A stretch of 64,000 nt of DNA, taken from Yponomeuta sedellus. Its lineage: Eukaryota > Arthropoda > Insecta > Lepidoptera > Yponomeutidae. Under the pieces are notes generated by a model. The model was not told the DNA's origin. It worked only from the letters and a program-made list of their open reading frames with translations, and ran no database searches. A program made the translations under genes and the position numbers. Of the stretch, positions 1 to 64,000 are shown one piece after another (position 1 is the stretch's first letter; the number at the start of each line of letters is the position of its first letter). The DNA lies in the NCBI GenBank assembly GCA_934045075.1, contig OW203749.1, positions 5,422,804 to 5,486,803 of the forward strand. Direction: 5' to 3'.

Positions 1-650
1 CGATGTGGCGCCCGACGCGGTGAGAATTACACACAAATTGAAGTCTCAGAACACTAACTTTACAATCGGGAGGTCGTAGGTTGGAATAGTACGGGCCTGG
101 ACACATGAGTGCTGCACCGCGGCGCCCCTCGCCTGCGACGTTCACGGCGCCCTCCGGCTGGCCGATGTGGCGCCCGACGCGGTGAGAATTACACACAAAT
201 TAAAGTCTCAGAACACTGACTTTACAATCGGGAGGTCGTAGGTTGGAATAGTACGGGCGTGTACACATGAGTGCTGCACCGCGGCGCCCCTCGCCTGCGA
301 CGTTCACGGCGCCCTCCGGCTGGCCGATGTGGCGCCCGACGCGGTGAGAATTACACACAAATTGAAGTCTCAGAACACTGACTTTACAATCGGGAGGTCG
401 TAGGTTGGAATAGTACGGGCCTGGACACATGAGTGCTGCACCGCGGCGCCCCTCGCCTGCGACGTCCACGGCGCCCTCCGGCTGGCCGATGTGGCGCCCG
501 ACGCGGTGAGAATTACACACAAATTGAAGTCTCAGAACGCTGGCTTCTCAATCGGGAGGTCGGGGATTCGTATAGTGCGGGCATGGACACAGGAGCGTTG
601 CATCCTAGCCGTCTGCAAAGCGGGGCCGTCCAAGCGTCCGCGGCGCCCTA
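1..650 (+). repeat. 162-bp tandem array of a Lrrk exon 3' end and its donor site
   Basis: Units start at about 1, 163, 325 and 487 (period 162), and a fifth, decayed unit follows to about 650. Each unit contains the same exon-like end, reading A P L A C D V H G A L R L A D V A P D A, then GCG|GTGAGA, then about 100 bp of intron-like sequence. The array runs off the left edge, so the copy attached to the real exon is probably outside the window or at position 1-20. Confidence 0.85.
461..505 (+). CDS. Lrrk: LRRK exon end preceding the kinase exon (one of several copies)
   Basis: Reading DVHGALRLADVAPDA and ending at GACGCG|GTGAGA in phase 0, this joins in frame to the next exon to give VAPDA-LLLDVEES, which resembles the linker just before the kinase domain in LRRK proteins (a VAPD/APDL-type motif). 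At least three further copies of this exon end lie upstream (donors near 20, 182 and 344). Only one can be the natural exon end and the sequence does not show which; the left-most copy is the more likely one. The 5' border of the exon is not visible. Confidence 0.45.
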
Positions 651-723
651 CGGTTTTATTTTCCCGTTTAAAAGTGCCTCTACACTACTGGAAGTTGGCC
701 GTCAGCTCTGCGTATTCAGGCAA

Positions 724-976
724 CTAAAAAGAAAAACTAGGCGTTAATAGCAGTGTGAAAATAACTTTGCTAAATTGCGCCAAAAATCCCACAAGCACCA
801 TGCGGATATTTAATGCACCGCTCCCTCCCACTTTTTCAAGCAGAATCAATACGCGAACATACCACCACCGACACCAGTACTTGTGTGAGAAAATGTGCAT
901 TCTCGGTGCATTAGCTAACATCATGGTGCTTGTGGAATTTTTAGCGGAATTTAGCAAAGTAATTATCACATTTTAA
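724..976. repeat. Short inverted-repeat element
   Basis: Two arms of about 90 bp, near 755-830 and 895-975, are near-complementary; both include forms of 'aaattt(a/c)gc' and 'caccat'. The middle carries accaccaccgacaccagtac. It looks like a small foldback transposon; no protein is supported. Confidence 0.5.
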
Positions 977-1008
977 TGCTATCATGTCAAAATTCTAATG
1001 TTACACTG

Positions 1009-1371
1009 TTATCAACCCTTTTATGTCCCCACTGCTGGGGCACGGGTCTCTTCCTGCATTGCAGGAAGGTTAGGCCATACTCCACCACGGGGGCCAAGTC
1101 CGGGTTGGTGGAGGATTGTAAGACAGAGGTGGGCCTTACTGTCAGAAGTTATCAAGCCGCCCATAAGGCCTCTAACATGGCTTAACGACTGCAATTAGAT
1201 GACAGCCGGCACCAACGGTTTAACGTGCCTTGCGAAGCACGGAAGCGCTCGGAAAAACGCCACTAGCGGCAGTCACGGGACGGTCACCCATCCTGCACCT
1301 GACCGCGCCTGTTGTTGCTTAACTCAAGTGATTGATTCCAATCACTCGGTTCGCCTAGGCCACGAGCGCTT
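1009..1371 (-). repeat. 5S rRNA-derived SINE, nearly full-length copy
   Basis: Read on the minus strand, it starts with a short hairpin (gagtgattggaatcaatcac), then carries the blocks TTAAGCAACAACAGGCGCGG and GGATGGGTGACCG, which match the internal promoter region of 5S rRNA (A box, intermediate element, C box). The body continues through gcttcgcaaggcacg and ccggcaccaacgg to a 3' part with 'tccaccaacccggacttgg' and 'ccccagcagtggggacataaa'. About a dozen other copies and fragments lie in this window. Confidence 0.8.
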
Positions 1372-1449
1372 ATCTGTGATGTAGTGAATTGTTATACTGT
1401 ATCTATGATTTAATGAATAAATATTATCTTGAAAATGAATATTTTTCAG

Positions 1450-1638
1450 CTCCTTCTGGACGTGGAAGAGTCGTGCCGAGCTCGCTGGGAGGAGATCACG
1501 CGCGGGCGCATCGTCGGCCGGGGCGCCTTTGGCACAGTGCTGGCCGCCACGTGGCGGGGCCGCGCCGGCGCCCTCAAGGCGCTCCAGCCAGTGGCGCCCG
1601 AGCCCCGGGCGCCGCAGCACGCTCACAATGCATACAAG
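1450..1638 (+). CDS. Lrrk: LRRK exon: kinase N-lobe, glycine loop and catalytic lysine
   Basis: The acceptor is tatttttcag|CTCCTT and the donor AAG|gttagt; 63 codons, phase 0 at both ends. It begins LLLDVEESCRARWEE and contains the glycine-rich loop GRGAFGTV (residues 24-30 of the joined product) and the lysine of GALK (residue 43), which binds ATP phosphates in kinases. It ends HAHNAYK. GC content is much higher than in the flanking introns. The next exon follows after nearly 7 kb of intron containing a 4.5-kb LINE. Confidence 0.88.
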
Positions 1639-1663
1639 GTTAGTGGGTCCTCGAGAAGTATTT

Positions 1664-2060
1664 GTAGTTATACTATTTTTATTTTTAATGCACTAACCCG
1701 TGCTAAGGACAATTTTAAAAAACCTATTTAGAGGCTAAAAATTCCACCCATGCCATGTGGGTACAGCGATATCATTCCGATGTAAAAACCTCACTGCAAA
1801 GTAGGTACTCGGGGCTGCAAGTGATGCAATTTACTTCAGCTAGATGTCGCTGCCTGTACGTAATACAGAGAATAGTGTAAAGACGTTCGAAATTTCACTG
1901 ATGCCGGTGAGTCGCCCATTAGCTCAGTTGGAAAGAGCGCTTGCACGGATAGCCAGAGGTCGCGGGTTCGAATCCCGGCATGGGTGAAATTTTTAGCCTC
2001 TAAATAGGTTTTTAAATTTGTTCCTTAGCACGGGTTAGTGCATTAAAAATAAAAAAAGTG
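1664..2060 (+). repeat. tRNA-like SINE with an inverted copy of its tail at the 5' end
   Basis: The + strand carries a full tRNA-like cloverleaf (about 1918-1987): acceptor CGCCCAT/ATGGGTG, D arm AGCTCAGTTGG.AGAGC, T arm CGGGTTCGAATCCCG. It is followed by the conserved tail (tttttagcctctaaatagg ... ccttagcacgggttagtgca). At the left end, 1672-1755, the same tail is present in inverse orientation, so the whole copy can fold back on itself. Confidence 0.75.
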
Positions 2061-2294
2061 TATTCTATAGTGTTGTTCGACACACTTTTTTTCGGCGCCC
2101 TTTTAAATCCATAATGTGGACGCGTCCGTAAACTGACGCTCACACATTACGTCTCGTTGGAAAGGGCATAAAACGACGATTCTGTGGATACGAAAAACGC
2201 TAGTATCGTTGAAGAAAAAAAACCCGAAAGTGCGAAGAGATGCCGTTTTTTTTGTAAGCTGATGATTGTCCAATATGTAAAAATAAATAAATAT

Positions 2295-2525
2295 ACTATT
2301 TTTATTTTTAATGCACTAACCCGTGCTAAGGACAATTTTATTTTTAAAGTAGGTAGTCGGGGCTGTAAGTGATGCAATTTACTTAAGCTAGATGTCGTTG
2401 CCTGTACGTAATACAGAGAATAGTGTAAAGAAGTTCGAAATTTCACTGATGCCGGTGAGTCGCCCATTAGCTCAATTGGAAGAGCGCTGGCACAGCCAGA
2501 GGTTGCGGGTTAAATAGGTTTTTAA
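2295..2525 (+). repeat. tRNA-like SINE, internally deleted copy
   Basis: Same family as 1664-2060, with the inverted tail at 2299-2335. The A-box part (agctcaattggaagagcgc) is present. The B box is cut: gttgcgggtt runs directly into aaataggttttt, so the T arm and part of the tail are lost. Confidence 0.7.
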
Positions 2526-2985
2526 AATAAATAAATATTAAATGTAAAAATGACTTAAATATAAAAACACCTCTACGTTTATGATGCGAATCGAAAGAAT
2601 GGCCAAAAAATAACTCTTCTTAACTAACATAGTATTTTAAAAGTAAGGAATAGCGTGAAAATAATAATATTAAAACCATGGTATTTTTTTGTAAATTAAT
2701 TAATTAAATGCTCAAAATGTGACCAAAATGTCTTACGCAAATCGCCAATCTTTTAATGAGTCCGCTGCCTGTTGATTTTTTTATCATTAAATGCAGAATA
2801 TCTAACTTTTAAAAATAAGATAAATTATTCCCTTAGCAAAATACCGTATATTTAAGGTACTTCCCCTTCATGTTCCATAACTTTGGGACGCCCTGTATAG
2901 ATAACATCCAAGACCCGAGACAAACTAGAAAAGTTCGCTTCCTGTTTTGACCCGGCCGGGGATCGAACCCGGTTTAAAATAATAA
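2526..2985. other. AT-rich intron sequence without recognised features
   Basis: No gene or clear repeat is seen, apart from a stretch near 2898-2960 (aacatccaagacccgagac) that recurs at 44700-44750 and so belongs to an interspersed repeat. Confidence 0.5.
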
Positions 2986-3014
2986 GTATGCGTCTTAGAG
3001 ACTCGCTCCCCAGT

Positions 3015-3376
3015 AGACTCTGGGGCCGTGACGCGCAAGCCGCCCCCAGTAGAGTAGCCCCCAGGGGCCGAAACGCGCAAGCCGCCCCCAGTAGAGTAGC
3101 CCACAGGGACCGTGACGCGCAAGCCGCCCCGAGTAGATTAGCCCCTGGGGGCCGTGACGCGCAAGCCGCCCCCAGTAAAGTGGGCGGTGACGCGCTAGCC
3201 GCCCCCAGTAGATTAGCCCCCAGGGGCCGTGACGCGCAAGCCGCCCCCAGTAGAGTAGCCCCCAGGGGCCGAAACGCGCAAGCCGCCCCCAGTAGAGTAG
3301 CCCACAGGGACCGTGACGCGCAAGCCGCCCCGAGTAGATTACCCCTGGGGGCCGTGACGCGCAAGCCGCCCCCAGT
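3015..3376 (+). repeat. 42-bp tandem array, left part (about 9 units)
   Basis: The unit is of the type gtgacgcgcaagccgcc + cccagtagagtagcccccagggg, about 42 bp. It is the same array as 7931-8514, from which it is separated by the inserted LINE. One shortened unit near 3176 (agtaaagtgggcggtgacgc) is identical to the sequence that restarts the array at 7931. Confidence 0.9.
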
Positions 3377-3719
3377 AATAATAATAATAATAATAAAATA
3401 TGTTTATTTTCAGTATCAAACTTAAAGTAGGTTACAATTTGTGTGGGAGTTTCCTTTTAAGTAAGAATTACCTGTGCCAGGAAAACTCCCGCTCTTCCTA
3501 ATTGGGTAGCATTAATTAAAGTGATTATAGCTGAGAATGAAATCAAATTTAGCATGCAAAAAAAAAAAAAAAATTAAAATTAAGTAAACAACAAACTCCT
3601 TTAAGAGAATCGAAAAACAATACATTGCTATTATTATACTATTTTCAAATTGTTTGAAGAAGTTTTAAACAATGAAAACATAATTAGAATTTATCATGTT
3701 GAAACTATATAATAAGTAT

Positions 3720-3858
3720 AGATATGATATGATACGATACGATACGATACGATACGATACGATAAGATACGATACGATACGATACGATACGATACGATAC
3801 GATATGATATGATATGAATGATACGATACGATAGAATACGATACGATATGATATGATA
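3720..3858. repeat. (GATAC)n/(GATAT)n pentanucleotide microsatellite
   Basis: More than 20 units, with a shift to gatat at both ends and one interruption (gatatgaatgatac). It lies in the 3' untranslated part of the LINE, about 70 bp after the ORF2 stop, and may be an older 3' tail preserved in this LINE lineage. Confidence 0.85.
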
Positions 3859-3929
3859 TCGAAACCAGGTACAAAATCCATATGAAATTTAAAATATATG
3901 TATAATGTAAAATAAACTTCTATATTTAT

Positions 3930-6900
3930 TTATGCGTTTCGTAGTAGAAGTTTTTCAACATCGTTGTAGCTTAACGAGTCTAGCCATTTCGTTATTATAC
4001 TTCTGCATTCGAAATGAGATTTTTCATAAATATTGTGCATTTTATTTATTTTATTATAAAGAAAAGATGATTGCGCGCTGTACTGCATCCTAGCAAAATT
4101 AGTTCGTGTTAGATGTGTTTTAGCTACTAAGTCATTTCTCCTTTTACTTTTTGAATTGAGGTTATAAGGTAGATTTTTGTGTTTTTTTAACAGGATTTGC
4201 AATATATATAATTTTCTAATGGATAAGAGGTGGCTTTCTTTATATAAACTTTCTGTGGAATATCGTATTTTCTTAAAATACATTACCTTAATAAGACCAC
4301 GCTGCACTCGTTCTAGTTTCAGAAGTTTAACCTTGGACGCACCGCCCCAGATCGGAATACAGTAAACTAGGACCGATTGTACTAGGGCGATATATATTTC
4401 ATTTAGTTTATTTTTTGGTAAACCTTGTTTGTTAAGGACGTTGGAATTTCGAGGCACAATATATCTTAGTGTTTTAAATATCCAAACCAGTTTTCTTAAC
4501 CTAGTTGCGACTTGCTCCAGATGTAAATGCCATGATAGTCTGTAGTCAATTATAACGCCAAGGTACTTAGTGTGTGTGACTTTTTCCAGTTTAGGACAGT
4601 TACATATTCTGTCTGCGGTGGTATCGTTACATCTATGGACATTTATTTGGAAGTCGTTCTGTGGTTGTCCTCTCACATTGAGGCTGAAACAGATGTAATT
4701 TGTTTTTTCTGTATTTAATGTGAGAAGGTTGTTATCCAGCCAATGTGACACCAGAGTCATACCCCTTTCAGCGCTTTCTTTAACAGAGTTCCAGGTATCC
4801 CCGTAGAACACAATGGCTGTGTCGTCAGCATAGGCAAAGGTTTTGCCGTTTTCTATACTTTGATTACAGAGATCGTTAATGTATACCAGAAATAATGTGG
4901 GTGCTAGTACGCTCCCTTGTGGAACTCCATAGGTTACGTCTGCGTCTTCACTTGTGAACTGGTCCAGTTTAACCCTTTGTTTCCTATCTGTTAGGTAATC
5001 TTTGAAAAGTTCAAGGGGAATACCTCTGATTCCCATTGCTTCCAGTTTGCGAAGGAGGATTGGGAGAGATACGGTGTCGAAAGCTTTTTTAAGGTCCAAA
5101 AATACTGTTAAACATTTCGATCCTTTGTCGAGTTCCTCTACTACAAGAGTAGTTAGAGCAGTCACCGCGTCTTCGGTAGATTTTGACTGTCTAAAACCAA
5201 ATTGTGCAGATGATATTAATTTATAATTTTCTAAGTAATTTAGGAGTCTTATGTTAATTAATTTTTCAATAATTTTGGAGATGGACGGTAATACGGAAAT
5301 TGGCCTATAGTTGCTGACTTCGTCTCTCTCTCCACCCTTAAAGACAGGCGTGACTATGGACCTCTTAAGTTGTTCGGGGAAAGTGCCCTTTGCAAAGCAG
5401 AGGTTGGCCAAGTGAGATATTATGGGGACAACTTCCGTAGAAGCCTGTTTTAAAAATTTTGTTGTTATGTTGTCATACCCAGGGGCACTGTCCGATTTAA
5501 GATTCATTAGTGTTCTGTGTACTTCCTCAGGGTCTGTGTCTAAAAGTGCAAAAGAACTTGAGTGGGTCACTAATTCTTTTAGGTATTCATTTTGGTCTAT
5601 AATTAGTCTACACTGTATTTTTTGTGCCAATTCCTTACCTACATTAGTAAAGTAGTTATTTACATGTCTGGTTGCTTCTAATGGTGATGGTTTTGTATTA
5701 ATTAGTTCGTTGTTTTGGTTTTTGTTTTTATGGGAATATGTAATAGATTTTATATTTTTCCACAGTGTTTTGTTATCTTTAGATTTTTCAAGTAGTTCTT
5801 TTTCATATTTTCTTTTGATTTTTTTTACAAGGTTGTTACAATGGTTTCTATAGCGTGAGTAGGTAATTTTTAAGACTAGATTTAAGGGATCTTTACGTAG
5901 TGCTTTTTGTAATTTATTTCTGTTTGTTATACAGCGGAGAATGCCTGGTGTAATCCAGGGTTTTATTATTCGTTTACTTTTTGGGATTGGAATATGTGCA
6001 GTATTTTTATTGATTGAGTCTGTTAGTTTTTCTATTAAACGGTAAGTTATTTGATGCGGGTCATCAGAAAATAAAAGCTCCGGTAAGTTAGCTTCCTGTA
6101 GCGATTTTATTGCATTAGCAAAATCTAATTTAGTTGTAACTTTATGCACAGAATGTTTAATTTTTTGTTTAGTTATTTGTAGAAACGTTGTGTAATGATC
6201 TGTGGTAGTTGTGTTTAAGATTGCAATAAATGCCGAGAATTTATTTTTCTTTATGTTTAACATGAAATGGTCTAGGCAATTTTTTTCCCTAGTGGGTAGA
6301 GTATGACCCGGTAGGATACCCAATTCAGATAGGGCGTTCAGGTAATATTGTCTATTTTTATACTCGGAAGTTGTTTCCGTGGGCTTTGGTCTAATGTTTA
6401 TATTTATGTCTCCCGCGATAACTAGGTTTTTTTTATATTTTAGCGTTTCTAGGTGTGTAACTAACGAGTTTGTGAAATTTTCTGAATTGGGGGTAGAGGG
6501 TGATCGGTAGATGCATAGTATTGTATTGCCTAATATGTCTATCTGCAAACAAGATGAATTCGTTAGCTTGATTTCCTTAACTTTATGATTTATAGAGTCC
6601 TTTATGTAGACAGCTACTCCATCGTTTTGATTTAATTGGGATATTGTGCTATAAGAGGTGTAATTTTTTAGTAGAGGTAAAGGTTTAGTTTTGTCTAATC
6701 TACATTCCGTAAAGATGATGATGTCAATTTCAAAATTTAAGCTTGCGAGGGTTAGCAGGAAGTTATCAAAATTTCGATATATACTTCTAATATTTTGTGA
6801 AATAATTTTTAGGTCTGCTTTTTTAGTTTGTGTGTATTTAGGAAGCTCAGAGCAGTCACATTCAATTGCCCGTGCTATAACTAAGCTATCAATGTCTTTT

Positions 6901-6956
6901 ATAGTTTGTAAAGCCTCATTCATTTTGTAGTATTTCAAATCTTTTAGTCGTTGCAC
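3930..6956 (-). CDS. LINE ORF2: endonuclease and reverse transcriptase, intact
   Basis: An open frame of 1008 codons. The N-terminal third is an AP-type endonuclease (ISQNIRSIY near residue 53, FTECRLD near 85, IAGDININI near 185, TDHY near 255), which nicks target DNA. The middle is a reverse transcriptase with SNYRPISVLPSISKIIEKL, FGFRQSKSTEDAV, FLDLKKAFDT, GVPQGSVLAPTLFLVYIND and the catalytic FAYADDTAIVF. The C-terminal part (HTKYLGVIIDYRLSWHLHL, then PIWGG) is typical of the Jockey/CR1 group. No frameshift or stop was seen. The start Met is the first in the frame; a start further in, before the endonuclease, cannot be excluded. Confidence 0.9.
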   Translation of the reverse strand: MQRLKDLKYYKMNEALQTIKDIDSLVIARAIECDCSELPKYTQTKKADLKIISQNIRSIYRNFDNFLLTLASLNFEIDIIIFTECRLDKTKPLPLLKNYTSYSTISQLNQNDGVAVYIKDSINHKVKEIKLTNSSCLQIDILGNTILCIYRSPSTPNSENFTNSLVTHLETLKYKKNLVIAGDININIRPKPTETTSEYKNRQYYLNALSELGILPGHTLPTREKNCLDHFMLNIKKNKFSAFIAILNTTTTDHYTTFLQITKQKIKHSVHKVTTKLDFANAIKSLQEANLPELLFSDDPHQITYRLIEKLTDSINKNTAHIPIPKSKRIIKPWITPGILRCITNRNKLQKALRKDPLNLVLKITYSRYRNHCNNLVKKIKRKYEKELLEKSKDNKTLWKNIKSITYSHKNKNQNNELINTKPSPLEATRHVNNYFTNVGKELAQKIQCRLIIDQNEYLKELVTHSSSFALLDTDPEEVHRTLMNLKSDSAPGYDNITTKFLKQASTEVVPIISHLANLCFAKGTFPEQLKRSIVTPVFKGGERDEVSNYRPISVLPSISKIIEKLINIRLLNYLENYKLISSAQFGFRQSKSTEDAVTALTTLVVEELDKGSKCLTVFLDLKKAFDTVSLPILLRKLEAMGIRGIPLELFKDYLTDRKQRVKLDQFTSEDADVTYGVPQGSVLAPTLFLVYINDLCNQSIENGKTFAYADDTAIVFYGDTWNSVKESAERGMTLVSHWLDNNLLTLNTEKTNYICFSLNVRGQPQNDFQINVHRCNDTTADRICNCPKLEKVTHTKYLGVIIDYRLSWHLHLEQVATRLRKLVWIFKTLRYIVPRNSNVLNKQGLPKNKLNEIYIALVQSVLVYCIPIWGGASKVKLLKLERVQRGLIKVMYFKKIRYSTESLYKESHLLSIRKLYILQILLKKHKNLPYNLNSKSKRRNDLVAKTHLTRTNFARMQYSAQSSFLYNKINKMHNIYEKSHFECRSIITKWLDSLSYNDVEKLLLRNA

Positions 6957-7179
6957 CCTTTTTTTTAATATTTGTTGCTTTAATCAGACTCTTTATCCAT
7001 CCTGTAATAGAAAGTTGCTCTATCAGAGACTTGTAATATATATAATTATGTGTATGTAGTGAGTATATAATACTAATAATAATAAATATAATATACAATA
7101 TATTAAGTATATGATAGACACATAAAGATTGCTTTGTGCAAGTTGTACAAAACAGAGAATACAAAATTTGTTTTTCTAG

Positions 7180-7927
7180 TCAATCTTCCTGTAGAAGTTT
7201 ATGGACTTGAGCTTCGTTAGTTATTGGTATAGCTGGGGAAGTTTCATTTTTTCTTAAATAAATTTTACCAAAAGAGGTCCAGCAGAACTTGTAAGACTTC
7301 GACTTTGCTAGGTCTCTTGCCAAAAAATGCAGTCGCGCTCCTTTTGCCGTCAACTGCTCGGAAATGAAGATCGGGGTGTCTTCGTTTTTCTTGAGGCCCA
7401 GGTGTTTTGCGCGTAGTTTATCTTTGTTTTTGGCATTGAAGGATTTGCTCGCTTTCAAAATCTCGCTCTTGAGAATTGTTGAGGAAGTTTCGATAATTAT
7501 AGGTGGATTGCTTCCTTCTTTCTTGCTTTTTAAGCGATAGATATCTTTGATATCAGATTTTGAGATATCGCATTTAATGGTTTTCGAGAGGCACATAACC
7601 ATTTCTCTAAGCTCTCCAGAGCTCTCGTTTTTCATCCTTGGAACGTTTTTCAGTTCTAGGCTGGTTTTCCGATTTCCTCTCTGCATATCCTCGATTTTTT
7701 CTTCAAGAAGAATAATGTGCTCCCTGTCTTTTTTTGCTTGGCTCTCTAGTAGATCTATTTTTCTTCTAAAATCTTCATTCTGGCTAGTCAAAAAAGCAAT
7801 AGAATTCTCTATATTTTTATTCGTCTGCTGCATTTCCCTAAGGGTAGTATTGATTTTCCTAATTTCACTTTCTTGATCTTCCATCAAAGACTTCATCATA
7901 GTCCTCATCTCTTCCTTAAAAACGTGT
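7180..7927 (-). CDS. LINE ORF1: coiled coil plus FP25K-like domain (5' truncated)
   Basis: The frame enters the element as VFKEEMRTMMKSLMEDQ and gives about 248 residues before the stop. The first half is a strong coiled coil (KKIDLLESQAKKDREHIILL-type heptads), as expected for trimerisation. The second half (LKNVPRMKNESSGELREMV ... IIIETSST ... IFISEQLTAKGARLHFLAR) resembles the C-terminal domain of baculovirus FP proteins, which is found in several insect LINE ORF1s and probably binds RNA. No start codon precedes the array junction except the internal Met residues; upstream the frame simply reads through the 42-bp array, so the natural N terminus has been lost. Confidence 0.75.
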
Positions 7928-7930
7928 AAA

Positions 7931-8514
7931 GTGGGTAAAGTGGGCGGTGACGCGCTAGCCGCCCCCAGTAGATTAGCCCCCAGGGGCCGTGACGCGCAAG
8001 CCGCCCCCAGTAGAGTAGCCCCCAGGGGCCGAAACGCACAAGCCGCCCCCAGTAGAGTAGCCCACAGGGACCGTGACGTGCAAGCCGCCCCGAGTAGATT
8101 AGCCCCTAAGGGCCGTGACGCGCAAGCCGCCCCTATTAGAGTAGCCCCCAGGGGCCGTGACGCGCAAGCCGCCCCAAGTAGAGTAGCCCCCAGGGGCCGT
8201 GATGCGCAAGCCGCCCCGAGTAGATTAGCCCCCAGGGGCTGTGACGTGCAAGCGGCCCCTAGTAGAGTAGCCCCCAGGGGCCGAGACGCGCAAGCCGCTC
8301 CCAGTATGGTAGCCCCCAGGGGCCGTGACGCGCAAGCTGCTCCCAGTAGAGTAGCCCCCAGGGGCCGTGACGCGCAAGCCGCTCCCAGTAGAGTAGCCCC
8401 CAGGGGCCGTGACGCGCAAGCCGCCCCCAGTAGAGTAGCCCCCGGGGCCGTGACTCGCAAGCCACCCCCAGTAGAGTAGCCCCCAGGGCCGTGACGCGCC
8501 AGCTTGTCCCCCAG
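7931..8514 (+). repeat. 42-bp tandem array, right part (about 14 units), ending in the acceptor of a Lrrk exon
   Basis: Units of about 42 bp (gacgcgcaagccgcccccagtagagtagcccccaggggccgt type, written here as a pattern) run without gaps up to 8514. The last unit, cgtgacgcgccagcttgtcc followed by cccag, is itself the 3' splice site of the exon starting at 8515. Most units carry an internal cccccag, so the array is a row of look-alike acceptor sites. Confidence 0.9.
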
Positions 8515-8682
8515 GCGGCGGTGTCCCGCTGGGAGCGCGAGCCAGCCGCGGCGGCGTGCCGCGCCTACTGCGCGCTGCGGCAGGAGCTCGCCGTGCTCAC
8601 CTCGCTGCGACACGCCAACGTCGTGCCGCTGCTGGCCGCCTGCTGCGCGCCGCTCGCGCTGCTGCTGCCGCTGGCGCCGCGG
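8515..8682 (+). CDS. Lrrk: LRRK exon: kinase alpha-C helix region
   Basis: Acceptor ttgtcccccag|GCGGCG, donor CCGCGG|gtgact; 56 codons, phase 0/0. It reads AAVSRWEREPAAAACRAY, then LRQELAVLTSLRHANVVPLL; the Glu of RQEL (residue 87 of the joined product) is the expected alpha-C partner of the ATP-site lysine. It ends LALLLPLAPR, the hinge-proximal strand. GC content is extreme, with long runs of GCC/GCG/CTG codons. A CA-rich microsatellite begins directly after the donor. Confidence 0.88.
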
Positions 8683-8685
8683 GTG

Positions 8686-8747
8686 ACTCACACACACACA
8701 CACGCGCAGTCACACACACGCACACAAACGCACGCGCGCACACACAC
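8686..8747. repeat. (CA)n microsatellite
   Basis: Imperfect ca/cg dinucleotide run directly after the exon donor. It is interrupted by the solo LTR and resumes after it at 8990. Confidence 0.9.
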
Positions 8748-8993
8748 TGTGATAGGCAAATAACATCATCACGCCACATGCCTTCACGTATCTCACGTAT
8801 CAGGAAATATAGACAACTCCTCCCAAGGCACGTAGGATTATTATATATAAGCTAGTGTAAGACTAGAAGAAGGGAGTTAAGAGACTGGAGTCTTAACGAT
8901 GTATTAATTAAAATGTGATCAACCGTTCCTGTTGTTTCCCTGCTGCGCCGCCGTCCTGCAACCACTCCACCCACCACTGGGCATACTTCAACA
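8748..8993 (+). mobile_element. Solo LTR of a Gypsy-type element
   Basis: About 246 bp, starting TGTGATAGGC and ending ACTTCAACA. It is nearly identical to the LTR at 51050-51284, which is attached to a pol remnant. It is inserted in a CA microsatellite, so the short target duplication cannot be defined. A solo LTR forms when the two LTRs of one element recombine. It contains tattatatataagc, a possible TATA element. Confidence 0.85.
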
Positions 8994-9232
8994 CACACAC
9001 GAGCACACGCGCACACACACAAACATCTAAACACACGCGCGCACACACACACACAAACATCCAAACACACGCGCACACACACAAACATCTAAACACGCGC
9101 GCACACACGCACGCGCATACACGCATGCAAGCGCAATCACGCACACACACACGCGGAGTCATACACCCGCTCACTCACACGCATACACCCACACACACAC
9201 ACGCACGCAGGCATGCACACACAACGCACAAC
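8990..9232. repeat. (CA)n-rich microsatellite with higher-order repeats
   Basis: Imperfect CA/CG run with a repeated module acacacaaacatc(t/c)aaacac present three or more times near 9015-9095. Confidence 0.85.
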
Positions 9233-9486
9233 GACGACGCGCTAACGTCGTGTCGTCGCTGCTGGCAGCGTGCTTTTCATAGAAAGTATTCTCAAGACTT
9301 TAATTTACTTTTAATGAGTTTATATCCAATTCTAAGCACGATGCAACCTCGATGTGTGTCCTCTAAACATGTCGGTAATGTTTCGATTGCGATCCGACAT
9401 GTCCGTAAGTGAAAAGCAAGCTTCGTTTGAATAGGAATTGCTCCTCGAGCGGCTTCTAGCTTCCCTAACCGTGGGGTCCCCCGCAG

Positions 9487-9627
9487 GGCGCGCTGGACGG
9501 CGTGCTGCGCGAGTACCGCGGCTGCGGCGCGCGCGTCGGCGTGCGGGCGGCGCGCGCGCTGGCGCTGCAGGCTGCGCGCGCGCTGGAGTACCTGCACGCG
9601 CGCCGCATCGTCTACCGGGACCTCAAG
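9487..9627 (+). CDS. Lrrk: LRRK exon: kinase catalytic loop (YRDLK)
   Basis: Acceptor ccccgcag|GGCGCG, donor CTCAAG|gtggga; 47 codons, phase 0/0. It reads GALDGVLREYRGCG ... LEYLHARRIVYRDLK. YRD (residues 162-164) replaces the usual HRD, as in LRRK proteins; Asp164 is the catalytic base. The last 27 bp and the donor are the seed of the 56-bp array that follows at once. Confidence 0.9.
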
Positions 9628-10808
9628 GTGGGAGATGGTTTTAGTAGCTGCACGGGCGCTACATCGTCTACCGGGATCTTAGGGTGGGAGATGGTTTTAG
9701 TAGCTGCACGGGCGCTAAATCGTCTACCGGGATCTTAGGGTGGGAGATGGTTTTAGTAGCTGCACGGGCGCTACATCGTCTACCGGGATCTTAGGGTGGG
9801 AGATGGTTTTAGTAGCTGCACGGGCGCTACATCGTCTACCGGGATCTTAGGGTGGGAGATGGTTTTAGTAGCTGCACGCGCGCTACATCGTCTACCGGGA
9901 CCTCAAGGTGGGAGATGGTTTTAGTAGCTGCACGGGCGCTACATCGTCTACCGGGATCTTAGGGTGGGAGATGGTTTTAGTAGCTGCACGGGCGCTAAAT
10001 CGTCTACCGGGATCTTAGGGTGGGAGATGGTTTTAGTAGCTGCACGGGCGCTACATCGTCTACCGGGATCTTAGGGTGGGAGATGGTTTTAGTAGCTGCA
10101 CGCGCGCCGCATCGTCTACCGGGACCTCAAGGTGGGAGATGGTTTTAGTAGCAGCACGCGCGCCGCATCGTCTACCGGGATCTTAGGGTGGGAGATGGTT
10201 TTAGTAGCTGCACGGGCGCTACATCGTCTACCGGGATCTTAGGGTGGGAGATGGTTTTAGTAGCTGCACGGGCGCTACATCGTCTACCGGGATCTTAGGG
10301 TGGGAGATGGTTTTAGTAGCTGCACAGGCGCTACATCGTCTACCGGGATCTTAGGGTGGGAGATGGTTTTAGTAGCTGCACGGGCGCTACATCGTCTACC
10401 GGGATCTTAGGGTGGGAGATGGTTTTAGTAGCTGCACAGGCGCTACATCGTCTACCGGGATCTTAGGGTGGGAGATGGTTTTAGTAGCTGCACGCGCGCC
10501 GCATCGTCTACCGGGATCTTAGGGTGGGAGATGGTTTTAGTAGCTGCACGGGCGCTACATCGTCTACCGGGATCTTAGGGTGGGAGATGGTTTTAGTAGC
10601 TGCACGGGCGCTACATCGTCTACCGGGATCTTAGGATGGGAGATGGTTTTAGTAGCTGCACGGGCGCTACATCGTCTACCGGGATCTTAGGATGGGAGAT
10701 GGTTTTAGTAGCTGCACGGGCGCTACATCGTCTACCGGGATCTTAGGGTGGGAGATGGTTTTAGTAGCTGCACGCGCGCCGCATCGTCTACCGGGACCTT
10801 AAGGTGGG
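9628..10808 (+). repeat. 56-bp tandem array of the YRDLK exon end and its donor (about 21 units)
   Basis: Each unit is 56 bp: gtgggagatggttttagtag, then ctgcacgggcgctacatcg, then tctaccgggatcttagg. Its second half is a diverged copy of the exon end (CTGCACGCGCGCCGCATCGTCTACCGGGACCTCAAG in the exon, given here only as its place 9592-9627). Most units have lost the donor context (cttag|ggtggg), but units near 9900, 10130 and the last one at 10800 keep acctcaag|gtggga or accttaag|gtggga and so keep a plausible splice donor. Confidence 0.95.
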
Positions 10809-10814
10809 AGTACC

Positions 10815-10885
10815 TGATACCTGTACCTCGGGCTCTAGAGTAGGCTTCAGTTTTCACCGAAAGCAAGCGAGAGTAAGACTAGTTC
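10815..10885 (-). repeat. Fragment of a MITE end
   Basis: gtacctcgggctctagagtaggcttc matches, in inverse orientation, the right end of the element at 35427-35665. Confidence 0.55.
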
Positions 10886-10989
10886 CTGTTCTGTATGAAA
10901 ATTTCTTTACTATTTTGAAAAGTTATGTAAATTAAGTGTCTTATTAGTTCCGATATTTCTATTACATGAATATATCCGATGTATCGACT

Positions 10990-11240
10990 GTATAATCGGG
11001 GCTGCAAGTGATGCAAATTACTTCAGCCAGATGTCGCTGCCTGTAAGTAATACAGAGAGTATTGTAAAGAGGTTCGAAATTGCACTGATGCCGGTACTTG
11101 CCCATTAGCTCAGTTGGGCGAGCGCTGGCACGGTTAGCCAGAGGTCGCGGCTTCGAGTCCCGGCATGGGTGGAATTTTTAGCCTCTATAGGTTTTTTTAA
11201 ATTGTCCTTAGCACGGGTTAGTGCAACAAAAAGAATATAA
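10990..11240 (+). repeat. tRNA-like SINE just upstream of a Lrrk exon
   Basis: Head (cggggctgcaagtgatgca), tRNA-like part with A box (tagctcagttgggcgagcgc) and B box (ggcttcgagtcc), and a tail ending acgggttagtgcaacaaaaag. It ends only about 35 bp before the exon at 11275. The sequence tactaac at 11241-11247, a strong branch-point match, lies exactly at its 3' edge. Confidence 0.8.
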
Positions 11241-11274
11241 TACTAACCGCGTCCGTTTTTTTGTCTACCCTCAG

Positions 11275-11377
11275 TCGGAGAACGTCCTGGTGTGGGCTAT
11301 GCCTAAGCCGCAGGAGGCCAGCGCGGCCGAAGCTAGCCTCTCCGCCATCAATGTACACGTCAAACTTGGCGACTACG
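11275..11377 (+). CDS. Lrrk: LRRK exon: catalytic-loop Asn to DYG motif
   Basis: Acceptor tctaccctcag|TCGGAG, donor GACTACG|gtacgt; 34 codons plus one base (phase 0 in, phase 1 out). It reads SENVLVWAMPKPQEAS ... VHVKLGDY. The Asn of SENV (residue 169) is the metal-binding Asn of the catalytic loop, and GDY is the first part of the DYG magnesium-binding motif, whose Gly codon is split by the intron. DYG rather than DFG is characteristic of LRRK kinases. Confidence 0.9.
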
Positions 11378-11619
11378 GTACGTATATTAACAGTTGGAAT
11401 AAACCTTACCAACAAGACACATCAAGACACTCTGACGCGCGCACTCCAGCTTCTAAACCAGGTCGCGGAAACCATCGATCTGTTTTCGTGTACTCTGAGC
11501 GAATTCACAAAGGTTGCAATAGGTATTCTTTGTGATATTAATTAGTTTTTAGATATGTATGTAGGTAGATACTACTCTGTCGTATTAGGCGCAGCCTGTA
11601 ATGATAGATGTAAGTGGAT

Positions 11620-13930
11620 AAATGAATGAATGAATGAATGAATGAATGAATGAATGAATGAATGAATGAATGAATGAATGAATGAATGAATGAATGAATG
11701 AATGAATGAATGAATGAATGAATGAATGAATGAATGAATGAATGAATGAATGAATGAATGAATGAATGAATGAATGAATGAATGAATGAATGAATGAATG
11801 AATGAATGAATGAATGAATGAATGAATGAATGAATGAATGAATGAATGAATGAATGAATGAATGAATGAATGAATGAATGAATGAATGAATGAATGAATG
11901 AATGAATGAATGAATGAATGAATGAATGAATGAATGAATGAATGAATGAATGAATGAATGAATGAATGAATGAATGAATGAATGAATGAATGAATGAATG
12001 AATGAATGAATGAATGAATGAATGAATGAATGAATGAATGAATGAATGAATGAATGAATGAATGAATGAATGAATGAATGAATGAATGAATGAATGAATG
12101 AATGAATGAATGAATGAATGAATGAATGAATGAATGAATGAATGAATGAATGAATGAATGAATGAATGAATGAATGAATGAATGAATGAATGAATGAATG
12201 AATGAATGAATGAATGAATGAATGAATGAATGAATGAATGAATGAATGAATGAATGAATGAATGAATGAATGAATGAATGAATGAATGAATGAATGAATG
12301 AATGAATGAATGAATGAATGAATGAATGAATGAATGAATGAATGAATGAATGAATGAATGAATGAATGAATGAATGAATGAATGAATGAATGAATGAATG
12401 AATGAATGAATGAATGAATGAATGAATGAATGAATGAATGAATGAATGAATGAATGAATGAATGAATGAATGAATGAATGAATGAATGAATGAATGAATG
12501 AATGAATGAATGAATGAATGAATGAATGAATGAATGAATGAATGAATGAATGAATGAATGAATGAATGAATGAATGAATGAATGAATGAATGAATGAATG
12601 AATGAATGAATGAATGAATGAATGAATGAATGAATGAATGAATGAATGAATGAATGAATGAATGAATGAATGAATGAATGAATGAATGAATGAATGAATG
12701 AATGAATGAATGAATGAATGAATGAATGAATGAATGAATGAATGAATGAATGAATGAATGAATGAATGAATGAATGAATGAATGAATGAATGAATGAATG
12801 AATGAATGAATGAATGAATGAATGAATGAATGAATGAATGAATGAATGAATGAATGAATGAATGAATGAATGAATGAATGAATGAATGAATGAATGAATG
12901 AATGAATGAATGAATGAATGAATGAATGAATGAATGAATGAATGAATGAATGAATGAATGAATGAATGAATGAATGAATGAATGAATGAATGAATGAATG
13001 AATGAATGAATGAATGAATGAATGAATGAATGAATGAATGAATGAATGAATGAATGAATGAATGAATGAATGAATGAATGAATGAATGAATGAATGAATG
13101 AATGAATGAATGAATGAATGAATGAATGAATGAATGAATGAATGAATGAATGAATGAATGAATGAATGAATGAATGAATGAATGAATGAATGAATGAATG
13201 AATGAATGAATGAATGAATGAATGAATGAATGAATGAATGAATGAATGAATGAATGAATGAATGAATGAATGAATGAATGAATGAATGAATGAATGAATG
13301 AATGAATGAATGAATGAATGAATGAATGAATGAATGAATGAATGAATGAATGAATGAATGAATGAATGAATGAATGAATGAATGAATGAATGAATGAATG
13401 AATGAATGAATGAATGAATGAATGAATGAATGAATGAATGAATGAATGAATGAATGAATGAATGAATGAATGAATGAATGAATGAATGAATGAATGAATG
13501 AATGAATGAATGAATGAATGAATGAATGAATGAATGAATGAATGAATGAATGAATGAATGAATGAATGAATGAATGAATGAATGAATGAATGAATGAATG
13601 AATGAATGAATGAATGAATGAATGAATGAATGAATGAATGAATGAATGAATGAATGAATGAATGAATGAATGAATGAATGAATGAATGAATGAATGAATG
13701 AATGAATGAATGAATGAATGAATGAATGAATGAATGAATGAATGAATGAATGAATGAATGAATGAATGAATGAATGAATGAATGAATGAATGAATGAATG
13801 AATGAATGAATGAATGAATGAATGAATGAATGAATGAATGAATGAATGAATGAATGAATGAATGAATGAATGAATGAATGAATGAATGAATGAATGAATG
13901 AATGAATGAATGAATGAATGAATGAATGAA
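11620..13930. repeat. Uninterrupted (AATG)n tract, about 2.31 kb
   Basis: From 11621 to 13930 the sequence is aatg repeated about 577 times with no visible interruption. It lies in the intron between the DY|G and APE exons. The long open frames on the minus strand here (HSFI repeats) are only a product of the repeat. Confidence 0.98.
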
Positions 13931-14340
13931 GAAAATCACAGAAACAAAAAAAACAGATAAATGAACATAATATGAGCACAACAGAAATAAACGAAACAAA
14001 AAGAAAGACATAGCTTTAGCCGGTGGTGTGTCTATATATATTTGGATATAGATTAATTTTAAATGATAATGTAATGTAACATCGCCTAGCCCAGATATGG
14101 CAGAATGTGCCGTGGGTTGAGTTACCTGGAGAGTGTTGTTCCCCTACACAAAAATTTAGGTTCCCTGGAACCGGGACCTCACTACAAACAGGATCCAAAA
14201 CTTAGTGGGAAGTCAGAAGAATAAAAGTGACACTGAGTATGTATTTACATGCTATTTAATAAATTAGGCACATAGACTGCGACAAAAATATGGACCAGAT
14301 TATAGTTTTAGCTTAAGGAATAGTTCCTAAACAATACTTA
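13931..14340. other. Intron sequence without recognised features
   Basis: AT-rich, with no gene or repeat family recognised. Confidence 0.5.
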
Positions 14341-14344
14341 AAAT

Positions 14345-14806
14345 AATTATACTATTTTTATTTTAATGCACTAACCCGTGCTAAGGAACAAATTTAAAAA
14401 CCTATTGAGAGGCTAAAAATTTCACCCATGCCGGGATTCGAACCCGCAACCTCTGGCTATCCGTACCAGCGCTCTATCAATTGAGCCAATGGGCGACTCA
14501 CGGCATCAGTGAAATTTCGAACCTCTTTACACTATTCTCTGTATTACGTACAGGCAGCGACATCTGACTTAAGCAAATTGCATTACTTACAGCCCCGACT
14601 ACCTACTTTGCAGTTAGGTTTTACATCGGAATGATATCACTGTACCCACATGATTATACTATTTTTATTTTTAATGCACTAACCCGTGCTAAGGAACAAA
14701 TTTAAAAACCTATTTAGAGGCTAAAAATTTCACCCATGCCGGGATTTTAACCCGCAACCTCTGGCTATCCGTACCAGCGCTCTACCAATTGAGCCAATGG
14801 GCGACT
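14345..14806 (-). repeat. Two head-to-tail copies of the tRNA-like SINE
   Basis: Copy one, 14345-14650, is full length on the minus strand: tail, tRNA-like part with ggattcgaacccgc (B box complement), and head up to cacatgattatac. Copy two, 14652-14806, has the tail and the tRNA-like part only; its B box is damaged (ggattttaacccgc). Confidence 0.8.
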
Positions 14807-15600
14807 CCTTAAAATACAAAAATACTTAATACTTAAAATACAAAAGTAGGGAATAGGTTGCCAGCAGGTGTTATCCTTTACTTTAGTTACCATGTGAGGC
14901 TTTTGTCTTTAAAAGTAGAAATTCTTTATCAAACTAATGGGTGGGAGGTATCACGCGCAGAAACCGCCGAGGAGCTCCTTCAATCTCCTGGTCGGATGGT
15001 GGTGATAACTAACAAACCTCCGTTCCCTCCCGGGTCAAGAGCAGTAATCTTGCGTCCCAGGGGAAGAGTCGAACCGGGTATACGGGCTATGCACGTGGCA
15101 CTCAATACAGTTATGAGGCTTGGGTCTGTCACTGGTACCTGGACTGGAATCAAGTCCGGGAAGATTTTGCTCAATTTCGGAAAATCGGCTCACAAACGGT
15201 CGTGCCTTGCCGGCTGTCAACGAAAGAGAATGAGACGCCAGAAAACCTAAGATGGTCGGCTATTGACATTCCGTTCACCGTATAAAGTGTAAGAAATGGA
15301 CATAACAAAACTTTACTTCAATCAAATGATAATGGTCGGCTATTGACATTCCGTTCACCGTATAAAGTGTAAGAAATGGACATAACAAAACTTTACTTCA
15401 ATCAAATGATAATTATTTCCCGTGATTTTTAGAATTAAATAATAAAAAAAATAAACAAAGAAAAAGCACCGAAGCTGAAAACTAGCCTCGAACGATAATG
15501 AAAGAAACGTGAAACGGAACGCAGCCAGAGTGCGTTCCGAAACGCTCCTAAAGTTGTTCGCGAAAAATTTCGCGTTACAGTAAAATACAAATAAAATAAA
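14807..15600. other. Intron sequence with a short tandem duplication
   Basis: A block of about 84 bp (aatggtcggctattgacatt ... caaatgataat) occurs twice at 15250-15410. The open frame at 14858-15250 has no recognisable product, and its middle (gtcaagagcagtaatcttg, gtcgaaccggg) looks non-coding. Confidence 0.6.
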
Positions 15601-15765
15601 TCCACGTAATACAGAGAATATTGTAAAGAGGTTCGAAATTTCACTGATGCCGTGAGTCGCCCATTGGCTCCATTGGTAGAGTGCTGGTACGGATAGCCAG
15701 AGGTTGCGGGTTCGAATCCCGGCATGGGTGAAATTTTTAGCCTCTAAATAGGTTTTTAAAATAAA
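15600..15765 (+). repeat. tRNA-like SINE, 5'-truncated copy
   Basis: Starts within the head at cgtaatacagagaatattg, keeps the cloverleaf (ggttcgaatcccggcatgg) and ends in the tail at aaataggtttttaaaataaa. Confidence 0.8.
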
Positions 15766-15922
15766 TCCAACAAATACCTCCTGGACTCCTAGACTCCGAT
15801 CACTAAAAGTGATCTGTTCCAGACTATCATAAATATTTAAGCCTTTTTATGTATTTTATTTTCTGGTGTGTACAATAAAGAGTTCTAATCTAATCTGATG
15901 TAAAGAAATAAAAAAATCACAG

Positions 15923-16032
15923 GTATAAGCCGCCTGGCGCCCCCGTCGGGCACAAAGGGCTTCGGCGGCACTGAAGGGTTTATGGCGCCCGAGATCATGC
16001 GCTACAACGGCGAGGAAGAGTACAATGAAAAG
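15923..16032 (+). CDS. Lrrk: LRRK exon: activation segment and APE motif
   Basis: Acceptor aaaaaatcacag|GTATAAGC, donor GAAAAG|gtaagt; it completes the DYG glycine (phase 1) and adds 36 codons, ending in phase 0. It reads ISRLAPPSGTKGFGGTEGFM, then APEIMRYNGEEEYNEK. The activation loop lies between DYG and APE; Thr and Ser residues (SGTKGFGGT) are candidate phosphorylation sites. APE (222-224) anchors the C-lobe. Confidence 0.92.
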
Positions 16033-16109
16033 GTAAGTGACGACCAACAACGCTATAGTCTTCACAAGTAAACTTTGCCCTCCGCATCTACGTAATGAGA
16101 TGATTTATA

Positions 16110-16200
16110 CAGTGTCCAGTGGCACCTTCATTCACACTAGATAGGTGAAGGGACCACATGACATGACATGACATGACATGACATGACATGACATGACCAG
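16110..16200. repeat. Interspersed repeat fragment plus (ACATG)n
   Basis: The sequence from cagtgtccagtggcacc to gaagggaccac recurs near 34500-34560 and 44390-44460. Here it is followed by about eight ACATG units (16157-16196). Confidence 0.7.
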
Positions 16201-16603
16201 GATTCCCTGTTATATATTAGTTACCTACATATTAACTTATTCGCGATTAGACCCGTTTGATATCTTCTTGTTGCCGATTGAAATAGATGACAGTGCGAAT
16301 CAATGTAAGTGCAGTAGGTACAAAAAACCTATTTCGTGCGATATACTTATCTAGAAAAACAATACACGAAACATCAGGCTCAGTACATCCAAAAATAGAA
16401 GAAAGAAGATGGCACACCATTTTAATGGGTTATATCAGTAATGGTGCCTCAACCGAGTCACAGAACTTAGACGTTAACACTTTGCGAATAACGGAAACAC
16501 TGCCAGTGAATAAATCAATGTTTAGTGCCTTTTATTGCTGTAGTGCCTAACAGTAGCCTCTCAAATGTTCACGCAAACTTTAGGCCTACATGCGCTTGCG
16601 CAG

Positions 16604-16726
16604 GTGGACTGTTTCTCGTTCGGCATGCTGTTGTACGAGATCATCTCGCTGCGGCAGCCCTTCGAGGGCCACGAGGCCGTCAAAGAGGCCGTGCTGGACG
16701 GCGCGAGGCCGTCGCTTTCGCCCAGG
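16604..16726 (+). CDS. Lrrk: LRRK exon: kinase C-lobe (DxFSFG)
   Basis: Acceptor gcttgcgcag|GTGGAC, donor CCCAGG|gtgagg; 41 codons, phase 0/0. It reads VDCFSFGMLLYEIISLRQPF, then EGHEAVKEAVLDGARPSLSPR. VDCFSFG is the conserved alpha-F start (DvysFG in other kinases) and RQPFEG matches the C-lobe of arthropod LRRK. Confidence 0.92.
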
Positions 16727-16920
16727 GTGAGGGATTTTTTTGTTTTTCAAAATTACTATAGTCCATTTTTTTAGGTACTTAAAAGAATGTAAACAATCTT
16801 GATACGTCTTTTTGTACGCAGTGTGCTTTTAGTACACACTAGGGGTAAATTAAATGGTGCTTTAAGTTTAGCTTTAAGAGATACACCACGTTGGGCGTCA
16901 GTGTCATGTTGTATGACTTT

Positions 16921-17112
16921 TAATCTATAATATAAAAATGAATCGCTATATGTGTGTTGGTAAGCGCATATCTCGAGAGCGGCTGAACCGATTTAGCTAA
17001 TTCTTTTTTTAGAATATTCTTTGAAGTACGAGGATGGTTCTTAAGGAGATAAAAATTAAAAAAAATAAAGAATCGACTGTTAGGCGGTACGAAGTTCGCT
17101 GGGTCAGCTAGT
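16921..17112 (-). mobile_element. Non-autonomous Helitron end
   Basis: It carries gagagcggctgaaccgattt and ends cgaagttcgctgggtcagc + tagt. This 3' end, with a CTAGT terminus, is the form I recognise for abundant Helitron-derived repeats in Lepidoptera. Only one end is seen; strand and boundaries are tentative. Confidence 0.55.
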
Positions 17113-17139
17113 AAATAATAAAACTGGAACGACTTCAAC

Positions 17140-17828
17140 TTTTTGGGCGATTTTGCTTAACATATTTTTTGAGCCGCGATTCAGGCAAGCTTAATAGATC
17201 TCCAGGGATTTTATCATAGAAGCGTATGACGATGGCGATGAATGAGTTTCGGTTTGGGCGCCGCCCCTAGGAGCTGCGGTACCCGTGCAACGTGCTGTGC
17301 ACGATGCGGCAGTGCTGGAGCGGGTGTCAGTAGCCCTTTTGGCACAAAGTGTACTTTACACATTTTTTGAACCGCGCTTCAGTCAAACTTAATATATCTT
17401 CATAGAAGCGTATGACGATGGCGATGAATGAGTTTGGGTTTGGGCGCCGCCCCTAGGAGCTGCGGTACTCGTGCAACGTGCTGTGCACGATGCGGCAGTG
17501 CTGGAGCGGGTGTCAGTAGCCCTTTTGGCACAAAGTGTACTTTACACATTTTTTGAACCGCGCTTCAGTCAAACTTAATATATCTTCATAGAAGCGTATG
17601 ACGATGGCGATGAATGAGTTTGGGTTTGGGCGCCGCCCTTAGGAGCTGCGGTACCCGTGCAACGTGCTGTGCACGATGCGGCAGTGCTTGAGCGGGTGTC
17701 AGTAGCCCTTTTGGCACAAAGTGTACTTTACACATTTTTTGAACCGCGCTTCAGTCAAACTTAATATATCTTCATAGAAGCGTATGACGATGTCGATGAA
17801 TCAGTTTGTGTTCGGGCGCCGCCCTTAG
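17140..17828 (+). repeat. 186-bp array: LINE fragment fused to a Lrrk acceptor and exon start
   Basis: The start of the exon (GAGCTGCGGTAC...) occurs at 17271, 17457, 17643 and 17829, a constant 186-bp period. Between the copies lies an antisense piece of the LINE whose 3' end is at 60570-60680: gtagcccttttggcacaaag, then tttgaaccgcgcttcag. Copies 1-3 keep the acceptor (ccgccc(c/t)tag|GAG) and about 58 bp of exon, then run into TGTCAGTAG, an in-frame stop. Only the fourth copy continues into intact exon. A single older LINE piece precedes the array at 17150-17235. Confidence 0.92.
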
Positions 17829-18018
17829 GAGCTGCGGTACCCGTGCAACGTGCTCTGCACGATGCGGCAGTGCTGGAGCGGGTGTCCGGGCGCGCGGCCG
17901 TCCGCCGCCGCGCTCGTGAGCCTGTGCGCGGCGCCGGAGTTCCCCGCGCTGCGGGACGCCGCCGCGTTACCGGCCGCCGCCGCCGCCGGGCCCGCCGCCG
18001 CCGCCGCCGCGCTGCACG
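17829..18018 (+). CDS. Lrrk: LRRK exon: end of kinase domain (CW..RP) and alanine-rich linker
   Basis: Acceptor gcgccgcccttag|GAGCTG, donor CTGCACG|gtcagt; 63 codons plus one base. It reads ELRYPCNVLCTMRQCWSGCP, then GARPSAAALVSLCAAPEF; Arg301 of RPSA forms the conserved salt bridge with APE in kinases. It ends in a run of Ala (AAAAAGPAAAAAALH) encoded by GCC repeats. This is the fourth copy of its own start in the preceding array, and its own end seeds the array that follows. The Ala-run length may vary between individuals. Confidence 0.88.
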
Positions 18019-21000
18019 GTCAGTTTCTCGGCCCTAGGGTGCATATAAAGGACCTGGGGCGAGGAGAAGACGCGAGGCGTCGTTGTGGAGTCGCAGACCA
18101 CAGAGCAAAAGCTGTGACGCGATAAGGCGTCGCATCTTTTCCGCGCTGCCGCCGCCGCCGCCGCGCTGCACGGTCAGTTGCTGGACCCTAGGGTGCATAT
18201 GAAGGAACTGGGGCGAGGAGAAGACGCGAGTGGCCGTGACTCTGTGACGCGATAAGGCGTCGCGTCTTTTCTGCGCTGCCGCCGCCGCCGCCGCGCTGCA
18301 CGGTCAGTTTCTCGGCCCTAGGGTGCACAGAAAGGTCCAGAGTGCTTAGTGTGAGTTTGACAGATCCAATCGAATAACTTTACTGCCGCGTTAATCGAGT
18401 AGTGAGTATGAGTAAGTTAACCGTTCGAACTGGCAAAACGCTGTCGCAGTACAACTCGCACTCGCGCTTATTCGTGTTTTGGCTGGTAAACGTGTTCACT
18501 TCTCAACGTAAACCATTACAACTCGCACTCAGCAATTTTAATTTCCATACTTGTCGCTAGTTGGCGCTTCCTCGATGCCATAGAAATATGAATTTACGTT
18601 AAAGCGATCGAGTAGTTAAAAAACTTGCACTAAGCACTCTGGGCCGAGGACATACGCGAGTGGGCGGTGACTCTGTGACGCGACAAGGCGTCTCGTCTCT
18701 TCCGCGCTGCCGCCGCCGCCGCCGCGCTGCACGGTCAGTTTCTGGACCCTAGGGTGCATATGAAGGACATGGGACGAGGAAAAGACGCGAGGCGTTGTTG
18801 TAGATTCACAGACTTACCGAGCCAGCGCTGTGGGCCGTGTCTCTGTGACGCGACAAGGCGCGTCTTTTCCGCGCTGCCGCCCGCCGCCGGGCCCGCCGCC
18901 GCCGCGCTGCACGATCAGTTTGTAAGAAACAATAGTCAGCTCTAAACAGGTGTTTCACGGAAAAAGGTATAGGGCAGTGTGTAGGCCCTGGGGAACACAG
19001 AAAGTACCTGAATCGCGCAAAAGACGCGACGCGCTGTTTTAGAGTTACAGACCACAGAGCGAGGTCGGTGGGCCGTGACTCTGTGACACGACAAGCCGTG
19101 GCATCTTTCCCGCGCCGCCGCCGCGCTGCACGGTCAGTTTCTCGGCCCTAGGGTGCATATAAAGGACCTGGGGCGAGGAGAAGACGCGAGCCGTTGTTGT
19201 AGTTTCGTAGACTACCGAGCCAGCGCTGTAAGCCGTGACTCTGTGACGCGATAAGGCGTCGCGTCTTTTCCGCGCCGCTGCCCGCCGCCGCGCTGCTCGG
19301 TCAGTTGCTGGACCCTAGGGTGCATATAAAGGATCTGGGGCGATGAGAAGACGCGAGTGACCGTGACTCTGTGACGCGACAAGGCGTCGCGTCTTTTCCG
19401 CGCTGCGGGACGCCTTCGCCCGCCGCCGCCGCGCTGCACGGTCAGTTTCTGGACCCTAGGGTGCATATAAAGGACATGGACAAGGACGAGGAAAAGACGC
19501 GAGGCGTTGTTGTAGATTCACAGACTACCGAGCCAACGCTGTGGGCCGTGACTCTGTGACGCGACAAGGCGTCGCGTCTTTTCCGCGCTGCCGCCCGCTG
19601 CCGGGCCCGCCGCCGCCGCCGCCGCGCTGCACGGTCAGTTGCTGGACCCTAGGGAGCATATAAAGGACCTGGGGCGAGGAGAAGACGCGAGTGGCCGTGA
19701 CTCTGTGACGCGACAAGACGTCGCGTCTTTTCCGCGCTGGCGCCCGCCGCCGCCGCGCTGCACGGTCAGTTTCTGGACCCTAGGGTGCCCAGAAAGGTCC
19801 TGGGGCGAGGAAAAAACGCGAGGCGTCGTTGTGGAGTCACAGAGCAAAAGCTGGGACTCTGTGATGCAACAAGGCGTCGCGTCCTTTCCGCGCTGCGGGA
19901 CGCCGTCGCCCGCCGCCGCCGCGCTGCACGGTCAGTTTCTGGACCCTAGGGTGCATATAAAGGACCTGGGGCGAGGAGAAAACGCGAAGATGTAAATGTT
20001 GGCCCTGAGGCACGCAGAAAGGATTGGCAACAAAAAAGCAGCTCTAAACAGGTGTTTTGTAGAAAAAAGGGCTAGGGCAGTGTATAGGCTCTGGGGGAAG
20101 AAAAGAGGCGACGCGCTGTTGTAGAGTTGCAAAGCGAGGGCTGTGGGCCGTGACATTGTGACACTGCCGCCCGCCGCTTAGCACGCCGCGGCCGCGCTAC
20201 ACGGTCAGTTTCTGGACCCTAGGGTGCATATGAAGAACCTGGGGCGCGGAGAAGACGCGACGCGTCGTTGTAGAGTCACGGACCGCAGAGTGAGGACGGT
20301 GGGCCGTGACTCTGTGACGCGACAAGGCGTCGCGTCTTTTCCGCGCTACCGCCCACCGCTGGGCTAGCCGCTGCCGCGCTGCACGGTCAGTTTGAAGGAA
20401 AGAAACTGGAAAAAAACCAGTTGTTCCCCATAAACTTGTTTAACAAACAGCACCGCGCGTGTCTATTTTCCCTCCATTGCAGAACTACTTAATTTCGTAA
20501 ACTGTAAAAGTAAACAGGTGTTTCGTAGAAAAAGGGCTAGTTCAGTGTGTAGGCCCTGCTGGGGCACACAGAAAGGTCCTGGGGCTAGGAAAAGACGCGA
20601 CGCGTCGTTGTGGAGTCACGGACCGCAGAACGAGGGCGGTGGGCCGTGACTCTGTAACGCGACAAGGTGTTGCGTCTTTTGCGCGCAGCTGCACGCCGCC
20701 GCCGCGCTGCACGGTCAGTTTCTGGACCCCAGGGTGCATATAAAGGTCCTGGGGCGCGGAGAATATGCGACGCGTCGTTGCAGAGTCACAGACCACAGAG
20801 CGAAAGCTGTGGGCCGTGAGTCTGTGACGCGACAAGGCGTCGCGTCTTTTCCGCGCTGCCGCCCGCCGCCGGGCCCGCCGCGGCCTCGCTGCACGGTCAG
20901 TTGGCAAGAAAAAAGCAGCTCTAAACAGGTGTTTTGTAGAAAAAAAATCGCTAGGGCAGTGTGTAGGCCCTGGGGTACACAGAAAGTACCTGAATCGCGC

Positions 21001-21440
21001 AAAAGACGCGACGCGCTGTTGTAGAGTTACAGAGCGAGGGCTGTGGGTCGTGACTCTGTGATGCGACACTGCCGCCAGCCGCTTGGCCCGCCGCTGCTGC
21101 GCTGCACGGTCTGTTTCTTGGGCCTAGGGTGCACAGAAAGGACCTGGGTTGAGGAAAAGATGCGAGGCGTTGTTGTAGATTCACAGACCACAGAGCGAGG
21201 GCTGTGGGCCGTGACTCTGTGACGCGACAAGGCGTTGCTCTTTCCTGAGGAAGGTATAGGCCTTACTCCACCACGGGGGCCAGGTCCGGATTGGTGGAGG
21301 CTTGCAAGACTAGTGGCTGGTCTTACTGACAGAAGTTTTCAAGCCGCCCTAAGGCCGCCCGCCGCTGCCGCGCGTAGGGTGCACAGAAAGGTCCTGGGGC
21401 GAGGAAAAGACGCGAAGCGTTGTTGTCACAGACCACAGAG
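18019..21440 (+). repeat. Irregular array of the exon end, donor and intron start (about 15 units)
   Basis: Units of roughly 130-250 bp each contain a GC-rich exon-like part (ccgccgccgcgctgcacgg|tcagttt), then a conserved block (ctggaccctagggtgcat, gacctggggcgaggagaaga, gactctgtgacgcgacaagg). Two units (near 19397 and 19889) even include gcgctgcgggacgcc, a longer stretch of the exon. Donor-like cacg|gtcagt is kept in most. Insertions of unrelated sequence are present near 18340-18640 and 20400-20530, and a 5S-SINE fragment at 21247-21355. Confidence 0.85.
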
Positions 21441-21454
21441 CGAGGGCTGTGCGC

Positions 21455-21545
21455 CGTCTATTCTTTCTTCTTTTTACATGCCCGCACTGGAAATCTAACC
21501 TAGACCTCTAGCTTTTGAGTCCACTGTTCTACCCACGGGGTTACC
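21455..21545 (-). repeat. Fragment of another tRNA-like sequence
   Basis: The minus strand reads gtgggtagaacagtggactc ... gaggtctaggttagatttcc, similar to the A and B boxes of a tRNA. It is a single copy without a clear body; probably a SINE remnant. Confidence 0.4.
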
Positions 21546-21639
21546 TCCGCTACTATATTATAGTAGCTGATAGTTACTTAAGACAATGTAATAGTAATCG
21601 AATCGCTTTGAAGGTAAGATTAATTTAAGTTTATTTTAT

Positions 21640-21850
21640 TACGTATACGTATGTCCATTAATATTCGGTGAGCACCAACTACCCGTCTCAATTTCTCCTT
21701 CAGCAATCTTTCCAATTTAAGTTTGCCTGGAAGAAATTGCTATCAGCAATAAGGCCGCCAATTCTACCTACTCCTACCTCTTCTTTTGTGACTGTTGTCC
21801 CTGTAGTTATTTTCTGGTGTGTACAATAAAGAATATTCTTATCTTAATAG
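21640..21850 (+). repeat. LINE 3'-end fragment with ggtgtacaataaagaata
   Basis: Contains cctggaagaaattgctatc and agcaataaggccgcca, ending tgtgtacaataaagaatattc. The same end occurs at 47730-47860 (+), 62500-62620 (-) and partly at 15850-15890, so it is the conserved 3' end of a frequent retroelement. Confidence 0.65.
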
Positions 21851-22048
21851 CATTGGTACGATATGCCAGAGGCGCTGACTGAGTCCCACTTTAGCGCGTA
21901 ATTTTCACTTTTTCTTTGGAGTTTGTTTGCTAGGACTAGGTACTAATAGAACACACGGAGATGGTTTTTTAATTATTTTAATAATAAAAACCTATTTAGA
22001 GGCTGGTTTAATTATAATAATTATAACTTACGAGTACCTGTGCTACAG

Positions 22049-22168
22049 AGGACGCCGCGGGCGGTTGGGAAGTGTGGCTGGGCGGGGAGGCGGAACGTGT
22101 TCACACACTGCTCGCAGCGCCTTCCGACCACCACTTCACGCACCACTACACTATCACCCTGCCGCCAG
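22049..22168 (+). CDS. Lrrk: LRRK exon: first WD40-like strand region
   Basis: Acceptor cctgtgctacag|AGGACG, donor CCGCCAG|gttagt. It completes a split Glu codon (phase 1) and adds 39 codons plus one base. It reads DAAGGWEVWLGGEAERVHTL, then LAAPSDHHFTHHYTITLPP. Frame continuity with both neighbours supports the splice sites. EVWLGG is the beta-strand type seen at the start of a WD40 blade. Confidence 0.8.
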
Positions 22169-22219
22169 GTTAGTTGTTACTCATCATTAAGACTATTATC
22201 ATCATTATTTTTAGTCGTT

Positions 22220-22625
22220 AACTTTTAAAAACTTATTTAGAGGCTAAAAATTCCACCCATGCCGGGACTCGAACCCGCGACCTCTGGCTAACCGTGCCCC
22301 CGCTCTCACAACTGAGCTAATGGGCACTTACCGGCATCACTGAAATTTCAAACCTCTTTACACTACTCTGTATTACTTACAGGCAGCGACATCTGGCTGA
22401 AGTAATTTGCATAACTTGCAGCCCCGACTACCTACTTTGCAGTTAGGTTTTACATCGGAATGATATCGCTGTACCCACGTGATTATATGAGAGCACATGA
22501 GAGCGCTGGCACGGTTAGCCAGAGGTCGCGGGTTCGAGTCCCGGCATAGGTGGATTTTTTTGCCTCTAAATAGGTTTCTAAAATTGTCCTTAGCACGGGT
22601 TAGTGCAACAAAAAGAATATAGTCA
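22220..22625. repeat. Two tRNA-like SINE copies in opposite orientation
   Basis: A full copy on the minus strand (22220-22490) is followed directly by the 3' half of a + strand copy (22498-22622: gagcgctggcacggttagcc, ggttcgagtcccggcatagg, tail). The pair could form a long hairpin in the Lrrk transcript. Confidence 0.75.
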
Positions 22626-22959
22626 TTAACTGTGAGAAAACGCTGTGTTGCTCCAGGCACCGATTTGTGTAATTCTCAGACTTGACTGAAACTCTAGACA
22701 GTGGGAATGTGGTTTAGGATTTTTTTAGGAAGTCTATAAACGCCCCACTGCCGGTCACAGGCCTTCTCTCAGGGAGAGAGAGGGCTTAATTACTACGCGC
22801 CCTCACCATGGACTGGTAATGACAAGCGCTGCGATATCACATCTCAGACACTCAGGTTTCTTCTCGCGGTTTTCCTTCACGGTTAGCGAGTGGTATTGGT
22901 ACTGTAAATTCACAAATGTACATAACTTTAAAAACAAAGTCTTTTGTTGGTTCAAAGTT

Positions 22960-23250
22960 GGTTGGTGGCCTAGGCGAACGAAGCACTCGTGGCCTAGCCG
23001 AACAAAGCGCTCGTGGCCTAGGCGAACTTTAGTTAAGCAACAACAGGCGCGGTCAGGTGCAGGATGGGTGACCGTCCCGTGACTACCGCTGGTGGCATTT
23101 TTCCGAGCGCTTCCGTGCTTCGCAAGGCACGTTAAGCCGTTGGTGCCGGCTGTCATGCAATGGCAGTCGTTAAGCCATGTCGGAGGCCTTATGGGCGGCT
23201 TGATAACTTCTGACAGTACAATGGTTGATAACATACAATGGTTGATAACG
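22960..23250 (+). repeat. 5S rRNA-derived SINE with a triplicated 5' start
   Basis: The start block (cgctcgtggcctaggcgaac) is present three times in a row, at about 22970, 22992 and 23013. It is followed by ttaagcaacaacaggcgcgg and ggatgggtgaccgtcc. The 3' half is truncated after acttctgacagta. Confidence 0.8.
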
Positions 23251-23304
23251 AAGTCACTAGAAATCGAAAATACAAAAAAGTATGACACATTTAACGTTTT
23301 TTAG

Positions 23305-23395
23305 ATAACAGCGAGCCGGTGGTAGTGACCGCCTTATGCCGCGTTGGGACGCGGATGTGGGTTGGCGATTCGGTCGGACGCGTCTCCGTGTATTC
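23305..23395 (+). CDS. Lrrk: LRRK exon: WD40 blade (MWVGDSVGRVSVYS)
   Basis: Acceptor acgttttttag|ATAACA, donor GTATTC|gtgagt. It completes a split Asp codon and adds 29 codons plus two bases. It reads NSEPVVVTALCRVGTRMWVG, then DSVGRVSVY, a well-formed WD40 repeat core (strand, turn, G.V.vy). Confidence 0.85.
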
Positions 23396-23485
23396 GTGAG
23401 TATTTTTATTTAAAGATTAGAAAGAAACAATACATTTATTACCCGATTGTGGCGAAGTCCAAAAGGAAGGCAATTGGTTGGACTT

Positions 23486-23489
<4 letters not shown>

Positions 23490-23562
<73 letters not shown>

Positions 23563-23662
23563 TACATACATACATACATACATACATACATACATACATA
23601 CATACATACATACATACATACATACATACATACATACATACATACATACATACATACATACA

Positions 23663-23694
<32 letters not shown>

Positions 23695-23700
23695 CACATA
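23490..23700. repeat. Compound (CATA)n-(CA)n-(CATA)n microsatellite
   Basis: catacata to 23520, a pure ca run of about 38 bp, then about 35 CATA units. The open frames here are repeat artefacts. Confidence 0.95.
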
Positions 23701-24239
23701 CGATACAGTACAAATCTCTTTATTAATACGAATTGACACAGGATGGATGAACGTGTGCTATGGTTACCTGCTTATAAGTGCACAGAAATATTTATTTTAT
23801 TTTCTTGTTTATTGGAAAACCAATAGCTTATCAGCAAATCGAGGCATCTTTACAAAGAATACGATGAATTCAATTCAATTTATTTCAATGTAAAGAAGAA
23901 TTTACATTCCGTTTGCTGAATGTCAAAGTACAATGTAACATGAAAGTGAAAGCTGCTGCCTTCGGGCCGTAGTGTAGTGGAGAAAAAGGCAGCGGGGAAA
24001 AAAACTCCACTCTGACCATCTTTTCTCAAGACCTCTTAAATCTAATACATTAGATACCACCTATACGCATAACATTCCATGATTGTCATTAATAACTTTA
24101 AATGCTGAAGCATTATTCAGTTGTTTTACGTGGGTCGTGAAAACATGACAAGTGCTGCGGCCAGACACACGAACAGCACTCGTTCACGAGAATGACGCAG
24201 TTGTTTTACACTATTACACTCTATCTCTTTACACTACAC

Positions 24240-24470
24240 TTACCTCTTTACACTATTCTCTGTATTACGTACAGGCAGCGACATCTGGCTTAAGTAAATT
24301 GCATCACATTGTTGTACGTAATACAGAGAATAGTGTAAAGAGGTTCGAAATTTCACTGACGCCGGTGAGTCGCCCATTAGCTCAATTGGAAGAGCGCTGG
24401 CACGGATAGCCAGAGGTCGCGCTTTCGAAGCCCGGCATGGGTGGAATTTTTAGCCTCCAAATAGGTTTTT
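24240..24470 (+). repeat. tRNA-like SINE with an inverted head fragment
   Basis: The + copy begins at tacgtaatacagagaatag (24315) and runs through the cloverleaf (24370-24440) to the tail. A short inverted piece of the head (cacttacctctttacactat ... tgcatcaca) lies at 24238-24310. Confidence 0.75.
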
Positions 24471-24542
24471 TTTCGGTGGTTTTACTTATATTATTTATTT
24501 TAAAGTGTAACAGAGGTCCTAAGCGCTCGTTGTACTCGGCAG

Positions 24543-24671
24543 CGCGTCGACGTGCGCACTGCAGTGGCGCGTGCGCTTGCATGAGGCGGTTGGCGGCGCC
24601 GCTAGCGCGCTAGCCGCGCTGGCCGCGCTGCCGGCGCTGCGTCGCGTCGCGCTAGCGCTGCGCTGCGGCAG
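24543..24671 (+). CDS. Lrrk: LRRK exon: WD40-like region, Ala/Leu rich
   Basis: Acceptor tgtactcggcag|CGCGTC, donor GGCAG|gtaacg. It adds one base, 42 codons and two bases. It reads ASTCALQWRVRLHEAVGGAA, then SALAALAALPALRRVALALR. The acceptor was chosen because it is the one that keeps frame with the preceding TC and avoids the TAA and TGA in other registers; an upstream acceptor at 24530 would break the phase. Confidence 0.75.
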
Positions 24672-24959
24672 GTAACGGCTTTTTACCGTGCAAGCCTCTT
24701 AAAGTACTATAGTTATTTGTTATACAAGAGTGCAAAGTTGCTTTTTAACCGCGTGTTCAATTTTGATGACCGAGCAAGCGAAGGATTCTAAAATTGAATC
24801 ACGAGCGCAGCGAGTGATTCAAAATTAGACTCCTGAGCGTTAGCGAGGGAATCAAAAGAGCACGAGGTGAAAAATCTTTGCACTCGAGTGCAACACGTAA
24901 CTTTTCATTCCACCACAGCGAGGAAATGACTAAATGCAAAAAAAAACGTTTACAATCAC

Positions 24960-25392
24960 AAGATAGGTAGACTTTTATTTCAGTTTAGGTATTAATTACT
25001 ACATTATGACAGGTAAGTATTACAGAATAATCTTTAAATTATAACAAAATAATACTAAGGTATAATTAAGAAAATTTTAAAATAACGTTGCTACAGTTAT
25101 TTAAATTGAGTGTAATATTTTTTTAATTCATAAACTTAGTGCACACGATGTTCTAAATTCAATTTACTTTATCCTCTAGAGAATAAAAACGGCTTTTCCA
25201 CTCAGATATTGAAGATTAAAAATACTCTTTGCGAGATGGTGGGTTGAAAACTATATTTCATTACAAGAGCGGAAAGGCTGTCATTGCAAAGAGTTCCGAC
25301 AAATGTCGACCCGAGCCGAGGCGCAGCCGAAGGCGAGGGTTGACAGTCGGAACAAGTTGCAATGACGGTTCCGCACGTGTACTGAACGACTA
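24960..25392. other. AT-rich intron sequence without recognised features
   Basis: No gene found. From about 25206 to 25380 a block (gcaaagagttccgacaaatg ... gcgcagccgaaggcgagg) could be part of the repeat that continues to 25806. Confidence 0.4.
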
Positions 25393-25806
25393 TTTTTAAT
25401 ACAGTTGCGAAAAAAATAAGCAATTTAATAAAGAAAAAATATTTGGAAAATGGCGCCAACCGTAAAAAAATATAAGCAGAGATTTTTTTTTCTTCACCCG
25501 TTCTGGTAGGCAAAGGGAACTATGCCCATACAGCCAAGTCTTCAGTAGAATTTTTTTTATTGATATAAAATGAAAATGAAATTTAATGAGATGAAATTAA
25601 ACCTAACTTAACTCATTCAAATCATTAAATCTGATATTGAAACAAATTAGTAGCTCATAAAAACTTCTATTATTTTTTTTTGTAAAAACTTCATGGTTGG
25701 TTTTTCTTTTTAATAGACATTATTTTGACAGTTGGGAAAGAATACGCACGAGTGCGGTAACGCCCCTGTAATACGCCACTTTTTGAGCAACTGTATTAAA
25801 AAACTA
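25393..25806 (-). mobile_element. MITE-like element with tttttaatacagttgc ends
   Basis: The left end tttttaatacagttgcg and the right end gcaactgtattaaaaaa are inverted. A second copy lies at 52643-54705 on the other strand, where it is split by the DD82E transposon. This copy shows the unsplit order (cttctatt...ctcataaaaa...gtagctactaatt on the opposite strand). Confidence 0.7.
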
Positions 25807-25824
25807 TGTTTTTTAACTCGATGC

Positions 25825-26015
25825 AAAAAACCTTTGACATGTGCCGGGGTCGTAAATTTACAACCAAAATCCTATCTGTTGATGTACTATTCTGTAGGCA
25901 TCAATACAAGTGCATCTGTTATGTATGATACTTGTATTGATGCCCGCATAATAGTACATCAACAAATATGATGGATTTTGATGGTTTACGACCCCGGCAC
26001 ATGTCAAAGGTTTTG
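25825..26015. repeat. Inverted-repeat (foldback) element
   Basis: Left arm aaaaaacctttgacatgtgccggggtcg and right arm cgaccccggcacatgtcaaaggtttt (25827-25860 and 25985-26015) are complementary; the inner sequence (atcaatacaagtgcatctg / gtattgatgcccgcataat) also pairs in part. Confidence 0.7.
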
Positions 26016-26299
26016 TACGGGCCAACCCGAACAGTTTCATAGTATACGCGAATTGCTTGTCAGCGATTCTGCCAGGCCGCGGACCTTTATTGTCACGTAG
26101 CGTGTGATCGCACAGACATTCAGACGGACACGCGTCGCGTCCTCATTATCAGTATCAGTTTAACTCACCCTTCATCTTAGTCCTAGTTAATATTGACATT
26201 ATATCAGTTATAAGTTTTCATTCATATCATTTATCAGTACTTAGTGTATCCCCGCACAGGTTTTTTGCATCGAATTAAAAAACAGAGTGTACGCAGTTA

Positions 26300-26528
26300 T
26301 ACTATCTTAATTTTTAATGCACTAACCCGTGCTTAGGACATTTACTTCAGCCAGATGTCGCTGCCTGTACTTAATACAGAGAATAGTGTAAAGAGGTTCG
26401 AAATTTCACTGATGCCGGTGAGTCGCCCATTGGCTCAGTTGGAAAGAGCGCTGGCACGGATAGCCAGAGGTCGCGGGTTCGAATCCCGGCATGGGTGGAA
26501 TTTTTAGCCTCTAAATAGGTTTTTAATA
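26300..26528 (+). repeat. tRNA-like SINE
   Basis: Short inverted tail at 26301-26340, then head, cloverleaf (26430-26497) and tail (tttttagcctctaaatagg). The B box ggttcgaatcccggcatgg is intact. Confidence 0.8.
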
Positions 26529-26562
26529 CTACGAAGTTATCTGAACTGGTGGACGTGTCAAA

Positions 26563-26885
26563 TTTGGTCCCTTCCTGCATCGCAGGTACATTTCAGGCCA
26601 TTTCATTAAAAACATGTGTTGTGCTGAATCAAAGGTAGGTATAACTTCTGACAGTAAGGCCCGCCACTGTCCTAAAATCCTCCACCAACCCGGACTTGGC
26701 CCCCGTGGTGGAATTAGGCCTAAACCACCGAGAGGCACGGGTCTCTTCCCTGAGGAAGTTATTATAGGCTAACTCCACCACGGGGGCCAAGCACGGGTTG
26801 GTGGAGGATTGTAAGACAGTAGCGGGCTTTACTGTCAGAAGTTATCGAGGCGACCATAAGGCCTCTGGCATGGTTTAACGACTGC
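26563..26885. repeat. Two 3' parts of the 5S-SINE, head to head
   Basis: A + strand piece (26640-26735, taacttctgacagtaaggcc ... tggcccccgtggtgg) is followed by a minus strand piece (26745-26885) of the same 3' region: an inverted pair. Confidence 0.7.
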
Positions 26886-27037
26886 CGGTTTTGTATGGCA
26901 ACGTCGAGCTTACTATGAGAGAAGTGACGCTGTCACCGGGTCAGATAAGTTTGTCGCACTCTTTACACACATCCACACACAGAACAAACACACGTGCTCA
27001 CCTCTAAAGGCCTTTGACAATGGTGCTAACCTTGCAG

Positions 27038-27148
27038 ACTGTTCTTGGTGACGTCGCAGCGTCCCGAAGCGGAGGGCAGTTTTGTCCTCACTGAGCTGGG
27101 AGCCGCCACGGAGCTGCACTGTCTCGCCGCCGTGCCGCGCGGAAACAG
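27038..27148 (+). CDS. Lrrk: LRRK exon: WD40-like region
   Basis: Acceptor taaccttgcag|ACTGTT, donor GGAAACAG|gtatgg. One base plus 36 codons plus two bases. It reads LFLVTSQRPEAEGSFVLTEL, then GAATELHCLAAVPRGN. The phase fits both neighbours. Confidence 0.82.
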
Positions 27149-27585
27149 GTATGGTTAGATGTGTCACTAGCGACACCTAGTGGCGCGGAATAGAACTAAC
27201 AACACGAGATTTTCCAATACTGCAATACTTCCAATACTCGGTGGTTCGGCTTCTCGCCGCTAGGCGGCGCTTGGATCGGTCTACTGAGTGATCAATCTGT
27301 CGTTAAAGCGGGTCGATCCGACCGCTCTTTTATAAGAAAACGTGGCTGAAAGACACAATTTTGTAATATTGTAAAAACCAAAATTATAAACCTAAGAGAA
27401 GATTTTACCACGATTTTATTTTAGGGTTATGAAGGGTTATTATTTTAGTTACTTAATGAGTGAATGATTATCACAAATAAGTAATCTATTGTATTTTCGA
27501 GTCACAAAGTTAAAAGAATAGTTAAATTAAAGACTAAAGTGATAAGTAAATTTTAAACTAATTTATATGTGCTTATACAAATAAA
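27149..27585. other. Intron sequence without recognised features
   Basis: AT-rich; no gene or repeat family recognised. Confidence 0.5.
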
Positions 27586-27589
27586 TACT

Positions 27590-27685
27590 TCTTCAAGCTA
27601 TATTAGTCCACTGCTGGACATAGCCCTCCCCTAATGAGCGCTATAGCGCCCTGTCTTCAGCTTGCCGCATCCAGCATCCGCCGGC
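27590..27685 (+). repeat. Fragment of the 'ctgctggacatagccc' SINE
   Basis: ttcttcaagctatattagtccactgctgga, then catagccctcccctaatgagcg, as at 40290 and 45584; here only the first 90 bp or so. Confidence 0.7.
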
Positions 27686-27859
27686 AAATAAATACCTATA
27701 ATTTGTTCAGCTTTTCAACTCTTTGACGCGACGTTGATAATTGTGTGTTTGTCTGTCTGTGTATGTGTCTATGTCTGTGTCTGTTTGTGCGTGGGCGTGT
27801 GTGAATGAGTGGCTATATTCTTCGCCATTCAGTTGTGCAAATTGTTCGCCTGCCCCCAG

Positions 27860-28011
27860 CTGGGAGGTGTGGGCGGGCGGCTCCCGTCTGAACGTGTACG
27901 CCGTGGACGCGGGCGGCGTGAGCGGCGCGGAGGAAGTGCCCGAGTGCGCGGGCGCCGCGCTGCTGGCCGCGGCCTGCGCGTCGCCGCACGTGCTGCTTTA
28001 CTGTGAGCCAG
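27860..28011 (+). CDS. Lrrk: LRRK exon: WD40-like blade (WEVWAGGSRLNVY)
   Basis: Acceptor cgcctgcccccag|CTGGGA, donor GAGCCAG|gtggga. One base, 50 codons and one base. It reads WEVWAGGSRLNVYAVDAGGV, then SGAEEVPECAGAALLAAACA, then SPHVLLYCEP. WEVWAGG.SRLNVY is a clear WD40 repeat core. Confidence 0.87.
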
Positions 28012-28036
28012 GTGGGACCACTAGCGCTATTAGCTA

Positions 28037-28290
28037 CAGTCTATTTATTCTTACTTGTCCAATTTAGTAAACAAGATTCTACCCTTAAACTGTGACTGTT
28101 TAGTCCAAAACTGCCATATTACCATAAATGAAGTAACCCGGAACACTCTTTTAGATAACACGCTGCCAATTTTATAAACATAGTCATGATAGTTCATGAA
28201 TTTGCGGGAAAATGTCTAGTTTAAGCATCTAATCTCAATTTTAAGGTTAGAATCTTGTTTACTAAATTGGACAAGTAAGAATAAATAGAC
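28037..28290. mobile_element. TA-MITE, family copy 1
   Basis: Terminal inverted repeats of about 45 bp starting CAGTCTATTTATTCTTACTT. The right end is slightly eroded (agaataaatagac). Other copies are at 43113, 46107 and 50178. Confidence 0.85.
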
Positions 28291-28362
28291 GAATAGAATT
28301 TTTTTGCCTCTAAATAGGTTTTTTAATTTGTCCTTAGCACGGGTTAGTGCATTAAAAATATA
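28291..28362 (+). repeat. Tail fragment of the tRNA-like SINE
   Basis: tttttgcctctaaataggtt ... ccttagcacgggttagtgca; about 70 bp between the MITE and the DIRS element. Confidence 0.75.
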
Positions 28363-28386
28363 ATGTTTTACCTGAAATTAAAACAA

Positions 28387-28569
28387 TTATTATATGCCTA
28401 ACCTTATTCGAGACCTAATTAAAGTGAGACAGCACTACTTGCGTCTCGTGGAACATTCCCCTTCCGTCCCCCCTCCGCCCCGCCCCGCGCGGTTCCCCCG
28501 CGCCGGGCGCCATGGCGCGGAGGGGGGAGGCCAGCTTGCCGGTAGCGCGCAGCGCGGCTCCTCACATTG
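28387..28569 (+). repeat. DIRS inverted terminal repeat, left
   Basis: ttattcgagacctaattaaa ... gcgcggctcctcacattg; complementary to 33472-33655. The inner part is a very GC-rich block (ccctccgccccgccccgcgc). Confidence 0.9.
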
Positions 28570-28617
28570 TATCTCACTTGAAGTCGTAGTGGCCTTGAGG
28601 GCCACCAGGCAGAATTA

Positions 28618-28730
28618 AAAATATAGGTCTCGAATAAGGTTAGGCATATAATAATTGTTTTAATTTCAGGTAAAACATTATATTATATGCTCTGAACCGT
28701 TATTCGAGACCTAACTAATTAAAGTGAGAT
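28618..28730 (-). repeat. DIRS internal complementary region
   Basis: Its first part (aggtctcgaataaggttagg ... caggtaaaacattata) is the reverse complement of the left outer end (28361-28415). Its second part (ttatatgctctgaaccgtta) is the reverse complement of the right outer end. It thus records the joined ends of the circular intermediate. Confidence 0.88.
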
Positions 28731-29096
28731 CTGTTTGTTATCGCCTGGTGGCAAGCTGGATGATGCCAATGTGTGAATGATTTGAATGGCATGATAATTT
28801 ACAGAGGTGTATGAAGGTAACGACGTACACCCACGGAAAATTTCACTGTATAGTAAAGTTATATTATAAGAAAGCTAGCAAGGTTTCGGTACACCAGAAT
28901 AAATGCGTACTGGATATGTTATAAAGTGTAAGCGATGAAAGATCAAACTTTCTATATATTAAATTGAGAAACGTAGTTACCTGTAAGTTTATGTAAAAAG
29001 AAAAACAGGTTAATCAAATCACATGTTGTCATTTATTTTGGAGTAAATAAGCTGATACAAGTATATACAAAGCAATCTATATTATTAATTGCGTAG

Positions 29097-30194
29097 CTAG
29101 GTAAAACAATGAACACGTAAACACGTACAGAATATAAGATTCTTTGGAAACAAAATAAAAGTAATAACGCAATCAACTATGATGATCCAAGTAATGCAAT
29201 CACATTGATTCAAAATTTCGAGACAAATTATATCGATTGAACGGATCGGTTCTGATTTCTGCTGAATAAAATCGAGCGAATGTGTTAGGCGTCCGCCAGT
29301 TGCCCTTGGCCATGATCGTGTCGATGCAGCAGTTGTCCAACCAGTTGAGCGAGGCGGCGGCGCGGCGTGTGCTGCCGCGCTGGCCTGCACGCCTGCCGCC
29401 GCCAGCAGCGACCGCACCCAGCCGCCCAGCTGCGTGCGCGAGGCGGCGCGCGCGCGCCCCGTGCACGATAGAAACAGGGAGCTCGCGCCGCACTCCGACC
29501 GTCTCTGTCGGGAGACGTCCCGGAGTGTTCTCACCCAGTACACAGGGCACACATCATCCTTCGGGGCTTTGAGAAGTTTCCAGGATGTTTGTCTGTGAAC
29601 GTAGTTGTCCGTCTTGGACCCAAATACGGGATGTAAGATTAGATGATCGCCGTTATCCTCAAAGCGTTCCTCATTTATATGAAGCAGAGTGAGGTCATGC
29701 ACTCGACGGCTCGAGGCGAGGAGCAATATCAAGGCCGTCCGACGAGATACTTCATACAGGCTGTTGTAGGTCGGGGGATTATGAATCAACCATTCTACAA
29801 CCACCCTTGGGTCCCATGATGCTGGAATTTCCTTCTTCTTATCGGCGTTGGCTGACGCGATAGCTTTAAGAATTCTCTTGACCACGACGTTGTCACTCAA
29901 AGACTGAGAGTCTGGATTCGATAACGTGGCAACTGTAGATTTGTGGACCAGAATAGTCTTATATGCCAGCTTGTGGTGCAGATGTAAACATGCTAAGTAT
30001 TTCGCCAGCTGTGACCCGGTGGGGTTTATGTAATCGACAGAGTTTTGTATGCACCAACTTTGCCATTTGGACCAAATACCTAAGTAGACTCTCTTTGTAG
30101 AATCTCTCCAGCTGGAGTTTAGCAACTCCATCTCGCTAGGTGACCATCCTTCTAAATGTTCACTCCACCCTTGACTAACCACGCTTCGAGACAT
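29097..30194 (-). pseudogene. DIRS tyrosine recombinase, frameshifted near the C terminus
   Basis: The first part (WRDSTKRVYLGIWSKWQSWC, then ASSRRVHDLTLLHINEERF) is the core-binding and early catalytic region of a tyrosine recombinase. Near 29370-29390 the frame slips. In the next frame the expected end appears: STRRAAASLNWLDNCCIDTI, then TPNTFARFYSAEI with the catalytic Tyr, ending near 29200. The R..HR..Y pattern is therefore spread over two frames. The region 29350-29520 is far more GC-rich than the remainder of the element. Function: joining the circular cDNA to the genome. Confidence 0.8.
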
Positions 30195-30300
30195 ATCTGA
30201 TCCACCTGAGGCGGCGGCAGTCGAGTTCGCGTGTCTATTAGCCGATATCGTAGAATCGTCACCGTGAAGGGTCCAGTGCTCTCCGCTTGAGGTCTGGCCT

Positions 30301-32210
30301 TCAATACACTTTTTGCCAGCGGGGTACTATCAGAATGTAGGTGCCCTTGGCCTCGTTGAGCTGTGCCAGGACACGTGGTACAAGGTGTGGGGGAGGAAAT
30401 ATCCAAGCCCGATGGTACTTCCATTGCCTGCTGAAGGCGTTGTGATATTCTGCGTTCAAGTCGTTGCAGTCTCGCGATACGTAGCGCGTAGTCACGTGTG
30501 CAGTCTTTGAGGCGAATAAGTCGATCTGTGGCATGCCGAAGCGGCTGACTACCTCTTGGTACGCGTCTTTTACTAGACACCACTCGCCTTGCATTTTCTG
30601 CCTGGACAGGAAGTCGGCTTCTACATTGAGTTGTCCCGGAATGTACTGAGGGACTATCTCCATGTTGTTCTCGTCTAGCAGTTCGAACAGAACAATGGTT
30701 AGTTGGTACAGGGTCTTCGAGCGTAGACCGCCCTGGTTCCGTATGTAGCTCACAACACTTTTGTTGTCGGACTGTACTAGAATTGTCGACTTTCGAAGAA
30801 AGTGACAGTGATCGTGCAGCGTCTGATATATTGCCCACATTTCTTTGACGTTGCTGTGCCAAGTGAGTTGGCTTGAACACCATGTGCCGCTTAAGGGGTT
30901 GCCATTCAGCATGGCTCCCCAACCTGTCCCGGACGCATCCGTGGTCAGGAAGTGAGTGACCGGAGCAGTGTGGATTGGTGTACTCGACGAGAGTGCTTGG
31001 AGCCACCAGTTGAGCTCTTTGTGAGTTTCTGGCTCGAGTGGAGCTTTCATGAGAGGCTGATCTTTCGACAATCGAGAAGAGGCCATTTGTAATGGACGGC
31101 AGTGAAGACGCCCTCTTCGTACAACGAAAGAGGCGAAATTGAGCATTCCCAGAATGCTCTGTGCGTCCTTTAGGCTCCAATGATTCCAGTTCAATATCAA
31201 CTTTAGCTTGGCAGACATTTTCTGACGCTTTTCTTCGGGAAGGTACTTGGAATTCGTTGCGAGATTCCATGTTATTCCCAGATATTCTATAACTCTGGTC
31301 GGTGTTAGCTGGGACTTTTTGAAGTTTATCGTAAAGCCCAACATTGATAAGACCCCAACAGCTTCTGCAGCTTGGTTTGTCAACATGTCTCGATCCTGGT
31401 TCACTATAAGATAGTCGTCTAGATATACTATAACACGGAGACCTTTCTCGCGTAACAGTTGAGCGACCCAATTGGAGACAGTTGAAAACGCCTTGGGTGC
31501 CGATGACAGCCCGAAGGGTAGGCAAGTTAGCTGGAGCAGTTCCAGCGCCTCTGAACCTCTGCTCGTCGAGTCTGTCTTGTACAGAACTCTGAGGAATGGC
31601 TGGTGTGACCGAGCCACTGGGATGTGAAAGTAGGCCTGCGTGAGATCGATCTTCACAGCCCAATCGCCCATTTGTAAGAAATCCGGTACGCGGTACATAT
31701 TGATCAACCTGAATTTGAACGGTTCTAGGTAGTGGTTTAAGTTTAGTGGTTTAAATTGAAAATTGGACGGTTGCTGAGATCTGATTTTACCACTAAAAAC
31801 ATCGGGCATATGAAACTCGGTGTCAAGGGAGCGGGAACGAGAACCTTTTGTTTTTTCAACTCTAATATTTGTTGAGTCATAGCTGCACTCGTAGGAGTTT
31901 GATATTGTAGCAATTGACTGTGGTGAACAAGGGAGGGTACTTTGTAAAAAGGTATCCGATAACCGGAGATTATTTGAATGACGCAATCTGGGGCATTCAA
32001 TTGCTTCCAAATCGCGACGTAACTTTGTAACCGCCCGCCATAAAAACTGCCTTGTATGTAGTCATTTACGAAATTGATTGTGAGTTCTACGATTATTGTA
32101 ATCATGCGGTTTTTTGTAAACATTTTTCGTACCGAACTTATTATTTTTGGGCTTTTGAGGTTTGTTACCTTTGGCCTGGAAACTGGTGCTAGGCACTGGA
32201 TCAAGCTCAA
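30301..32210 (-). pseudogene. DIRS reverse transcriptase/RNase H, split by a small duplication
   Basis: The start of the RT lies in the frame ending at 31743 (FYGGRLQSYVAIWKQLNAPD ... ICPMFLVVKSDLSNRPIFNLNH). The remainder is in the frame 30301-31800 or so (VKIDLTQAYFHIPVARSHQP, CLPFGLSSAPKAF, VIVYLDDYLIV with catalytic DD, then RNase H TTDASGTGWGAML and VQSDNKSVVSYI). At 31740-31760 a short duplication (ttaaaccacta twice on the minus strand) shifts the frame. Without it the two halves would be continuous. Confidence 0.82.
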
Positions 32211-33317
32211 CTTCAGGCTTGCGATACGACCTCCGCGGACGTTTGGCCTGGGAGTGCTCCGGTCTATTCCGCATAGACATTATGGGCTCTTCAGCAGGGC
32301 GTTTGTTAGGTGTGAATATTTTATGAGTGCCCCCGGCTTTCTGTAAAAAGGAACCTAGTGCATCTGCATTAAAAAGCTCAGCGTTTGTGGGAGGTATTTT
32401 GCGTAAATCTTCTTTGATAAAGCGATCTTTCACACCGGACAGAATACTGTCACGTCGTTTTTGAATGACGTCAGCGCGCCTCCCACAAACTAACTGAAGA
32501 AATCTTCTGAAACCTTCATGTAATCGCTTTTCTCGGAAAATAGGCCGCTGATCTTTTCAAACAGCAAATCTGCATTCAAAGCTGGCCCAGTCGACCACTG
32601 AATTAATTCCTGTAGATTACTCTTGAGCTGAGCGTTTTGTTGAATGAGTGCATGCGTCATTGCGCCCAGCGACCTATCAAGCGATTTTAGCCAAGTCGAG
32701 TTAGGGTCGTGATAACGCAACTCGGTGTTCACGTCCAACTCGTAAAACCCCGGTCTGGCGAGGTACTTCTTCTCCGTTTCTACATACCTAACCCTTTCCC
32801 ACTTATCAGAGTTGAAATGGTGCAATTTAGTGAGCAGTTCGAGTCTCGACTCGTTAGAATTCTCGACGGTCGGTTCTTTCAAATTTGTGTTTATATGGAA
32901 ATCGAACGATTTGACCGTTACAGGCATTTGGGCGTGCGATTGGGGTTTATTCAAAAACGGTTGCTCTGATAACAGTGAACTTTTAAGATTCTCACTGGGA
33001 TGCAAGGAAATTTCAGAATCACTGTCGTTATGAGAATTTCCAGAAAAAAATTGACCGTTACTTTTCAAGTAGTTTAAAATTTCACTTACTTGATTTGTCA
33101 ACGATTCGAATTTTTGATCGTTAGTTGACTTCGCCTTCTTTTTCTGGTCTTTCTTCCTGCGTCGTGAATTCTCCGAACTGGAACTCGATGATGACGATTC
33201 GCTGGAACTCGAAGAGCTCCTAGGACGCGGCAAACGTTCAGCACGTTTTTGCGGTAATCGTTCAGCACGATTATCTCGCTCCGAGCGAGTTGCGTCACAG
33301 TCAGGAGTCTTATCCAT
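32062..33317 (-). pseudogene. DIRS Gag-like protein, in two frames
   Basis: The N-terminal part (32490-33317, 275 residues) begins MDKTPDCDATRSERDNRAER, has a long Ser run (SSSSSSESSSSSSSSENS) and ends with SGLFSEKSDYMKVSEDFFS. A second part (32062-32433) is Lys/Arg/Pro-rich (RPRRSYRKPEVELDPVPSTS) and would bind nucleic acid. The stop at 32490 separates them; whether this is natural or decay cannot be told. DIRS Gag proteins are poorly conserved, so the assignment rests on position and composition. Confidence 0.6.
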
Positions 33318-33471
33318 ATTTTTGGAAAACGAGCTCTTCTGGAGAGCGTTTTCTAAAAATGTTCAATGCTATAAAATACACGAAATAAAATGTAAGAAAA
33401 AGTAAAAAAGAAATCGAACAGCAACGCTGTTATCTTACCGAAAGGGATGTTCACTCGACGAAAGTCGATGC

Positions 33472-33655
33472 CAATGTGAGGAGCCGCGCTGCGCGCTACC
33501 GGCAAGCTGGCCTCCCCCCTCCGCGCCACGGCGCCCGGCGCGGGGGAACCGCGCGGGGCGGGGCGGAGGGGGGACGGAAGGGGAATGTTCCACGAGACGC
33601 AAGTAGTGCTGTCTCACTTTAATTAGGTCTCGAATAACGGTTCAGAGCATATAAT
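33472..33655 (-). repeat. DIRS inverted terminal repeat, right
   Basis: Inverted partner of 28387-28569; caatgtgaggagccgcgctg ... ggtctcgaataacggttcag. Confidence 0.9.
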
Positions 33656-33727
33656 AAAAATATTACAATAGAGAATATTGTTATCTCATCTCATATCTCG
33701 TCTCGTCTTATCTCGTAAGTGTCATGG

Positions 33728-33915
33728 AAGCGCTCATGGCCTAGTAAAACCGAGTGATTGGAATCAATCACTTGAGTGCAGGATGGGTGGACGGCCCGTG
33801 ACTACCGCCAGTGGCACCCCGAGCGCTTCTGTGCTTCGCAAGGCACCTTAAGCCGTTGGTGCCGGCTATCATGTATTGGCAGTCGTTAAGCCATGTAGAG
33901 GCCTTATAGTAAGTC
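33728..33915 (+). repeat. 5S-SINE copy lacking its A-box block
   Basis: Starts gcgctcatggcctag and keeps ggatgggtgg, but the ttaagcaac...ggtcagg block is deleted (atcacttgagtgcaggatgg). It ends near gccatgtagaggcctta. Confidence 0.75.
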
Positions 33916-34181
33916 TTATATTCAAGCCGGGTGGCTTAGCGGTGGTCCCCACACTAGGCCAAGCCTGTATCGTGGGGGCCGAGAAATGATTACTACAATT
34001 ACGTTTTTCAACCGTTGACACTCAATCAAGTTACTTGACAATACCGAACAAATAGGTGATTTACTAAAATGTTGATGGTACAAATGCAAACTTTTAAGCT
34101 AGAAAAGTTTTTAACATTTAAAAGATGAAATTAAAACTATGTTAAGGGAACATACATAATATTTATGCTAGCAAGCAAAAA

Positions 34182-34210
34182 TGTGTGTGTGTGTGTGTGT
34201 GGTGTGTGTT
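34182..34210. repeat. (GT)n microsatellite
   Basis: tgtgtgtgtgtgtgtgtggt, about 13 units. Confidence 0.9.
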
Positions 34211-34598
34211 GGAAACACTAAGTATAGCAACACTGTCGCTCCTTAACTTTTTGACTTTTCTCTTGTACGTGGCGCCTAATGATAAGGACATTGCTGTAAT
34301 AATTTTAGTGTGTTCACCGCTGGTGCATTAAACTGAGGCAAAGCAGACCCTGTGAGTTTTAAATCCACCTACAGTCCACTGCCAGCCCAACAGTGTGTGT
34401 GTAAATTATTATATTTTAAATAGCAACTGTTATGTACTGCTAAATGTGTAACCCATGTCTCAATTGGCCTTTTTTTGCAACTACGTAATGAGATGATTTA
34501 TGCAGCGTCCAGTGGCATCCCCACTACACTAGATGGGTGAAGGGACCACTCCGACGAAACCCGATGTCTATGCTCACAATAAATATTCATATTCTTAA
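34211..34598. other. Intron sequence with one repeat fragment
   Basis: 34495-34560 is the same repeat as 16110-16160 (gatgatttatgcagcgtcca, gatgggtgaagggaccact). The remainder is not recognised. Confidence 0.5.
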
Positions 34599-35209
34599 GG
34601 GCCGTTTTCTCCATTTGCTGCGCTAAACTGGATTTCATAATGATCATGCTTGGTCGAAGTTAAAAAAATAGATTTATGACCATCCGATTTCTCCGGTAAC
34701 TTTTTGATCTGGTTCACGAAATCCAGTTCTTGTTACAGATTAGACAAAAAACGCTAGGATTTGAGGGTGGTAACACTTTTTTATTTTTTTATTTTGAAAC
34801 GCATGTGTCAAAAATGTCGAGAATTCTGTGATATTTCCGGTTATTCTGTGTAATTTTAAAACCTTTTTCGGCAATTTTTAATTTTGTTTCTGGCGCGGTT
34901 TGTTTTGTGCGAAATAAATTTTGAACGGCTCTTAAAACGAAAAAGAGGTCCAACATTCACCAATAGTGAAAACAATATTTGGTAAAGTAAAACCTTTAAC
35001 GTCTTTTGGCAGCTGATATCTGCCATTTGTCTGACTGTTAATCTGGTTTTAGAAGCTAATCGTCCAATATTGGCCGTTCAGATATTTTAGTTTAAACTTT
35101 GGTTTACGATGTTGGGGAAATCCAATTTGTTATTGTAATCTCGATTAGGAGTCCAAAACCGGATTTAGCTTGACGTAATCTAGATTTGGTTCTATGGAGA
35201 AAACGGCCC
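34599..35209. mobile_element. Harbinger-like MITE ending 21 bp before a Lrrk exon
   Basis: Terminal inverted repeats GGGCCGTTTTCTCCAT / ATGGAGAAAACGGCCC, with TAA on both sides (34596-34598 and 35210-35212), the target duplication expected for PIF/Harbinger. Length 611 bp, no coding capacity. Confidence 0.82.
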
Positions 35210-35230
35210 TAAATGTCTTCTGCTTCTCAG

Positions 35231-35364
35231 GCTGTATCGTGTACCAGTGGTCGGTGCGGTCTCGCCGCCAGACTGGCAAGCTGGACTGCAGCAAGCTGGC
35301 TCCCTGCTCCGAGAGCCTTCAGTCCATCGCGCTAGACGATCGGCTCAGCGAAGATAACTGCCGG
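35231..35364 (+). CDS. Lrrk: LRRK exon: WD40-like region (GCIVYQWSV)
   Basis: Acceptor ttctgcttctcag|GCTGTA, donor TGCCGG|gtgagt. Two bases complete a Gly codon, then 44 codons, out in phase 0. It reads CIVYQWSVRSRRQTGKLDCS, then KLAPCSESLQSIALDDRLSE. Its branch point must lie in or at the edge of the preceding MITE, since only 21 bp separate the two. Confidence 0.85.
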
Positions 35365-35426
35365 GTGAGTGTTTTTTACCCGACTGCGCCCAAGCCCAAA
35401 AAGGGGGTAATGTGTTTGACTCGTAT

Positions 35427-35665
35427 GTATGTACAGTCTGTTAGCTTTTAGAATATACCTCGGCTACGAAATCAAAAACCGATTATATTGCAATAAGGTA
35501 AGGTTTATTTCGTATTATTATTTATAACTTTACATAACTTTTCAAAGTAGTGAAGAAAAGTTTTAAGCAGAGCAGTAAGTAGTGTTACACTCGTGTGCTT
35601 TCGGCGAAAACCGAAGCCTACTCTAGAGCCCGAGGTATATTTTAAAAGCTAACAGACTGTATGTC
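35427..35665. mobile_element. MITE with acagtctgttagctttta ends
   Basis: Ends acagtctgttagcttttag and aaaagctaacagactgt are inverted; TA flanks fit. A second copy at 45516-45985 is interrupted by a SINE, and a fragment lies at 10815. Confidence 0.8.
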
Positions 35666-35829
35666 AGTATTTCCGATTCTATGTTCTGTAATCTTTATTT
35701 TATTACGGTAACAAACAGTTATTTATTTAAAATTTAGGAAAACTATTGTCTTGCCTTAATGATGATGAAAATGATGAAAAGAAACATGAAACAACACAAA
35801 GTATTATCAAAAGATAATATTATTTATAG

Positions 35830-36190
35830 AAGCGCTCGTGGCCTACGCGAACCGAGTGATTGGAATCAATCACTCGAGTTAAGCAACAACAGGCGCGGTC
35901 AGGTACGGGATGGGTGACAGCCCCGTGACTGCCGCTAGTGGCATTTTTCCGAGCGCTTCCGTGCTTCGCAAGGCACGATAAGCCGTGGCTGCCGGCTGTC
36001 ATATAATGGCAGTCGTTAAGCCATGTCAGAGGCCTTATGGGCGGCTTGATAACTTCTGACAGTAAGGCCCGCCACTGTCTTACAACCCTCCGCCAACCCG
36101 GACTTGGCCCCCGTGGTGGAGTATGGCCTAACTTTCCTGCGATACAGGAAGAGACCCGTGCCCCAACAGTGGAGACACAAGGGTTGATAA
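35830..36190 (+). repeat. 5S rRNA-derived SINE, full copy
   Basis: gcgctcgtggcctacgcgaa, hairpin gtgattggaatcaatcac, ttaagcaacaacaggcgcgg, gggatgggtgacagcc, ending acaagggttgataacg. Confidence 0.82.
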
Positions 36191-36321
36191 CGATAATAAC
36201 GAATATTATTTATGTAATATTTTGAACTTAACTGATAGACTTAATAGTGCCGAAATGTATACTATCGTAAACTGACTCATAAATCCTTAAGCAGAGGTCG
36301 GATTTTGACAACATTTCAATC

Positions 36322-36480
36322 GCCCATTGAGTCGCCCATTGGCTCAATTGGTAGAGCGCTGGTACGGATAGCCAGAGGTTGCGGGTTCGAATCCCGGCAT
36401 GGGTGAAATTTTCAGCCTCTAAATAGGTTTTTAAATTTGTTCCTTAGCACGGGTTAGTGCATTAAAAATAAAAATAGTGT
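36322..36480 (+). repeat. tRNA-like SINE, 5'-truncated
   Basis: Starts at cgcccattgagtcgcccatt, has the full cloverleaf and tail, and ends aaaaataaaaatagtgt. Confidence 0.82.
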
Positions 36481-36780
36481 AATCATGTGGGTACAGTGAT
36501 ATCGTTCCGATGTTAAACCTAACTGCAAAGTAGGTAGTCGGGGCTGTAAGTAATGCAATTTGCTTAAGTCAGATGTCGCTGCCTGTACGTAATGCAGAGA
36601 ATATTGTAAAGAGGTTCGAAATTTCACTGATGCCGTGAGTCTCCCATTGGCTCAATTGGTAGAGCGCTGGTACGGATAGCCAGAGGTTGCGGGTTCGAAT
36701 CCCGGCATGGGTGAAATTTTTAGCCTCTAAATAGGTTTTTAAATTTGTTCCTTAGCACGGGTTAGTGCATTAAAAATAGT
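36480..36780 (+). repeat. tRNA-like SINE, full copy
   Basis: Head atgtgggtacagtgatatcg ... gcctgtacgtaatgcagag, cloverleaf 36640-36712, tail ending gcattaaaaatagtgtag. With 36322-36480 it forms a tandem pair. Confidence 0.82.
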
Positions 36781-36889
36781 GTAGTCATTTATTTATTTAA
36801 AATTTAGGAAAACTATTGTCTTGCCTTGAAAATGATGAAAAGAAACATGAAACAACACAAAGTATTATCAAAAGATAATATTATTTATA

Positions 36890-37245
36890 GAAGCGCTCGT
36901 GGCCTAGGCGAACCGAGTGATTGGAATCAATCACTCGAGTTAAGCAACAACAGGCGCGGTCAGGTATGGGATGGGTGACAGCCCCGTGACTGCCGCTAGT
37001 GGCATTTTTCCGAGCGCTTCCGTGATTCGCAAGGCACGATAAGCCGTGGCTGCCGGCTGTCATATAATGGCAGTCGTTAAGCCATGCCAGAGGCCTTATG
37101 GGCGGCTTGATAACTTCTGACAGTGAGGCCCGCCACTGTCTTACAACCCTCCGCCAACCCGGACTTGGCCCCCGAGTATGGCCTAACCTTCCTGCGATAC
37201 AGGAAGAGACCCGTGCCCCAACAGTGAAGACACAAGGGTTGATAA
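36890..37245 (+). repeat. 5S rRNA-derived SINE, full copy (duplicate)
   Basis: Same as 35830-36190, with a short deletion in the cccgtggtggagtatgg part. Confidence 0.82.
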
Positions 37246-37379
37246 CGATAATAACGAATATTATTTATGTAATATTTTGAACTTAACTGATAGACTTAAT
37301 AGTGCCGAAATGTATACTATCGTAAACTGACTCATAAATCCTTAAGCAGAGGTCGGATCTTGACAACATTTCAATCGAC

Positions 37380-37800
37380 TTGTTGTCTTTTCACGAGTGT
37401 CGTATAAAGGCTGTATAAAGTCAGCACAAATGCCACCAAAACAATACCAGATAAAAAAGAAAATGAAACAGGCACGAAACAGTGGCGGAATCTGTTTGTG
37501 ATGCCGCCACAAGACCATTGTGGGTGTGGCAAATGTAAAAAGGCTCTGAAGTCAGTATGTGCTAGGGTGGGCGACCCCAGTGCCGTTATTCTGTCACTAC
37601 CTTATAGTAACACTCTATTGTGCGGAGTTAATTTAAAAAAAGAAAATAATAAATAAAGTTTTGAAGTAAGTTTTTTAATTTTTTCAGTCACACACAAAAG
37701 TGTTTTCGTTAAAGAAATTAAATAAAAGAATTTCCAAGTTTCGAAGTCGGTTTTTCTAATTTTTTATAATTTACCATTTTTACTTACTTATATTCTCTTC
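37380..37800. other. Intron sequence without recognised features
   Basis: Mostly AT-rich. A stretch at 37490-37620 (gatgccgccacaagaccatt ...) has even composition but no continuous frame. Confidence 0.45.
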
Positions 37801-37804
37801 GCAG

Positions 37805-37924
37805 GTGACCGCAATGTGTACTATGAAGACTGAAGTGTATATCGGCACCGCGTGGGGTTGCATCGTGGTGGCCGAGGCAGCCACGTTACGTCCCATCACC
37901 ATATTCCGACCCTATGAGACTATG
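37805..37924 (+). CDS. Lrrk: LRRK exon: WD40 blade (VYIGTAWGCIVVAE)
   Basis: Acceptor ctcttcgcag|GTGACC, donor ACTATG|gtgaga; 40 codons, phase 0/0. It reads VTAMCTMKTEVYIGTAWGCI, then VVAEAATLRPITIFRPYETM. The pattern (strand, vyIGTa.G.iv) corresponds to the blade that in vertebrate LRRK reads as an 'IGTGGG' core near the C terminus. Confidence 0.88.
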
Positions 37925-38231
37925 GTGAGATTCAGGGGCGTAGCTACCGCCGTGTCTGCCGTATCAATTATACGGGGCCCCCGGGCCACGGGGGCCCCCA
38001 AAGTGTGTAAGAAAAAAAAAAACTTTCTAATTTATTTTATTTTACAAATGACAAAATTCTATAAAGCAATTCGTTTTTTTCCCGCCTTAAGCGTGCGTTC
38101 AAAAGTTGGCAACACGTGGGGGGTAAAGTTTCGTGAAAAATGTTTACCCCCAAGAGCCTCCAAACAAATTTTTTATACGGGGCCCCGACAAGTTACGCTA
38201 CGCCACTGGTGAGATTACAAATTGCGTAGAG

Positions 38232-38603
38232 GCGTAGAGTCGCTCGTAGCCCCGGCTGCCTGAGTGATCTTAAACGATCACGAAGGTTAATGAACACCGG
38301 GCGCGTTCAGTGCTTGGGTGGGTAAACCGTCTATAACTGACGCTAGTGGCATTTTTCCGGGCGGTGCCGTGCTTCGCAAGGCACGCTAAGCAGTTGGTGC
38401 CGGCTGCCGTCGATAGATGGTAGTCGTTAAGCCGGGTCAGAGGCCTTATGGCTGCTTGGTAACTTCTGACAGTAAGACCAGTCACTAGTCTTGCAATCCT
38501 CCACTTGAGACTTAGTCCCCGTGGTGGAGTATGGCCTAACCTTCCTGGGATGCAGAAAGAGACGCGTGCCCCAGCAGTGGGGACGTACAAAGGGTTGATA
38601 TAG
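38232..38603 (+). repeat. 5S-SINE, variant closest to 5S rRNA
   Basis: tgatcttaaacgatcacgaagg, then ttaatgaacaccgggcgcg, ttcagtgcttgggtgggt: closer to 5S rRNA (gatcac...gttaagcaac..cgggcgcgg..cagt.cttgg.tgggtgacc) than the other copies. The 3' part runs to gggacgtacaaagggttg. Confidence 0.8.
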
Positions 38604-38991
38604 ATAAACATTTGTATCAATACGCGTTTTAAAGCCGATTTAAGGTATTTTAACTAAAAATTGATCATTTCAGAAAAAAACACTGGACGAAACTTGATAA
38701 TTCTGTATCTGTAAAATTTTATCGAAAACGACCAGGATTGGTCGAATATATAATGACGTCACAGGTCAGTAAATAAAGCGGTGCGAGAACCCGAGAGTTG
38801 ACATTCCGTTTGTTTGTGTACTGACAAGTGACGTCACTAATTGCTGTGCGCCGATTTTTATTTGCTTTTTTACAAAAAATACACAAAACGTCTAAAAACT
38901 ATCACTTTCTGAGCCCTTACTGAACACCAACGAAAAATTATAGTAGGTTTTCAGAAACTTGTCTTTACTTTACAAGTCAAACTAGGTGTCC

Positions 38992-39440
38992 ATTATACTA
39001 TTTTTATTTTTAATGCACTAACCCGTGCTAAGGACAAATTTAAAAACCTATTTAGAGACTAAAAATTTCACCCATGCCAGGTGTCCATTTCAAAATCTAG
39101 ATCATATTGGAGAAAAAATGGACCAAACTTAGTATTTTCAAAGTCCTTAATTAACAGAGCTTACATAATTTTTACAAAACTCATGCCTTTTATACATGCT
39201 TAAATTCCAGACATCATTGTCATCTAAATAATCCTTAATATTGTAGTAGCCCTTTTGGCACAAAGTGTAACATAATATTGCATAAGAGGTTCGAGATTTC
39301 ACTGATGAGTGAGTCGCCCATTAGCTCAGTTGGAGCGCTGGCACGGATAGCCAGAGGTCGCCGGTTCGAGTCCCGGCATGGGTGGAATTTTTAGCCTCTA
39401 AATAGGCTTTTAAAATAGTCCTTAGCACGGGTTAGTGTAG
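38992..39440 (+). repeat. Composite: inverted SINE tail, LINE 3' end, SINE body
   Basis: 38998-39078 is the SINE tail in inverse orientation. 39078-39270 is an antisense copy of the 3' end of the LINE at 60652-60860 (gtgtccatttcaaaatctag ... tagcccttttggcacaaag). 39278-39440 is the SINE tRNA-like part and tail on the + strand (agtcccggcatgggtggaat). The LINE piece thus sits between the two inverted arms of one SINE-like unit. Confidence 0.78.
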
Positions 39441-39457
39441 GCCGTCACCACACAGCA

Positions 39458-39725
39458 CACGCGGACTTGTGCTGTGTGGTTTCGGCCTAGAGAATAGCAC
39501 CAACCCAATTCTTCCCGCGGGTGTCGTAAATGGCGACAAAGGGACACAAACCGAGGGGTGGGCAGCAGCGCCCCCTGCAGTACAATTCCACCGAACTGCG
39601 ATGCCCAACCCGCATGCCGAGCGTGGGATTGTGGGCATTACCCCCTATGATAGCACAACGTGGCGCTCTTTAGGGGAGGGCTATGTACATCAGTGGACTA
39701 GTATAGCCTGACGACGACTTAAGTC
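39458..39725 (-). repeat. 'ctgctggacatagccc'-type SINE, minus copy
   Basis: Reverse complement of 40290-40545: gtgctgtgtggtttcggcct ... gggcagcagcgccccctgca ... gggaggggctatgt(a)c. No gene; the open frame here is chance. Confidence 0.75.
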
Positions 39726-40073
39726 TTCCTCTATTAATAATAATAAATCTTTATTGATAGCCACATACAATCAATCAGCTTAAATATACACGAAGTAGGA
39801 GTGAACAGATGGCTGACAGGGAATTAAGTTGGTGAGTCTTCTGTCTCCCAAGCTAGAATGATCTGTATTATGGGAGCCAGATATCCTCTGTACAACAGTG
39901 GACGGCCTTTTATCACAAACATATAAGAAATGCAGTGACTTATCTTAATATTAGGTATGTAAAAAAAATAAACAGGAAAAAGTGGATGTGTTTGTTTTCG
40001 TAGGTGAATGATTGTGTGTGTGTTTGTGTGTGCGTTATGTGTTAGTGTGTAATTGATCTCCTGTTGTCTCCAG

Positions 40074-40187
40074 GTCCGCGCCATAGTGCCGCTGCATCCG
40101 CTCAAAGGGGCTGACAGCGGGTGTATGATCGCCACACTCGGAGGCGGGTACCGCCCGCTGCTGCAGCGCTTCGTGCCGCAGTCGCAG
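40074..40187 (+). CDS. Lrrk: LRRK exon: penultimate coding exon
   Basis: Acceptor tgttgtctccag|GTCCGC, donor TCGCAG|gtaaga; 38 codons, phase 0/0. It reads VRAIVPLHPLKGADSGCMIA, then TLGGGYRPLLQRFVPQSQ. The end of this exon and its donor are repeated over the next 1.2 kb. Confidence 0.87.
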
Positions 40188-41420
40188 GTAAGATTCCCGC
40201 TTTTTCATTTGTACATACATTACATTTCATAAGGAGTGAATAAAGCGGTGCCGCCGCAGGTAAGACTCTTGATTTTCATTTCTTCCTCTTCTTCAGGCTA
40301 TATTAGTCCACTGCTGGACATAGCCCTCACCTAATGAGCGCCACAGCGCAAGGTTGTGCCGTCATTGGGGGTAATGCCCATAATCCCCACGCTGGGCATG
40401 CGGGTTGGGCTTCGCAGTTTGGTGGAATTGTACTGCAGGGGGCGCTGCTGCCCACCCTCCGGTTTGTGTCCCTTAGTCGCCTTTTACGACACCCTCGGTA
40501 AGAATTTGGGTTGGTGCTATTCTCTAGGCCGACACCACGCAGCAGCGATTTTCATTTGTACATACATTATATTTCATAAGGGCTGACTGCAATGGTTCGC
40601 GCCGCAGCCGCTGGTAAGATTCACGTTATCCATTTGTACATACTTTACATTTCATGGGAAGTGACGGTTAGTGCCGCAGTCGCAGGTAAGACTGGTTTTT
40701 CATTTGTACATACATTACATTTCATAATGAGTGACTGCAGTGGTTCGTGCCGGAGCCGTAGGAAGACACCATTGTTAATCGACTTAAAAAAAGGAGGAGG
40801 TTATGAATTCGACGGGTAAATACTTATTTCGGTTGCACGTATTACATTGTATATTCCATTGAATGCTACCCCTTGTGCCGCAGCAGCAGGAAACACTCCC
40901 TTTGTTTTATTTGTACATACCTTACATTTCGTAAGGAGCTGACAGCGGGTGTACAATCGCCACACTCGGGGGTGGGTACCTGCAACGGTTCGTGCCGCAG
41001 CCGCAGGTAAGACTTCCGTGTTTCATTTATACATACATTACATTTCATAACGAGTGACTGCAAAGGTTCATGCCGCACTCCCAGTATGCTGATGGTAATG
41101 CAGCAAGAACACTAAAAAGTTTGACAAAATTTGTATTTTTCCTGTCAAATCTTTGCTCTTGAGACCTACAGGGGTACCAGACATGTCTCGGTCACATATG
41201 CCGCCAAGTTAGCCAGTGGTGAACAAGACTCGGTCGGCTTCATCTCTGTCGCGGTCGCTATGTAAGCGTCAAGACATTTCGGGCTCGACAGAGCATTTGA
41301 CATTTTTGTAAAGAGATGGGCGTTTATCGTTCGTGGCATGCTAAGAGAACAGGTAAGACTTCCGTTTTTCATTTGTACATACATTACATTTCATAAGGTG
41401 TAATAAGGGTTAGTGGCAGC
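40166..41420 (+). repeat. ~80-bp array of the penultimate exon end and donor (8-9 units)
   Basis: Units begin (g/c)ttcgtgccgcag(t/c)cgcag|gtaaga, followed by tttttcatttgtacatacat, tacatttcataaggagtga. Copies: 40166, 40246, 40594, 40663, 40743, 40870, 40987, 41067 and 41340. The copy before 40987 includes a longer exon part (gctgacagcgggtgtacaat). Several keep a good donor (cgcag|gtaaga at 40187, 40258, 40683, 41008); others have lost it (gtag|gaagac). Confidence 0.92.
40283..40548 (+). repeat. SINE inserted into the exon-end array, with target duplication
   Basis: ttcttcaggctatattagtc ... ggcgctgctgcccaccctcc ... ctctaggccgacaccacgc. It is flanked by gattttcattt on both sides (40272-40282 and 40548-40558), which is part of the array unit, so it inserted by retroposition after the array unit had formed. 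Confidence 0.85.
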
Positions 41421-41508
41421 CTGAATCGGAGATTGGTACCTCCTGTGGGTACCCTACCGCTGTAGGTTAGACTTCGATCCATTTTTTTTATTGTACATTA
41501 CATACATC

Positions 41509-41668
41509 ACAAGTTGTCAAGCCGCCCATAAGGTCTCTGATACGGCTTAACGACTGCCATTACATGACAGCCGGCACCAACGGCTTAGCGTGCCTTTCGA
41601 AGCACAGAAGCGCTTGGAAAAATTCCACTGGAGGTAGTTACGGGACGGTCACCCATCCTGCACCTGAC
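41509..41668 (-). repeat. 5S-SINE, partial
   Basis: Middle part on the minus strand (ggtgcaggatgggtgaccg ... atggcagtcgttaagcc); the 5' A-box block is lost at 41668. Confidence 0.75.
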
Positions 41669-41729
41669 CTATTTTTATCCTGATGAATAAAAAAAGACTG
41701 TATTAATTCTTTTGTATTATCATTCGCAG

Positions 41730-41807
41730 TCAAATAACAACGCGGCAGCCAACAGCGCTGGCAGCTTCTGCTTGCTCTGGCGGGCGGACGACTGGCAGCC
41801 GGACTAA
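41730..41807 (+). CDS. Lrrk: LRRK last coding exon with stop
   Basis: Acceptor atcattcgcag|TCAAAT; 25 codons then TAA. It reads SNNNAAANSAGSFCLLWRAD, then DWQPD. The F-C-L-L-W-R part is the closing strand of the last WD40 blade, where other LRRKs have a similar L-T-V-W strand. No clear polyadenylation signal was found close to the stop; an AATAAA occurs at about 42850, which would make a 3' UTR of about 1 kb. Confidence 0.87.
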   Translation, partial: SNNNAAANSAGSFCLLWRADDWQPD

Positions 41808-42745
41808 CTCCGGCCAGTCACAGCCACCCAGGTCCATCCAGCCGCCAATGCGGGTCTCGTCATGATGCTGAACTCGCGTGGATACAAACCGTCAGCTCAC
41901 TAGCCGAGTTGATTAATTAGGTCGCTAAATGACATGACCAGGAATGCAGATGATGTTGGGTAACGGACCCACTCAAGAACTAAACTAAAAACTGATGAGA
42001 TAACAAAACACTTAAAAAGCCTGTATGCGTCGACGCCTCTCGACTTGGCAGCCGGCGCCGTTCGGGATGGATGCACTGAGGTTTGGGGATCCCTAGACTT
42101 CCCCGTCTATCCCCAAGAGCTCTTTCCCCAGAAAGCTACCTACCTGCAGTGCACTTTCACGACACTGCGTTATATCACATATATATGTCTACTATTTTCG
42201 GCGATCCGTCGCCCATCAACAGAACTGTCAATACTGGGATCCGTCCCTGAACTTTTTTCGCACTTCACACGAAGATATAAGCCCGGCAATCTAATTGCCA
42301 CACGAATCACACGTTTCACACGCAACAAAACCAGAGGTCAATGTGCCACCACTTCTGATAGCTGTCAAGTCATGGAACGCGTTCCAAATCAAACTTCTAT
42401 TCTAAACAGACGATACGAAGCATCCGAGGGTTTCGTCACGGTGTTGTGCCCGCGTGAGTTGTGCCGGTAGCATTGATGTGCCGAGTAGGTTGTGCTCAGA
42501 CGACAGCTGGCGTTGAGGGTTTCCTCACGATGTTGAGGTAGCAACAAGTGCCGGTAACGACGAGCCGGTATATGATGCTAAATTATGATTTATGTGAGGG
42601 TTTTTTCATGATGTCGCGCCCACTAACAACGATGAACTTAATAATATAGGTCGGTTGGTACGAAGGAAGCTAGTTCAGTCCCCTAATGGCGACAAGCTAA
42701 TTTGAGTTTTGTCGCTAGACAATAACCTGTTTTAGGTTATGTTCC
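41808..42745 (+). other. Probable Lrrk 3' UTR and downstream sequence
   Basis: No repeat family dominates until 42750. The 141-codon frame at 42045-42470 has no recognisable domain and is probably chance. The sequence has mixed composition, with a weakly repeated 'gagggttt(c/t)(g/c)tcac' motif at 42427, 42518 and 42597. Confidence 0.45.
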
Positions 42746-42749
42746 GACG

Positions 42750-42848
42750 TATAATTTTCCGTCGTTTCGGCACTTTCTCAAGTACCGTGGTCTTGTGGTC
42801 TCCCGAGACCACGGTACTGGAATAAGTGCCGAAACGTCGGAAAATTGT
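42750..42848. repeat. Foldback element
   Basis: Arms with tttccgtcgtttcggcactt ... aagtaccgtggtct and agaccacggtactggaataa ... gtgccgaaacgtcgg are complementary around a loop tgtggtctcccg. Confidence 0.8.
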
Positions 42849-42882
42849 AAAAATAAACGAGTAGAATCCTTAGAAAATACTA

Positions 42883-43010
42883 ACCCCCGGTTTCTCGTAC
42901 ACTAAAAAGCTGTTAATCTACTGTTAACAGCTGTCAGTTGGCCAAAGTGCATACAAAAAAAAACAACTAACAACTGTTAACAGCTTGTTAGTGTACAAGA
43001 AACCGGGGGT
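42883..43010. mobile_element. Small palindromic MITE
   Basis: Ends acccccggtttctcgtacac and gtgtacaagaaaccgggggt are inverted, and inner parts (ctgttaacagctgt, caactgttaacagctt) pair too. About 128 bp. Confidence 0.82.
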
Positions 43011-43112
43011 ATCTGTTCAATATATTCTTGAATGCAGCTATCGTTTCGAATGATGATTGTGACAAATACATCATACAGCCTCATTATACCTTAACTACAA
43101 TAATTGACTGTA

Positions 43113-43344
43113 CAGTCTATTTATTCTTACTTGTCCAATTTAGTAAACAAGATTCTAACCTCAAAATTGAGATTCGATGCCTAAACTAGACATTTTCTCG
43201 CAAATTCATGAACTATCATGAACTATGTTTATAAAATTGGCAGCGTGTTATCTAAAAGAGTGTTCCAGGTTACTTAATTTATAATATGGCAGTTTTGGAC
43301 TAAAAAGTCACATTTTGAGGGTAGAATCTTGTTTACTAAATTGG
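43113..43344. mobile_element. TA-MITE, family copy 2 (3' end truncated)
   Basis: cagtctatttattcttactt ... aatcttgtttactaaattgg; the last 30 bp or so of the right inverted repeat are missing. Confidence 0.82.
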
Positions 43345-43650
43345 TCTTGACTCGCATCAAACTTGACGCGATAAATGAATATTTCCTGTAGTATTTAACG
43401 TAAGCCATATCCCACCAAAACACTCTGTAAAAACTAGCCAAGTCTCGATGGAGCTGCTCGTTTATCTCCAAAAAGTAATGAAATCCAGACAAAGTCGTGC
43501 CAAGTCTAAGGTTCCTTACTGCGATTTCTTTATTATTATAAGTGAAATCATGGTCGCGTTGTTGTTATTTCACTATGCTCACAGATCACTCGCAGATGTT
43601 GAATGCCAAACTTTGTTTACAAGCTTTTAGTTCTCAAACCATAGACAAAA

Positions 43651-43683
43651 ATGGCTGACCGCGTTTTCGGCTGTTTAGCAAAG
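43651..43683 (+). CDS. Candidate first coding exon (MADRVFGCLAK)
   Basis: agacaaaaATGGCT is a good start context. The frame gives MADRVFGCLAK and then AAG|gtaagt, a consensus donor in phase 0. No downstream exon was identified on this strand, so this may be chance or the start of a gene whose remaining exons I cannot see. Confidence 0.25.
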
Positions 43684-43767
43684 GTAAGTTTTAAAATATA
43701 TTTTTGTGTTGCTTTTACGTCCTCAAAAAATATACTAATATATTTTTTGGTCTAATGGAAGAGATAT

Positions 43768-43855
43768 TTACTGGCACGGTTAGCCAGAGGTCGCGGGTTC
43801 GAGTCCCGGCATGGGTGGAATTTTTGGCCTCTAAATAGGTTTTTAAGATATTTAC
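43768..43855 (+). repeat. tRNA-like SINE, 3' half
   Basis: ctggcacggttagccagagg, ggttcgagtcccggcatgg and tail ggcctctaaataggttttt; the A-box half is missing. Confidence 0.78.
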
Positions 43856-43859
43856 CATT

Positions 43860-44075
43860 TAAAACTTACTTGAAAAGAGGGTCAAATAGCGGATTAGGGT
43901 AATTACGTTATACTTTACTATATCACCGTTTCATTAAACAAATTGTATGCGTATTCTAAAATAGTATATTGTAATTCGATAGATAGAAAATTTTATGTGA
44001 AAAATCTCTTCCAAAATTGTATTGTATTCATTTATTTATTTAGGTAATGCACATACTTATCTATCTATCTATAAT
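43860..44075. other. AT-rich sequence without recognised features
   Basis: No gene or repeat family recognised. Confidence 0.5.
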
Positions 44076-44077
44076 CA

Positions 44078-44290
44078 GCCCACATCAACCCACTGCTGGG
44101 CATAGGCCTCCTTTTTATTGCGCCATTCCTCACGGTCCTGTGCTAACCTGATCCATCTCTGACCCGCAACCCTCACGATGTCGTCTGACCATCGTGTCGG
44201 TGGTCTGCCTACCAACCTCCTTCCCTCCCTTGGCCACCACTCCGATACTGCCCTGGTCCACCGGCCGTCTTCCCTTCTATGCCAAGTGTC
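44078..44290 (-). pseudogene. C-terminal fragment of a LINE reverse transcriptase (RTE-like)
   Basis: The minus strand reads DTWHRREDGRWTRAVSEWWP, then RLVGRPPTRWSDDIVRVAGQ, then RWIRLAQDREEWRNKKEAYA: the conserved C-terminal tail (GRP..RW.DDI..vAG..W...AqdR..W) of RTE-type LINE proteins. Only the end of the ORF is present. Confidence 0.75.
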
Positions 44291-44291
44291 C

Positions 44292-44348
44292 CGCCCATCT
44301 CCACTTTAAGTCTGTGATCCGCTCACAGACTTAAAGTGGAGATGGGCG
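44292..44348. repeat. Perfect 26-bp hairpin with a 5-base loop
   Basis: cgcccatctccactttaagt + ctgtga, loop tccgc, then the exact reverse complement. It is formed at the 5' break of the LINE fragment, so the arm is LINE sequence copied back on itself. Confidence 0.9.
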
Positions 44349-45054
44349 TCACGAATACCTACATGTAATAAAAAATGGCTTTTGCATCTACGTAATGAGA
44401 TGATTTATACAGCCTCCAGTAGCACCTTCACTCACACTAGATAGGTGAATGGGCCACTCGACGCTGCAGTGCCTGGAATAAGTACTTGTATTATATGCTT
44501 GAAGTTTTAATGAGCTAGTGAAGAAAGTAAAGCGTTGGCTTTTAATGATTTTATTAGAACAGCATTGAATGCTGTTAAATAAATAAATATTCATGGACAT
44601 ATTACAGAGATCTTGTTAGCCCTGTACTAAGTACAACTAAATGACTTGTGTTATAAGGTGCTAACTCGACGATAGATTTAATACAATAAATACATAGATA
44701 ACATCCAAGACCCGAGACAAACTAGAAAAGTTCGTTTCCTAGTCTGACCCGAATCTGAATCACACTATCAAACTGATATTACAAAGGCGAAAGTTTGTGA
44801 CTGAAATATATACTTTCGAAATAAAAATTACTCGAAAAAGAGTTTAATCTTGTGTATTAAATCACCATAGTAGATAACCTTCGTTTAAAACCTGGCAGAA
44901 GAAAACTAAATTTTTTCGGGTAGTTTAGGATAAAACAAAATTAAAACTGTATTACAGTACTACACATCATAAAAGTCCCTTCGGGAATCTACGTTCGCGC
45001 AGACTAGGAAGAAGTGTTACGAAAGTACCCGAAGCTATAAGTACATTCAACATT

Positions 45055-45155
45055 TTAAAACCTATTTAGAGGCTAAAAATTTCACCCATTCCGGGATTCG
45101 AACCCGCAACCTCTGGCTATCCGTGCCAGCGCTCTACCAATTGAGCTAACCAATT
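45055..45155 (-). repeat. tRNA-like SINE, 3' half
   Basis: aaacctatttagaggctaaa, ccgggattcgaacccgcaac and ctctaccaattgagcta. Confidence 0.78.
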
Positions 45156-45249
45156 CAACATGATCTTTAACCGATACGGTTAAGGTGCAGAATTGATTGC
45201 CGCATTAGCGCTACCTATTTCGCTCAGGCTAATATTGCCAAATATTAGC

Positions 45250-45420
45250 GTGAGTCAACCCTTGTCTGTCCCCACTGCTGGGGTACGGCACTCTTCCTGC
45301 ATGGCAGGAAGGTTAGGCCATACTCCAATACGGGGGCAAAGTCCGGGTTTGTGGAAGATTGTAAGGCAGTGGCGGGCTTTATTGACAAAAGTTATCAAGC
45401 CGCCCATAAGGCGGGTCTCT
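45250..45420 (-). repeat. 5S-SINE, 3' part
   Basis: gtccccactgctggggtacg ... aagttatcaagccgcccata on the + strand, i.e. a minus-strand copy truncated at the 5' side. Confidence 0.72.
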
Positions 45421-45515
45421 ACCTGCATCACATGAAGGCTAGGCTAAACTTATAGAATTTTATTATTTATAATAGTAGGGTACATTTCCAAATTCAGACT
45501 ATGACAACTGTATAT

Positions 45516-45985
45516 AGTCTGTTAGTTTTTAGAATAAACCTCGGCTGATATATTCGAAATATCGGTATCAATATGACACTTCTTCTTCAGGCTATATTAG
45601 TCCACTGCTGGACATAGCCCTCCCCTAAGTAGCGTCATAGCGCAAGGTTGTGCCATCATTTGGGGTAGTGCCCATAATCCCCACGCTGGTCATGCGGGTT
45701 GGGGATCGCAGTTTGGTGGAATTGTACTGCAGGGGGCGCTGCTGCCCACCCCCCTGTTTGTGTCCCTTAGTCGCCTTTTACGACACCCGCGGGAAGAATT
45801 TGGGTTGGTGCTATTCTCTAGGCTGACACCACACAGCATTGACACTTAATTTCACATAACTTTTCAAAATAGTGAAGAAGTTTTATACACAACAGGAAGT
45901 AGTATTACACTCGTGTGCTTTCGGCGAAAACCGAAGCCTACTCTAGAGCCCGAGGTATATTCTAAAAGCTAACAGACTGTAGGTA
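45516..45985. mobile_element. MITE (acagtctgttag ends) with a nested SINE
   Basis: Left end tatagtctgttagtttttag and right end aaaagctaacagactgta. Inside, 45584-45838 is the 'ctgctggacatagccc' SINE, flanked by tgacactt on both sides as its target duplication. So the SINE is the younger insertion. Confidence 0.8.
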
Positions 45986-46106
45986 CTTACTAGTAACAGG
46001 CAGTAGACTCCACTGCCCTTAGCTAAGTGGGAAGAACTACGCCAATACCAAAGATAATATAAATAAAATTGTGTTTACTAAGTAAGTACAGTCTATATAC
46101 TAAGTA

Positions 46107-46341
46107 CAGTCTATTTATTCTTACTTGTCCAATTTTGTAAACAAGATTCTACGCTTAAACTGTGACATTTTAGTCCAAAACTGCCATATTTCCGTAAATG
46201 AAGTAACTTAGAACACTCTTTTAGATAACACGCTGCCAATTATAAAATAGTTCATGAATTTGCTAGGAAATGTCTAGTTTAGGCATCTAATCTAAATTTT
46301 AAGGTTCTTGTTTACTAAATTGGACAAGTAAGAATACACTG
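46107..46341. mobile_element. TA-MITE, family copy 3
   Basis: cagtctatttattcttactt ... gacaagtaagaatacactg, flanked by TA. A partial copy of the first nine bases lies just upstream (46089). Confidence 0.84.
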
Positions 46342-46669
46342 TAGGTAGGTAGATGGGTATCAACCCTTGTATGTCCCCACTGCTGGGGCTTTCTTTGCAT
46401 TCAATTTGCAGCAATTTGCATTCCGCTTCTTCTACGGCACGCCTGCGCCGTCTATGAATTGCGTTGTGAATTTGTGCTGGAAACTACTCATTACAATAAT
46501 GTTGAACAATCATAATATAATTATGTAGTCTATGGATGTGGTTGAGAAATAAACTAGTTACTATAATACTTTTCGCATTTTATTGACCTTAAACCTTACC
46601 TATGTAAATGGATTACAGATAAATGTGTACGCTATTATGGAAGAGGATTTAAAAATCTTTCGTCATACC

Positions 46670-47100
46670 GATTCATGACACGTGGTCCCATTGTCTTTGT
46701 TCCATTATCACTCGTGGTCCCACTAATCCTGAAAACATTGACTCGTGGTCGCACTGACAGGTGCGACCACCAGTCATAGCTATAGAGTAGGCTCGTGGTC
46801 CCAGGGCGTACGGCCAATGCACAACACAAGGCACGTCATATACAAGAATGCAGAGAAAATTTTGGTGACGTCTGTTAAAAAAACTGAAAATATTATCACC
46901 TGTCGGTTTTGATATCCGTCAAAAAATCTATGAAAAATGTTGTTTATGGAACAATTCTCCCTTAGAGATCGATTTATTGGGACCACGACCCCATGATGCA
47001 GTTGTAGCTATTAGCGGGAATAAGTGATGAGACTACGAGCCTTGAACTGGTGGGACAGCGAGTACGGTGGGACAGAATGGGTGCGACCACGAGTCACAAA
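46670..47100. repeat. Region of repeated 'actcgtggtcccac' blocks
   Basis: cgtggtccca/cgtggtcgca occurs at about 46681, 46712, 46743 and 46794, and in inverse orientation (gggaccacga, tgcgaccacgagt) at 46979 and 47081. It could be a foldback element of about 430 bp or a local repeat; no protein. Confidence 0.55.
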
Positions 47101-47138
47101 TCGCCACGCCTACTCCAGCGGATTTGTTGACTCTAACG

Positions 47139-47365
47139 CTAATGCGACTTGTAGTTTGAGCCGTTGTTCAAAAAGTTTTCAATGAGGTCGGAGTGGCGTG
47201 AAACTCTCGTGTAGTAAGTGTTCGCGTTAGGATTGCAAAACTTGTCGTCGTCGCCTCTGGGCGCAGTTGAGGCCACGCCCCTCAGGTAGTATCGCACTGT
47301 GCCGTCGCTGCTCGTACTCGGGAACGCCAGCCCGCCACCGCTGTCACCGGTGCACAAACTAGTTC
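47139..47365 (-). CDS. Serine protease, last exon (catalytic Ser)
   Basis: Acceptor (minus) attttcgtcgccag|GAACTAG. Two bases complete Gly, then 74 codons and TAG. It reads TSLCTGDSGGGLAFPSTSSD, then GTVRYYLRGVASTAPRGDDD, then KFCNPNANTYYTRVSRHSDL. CTGDSGGGL holds the catalytic Ser and YTRVS is the typical C-terminal strand of S1 proteases. The base of the specificity pocket (the residue six before the catalytic Ser) lies in this split region and is not a clear trypsin-type Asp, so specificity is uncertain. Confidence 0.9.
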
Positions 47366-47594
47366 CTGGCGACGAAAATGGTAATAAAGATGAGATACAT
47401 ATCATAACATTTACATACAAGCACATACTGCTTCTGGCCTCACGCTAGGACACCTGTGTCGTGGGAGCCAGAAACAACGACATCACAAACATGTAAACAT
47501 CCAAGACCTGGACTTTTTTGTCCCCAGCCGGGATTCTAACCATGGTAGGCAGACGCGCCACGGCGCCACCGTCAAATTCGATCGATATAAAACC

Positions 47595-47680
47595 CCCACC
47601 GCTGGGGCACGGGTCTCTTCCTGCATCGCAGGAAGGTTAGGCCGTGCTCCACGTCGGGTGCCAAGTCCGGGCGACTAGAT
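47595..47680 (-). repeat. 5S-SINE 3' fragment
   Basis: ccaccgctggggcacgggtc ... ggaaggttaggccgtgctcc ... aagtccggg. Confidence 0.65.
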
Positions 47681-47729
47681 TTGACTAGGAAATCCTTTAA
47701 GCCTCAGTAAGTAGGTATATTCGGCAAAG

Positions 47730-47860
47730 TCTCTAATTTGAGGTTGCCTGGAAGAAATTGCTTTTAGCAATAAGGCCGCCAATTGTATTTGATCTTTTAT
47801 ATCTGCCGTTTCTCTAACTATTTTTCCGGTATACAATAAAGAATATTCTTATCTTATCTT
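47730..47860 (+). repeat. LINE 3'-end fragment
   Basis: cctggaagaaattgctttta, gcaataaggccgccaattg, ending tatacaataaagaatattct; as at 21640. Confidence 0.65.
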
Positions 47861-48019
47861 ATCTTAGATTTTTACAAAAGCGAGCTTAATGCAAATGAGC
47901 ATTCTCTACCAGCTAACCTTGGGTTATGTGGATAGTGGAAGGGGCAATGCCTGGAAAGAGTTGTTGCGAAAAATAACATAGATCATCATATAATAAAATG
48001 GCACTTATATAGGAATATT

Positions 48020-48315
48020 ACTCCGAAGTGCTTGAAGTGGCCTAGTGGAACCGAGTGATAGGAATCAATCATCAAGGTTAAGCAACAGCGGGCGCGGTCA
48101 GGTGCTGGATGCGTGACCATCGCGTGACTACCGTTTATGGCATTTTTCCTAGCGCTTCCGTTCTTCACAAGGCACGCTAAGCCGTTAGTGCCGGTAGTCG
48201 TGTAATGGCAGTCGTTAGTCAGAGGCTTTATGGGCGGGTCGGAAACTTCTGACAGTAAGGCCCGCCAATGCCTTACAATCCTCCACCAACCCGAACTTGG
48301 CCACCGTGGTAGAGT
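48020..48315 (+). repeat. 5S rRNA-derived SINE
   Basis: ggcctagtggaaccgagtga, ggttaagcaacagcgggcgcg, ggatgcgtgacc. It is cut at the 3' side by the LINE fragment that follows. Confidence 0.78.
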
Positions 48316-48332
48316 TGTAAGATTAACCGCCA

Positions 48333-48470
48333 CAAGATGGACAGAAGACCTCGTCCAAGTGGCAGGAAGACACTGAATGTAAACCGCGTCTAACCGGTCT
48401 TTTTGGGAATCCATGGAGAAGGCCTTTGCCCAGGAGTGGACTTCTTGTGGCTGAATGATGATAATGAGAA
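48333..48470 (+). pseudogene. C-terminal LINE fragment (RTE-like)
   Basis: Reads RWTEDLVQVAGRH, then, after a small gap, RSFWESMEKAFAQEWTSCG, the same protein end as at 44078-44290 but on the + strand and diverged. Confidence 0.6.
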
Positions 48471-48691
48471 ATATTGGATTTAGAACAACACCAACTGAGG
48501 ATTAGGTCTAGTCGCTTCAGAGAAATCCTCTTATAGTATTGTTTACTAGCTGGTGGCCACGACTTCGTCTGCACAAGATCAGTATTTCGGGTAAATGATA
48601 TTAGAAGGTTATGGCAGCGCTTTTGACAGCGCACGCCAGAATAGCTCGCAGAAGATGTTAGATTTTTTCCTACTTAGTTGACACTTATCGT

Positions 48692-49055
48692 CATAGTTAG
48701 AATATTTTCGGGGCTTAATCGCGTAGTAATTTATTGCTATTTTACCTCGACGTTTCGACGACGTTACAGCCATCGTAGTCGAGTGGAAAAAAGTCGCATG
48801 GCTTACCGTCCGATATTGTCAGTGTAGTGTGTCGCAACCCTAATAGTGTTTTGTGATAGCTGATTGAGGGTAGTCTGAAACCTCATCAGCCGAAGATGCG
48901 AACGGGTGCCAGCCACATCAGTCTTCTCGTGACCACGATGGCTGTAACGTCGTCGAAACGTCGAGGTAAAATAGCAATAAATTACTACGCGATTAAGCCC
49001 CGAAAATATTCTAACTATGTGTACAAGTCGCGAAAGTTTAAAATAACTTATCGTC
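48692..49055. mobile_element. Retroelement copy with a 5' inversion (twin-priming type)
   Basis: Arms of about 84 bp (48692-48775 and 48936-49019) are inverted: catagttagaatattttcgg ... and ... aatattctaactatg. The whole is bordered by acttatcgtcata on both sides (48682-48694 and 49042-49054), a 13-bp direct repeat. A long target duplication with an inverted 5' part is what twin priming by a LINE-type mechanism produces. A + strand fragment of the same family lies at 51296-51420. Confidence 0.7.
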
Positions 49056-49077
49056 ATATTTTAGACAATTCACACAA

Positions 49078-49216
49078 TGTATGTATGTATGTATGTATGT
49101 ATGTATGTATGTATGTATGTATGTATGTATGTATGTATGTATGTATGTATGTATGTATGTATGTATGTATGTATGTATGTATGTATGTATGTATGTATGT
49201 ATGTATGTATGTATGT
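49078..49216. repeat. (GTAT)n microsatellite
   Basis: About 34 uninterrupted units. Confidence 0.95.
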
Positions 49217-49783
49217 ACGAGTAGGTATGTATTTATTAATATGAAAAGAACACATTACATGTTATAAATAAGGCTCCACAAAACCAATAACTAGGTTTGA
49301 CTGTGGGAGCAGTCTCGTTTACAATAGTTTTTCCAGATGTTTTACGTAGCCTTTTTTTTACATAATATTTGCACTTTCTTATAAAATGGATGACTTATCT
49401 TCCTAAGCCCTGGAGTTAACAGTTACTTCAAGTCTTCTAAAACTACGTAGATTTTGAATAACTTTTTCTTCTTATTGTCCAAAAAATGATGAGGAAAATA
49501 TTGGACCTGGAACAGTAAGTTTTTCGGACTTCCTACTAAATCATTGGGTGTGAATTAGGAAACTTATTCGTGATGTCCTATTTTTAGGACGCCAGGGCTT
49601 AGGAGGATAATTATATCCTCATAAATTGTGGCCTATGTGTTCAATGCGATGTATAAGCTATATTATTGTAAAGTTTCATTAAAATCCATTCAGTAGTTTT
49701 TACGTGTAAAAGTAACAAACATCCACCCATCCATACTTGCAAACTTTCTCGTTCATAATATTAGTAGGATAGGCGAAACTTAC
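49217..49783. other. Intron of the protease gene, no recognised feature
   Basis: AT-rich. 49680-49770 (attcagtagtttttacgtgt ... aatattagtaggat) is the kind of short end sequence found on insect DNA transposons, but no partner end was found. Confidence 0.4.
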
Positions 49784-49943
49784 CGTTGATTCCTGCGCAG
49801 ATTTTGTCGGGGGTGTAGTAAGTCCTGAACGACATTGGGGTTTCCTTTAGGCATGTCTGGAAGTCTTTGTAGGGTAACTCGGCGTACAGAAGCTGCGGGG
49901 ACGGTTTATTCTCATCGGGGTCAGTATAACCCCACCCAGCTAT
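49784..49943 (-). CDS. Serine protease exon (IAGWG)
   Basis: Acceptor (minus) ttttttacag|ATAGCT, donor ATCAACG|gtaagt; 53 codons plus one base. It reads IAGWGYTDPDENKPSPQLLY, then AELPYKDFQTCLKETPMSFR, then TYYTPDKICAGIN. (V/I)AGWG and the Cys pair (C..ETP / ICAG) are standard in S1 proteases between the catalytic Asp and Ser. Confidence 0.9.
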
Positions 49944-50177
49944 CTGTAAAAAAATATAGATAGATTTTTTTTATTTATTCAAGGAGAAAAAACAGAATTG
50001 ACAAACTTATTAGATACAAAATATTAAAATTAACAAAAACACTTTGCCAATTCCACAGCATTTCCCACAGATAGATAATCACAATGTAATAAATAAGAGG
50101 CGCAACATATATCACAATCACGATAGCCACGACTCGTAAACAAGCAATAAGGCAACTGTTTCAGAGAAAAACATATA

Positions 50178-50434
50178 CAGTCTATTTATTCTTACTTGTC
50201 CAATTTAGTAAACAAGATTTTACCCTTAAACTGTGACTTTTTAGTCCAAAACTGCCATATTTCCATAAATGAAGTAACCTGGAACACTCTTTTAGATAAC
50301 ACGCTGCCAATTTTATAAACATAGTTCATGATAATTCACGAATTTGCGACAAAATGTCTAGTTTAGGCATCTAATCTTAATTTTAAGGTTAGAATCTTGT
50401 TTACTAAATTGGACAAGTAAGAATAAATAGACTG
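50178..50434. mobile_element. TA-MITE, family copy 4 (complete)
   Basis: 257 bp, both ends intact (cagtctatttattcttactt / aagtaagaataaatagactg), TA on both sides (50176-50177 and 50435-50436). This is the best copy to define the family. Confidence 0.9.
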
Positions 50435-50487
50435 TACATACAAATACTAACATACAATTTTTTTTTAAATAGGTAGACAATTAGATC

Positions 50488-50535
50488 GGACGGACGGACG
50501 GACGGACGGACGGATGGATGGATGGATGGATAGAT
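50488..50535. repeat. (CGGA)n/(TGGA)n microsatellite
   Basis: cggacggacggacggacgga then tggatggatggatgg. Confidence 0.9.
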
Positions 50536-50644
50536 AGAATATTCTTTATTGCATGTACACCAGGGATTACATAAGAGACTTAAGCAAACTGGAGTACATG
50601 GATTCAATATTGGTGTTTTGCTTATAATACATCCGTAAATACCA

Positions 50645-50964
50645 GCACAAAGTATTCACCATTTGAACTAGTGTTTTGTAAACCATGTAATATCCCTAGT
50701 AATCTTGTAGATAAAGTTGAACCACTGTATGTATACGATAATTACCCATTTGAATTAAAATTTCGACTGCAAAAAGCACATGTAGATGCTAGAAATAATT
50801 TAATAATAAATAAGACTAAGAGAAAAATTTGTTATGATAAAACAGCCAATGTTGTAAAATTTAAAGTGGGAGATTTAATATTAATTAAGAATGAAAATAG
50901 CAGTAAATTAGATGAACTGTATTTAGGACCATTTAGAATAAAAGAAATAGATAAAGACAGATAA
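50645..50964 (+). pseudogene. Gypsy-type integrase C-terminal fragment
   Basis: Reads STKYSPFELVFCKPCNIPSN, then KVGDLILIKNENSSKLDELY, then LGPFRIKEIDKDR. The NTSPFEL..G-like motif and the K.GD..li.....KL...y.GPf end are typical of the integrase C terminus in Ty3/Gypsy elements. The remaining parts of pol and gag are absent. It is followed directly by the element's 3' LTR. Annotated as a decayed fragment only. Confidence 0.78.
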
Positions 50965-51004
50965 GGACTATTTAGTGCATAAGAATAGATTAAAATTATT
51001 TTAT

Positions 51005-51284
51005 GAATAATCTTTTCAGGGGAGGGAATCCCTACCTTTTCAGGGGAGGTGTGATAGGCAAATAACATCATCACGCCACATGCCTTCACGTATCTGAAAT
51101 ATAGACAACTCCTCCCAAGGCACGTAGGATTATTATATATAAGCTAGTGTAAGACTAGAATAAGGGAGTTAAGAGACTGGAGTCCTAACGATGTATTAAT
51201 TAAAATGTGATCAACCGTTCCTGTTGTTTCCCTGCTGCGCCGCCGTCCTGCAACCACTCCCCCCACCACTGGGCATACTTCAAC
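51005..51284 (+). mobile_element. Polypurine tract and 3' LTR of the Gypsy element
   Basis: cttttcaggggaggg occurs twice (51012 and 51037), the second directly before TGTGATAGGC, where the LTR starts (51050). The LTR ends near 51284 (gcatacttcaac) and matches the solo LTR at 8748-8993 except for a short deletion (ctcacgtatcagg). Confidence 0.85.
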
Positions 51285-51295
51285 GTTAACGCGAT

Positions 51296-51425
51296 CGAGT
51301 CTGTCTTCTCGTGACCACGATGACTGTAACGTCGTCGAAACGTCGAGGTAAAATAGCAATAAATTACTACGCGATTAAGCCCCGAAAATATTCTAATAAT
51401 GTGTTCAAGTCGCGAAAGTTTTAAA
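51296..51425 (+). repeat. Retroelement 3' fragment (same family as 48692-49055)
   Basis: agtctgtcttctcgtgacca ... cgtcgtcgaaacgtcgaggt ... attaagccccgaaaatattc ... caagtcgcgaaagtt. It joins the LTR end directly. Confidence 0.75.
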
Positions 51426-51649
51426 ATGTTATAAGTAGGGTAGTGATGCGAAGTGAAGTTCTAGTAGCACGACTCGCTAATGGTGAAGGAAATCATTGTG
51501 ATGGTTTGTTGATTATTCAATCTACCTCAGCGCTTAAAATTGCCACGCCGCATACTTTCTCCCTCTCAAACAATAAGTTCATGTGCCTTGCAGTGGGAAT
51601 GTCAAATATGCATTGATTGCATGTTTGACAATGTATTACATTAATTATA

Positions 51650-51728
51650 TTCTTTTTAATGCACTAACCCGTGCTAAGGACAATTTGAAAAAAACTATTT
51701 ATAGGCTAAAACTTCCACCCAATTCGAA
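51650..51728 (-). repeat. tRNA-like SINE tail fragment
   Basis: ttctttttaatgcactaacc, cgtgctaaggacaatttg, ataggctaaaacttccaccc. Confidence 0.7.
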
Positions 51729-52120
51729 CAATTTTTTTTAATTTGACATGTTTTATCTTCTTACAAACATGTTTTAAATCTTATTTATTGATCAATTGAC
51801 ATCATTTGACAACTATTTGAATAATGTAATTTTTAACAATAATACTGAGAATTGATGTGAATAAAACGTACATGCCAGAATTATGTTAACCTAAAATATT
51901 TGTATGCCCTGTGGGTAAAATATAGAGATACATTTTTTTCCTAAGTCCTGAATGTAATGAATACCTATGTTTATAACAAATAAATGTTTTGATTGACTGA
52001 CTGACCGACCGACCGACCGACCGACCGACCGACCGACTGACTGACTGTTTCATTGATTGACGTTTTCAGAAACATACAGTCTGGGAGTCTGTAGAACTAT
52101 ACTTAACCGGAATTTAACAG
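51729..52120. other. AT-rich sequence with a (GACC)n microsatellite
   Basis: 51994-52048 has about nine gacc/gact units. The remainder is not recognised. Confidence 0.6.
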
Positions 52121-52125
52121 GTTAA

Positions 52126-52330
52126 TCAGTTGGTGCCGGCTGCCGTCGATAGATTGCAGTCGTTAAGCCAAGTCAGAGGCCTTAGGGCGGCTTGACAACT
52201 TCTGACAGTAAGACCAGCCACTAGTCTGGCAAGCCTTCAACAATCCGGACTTGACCTCCGTGCTGGAGTATGGTCTACACCTTTCTTGGGGAAGAGACCG
52301 TGCCCCTCAGTGGGCACATAATGGGTGGAT
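52126..52330 (+). repeat. 5S-SINE, 3' part
   Basis: cagttggtgccggctgccgt ... ttctgacagtaagaccagcc ... gagaccgtgcccctcagtgg. Confidence 0.75.
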
Positions 52331-52428
52331 GATGATGATGATGAGGATGCGAATGAATGCAGTCCACGGGCTATTTCGGCTGCATGGACTCGCAACCGCT
52401 GGTCTTTCGAATTCTAAACGAAACTCAC

Positions 52429-52605
52429 AGTCCCTTTGTTGCCATTCCGAATCTGCTCGTTCTCAAACTGCTTGCCAAAGTCCAGGCAAATAGGCCTCAG
52501 GTAGGGCCTGAACTGGAGACTGACCGTTAGCTTTAGGACTGCTATGTCCTCGCCAAAGTTGGTCGAGGAACCCAGAAAGCGTCCCGGCACTCCTATCTCA
52601 CTGAC
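52429..52605 (-). CDS. Serine protease exon (catalytic Asp)
   Basis: Acceptor (minus) cttaatttgcag|GTCAGT, donor GGGACT|gtgagt; 59 codons, phase 0/0. It reads VSEIGVPGRFLGSSTNFGED, then IAVLKLTVSLQFRPYLRPIC, then LDFGKQFENEQIRNGNKGT. EDIAVLKL holds the catalytic Asp and RPICLD the linker Cys. Confidence 0.9.
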
Positions 52606-52877
52606 CTGCAAATTAAGTAGGTTCGTTAAACAAATCAAATGAATTGTTTTTTTAATACAGTTGCTCAAAAAGTGGCGTATTGCAGGGACGTATAGCGTTC
52701 GGGATATGGGCTTACATACTCGTGCTTTTTTTCACCTTTCCCGAACTCGTGCGTCCTCCTTCCCAACTGTCAAAATAATGTCTATTAAAAAGAAAAACCA
52801 ACCATGAAGTTTTTACTAAAAAAATCATAGAAGTTTTTATGATTAATGCAAATAAGTACGTATATTTCTAAAAAGAA

Positions 52878-54538
52878 ACAGGTCGACATGGCAATCGGGG
52901 CATGAGGTGAGCCGCGGAGGCGGGGTCGCCCCGCACACCCGCACAGTCCCCGCGTCGTCTTAGTCTTAGTGTCGCACGAGTCCGTATCGACCGCGTTTAT
53001 CGATTATAATCTCGCTCACATAATTTATTACTATTGTGTTTTAAAAATGGCTACGGTTGCATCTTCGTCCCGTGTTCAAGCAAAAAAACCAATAATTCAC
53101 TCTCAAGCTCGAGAACTAGCTAGAAAAGTGTTAGAAAATTGTGACATTGAACGGAAAAATAATTGTTACAAATTTTCTGTCAATCAGACATTAGACAGGG
53201 CTGTGTTTTATACAGGTCTATCGAAAAGAACTATGTCTAGGATAAAATCAGAATTAAAATCAGTGGGAGCAGAGGTAAAGTTGGAATCACCCAAAAAACG
53301 GAAGAAGACAGGTCTAAAATTTTGTGTTGATGATTTTGATCGTAGGTACAGTGATTCACAACACCATAACAGAATTTTATTTACAAAAGAAGATCGTTCC
53401 GACATGTCCTAAGTTACACGTTGCTTTACGTGAAAAAATACCTTTTCCTTGGGGTATTCGTATATTACAACGGCTGTTAAAGAAAATGGGATACAGATGG
53501 CGTCAATGTCAAAATAAACGATCTATTTTAATTGAAAAGCCAGATATAGTTTTCAAACGGTATCAATACTTAAAAAAAATGTGAGAATTCCGACAACAAA
53601 ATAGAAATATTTTTTAGTTAGATGAAACATGGGTGGATAATAATTTAACTTTTAAAAAGTGTTGGCAAATGGTTGGAACAAAAGGAATTCTCACAGATAC
53701 TAGTTCTGGAAATAGACTTATAGTTGTTAACGCAGGAGGGAAAAACGGATTTATACCTGGAGCTTCTTTAATTTTTAAGGCCGATACTACGACTGGCGAC
53801 TATCATGGTCAAATGAATGACGAGAATTTTGAAAAATGGGTAACGGAAAAACTTTTGCCGTCTCTTCCTGAACGCAGTGTCGTGGTAATGGATAACGCAC
53901 CTTACCATAGTGTCCAGCTCAACAAACCCCCAACAAAAAGTTCTCTAAAATCAGTTATGATAAATTGGCTGGAAGACAATAATATGTCGTGCGATAGCTC
54001 AATGAGAAAGCCAGATTTATTTAAAATTATAGAACAACATAAACCCGTTGATATCAATTATAAAATTGACCATATAATTAAAGGACATGGTCATGATATT
54101 ATTAGATTACCTCCATATATGTGCGATTTAAATCCTATTGAATTAGCCTGGGCCGCCGTTAAACGCTTCGTCAGGGAACACAACAAAAAGAGTGATTTGT
54201 GTTTGACAAAGCCTAAAGAGATAACAACGAATGCAATTTTGTCAGTCACGGCAGAAAACTGGAGCAATTTCGAAAAACATGTCCAGAACCTTGAAAATGA
54301 ATATTGGGAAAAAGACATGGGAATGGAAAATGAAATGGAAGATCTTATTATAAAAGTCGGAGATACCAGTGACGAAGATTCTTTAAGTTTTTGTAGCGAT
54401 ACGTTAGATGATTCAGATGAATAAATATTAACTTAAATGAAAACGTGGTATTATTTTATTCACATTTTGTTACATACATAATAAAAATATATCGATATTG
54501 AAAACGTCACGTCACTAGAGAATTGCCATGTCGACCTG
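52878..54538 (+). mobile_element. Tc1/mariner-superfamily transposon, DD82E type
   Basis: Short inverted ends ACAGGTCGACATGGCAAT (52878-52895) and ATTGCCATGTCGACCTGT (54521-54538). It carries one transposase gene with at least one frame break. About 1.66 kb. Target duplication is unclear: about 30 extra bases lie between the left end and the recognisable flank. Confidence 0.82.
53047..54424 (+). pseudogene. DD82E transposase, frameshifted
   Basis: The first frame (MATVASSSRVQAKKPIIHSQ ... YKFSVNQTLDRAVFYTGLSK), with a helix-turn-helix region, runs to about 53400. The frame then changes (KLHVALREKIPFPWGIRILQ ... GYRWRQCQNKRSI) and ends at a stop near 53582, before a third frame gives the catalytic part: LDETWVDNNLTFKKCWQMVG, VVVMDNAPYHSVQL, and LPPYMCDLNPIELAWAAVKR, with a Glu/Asp-rich end (DSLSFCSDTLDDSDE). 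The triad is the D of DETW, the D of MDNAPYH and the E of IELAW; 82 residues separate the last two, not 34-41 as in usual Tc1/mariner enzymes. This matches what I recall as the DD82E (Sailor) family. Confidence 0.82.
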
Positions 54539-54696
54539 TCGTCAACTGTACTAATTTGTTTCAATATCAGATTTAATGATTTGATTGAATGAGTTAGGTT
54601 AGGTTTCATTTCATTTCATCTCATTCAATTTCAATTTCATGTCATATCAATAAAAAACTCTACTGAAGTCTTGGCTGTATGGGCATAGTTCCCTTT

Positions 54697-54812
54697 ATAC
54701 TATTTTTAGTGCACTAACCCGTGCTAAGGACAATTTAAAAACCTATTTAGAGGCTAAAAAATCCACCCATACCGGGATTCGAACCCGCAACCTCTGGCTA
54801 TCCGTGCCAGAT
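54697..54812 (-). repeat. tRNA-like SINE, 3' half
   Basis: ttagtgcactaacccgtgct, atttagaggctaaaaaatcc, ccgggattcgaacccgcaac; cut at ctatccgtgccag. Confidence 0.78.
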
Positions 54813-54814
54813 AG

Positions 54815-55226
54815 GGCTTGGTGGAGGTTTGTAAGACAGTGGCGGGCCTTACTGTCAGAAGTTATCAAGCCGCCCATAAGGCCTTTGACTAAGTTTACAA
54901 AGGTCTCTCACAATGGCTAAGCAACACAAGGCGCGTTCAGAGCATGGATGGGTAATACCGTCTATGACTAACGCTAGTGGTATTTTTCCGAGCCATGCCG
55001 TGCTTAGCAAGGCACGTTAAGCAGTTGGTGCCGGCTGCCGTCGATAAATGGCAGTCGTTAAGCCAAGTCGGAGGCCTTAGGGCGGCTTGAAAGCTTCTGA
55101 CATTAAGACCAGCCACAAGTCTTGGAAAGCCTCCACCAATCCGGACTTGGCCCCCGTGGTGGAGTATGGCCTATACCTTCCTCAGGGAAGAGACCCGTGC
55201 CCCTCGGTGGGGACATAATGGGTTGT
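54815..55226. repeat. 5S-SINE inverted pair
   Basis: A minus-strand 3' fragment (54815-54885) followed by a nearly complete + copy (54887-55226) with tggctaagcaacacaaggcg, ttcagagcatggatgggta and ending gtgcccctcggtggggacat. Confidence 0.75.
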
Positions 55227-55242
55227 TGATGATGATACGTAC

Positions 55243-55364
55243 GTCAGAGTACTGCGCAGTGGGTTCTTGGTAAGACCAGCTCCTGTAAATTTTTCCGGCT
55301 GCGACGGCGAAGGTTGACACTGCCTTTGGAAGTTCCGTCTGTTGGTCCCAGATGCAGTGTGCAG
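55243..55364 (-). CDS. Serine protease exon (catalytic His)
   Basis: Acceptor (minus) tttttttccacag|CTGCAC, donor TCTGAC|gtacgt. Two bases complete an Ala codon, then 40 codons. It reads AHCIWDQQTELPKAVSTFAV, then AAGKIYRSWSYQEPTAQYSD. AHC holds the catalytic His; the intron within (A)AHC is a common position in this family. The N-terminal part of the protease (signal peptide, any pro-domain, IVGG) is to the right and was not found with confidence. Confidence 0.88.
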
Positions 55365-55792
55365 CTGTGGAAAAAAACACTGTGAGGAGATCTGCGCAAT
55401 GTTCTAGAGAGGAGCGACCAGGTCCCGACCAGGCGACCAGGTACTAACCGGCAGTACCTATCAATGGAAAGTATCAAAGGAAAAGTACATGAATAGAATG
55501 GAGTTTATTTAATAATTTGCATGCACCATTACAAAAAGGTAGATGAGGTAGGTATTCATGTACGTGACACGTACGTGAGATACGTCCCATACAATCACTC
55601 CGGCTCAGTTTTGGCTCTCTTTACTTGACGGCAAGTGGAAGCTAAGTTGAGTTTAAACATAATAGCCTCAGCCATCACAAAACTCACACCTCACATCTAT
55701 AAACGTGACATCCACTCGTTATCAGTCAATATAATCTTACATGGTCAGACACTGACACCGATTCCCAGTTTCTTTTCAGGATTTCCAGTACC

Positions 55793-57689
55793 ATGTTGAC
55801 CCGAAGCAAGATGACTGTACGTGATATGGAACTGAGGCTTAAGGCGACCCTTCTAGAGCTCCAAAAGAGTAAAGAGCTGTGCGACACTCTTCTTCAAGAA
55901 CGAGAGGACAGCGAAGAGGAGATCCGTCAACAAAACAAAACCAACTCGGCGCTCAAAGAAGAGCTCAATGAGTTGGATATCCAATGCCAAGACCTAAGTG
56001 CCCAGCGCGATGAGCTGCAACATAAAGTCAACACATTTATCAAATGCCATGATTGCCACGATGTAGCATTACAACGTATACGCTCACTTGAACACCAGCT
56101 TGCTGAGGCACACCACGAGCTTCAGCAGATAAGTGAGCAGGAACAACAAAAAGAGAGTGCTAAAACCATGGCTTTGTATAGTGAAGTCATGAGTGACACA
56201 GGGATACCAACTGTCGACCTAACTACAGCCAGTAGTAGCAGCAGTATAAAAATGATCAGTGTAAGGAAAATTAAGAAGTACATTAAAACAAAAAAGTACA
56301 TAGAAAAGGTTCTGAAACTCGTTAAACGAAGCCGGAAGAGTATAGAAAGTATACCCATTCACCGTCAAAAACTGCGGTTAGAAATAGAAATGGCCGAATG
56401 TCAGAAGAAATTATTCACCAACAATGTCGACCACGAGCTAGCGATGGCCGAACTACAACTCCAAGTTGAAGATCTGCAGTTTCAGTTGCTGGACATCACC
56501 TGCAAGTACTCAGCTATGCAAACTCAGTACTGTGACTGCATTTCATCGATGAACGAGTTGATTGCACTGAGCAAAAACAACCTGGAATGCATTGAGTCCA
56601 ACTTTATCCAGGACTTGGAAGACACAGAAGGCAAATCAAGCTTGCTACCCTTAAATCCACCATTAGCCGTGATTGGAGACACAGCCCCTCTACAGCAGAG
56701 CTCCATGCAACCACGGAATAGTAAAAAGGGCAGTAAGAAGCTAGGCTTATGTCCACCGTGCAGCATGCCCAACATACCAGCCACTTTACAGCTGGATACG
56801 GCACAGCAGCATGGGGGCGAGCTAAGTGGACAGCCTGCAACACCGAATGTGACAGCTGAGACCTGTGGACCAATGACCTGTGATGCCAGACTTAGAGTAT
56901 CACCTAATAGACCGACCAGCTCTTCAGTTCCAGTCAACGAGCAGCGCAGTGCAACACCGACCCCTGATGCCATACTGGATGCACAGCCGCAGCCTAGACC
57001 CACCAGCTACCGAGTTCCTGACAATGACATCCAGTACAAAACCATTATCTATTCAGATAAATTAGGTTTAGGTTTAGGCAGTAGACTACAAAATAACTTA
57101 AAACAACATGTTGAAAATATATTATGTATGTATGCCCTATGCATCTTACATGCAAATAGTTAACTGCATGCTTAGTAAGGAGTATGATAATAATACTACT
57201 GTTGTGTTATTAATAGGGGACAGCACAGGAATACAGCAACAAGATTTGACAACTTATTTTGATTCTATAGTTGCTCTTCAAGCAAGAAAAATTGTAATTT
57301 GCGCTTTCCCTTATTCAAAAACTCTGTCAGAGACACAAAATGCCCGGTTAGATAAGTTAAATCGGCTATTGTTTAATATGACCTTTGGCCATCGAGACAA
57401 AGTATTATATTTTGATACGAATAATTTTATTCGAAACTTTATATTGACTAGGGACACAATGCATGTGCCTCTTTCTTCGAAACTACAGATTGCCAAATTA
57501 TTGGCATTCAATATTTATGACCCCATTATTGTTGAGACAATAAAACAGGGACCAACTAAAGTTGCTAACTGTAGAAGTTCTACACTCAAACCTCTGTATT
57601 CTGAGGTTTTAAAAAAACCTAGTATAAGTAGGTTAATCTTGACTGCTGATTTAAATTATCAGCGCAGACAACAGAAAAGCCCCCCTTAA
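55793..57689 (+). pseudogene. LINE ORF1: coiled coil plus SGNH/GDSL-type esterase, frameshifted
   Basis: The first frame, to 57163, starts MLTRSKMTVRDMELRLKATL and is a long coiled coil for about 260 residues (heptads, Gln/Glu-rich), followed by a Pro/Ser/Thr-rich linker. Near 57120 the frame shifts at ttatgtatgtatgcc, a short tandem repeat where slippage is likely. The esterase follows in the next frame: VVLLIGDSTGIQQQDL (nucleophile Ser in GDS) and FILTRDTMHVPLSSKLQIAK (D..H block). Esterase-type ORF1 is known from CR1-like LINEs, where it may act on membranes or lipids. Confidence 0.75.
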
Positions 57690-60600
57690 AAAAACTTATC
57701 TTAGCTAATCAAAATTTACAGGGCGGTTTTTCTGGTAAATTACTAGAATTAGAGTTATTTTTAGAACAACATAGAGTAGATGTACTCTGTGTCACTGAGC
57801 ACTGGCTACTAGAGTCCCAAATGAATTTTTCTGTAAATAATTATGAAATAGCCAGTTGCTTTAATAGAAAGTCTGCATTGCATGGTGGATCTTTAATAAT
57901 AGTAAATAGTAGTTTGAAGTATAAAGAACGAAAAGATATTAGCAGACTTTCTGTTGAAAAAGTTGTAGAACTATCATGTGTTAAACTGGCTAAGCATATT
58001 GTAGTAAGCGTATACAGGCCCCCCGCCAGTGACTACAGTTTATTTGAATCCGTACTAGAGGATGTTTTAAAGGTAGCTTCAAGTAGTAGCAAGAAAGTTA
58101 TAGTATGTGGAGATTTTAATATAGACTTGCTGGTAGACTCCGTTTTAAATAACAAATTAAAACTTATTTTCAAGTCTTTTAATTTAGTTAATATTTTCTT
58201 AGAGCCTTCTAGGATTACCGAAAACACAGCCACCTGTCTTGACTATGTATTCTGCGACTGTGAATTTTCGCATTGTTCTACAGTAACTTGCTTAAACTCA
58301 GACCACAATGGTCAAATTGTCCACTTTGAAGCAGATTTAAAAAAAAAAGGAGCAAGATATAATTTATCGGCCCATTACAGCAAAAAATATGGAGTTATTT
58401 AGAAATTACATACAAAGTAGCTTACCTACACAAAATAACCCTTAATGCAAATGCTCATTATGGAGATTTATTCAAAGTTGTTTCAGGTAGTTTTGAAAAA
58501 GTTTTTAAATTAATAAAGTTATCACCAAAAAGAAATAAAGTAGCATTTAGTGAATGGGCTACTGCCGGCATCCGAAAAAGCAGGGACACACTATATGCGC
58601 TATATGAGAAAAACACATACACATATGACCCCAGTTTTATACAGTATGTTAAACTATATTCAAAATTATTTAAGGCCGTCTGCCACAAAGCAAAATGTGA
58701 GCATATAAAATCAAAAATCCTTCAATCGTCTAATAAATCCAGAACAATTTGGGCTATTATAAATAAGGAAACCGGTAAATCCAAATCAGGAGATCGCGAA
58801 CTTTCACTTAAAATAGATGATAAATTAATAACCTCAAATGAAGACATTGCTGCGGCTTTTGAACAGTATTTTACAAATGAAAATGAAAAAATATTTATTT
58901 TAAGGAATGGTTACAACGACTTACATTCTTGAGCTTATATTATTCTAGAAGAAAAACATAACAAAAACGTAATTTTATGTGACTACTACCATAACTAGAC
59001 TATCTAGTAGCCTGTATTTATGGTAAGTAGGCCCGTGCCTCAAGCAAAAGGCGGAAGACAGTGGGTGGTGATGTCATGGTAAATGTTCCAATTGTAACGA
59101 CAGCTCCTTTAGACTCTTCTCCAGCTCTTGCTGAAAGTATTTTGAAAGACAATGTCCCCCCATGCCATCACGATTTTTCGTTCGACTATATTGAAGCCCA
59201 TACCGTGATTAAATCGTTTAAAAAGCTAAAGCTTAAAAAAACTGAGGACTTATGGGGTATGTCAGTAACAGTAGTTAGCTCAGTAATTGATACCCTAGCA
59301 CCCCATTTAGCCAAAATCTTTAACAAATGTTTAGATGAGGGTATATTCCCTGATCTAATGAAATATAGTAGGCTCGTTCCTTTATTTAAAAGTGGTGATA
59401 ATCAAGATCCCACAAATTTCAGACCAGTCCCGTTTTGAGTAAAATATTCGAGAAGATAGTTCTAGGTCAGCTGCTTACACATTTCAATGACTATCAACTT
59501 CTCCATGGTCAGCAATTCGGCTTTACGCAAGGGCGCTCTACAACGGACGCCGGCGTCATGTTAGTTAAACATATATTTAGTGCATGGGAAGAGCGCAAGG
59601 ATGCTATAGGCATATTCTGTGACTTGTCGAAAGCATTTGATTGCGTTAACCATAAAACACTTCTTTTAAAATTAAAGCACTATGGTATAAACGGGAATAG
59701 CCTAAAACTTATGACATCATATTTAGAAGGGAGAGTTCAAAGAGCTGATATAAATAGAACGAAATCTTCAGGGTCAGAGGTCAGGATAGGAGTACCACAG
59801 TGATCGATTTTGGGGCTGTTCCTATTCCTCGTATGTGTAAATGATTTGCCGTTCATGGTTCAAAATATGTCAGAGATAGTATTATTTGCAGAAGACACGT
59901 CACTTATTTTTAAAATTAAGAGACAAGAAAATGACCTTGACAATACAAATAATGCTCTCTCTCGGGTACTAAATTGGTTTACTTCTAATAACTTATTGTT
60001 AAATTCAAAAAATACGAAATGTATAAAGTTCACTCTTCCAAATGTCAAAACGGTAGACAGCAATGTTTTACTGGGGAATACCAAATTAGACCTTGTGAAT
60101 GAAACTGTATTTCTAGGTATCACAATTGATGCAAAACTTTAATTGGGTCCTCATATAGAAAAATTAGCAAATAGGCTTAGTTCAGCAGCATATGCAGTCA
60201 AAAGAATTCGGGAACTAACTGACGTCGCAACTGCTAGGCTTGTTTATTTTAGTTACTTCCATAGTCTTATGTCCTATGGCATACTACTGTGGGGACGGGC
60301 AGCAGACATTGAGACCATCTTCGTCTTGCAGAAGAGAGCGATCAGATTCATTTATAGGCTGGGTAGTAGAGATTCGTTAAGAGATTTCTTTAAAGAAACT
60401 AACATCCTGATAGTTGCCAGTCAGTATATATATGAAAACATTATGTACGTTAGGAAAAATATCAGTAACTTTAAAACTTTAGGTAGCCAACACAATGTAA
60501 ATACTAGAAATAAACATAAACTTTTGTTCCCACTATTTAGGCTGGCAAAGGTTAATACATCCTTCATGGGACATTGTATGCGCTTCTATAATAAAATCCC

Positions 60601-60766
60601 TGAAGATATAGTAAGCTTGCCTGAATCGCGGTTCAAAAAATATGTTAAGCACACTTTGTGCCAAAAGGGCTACTATAACATAAAGGATTATTTAGATGAC
60701 AATGAGGTCTGGAATGAAAGCCAGTACAATGTAAGTATGAGTTCTATGTTTATAATAATTATGTAA
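57690..60766 (+). pseudogene. LINE ORF2: endonuclease and reverse transcriptase, inactivated
   Basis: Endonuclease: LANQNLQGGFSGKLLELELF, VTEHWL, VSVYRPP, VCGDFNIDLL, NSDHNGQIV (57700-58402), then a break. Linker part at 58620-58890 (SNKSRTIWAIINKETGKSKS). About 140 bp at 58920-59060 do not code. RT: FNKCLDEGIFPDLMKYSRLV (59061-59438), a frame change, FGFTQGRSTTDAGVM and FCDLSKAFDCVNHKTL (59435-59803), a TGA in GVPQ*SILG at 59801, LFAEDTSLIF in place of the FADD-type core (first metal-binding Asp changed to Glu-containing AED), and a TAA at 60140. The end is intact (60143-60766). Confidence 0.85.
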
Positions 60767-61094
60767 ACTATGTTAATCAAGGACTTTTGAAAAGACTAAG
60801 TTAGGAGTTTTTTTGTCCATTTTTTCTCCTAAATGATCTAGATTTTGAAATGGACACCTAGTTTGAATTTTAACGTTCATTAAGCCGCAGTTTCTGTGCT
60901 ACTTTGAATAAAACCTTTTCATTTAATTTTCATTTCATTTCATTATTGTAAAGTTACTCGATTTTAAATCTAACATTACGGTGATCCCCACACTAGGCCT
61001 GGCCTATATCGTCATCAGAGTGATTTCCAAACAACTTATTGTAACCGTTGACCAGTGGCATATACCTATAATAAAAATGTTTAGATAAGATAAG

Positions 61095-61650
61095 AATGTA
61101 CAAAGCATAAGGTACCTAGGTGGATAATAGTAGATAACAACCTAAGTTTCAAAGATCATATAAAGCAACTATTTAATAGAATCAGTAAACTTCTATACTT
61201 TTGCAAGAACTTAAGACACGTAGTTGAACCCTATCTGCTAAAACAAATTTATTTTTCTATCTGTCAATCACTATTAACTTATTGTATATCTTCGTGGGGT
61301 GGAATAGCTAAAACGTATCTAAAGACTATTATATAAAGAAATTGCTCAACGAGCAGTCCTTAAAGTTTGCACTTTTAAAAGCTTTTATTATCCGACGACC
61401 CTGTTATATCAGTTCTGTGATGTATTAACAGTTCGCCAACTATATATATTAAATACAATTATTAAACAACATAATAAGATTAAATTTATTAGCAATGAAA
61501 CACAAAAACGAAGAAAATATATTATGGATCGAGGCGCAACCTTTCATACAAAAATTATTAACAAATATTTTCCATTTTTGGGTCCCTTCATATATAAGAC
61601 ACTGGACAAAAAGTTAAATATTAACACAAGGACTTCAACAGAATGCAAAA
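61095..61650 (+). pseudogene. C-terminal fragment of another LINE reverse transcriptase
   Basis: Reads WIIVDNNLSFKDHIKQLFNR, then YFCKNLRHVVEPYLLKQIYF, then SLLTYCISSWGGIAKTYL, then, after a stop and shift, FKSFYYPTTLLYQFCDVLTV. The order matches the Jockey-type C terminus (YLGv.iD..l.w..Hi ... W g) but differs in sequence from both other LINEs here. Confidence 0.65.
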
Positions 61651-61712
61651 AAGTAATAATATATATATAATTATTATATATATATATATATATAATAATT
61701 ATATATATAATG
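61640..61712. repeat. (TA)n-rich palindromic tract
   Basis: Alternating at/ta runs with attattatatatatatat; the tract is self-complementary. Confidence 0.9.
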
Positions 61713-62083
61713 ATTTTCAAAAACTGAGGTTGATGGAAATTTTAGAGAAGTATCGTAAACAATTCGCTTTTCAAAAGCAGGATTTAGGTAAATGTAGTAT
61801 AGAGGAAGTGACAATAAGAATGTCGGACGAGATTCCAATCCACAAGCCTCCTTATCGAGTTTCAGATGCTCAAAGGAAGATTGTAGATGAGCAGGTTGAT
61901 GAGATGCTTAAAAATGGGGTCATTCGGGAAAGCAAAAGTGCGTTCGCCTCACCGGTAGTCTTGGTGCGGAAAGCTGATGGCGCGTGGAGGTTTTGCATCG
62001 ATTTTAGAGCGTTAAATAAGGAAGTTATTAACGACTCATATCCGATACATCGAATTGATGATATCGTTACATTTTCCCCCTGA
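61713..62083 (+). pseudogene. Gypsy reverse transcriptase N-terminal fragment
   Basis: Reads LMEILEKYRKQFAFQKQDLG, then IHKPPYRVSDAQRKIVDEQV, then GVIRESKSAFASPVVLVRKA, then WRFCIDFRALNKEVINDSYP, the start of a Ty3/Gypsy RT (PYR.s..., SpfaSPvvlV.KkdG..R.CiDyR.LN..t..d.yPip.id). It stops right after HRIDDIVTF and is bordered on both sides by TA-rich tracts. Fragment only. Confidence 0.82.
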
Positions 62084-62225
62084 AATATATATATATATTT
62101 TTTATATATATAAAGTTTCCTATATTTATTGCATCTACTACACACCCTCTCTCACGTACACACACTCACTCACACATTTACACACCGAGAGGTTCTTACA
62201 CTATACACACTGTAATAGATTTATA
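62084..62225. repeat. (TA)n-rich tract followed by a CA/CTCA-rich stretch
   Basis: atatatatatattttttata and then acactcactcacacatttac. No gene. Confidence 0.7.
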
Positions 62226-62499
62226 AGATTTAATTAATAGCTGGAACATAAAAGATTGCACTGCATACTCTGTACTAATTTCATCATTTTTAATATACAA
62301 ACAAATGAAACTGTTTTGATTTGGTCTAAACTTTTTTGTAGCTAGTTCTATCTGTATATTTTTTCCGGATGGGGGCGCTGTTTGTTGAAGTACAGGTTCA
62401 CGCCTAGTTTAGCAACAGATGCTACTATTTGCTTTTTGAAAAATGTACCTAGCATAATTCTAATTTAAGAAACTACTTGTATGATATTTTTGGAACAAA

Positions 62500-62625
62500 T
62501 AAATTCTATTCTATTCTTTATTGTACACCAGAGCACATATTATAAAACATGTAAAGTTACAAAGTACAATTGGCGGCCTTATTGCTAAAAGCAATTTCTT
62601 CCAGACAACCTTAAGACGGAAAGTT
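62500..62625 (-). repeat. LINE 3'-end fragment
   Basis: attctttattgtacaccaga ... aattggcggccttattgct + aaaagcaatttcttcca; reverse complement of the end at 47730-47860. Confidence 0.65.
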
Positions 62626-63160
62626 GCAGAAAGAAACAGGAGACGGGTAGTCGGTGCAAATATGAATATATTAATACACTACTTATATAAATAACAATAT
62701 TCCTACATAAAATACCTACATATAAATAACAATATTGAGGGACACCGGCAGTAGTATCACACCAAGAGGAGAAGGATTCGTCTATACGTTTAGCCATAGA
62801 ATACAAAGATTACAAATTTGGTTCATGAGATTAGGTATAAATTAGTGAGAAAAATTTAAAAACTAATGGGCGCTTTTACTTTATCTGTCACATCATGCTT
62901 TCCAAATAGGTGTTTGGGAAACAACGTCGATACATGAAATCAATAGAAGATTGCATAACGAGGGTAGAAAGAATCAATTCCCGAGGTATTGATACTTTCT
63001 ACCCGGCGGCTATTGTCCGAGTAGAAATTGATTCTTTTACCCGTGTTAAGCACTCTACTTTTCATTTCGAATATGAGGAAAATAAAAACTAATTTTTAAT
63101 ATTAAAATCTTGACATAAAAGATTATTACCAATTTTTTTTAATTCCGTCACAGATAATAT
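62626..63160. other. AT-rich sequence, one inverted pair
   Basis: gagggtagaaagaatcaatt (62960) and aaattgattcttttacccg (63024) are near-complementary. The 60-codon frame over this hairpin (62910-63092) is not supported as a gene. Confidence 0.5.
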
Positions 63161-63169
63161 AACTGATTA

Positions 63170-63382
63170 CAGTGCGTTCACATTAACTTGACGCGTGAGA
63201 GAATTGGTAACAAGGACATAACATGTGAATTAGCTTTTGGACCTAATCGGAAGATGGTAAAACAAGCCCTCAATCCTTTTATTTTCCCCAAGTAATGGGA
63301 ATGATTTCTTTTTCAACATGGTAACAGTAAACATCTCAGTGCTACCAATTCTCTCACGCGTCAAGTTAATGTGAACGCACTG
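63170..63382. mobile_element. MITE with perfect 40-bp inverted ends and TA target duplication
   Basis: cagtgcgttcacattaactt ... at the left, its exact reverse complement at the right (63343-63382), TA at 63168-63169 and 63383-63384. Length 213 bp, no coding capacity. The perfect ends suggest recent movement. Confidence 0.9.
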
Positions 63383-63432
63383 TAGTACCGCATATTTTAG
63401 TCGACTTTTTAAACTTTAAATATGGAACTCAC

Positions 63433-63486
63433 CTCGTAATTGTTGCGGCATACTCCGCTCAAAGAAGTTTGCGAAATGAACACTGG
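63433..63486 (-). CDS. Possible upstream exon of the serine protease
   Basis: On the minus strand, acceptor gagtttctaaacag|CCAGTG and donor TACGAG|gtgagt enclose 54 bp with one frame open in phase 0: PVFISQTSLSGVCRNNYE. It lies in the expected direction, but about 8 kb from the His exon and without diagnostic motifs. Confidence 0.25.
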
Positions 63487-63489
63487 CTG

Positions 63490-64000
63490 TTTAGAAACTC
63501 ACATGGCCGCAGCATTTTTTTTTTATTAATTTTTTTTTAAAGCCTATTTATTACAAAAACTCTTCACAGCTGACAGTAGTTCTATTTTTAAAGTTCATCC
63601 CCGCCTTTGGGTGGAAAGTAATTTGTATGAGTTTTTCCCTCCCTATGGAGGGAAGCAGCATTTTCCACCCAATAATCAGATCAAAACAACACTACTTTCC
63701 GAGTATGAGAAATGAAAAAAATATTTTACATCTCTCATGTTCGGTAAGTAGGTTTTTATTACCTCCCAAATGGGCTTGTAGGTAACTAATTAGCGCTCTA
63801 ATGTAATAATGTAGCTAGAAAAACCATATGGCGGTACCTAAGTAATTTTATAAAAAAAACACTTCTTTCTTTCAAAAAGTTCGCCGCAATAGACCATCAT
63901 ACTGGCGGCATGCATTCAGCCCAATGACCGAAGAGGTCGCTTTGCTATTTAGCCTTGTCTTCGTGTGAGTGTAATAGTCATCAATTTTAAATATCGAACG
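63490..64000. other. AT-rich sequence without recognised features
   Basis: No gene or repeat family recognised; an inverted pair ccccgcctttgggtggaaag / ttttccacccaataatc lies near 63600-63675. Confidence 0.45.

Follow-up and report, generated by a model that had tools for sequence, protein, structure and literature searches.

Tandem arrays at exon edges of Lrrk in Yponomeuta sedellus match the mirages of amphioxus

In the lepidopteran Lrrk gene of Yponomeuta sedellus, we found six tandem arrays at five exons (A, C, D, H and P), which amounts to 6 of the 32 exon edges tested. In five of these arrays the repeated unit crosses the splice junction, at the donor for A, D, H and P and at the acceptor for H. 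Judged from their sequence, the arrays are mirages as known from amphioxus, and the features tested all match. They probably arose by tandem duplication in very GC-rich exons and were tolerated since the extra copies are spliced out.

The DNA analyzed (64,000 nucleotides of contig OW203749.1, hereafter the window) holds the 3′ part of Lrrk, with 16 exons (B to Q) and the end of exon A (Table 1). The gene was identified by its Pkinase and Beta-prop_LRRK2 domains and by its top relatives, which were lepidopteran Lrrk. When exons B to Q were joined, an open frame of 690 amino acids without internal stop was obtained, which ends with TAA and corresponds to the Lrrk C-terminus. All introns between these exons are GT..AG. 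The exon starts given by an earlier, sequence-only reading of this DNA (8515, 9487, 17829 and 40074) were exact in this model.

Table 1. Positions of the Lrrk exons and of the arrays at their edges in the window.
Feature	Position	Strand	Basis and description
Lrrk 3′ part	1450–41807	+	Joined exons, GT..AG introns, domains, relatives
Exon B	1450–1638	+	
Exon C	8515–8682	+	
Exon D	9487–9627	+	
Exon E	11275–11377	+	
Exon F	15923–16032	+	
Exon G	16604–16726	+	
Exon H	17829–18018	+	
Exon I	22049–22168	+	
Exon J	23305–23395	+	
Exon K	24543–24671	+	
Exon L	27038–27148	+	
Exon M	27860–28011	+	
Exon N	35231–35364	+	
Exon O	37805–37924	+	
Exon P	40074–40187	+	
Exon Q	41730–41807	+	Ends with stop
Array A	1–602	+	TRF; 162-bp unit across donor of exon preceding kinase exon; 3.7 copies in window
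Array C	3022–8503	+	TRF; 42-bp unit, intron side of exon C acceptor
Array D	9587–10810	+	TRF; 56-bp unit; 22 copies including authentic one
Array H acceptor	17156–17888	+	TRF; 186-bp unit across 3′ splice site; 4 copies, first slightly short
Array H donor	17990–21420	+	Irregular junction copies (18.0–21.4 kb); limits by eye
Array P donor	40170–41470	+	Irregular unit of ~70–80 bp; limits by eye

Many, but not all, junction copies retain the AG or GT signal (arrays A, D, H acceptor, H donor and P). In array A, the junctions lie at 19, 181, 343 and 505, GT is present in 4/4 edge copies, and the exon reads ..LADVAPDA ahead of the donor. This array runs past the start of the window, and the authentic end of exon A may therefore be upstream. 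The unit of array D consists of 40 bp of exon end (catalytic loop codons ..YRDLK) and 16 bp of intron start, with GT in 20 of the 22 copies. Two unit types form a mosaic in this array and one variant is common to units five apart, which points to exchange. AG is present in 4/4 copies of the H acceptor array. A 66-bp segment of its intron side matched 60601–60666 in reversed orientation (89%). The H donor array, which was absent from the TRF output, has 18 rows that span the junction, counting the authentic one, some of them weak, and GT is found in 15. Array P, for which TRF gave just 2.4 copies, comprises nine such rows, again with the authentic one, and GT is found in seven. It is broken by an insertion at ~40281–40552, and relatives of the inserted element lie at 39470–39717 and 45581–45838.

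Array C consists of two blocks (3022–3377 and 7942–8503) with a LINE between them. Its final copy extends to the acceptor AG at 8514 (unit versus intron end, score 33; shuffle maximum, 16). An exon-derived part of the unit was not detected, as the score of the unit against the exon (10) was reached by 632 of 1000 shuffles. Thus, the earlier proposal that arrays span or abut splice sites at five Lrrk exons agrees with our results, with five arrays spanning a junction and array C abutting the acceptor without a demonstrable exon part. A CA-rich intronic array at 9004–9112 (28–34-bp units, 3.2–3.5 copies), which was taken as microsatellite-like, and arrays of 2 to 2.6 copies (e.g. 15252–15413, 22965–23027 and 24777–24857) were left out of the count.

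The interferon-induced 6-16 gene contains a minisatellite with several donor sites. Mirages occur in the amphioxus genes for Adh, troponin C, the globins BflGb6 and BflGb9 and PGBD5 (PMC3087553, PMC3902484), and the sequence-only reading was mistaken in supposing that no such pattern had been described. Like the Lrrk arrays, amphioxus mirages are minisatellite-like tandem repeats across 5′ and 3′ exon-intron boundaries, with units of 10–160 bp and many copies that carry AG/GT signals. RT-PCR suggests that they leave splicing undisturbed (PMC3087553), and splicing neutrality and length instability are reported (PMC3087553, PMC3902484). By contrast, a single insect gene here carries six arrays, distributed over five exons; copy number reaches 22, and there are signs that arrays recur elsewhere in the order. 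Human internal tandem repeats in segmental duplications are also minisatellite expansions at exon-intron boundaries and can change gene structure; however, they concern recently duplicated paralogs and ~30-bp units, some of which alter transcripts or create introns, whereas Lrrk is conserved and its frame is intact (PMC2812944). Exon sequence and splice signals are likewise duplicated in intron gain by tandem genomic duplication, as described for potato RdRp (PMC4974935) and Drosophila (PMC2891723), but the Lrrk copies sit within existing introns. In GC-rich avian genes, very GC-rich exons lie next to tandem-repeat introns as in Lrrk, but those introns are filled with short G4-forming repeats, not described as junction-derived (PMC6792250). 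Among the literature matches listed (open-licence titles and abstract openings), none reported such arrays in Lepidoptera.

The units are unrelated to one another. In pairwise comparisons, 14 of 15 scores did not exceed the maximum of 100 shuffles, the remaining pair being H donor and P (score 11, maximum 10). This supports the earlier view of independent events, and a single common repeat behind all arrays was ruled out. No junction copy was detected within 6 kb at the remaining 26 of the 32 edges tested. Ordinary minisatellites might overlap exon edges by chance where edges are dense, as in this gene. When arrays were placed at random, the probability that an edge fell in the terminal unit was 0.09–0.24 per array, which is not small. 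However, the product was 7e-5 over the five complete arrays and 1.6e-5 with array A, both being post hoc figures for arrays picked by the analyst, with limits set by eye for H donor and P, in a gene and window likewise selected post hoc. Further, the junction itself lies inside the units at five edges, and copies of exon ends recur in other Lepidoptera. We therefore consider chance very unlikely, in line with the earlier remark that minisatellites are not expected at edges this often.

In the explanation that we favor, a short segment across a splice junction would be duplicated in tandem and become a minisatellite, to which unequal exchange and conversion would then add length. Exons of lepidopteran Lrrk form very GC-rich islands among AT-rich introns, and tandem duplications would begin there more frequently. 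A duplication confined to an exon would alter the protein and usually be lost. In contrast, a junction-crossing duplication would spare both the frame and the authentic splice site on the outside, so that the added copies would fall within the intron and be removed by splicing; the frame of 690 amino acids stays intact if the outer splice sites are used. Such a survival filter would concentrate the remaining arrays at exon edges even if splice sites held no special attraction for them. We infer GC as the cause, selection as the filter and splicing that ignores the copies.

The GC content of the four full array exons (C, D, H and P) was 0.80, 0.79, 0.82 and 0.68, compared with 0.54–0.78 in the 12 others (one-sided p = 0.006, n = 16), exon versus intron and GC being inseparable as factors within this single gene. 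Of four insect orders compared, Lepidoptera have the highest GC content in coding sequence (PMC10978632). The Gly/Ala/Arg/Pro share of Lrrk proteins averaged 0.368 in Lepidoptera (n = 33) versus 0.247 in the other Lrrk proteins (n = 91); within the lepidopteran set of 33, it did not distinguish proteins with internal copies from those without (p = 0.58). The proposal of GC-rich exon ends as a shared cause was supported by the exons of this gene and by the amino-acid richness of lepidopteran Lrrk, with the comparison among the lepidopteran proteins as evidence against it. Exons K (0.78), M (0.76) and B (0.73) are array-free despite their high GC content and P has an array at 0.68, which counts against the favored explanation. 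Local GC-biased gene conversion was rejected as the sole source of exon GC, as GC falls within 25–50 bp of array-free edges.

We scanned predicted Lrrk proteins for internal copies with our own seed-and-extend procedure. Near-identical copies were detected in 8 of 32 named lepidopteran species (8 of 33 proteins) and in 0 of 91 lower-ranked proteins (from other insects or unnamed). These predictions suggest signs of the same tendency in related butterflies and moths. By our own count, there were 14 duplication events per 70.9 thousand amino acids of lepidopteran Lrrk versus 2 or 4 per 34.7 thousand amino acids of lepidopteran proteases (p = 0.11 or 0.45). Lrrk is not proven exceptional by this control, which argues that it need not be unique in its duplications. 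The arrays could instead be artefacts of assembly or annotation, in the window or in other species. The analysis used assembly sequence rather than reads; two Helicoverpa armigera entries conflict (copies in P0093, none in P0098), and the presence of 13 identical copies in Bicyclus raises suspicion. In the window, however, the copies vary in patterned ways and two arrays hold other insertions, and we regard an artefact as highly improbable.

Tentatively, and with more doubt than confidence, a lineage-wide process in Lepidoptera may repeatedly duplicate GC-rich exon ends, chiefly those at donors, and may have struck different exons of Lrrk in different families. If so, Lrrk would be a natural laboratory for the origin of arrays at exon edges, of copied exons and possibly of new introns. 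It has been proposed that duplications spanning a junction give rise to new introns and exons; among the literature matches listed, the clear examples come from amphioxus and human segmental duplications. Many public genomes exist for the insect order in which arrays may recur in Lrrk, which makes it testable whether they follow GC, recombination or splicing, whether they are neutral for splicing, and whether any become exons or introns. Lepidopteran gene models may also contain false exon copies.

Both 5′ and 3′ boundaries are affected, but donors prevail, with four donors and one acceptor besides the abutting array C. A simple survival filter does not predict this excess, which counts against the favored explanation. 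A process coupled to splicing or transcription (R-loop, polymerase pausing or G4) might render exon borders, above all donors, prone to duplication. Consistent with this, the nine protein duplications of other Lepidoptera that could be mapped to the Yponomeuta model all finish at or near the 3′ end of an exon, and array D has a GC skew of +0.25. However, the skew of the other five arrays is small (−0.07 to +0.12), no G4 motif was found on either strand of the six arrays, the acceptor of H also has an array, and the donor excess may stem from how gene predictors build exons. R-loops at exon borders, as had been suggested, and G4 structures were accordingly rejected as the main account, and a coupled process in general seems unlikely.

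The view that selection keeps the copies as decoy splice sites, as suggested earlier, or as regulatory ones fared no better, and we think it most improbable. GT or AG is retained in most copies, but array homogenization alone preserves sites. The conservation of GT among copies was not unusual in the four arrays tested, where 38–82% of dinucleotide windows were at least as conserved, and strong selection on decoy sites was rejected. Further, the last two exon bases are altered in most copies of array D. In favor of selection, the donor hexamer of array P, and of this array only, ranked in the top 5% of 6-mers by conservation, and in the H donor array the exon side (0.96) and the hexamer (0.98) were more conserved than the intron side (0.82).

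The first 41.8 kb of the window carried, on the forward strand, the 3' part of a Lrrk gene of lepidopteran type. Exons B to Q were separated by GT..AG introns, and exon A, which precedes the kinase exon, was present as its 3' end alone, within an array. The predicted protein had a kinase domain, matched the LRRK2 propeller, and had LRRK1 as its best solved-structure match. Among the best 120 of 295 matches of a full-length search, Lrrk of named Lepidoptera filled the top 27 rows (59-72% identity).

Features of the Lrrk locus and its surroundings (positions within the window)
Feature	Position	Strand	Remarks
Lrrk exons B to Q	1450-1638 (B) to 41730-41807 (Q)	+	sixteen exons, 690 aa joined, no internal stop
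Non-LTR LINE	3378-7930	-	long reverse-transcriptase ORF, RVT_1; splits 42-bp array of exon C
Large retroelement	28400-33650 (limits by eye)	-	intron M-N; RVT_1 and RT_RNaseH; GC-rich inverted ends
Modular-serine-protease-like gene	47157-55362	-	exon GC 0.52-0.57
DDE_3 transposase ORF	53633-54424	+	inside neighbouring protease gene

When 80 bp around each of the 32 exon edges was compared with the whole window, counting copies within 6 kb, junction-spanning copies were found at six edges (donors of A, D, H and P; acceptors of C and H). The other 26 had none within 6 kb, and the C donor matched CA-type repeats only. The arrays at exon edges are real, as the sequence-only reading had proposed for five Lrrk exons. 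At C an exon part of the unit was unsupported: the unit took in the end of the intron with its acceptor AG, and the score for an exon-derived part was reached by 632 of 1000 shuffles. At A, D, P and both edges of H, the unit included both exon and intron sequence. Copies, the authentic one included, numbered 4 in A, 22 in D (one extra row was judged spurious), 4 at the H acceptor, 18 rows at the H donor and 9 rows in P. On sequence comparison, the units are mutually unrelated, which agrees with the same reading; in 14 of 15 pairs the score did not exceed the highest of 100 shuffles, and in one it was a single point higher. Donor-side events outnumbered acceptor-side ones here (A, D, H, P) and in other Lepidoptera, reflecting either annotation bias or genuine asymmetry.

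The earlier claim that such a pattern had never been described is contradicted by amphioxus mirages, junction-spanning minisatellites that are of the same structure type and reportedly leave splicing undisturbed (PMC3087553, PMC3902484). Further, internal tandem repeats located at human exon-intron boundaries are described as able to create introns (PMC2812944). The structure type is thus already known; new here is its presence as six arrays spread over five exons of a single insect gene.

Random placement in 1-41807 put an exon edge within the terminal unit with a probability of 0.09-0.24 per array. The product was 7e-5 for the five complete arrays and 1.6e-5 with A added; these figures are post hoc, the arrays having been chosen by the analyst, who also drew the boundaries of two of them, H donor and P, by eye. 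An array of CA-rich 28-34-bp units inside an intron (9004-9112) was regarded as microsatellite-like and left out of the count, and arrays with fewer than three copies were likewise excluded.

The GC content of the four full array exons was 0.80, 0.79, 0.82 and 0.68, higher than in the 12 other exons, which ranged over 0.54-0.78 (one-sided test, p=0.006). GC3 was 0.96-0.98 in C, D and H and 0.82 in P, and was also high in array-free exons G (0.93) and M (0.90). Beside array-free edges, intron GC fell from 0.43 over the first 25 bp to 0.32-0.35 over the following 25. Lepidoptera have the highest coding GC of four orders, ascribed to GC-biased gene conversion (PMC10978632). No array contained a G4 motif on either strand, and GC skew was -0.07 to +0.12 except in D (+0.25). 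Conservation at the H donor was 0.96 on the exon side and 0.98 in the donor hexamer versus 0.82 on the intron side, and the donor hexamer of array P ranked among the top 5% of 6-mers; GT conservation was unremarkable in all four arrays tested.

Array D was a mosaic, in which copies 1, 6, 10 and 22 carried the exon's own bases at most variable sites, copies 11 and 17 did so at some, the rest carried another haplotype, and copies 3 and 8 had one variant in common. Two arrays were interrupted by insertions: C by the LINE, with its reverse transcriptase, and P by an element whose relatives lay at 39.5-39.7 and 45.6-45.8 kb. Further, of 78 bp from the intronic part of the H acceptor unit, 66 matched 60601-60666 reversed (89%), taken by eye as the end of a LINE ORF. 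Together these observations fit age and exchange better than assembler stutter. The LINE was flanked by a direct repeat (3175-3372 and 7935-8133; about 194 of 199 columns identical), either a target-site duplication of unusual length or an older duplication of the array.

Lrrk proteins were drawn from a first homologue listing (73 relatives) and the full-length search. In a scan of each protein for repeats of itself, internal copies (at least 12 aa, 70% identity) were present in 8 of 33 lepidopteran proteins, picked by name from 32 species, versus none of 91 comparison proteins (P0101-P0191; 79 from other named insects, 12 without organism name; Fisher p about 1e-5, related species being non-independent). 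The carriers were Phthorimaea, Plutella, Spodoptera frugiperda, Operophtera, Bicyclus (13 copies, exon L), Achroia (in an N-terminal, ankyrin-like exon), Helicoverpa armigera and Tuta; outside this comparison, a nematode Lrrk (P0045) had one tandem copy. Nine duplications mapped onto the Y. sedellus gene model, whose exon positions were assumed to be conserved (the Plutella exon I segment was trimmed by hand). Eight ended no more than about 2 aa from the 3' end of an exon; the ninth, from Bicyclus, was a 37-aa segment equal to the exon length with its last residues unaligned. The start lay 6-26 aa into the exon in six cases, about 5 aa into it in one, and at the exon start in two. There are signs of repeated occurrence in Lrrk across Lepidoptera, which likewise add to what was known. 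Eight of 32 species may be an underestimate, because a gene model that is correct conceals arrays lying in introns, as happens in Y. sedellus; the figure could also be inflated through annotation or assembly error, and two H. armigera entries conflicted on the presence of copies. Gly/Ala/Arg/Pro content was 0.368 in the 33 lepidopteran proteins versus 0.247 in the 91 others, and was alike in lepidopteran Lrrk with and without copies (p=0.58, n=33).

As a control, we used 120 listed ModSP-like proteases (66 judged lepidopteran, 52 other or unnamed, 2 unnamed left out). Internal repeats occurred in 4 of 66 and 3 of 52, respectively, each set including several proteins from a given species; among the four lepidopteran cases, one was a coding minisatellite and two were domain- or gene-scale, and P0258 (Cydia fagiglandana) has the look of a copied exon end. 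Between lepidopteran Lrrk and lepidopteran proteases the rate did not differ significantly (p=0.11 or 0.45, depending on how events were counted), and uniqueness of Lrrk was therefore not demonstrated. The Gly/Ala/Arg/Pro shift was smaller in proteases (0.259 versus 0.223). TRF reported no minisatellites at exons of the modular-serine-protease-like gene.

The large retroelement resembles, we presume, a DIRS-type element, and the DDE_3 transposase is presumably mariner-like. A perfect (AATG) microsatellite of 577 units occupied 11621-13930 in intron E-F. Nine Rfam tRNA matches across the whole window apparently represent a tRNA-derived repeat family, and an element of about 245 bp was present in two copies with 95% identity, at 8741-9000, adjoining exon C, and at 51050-51284.
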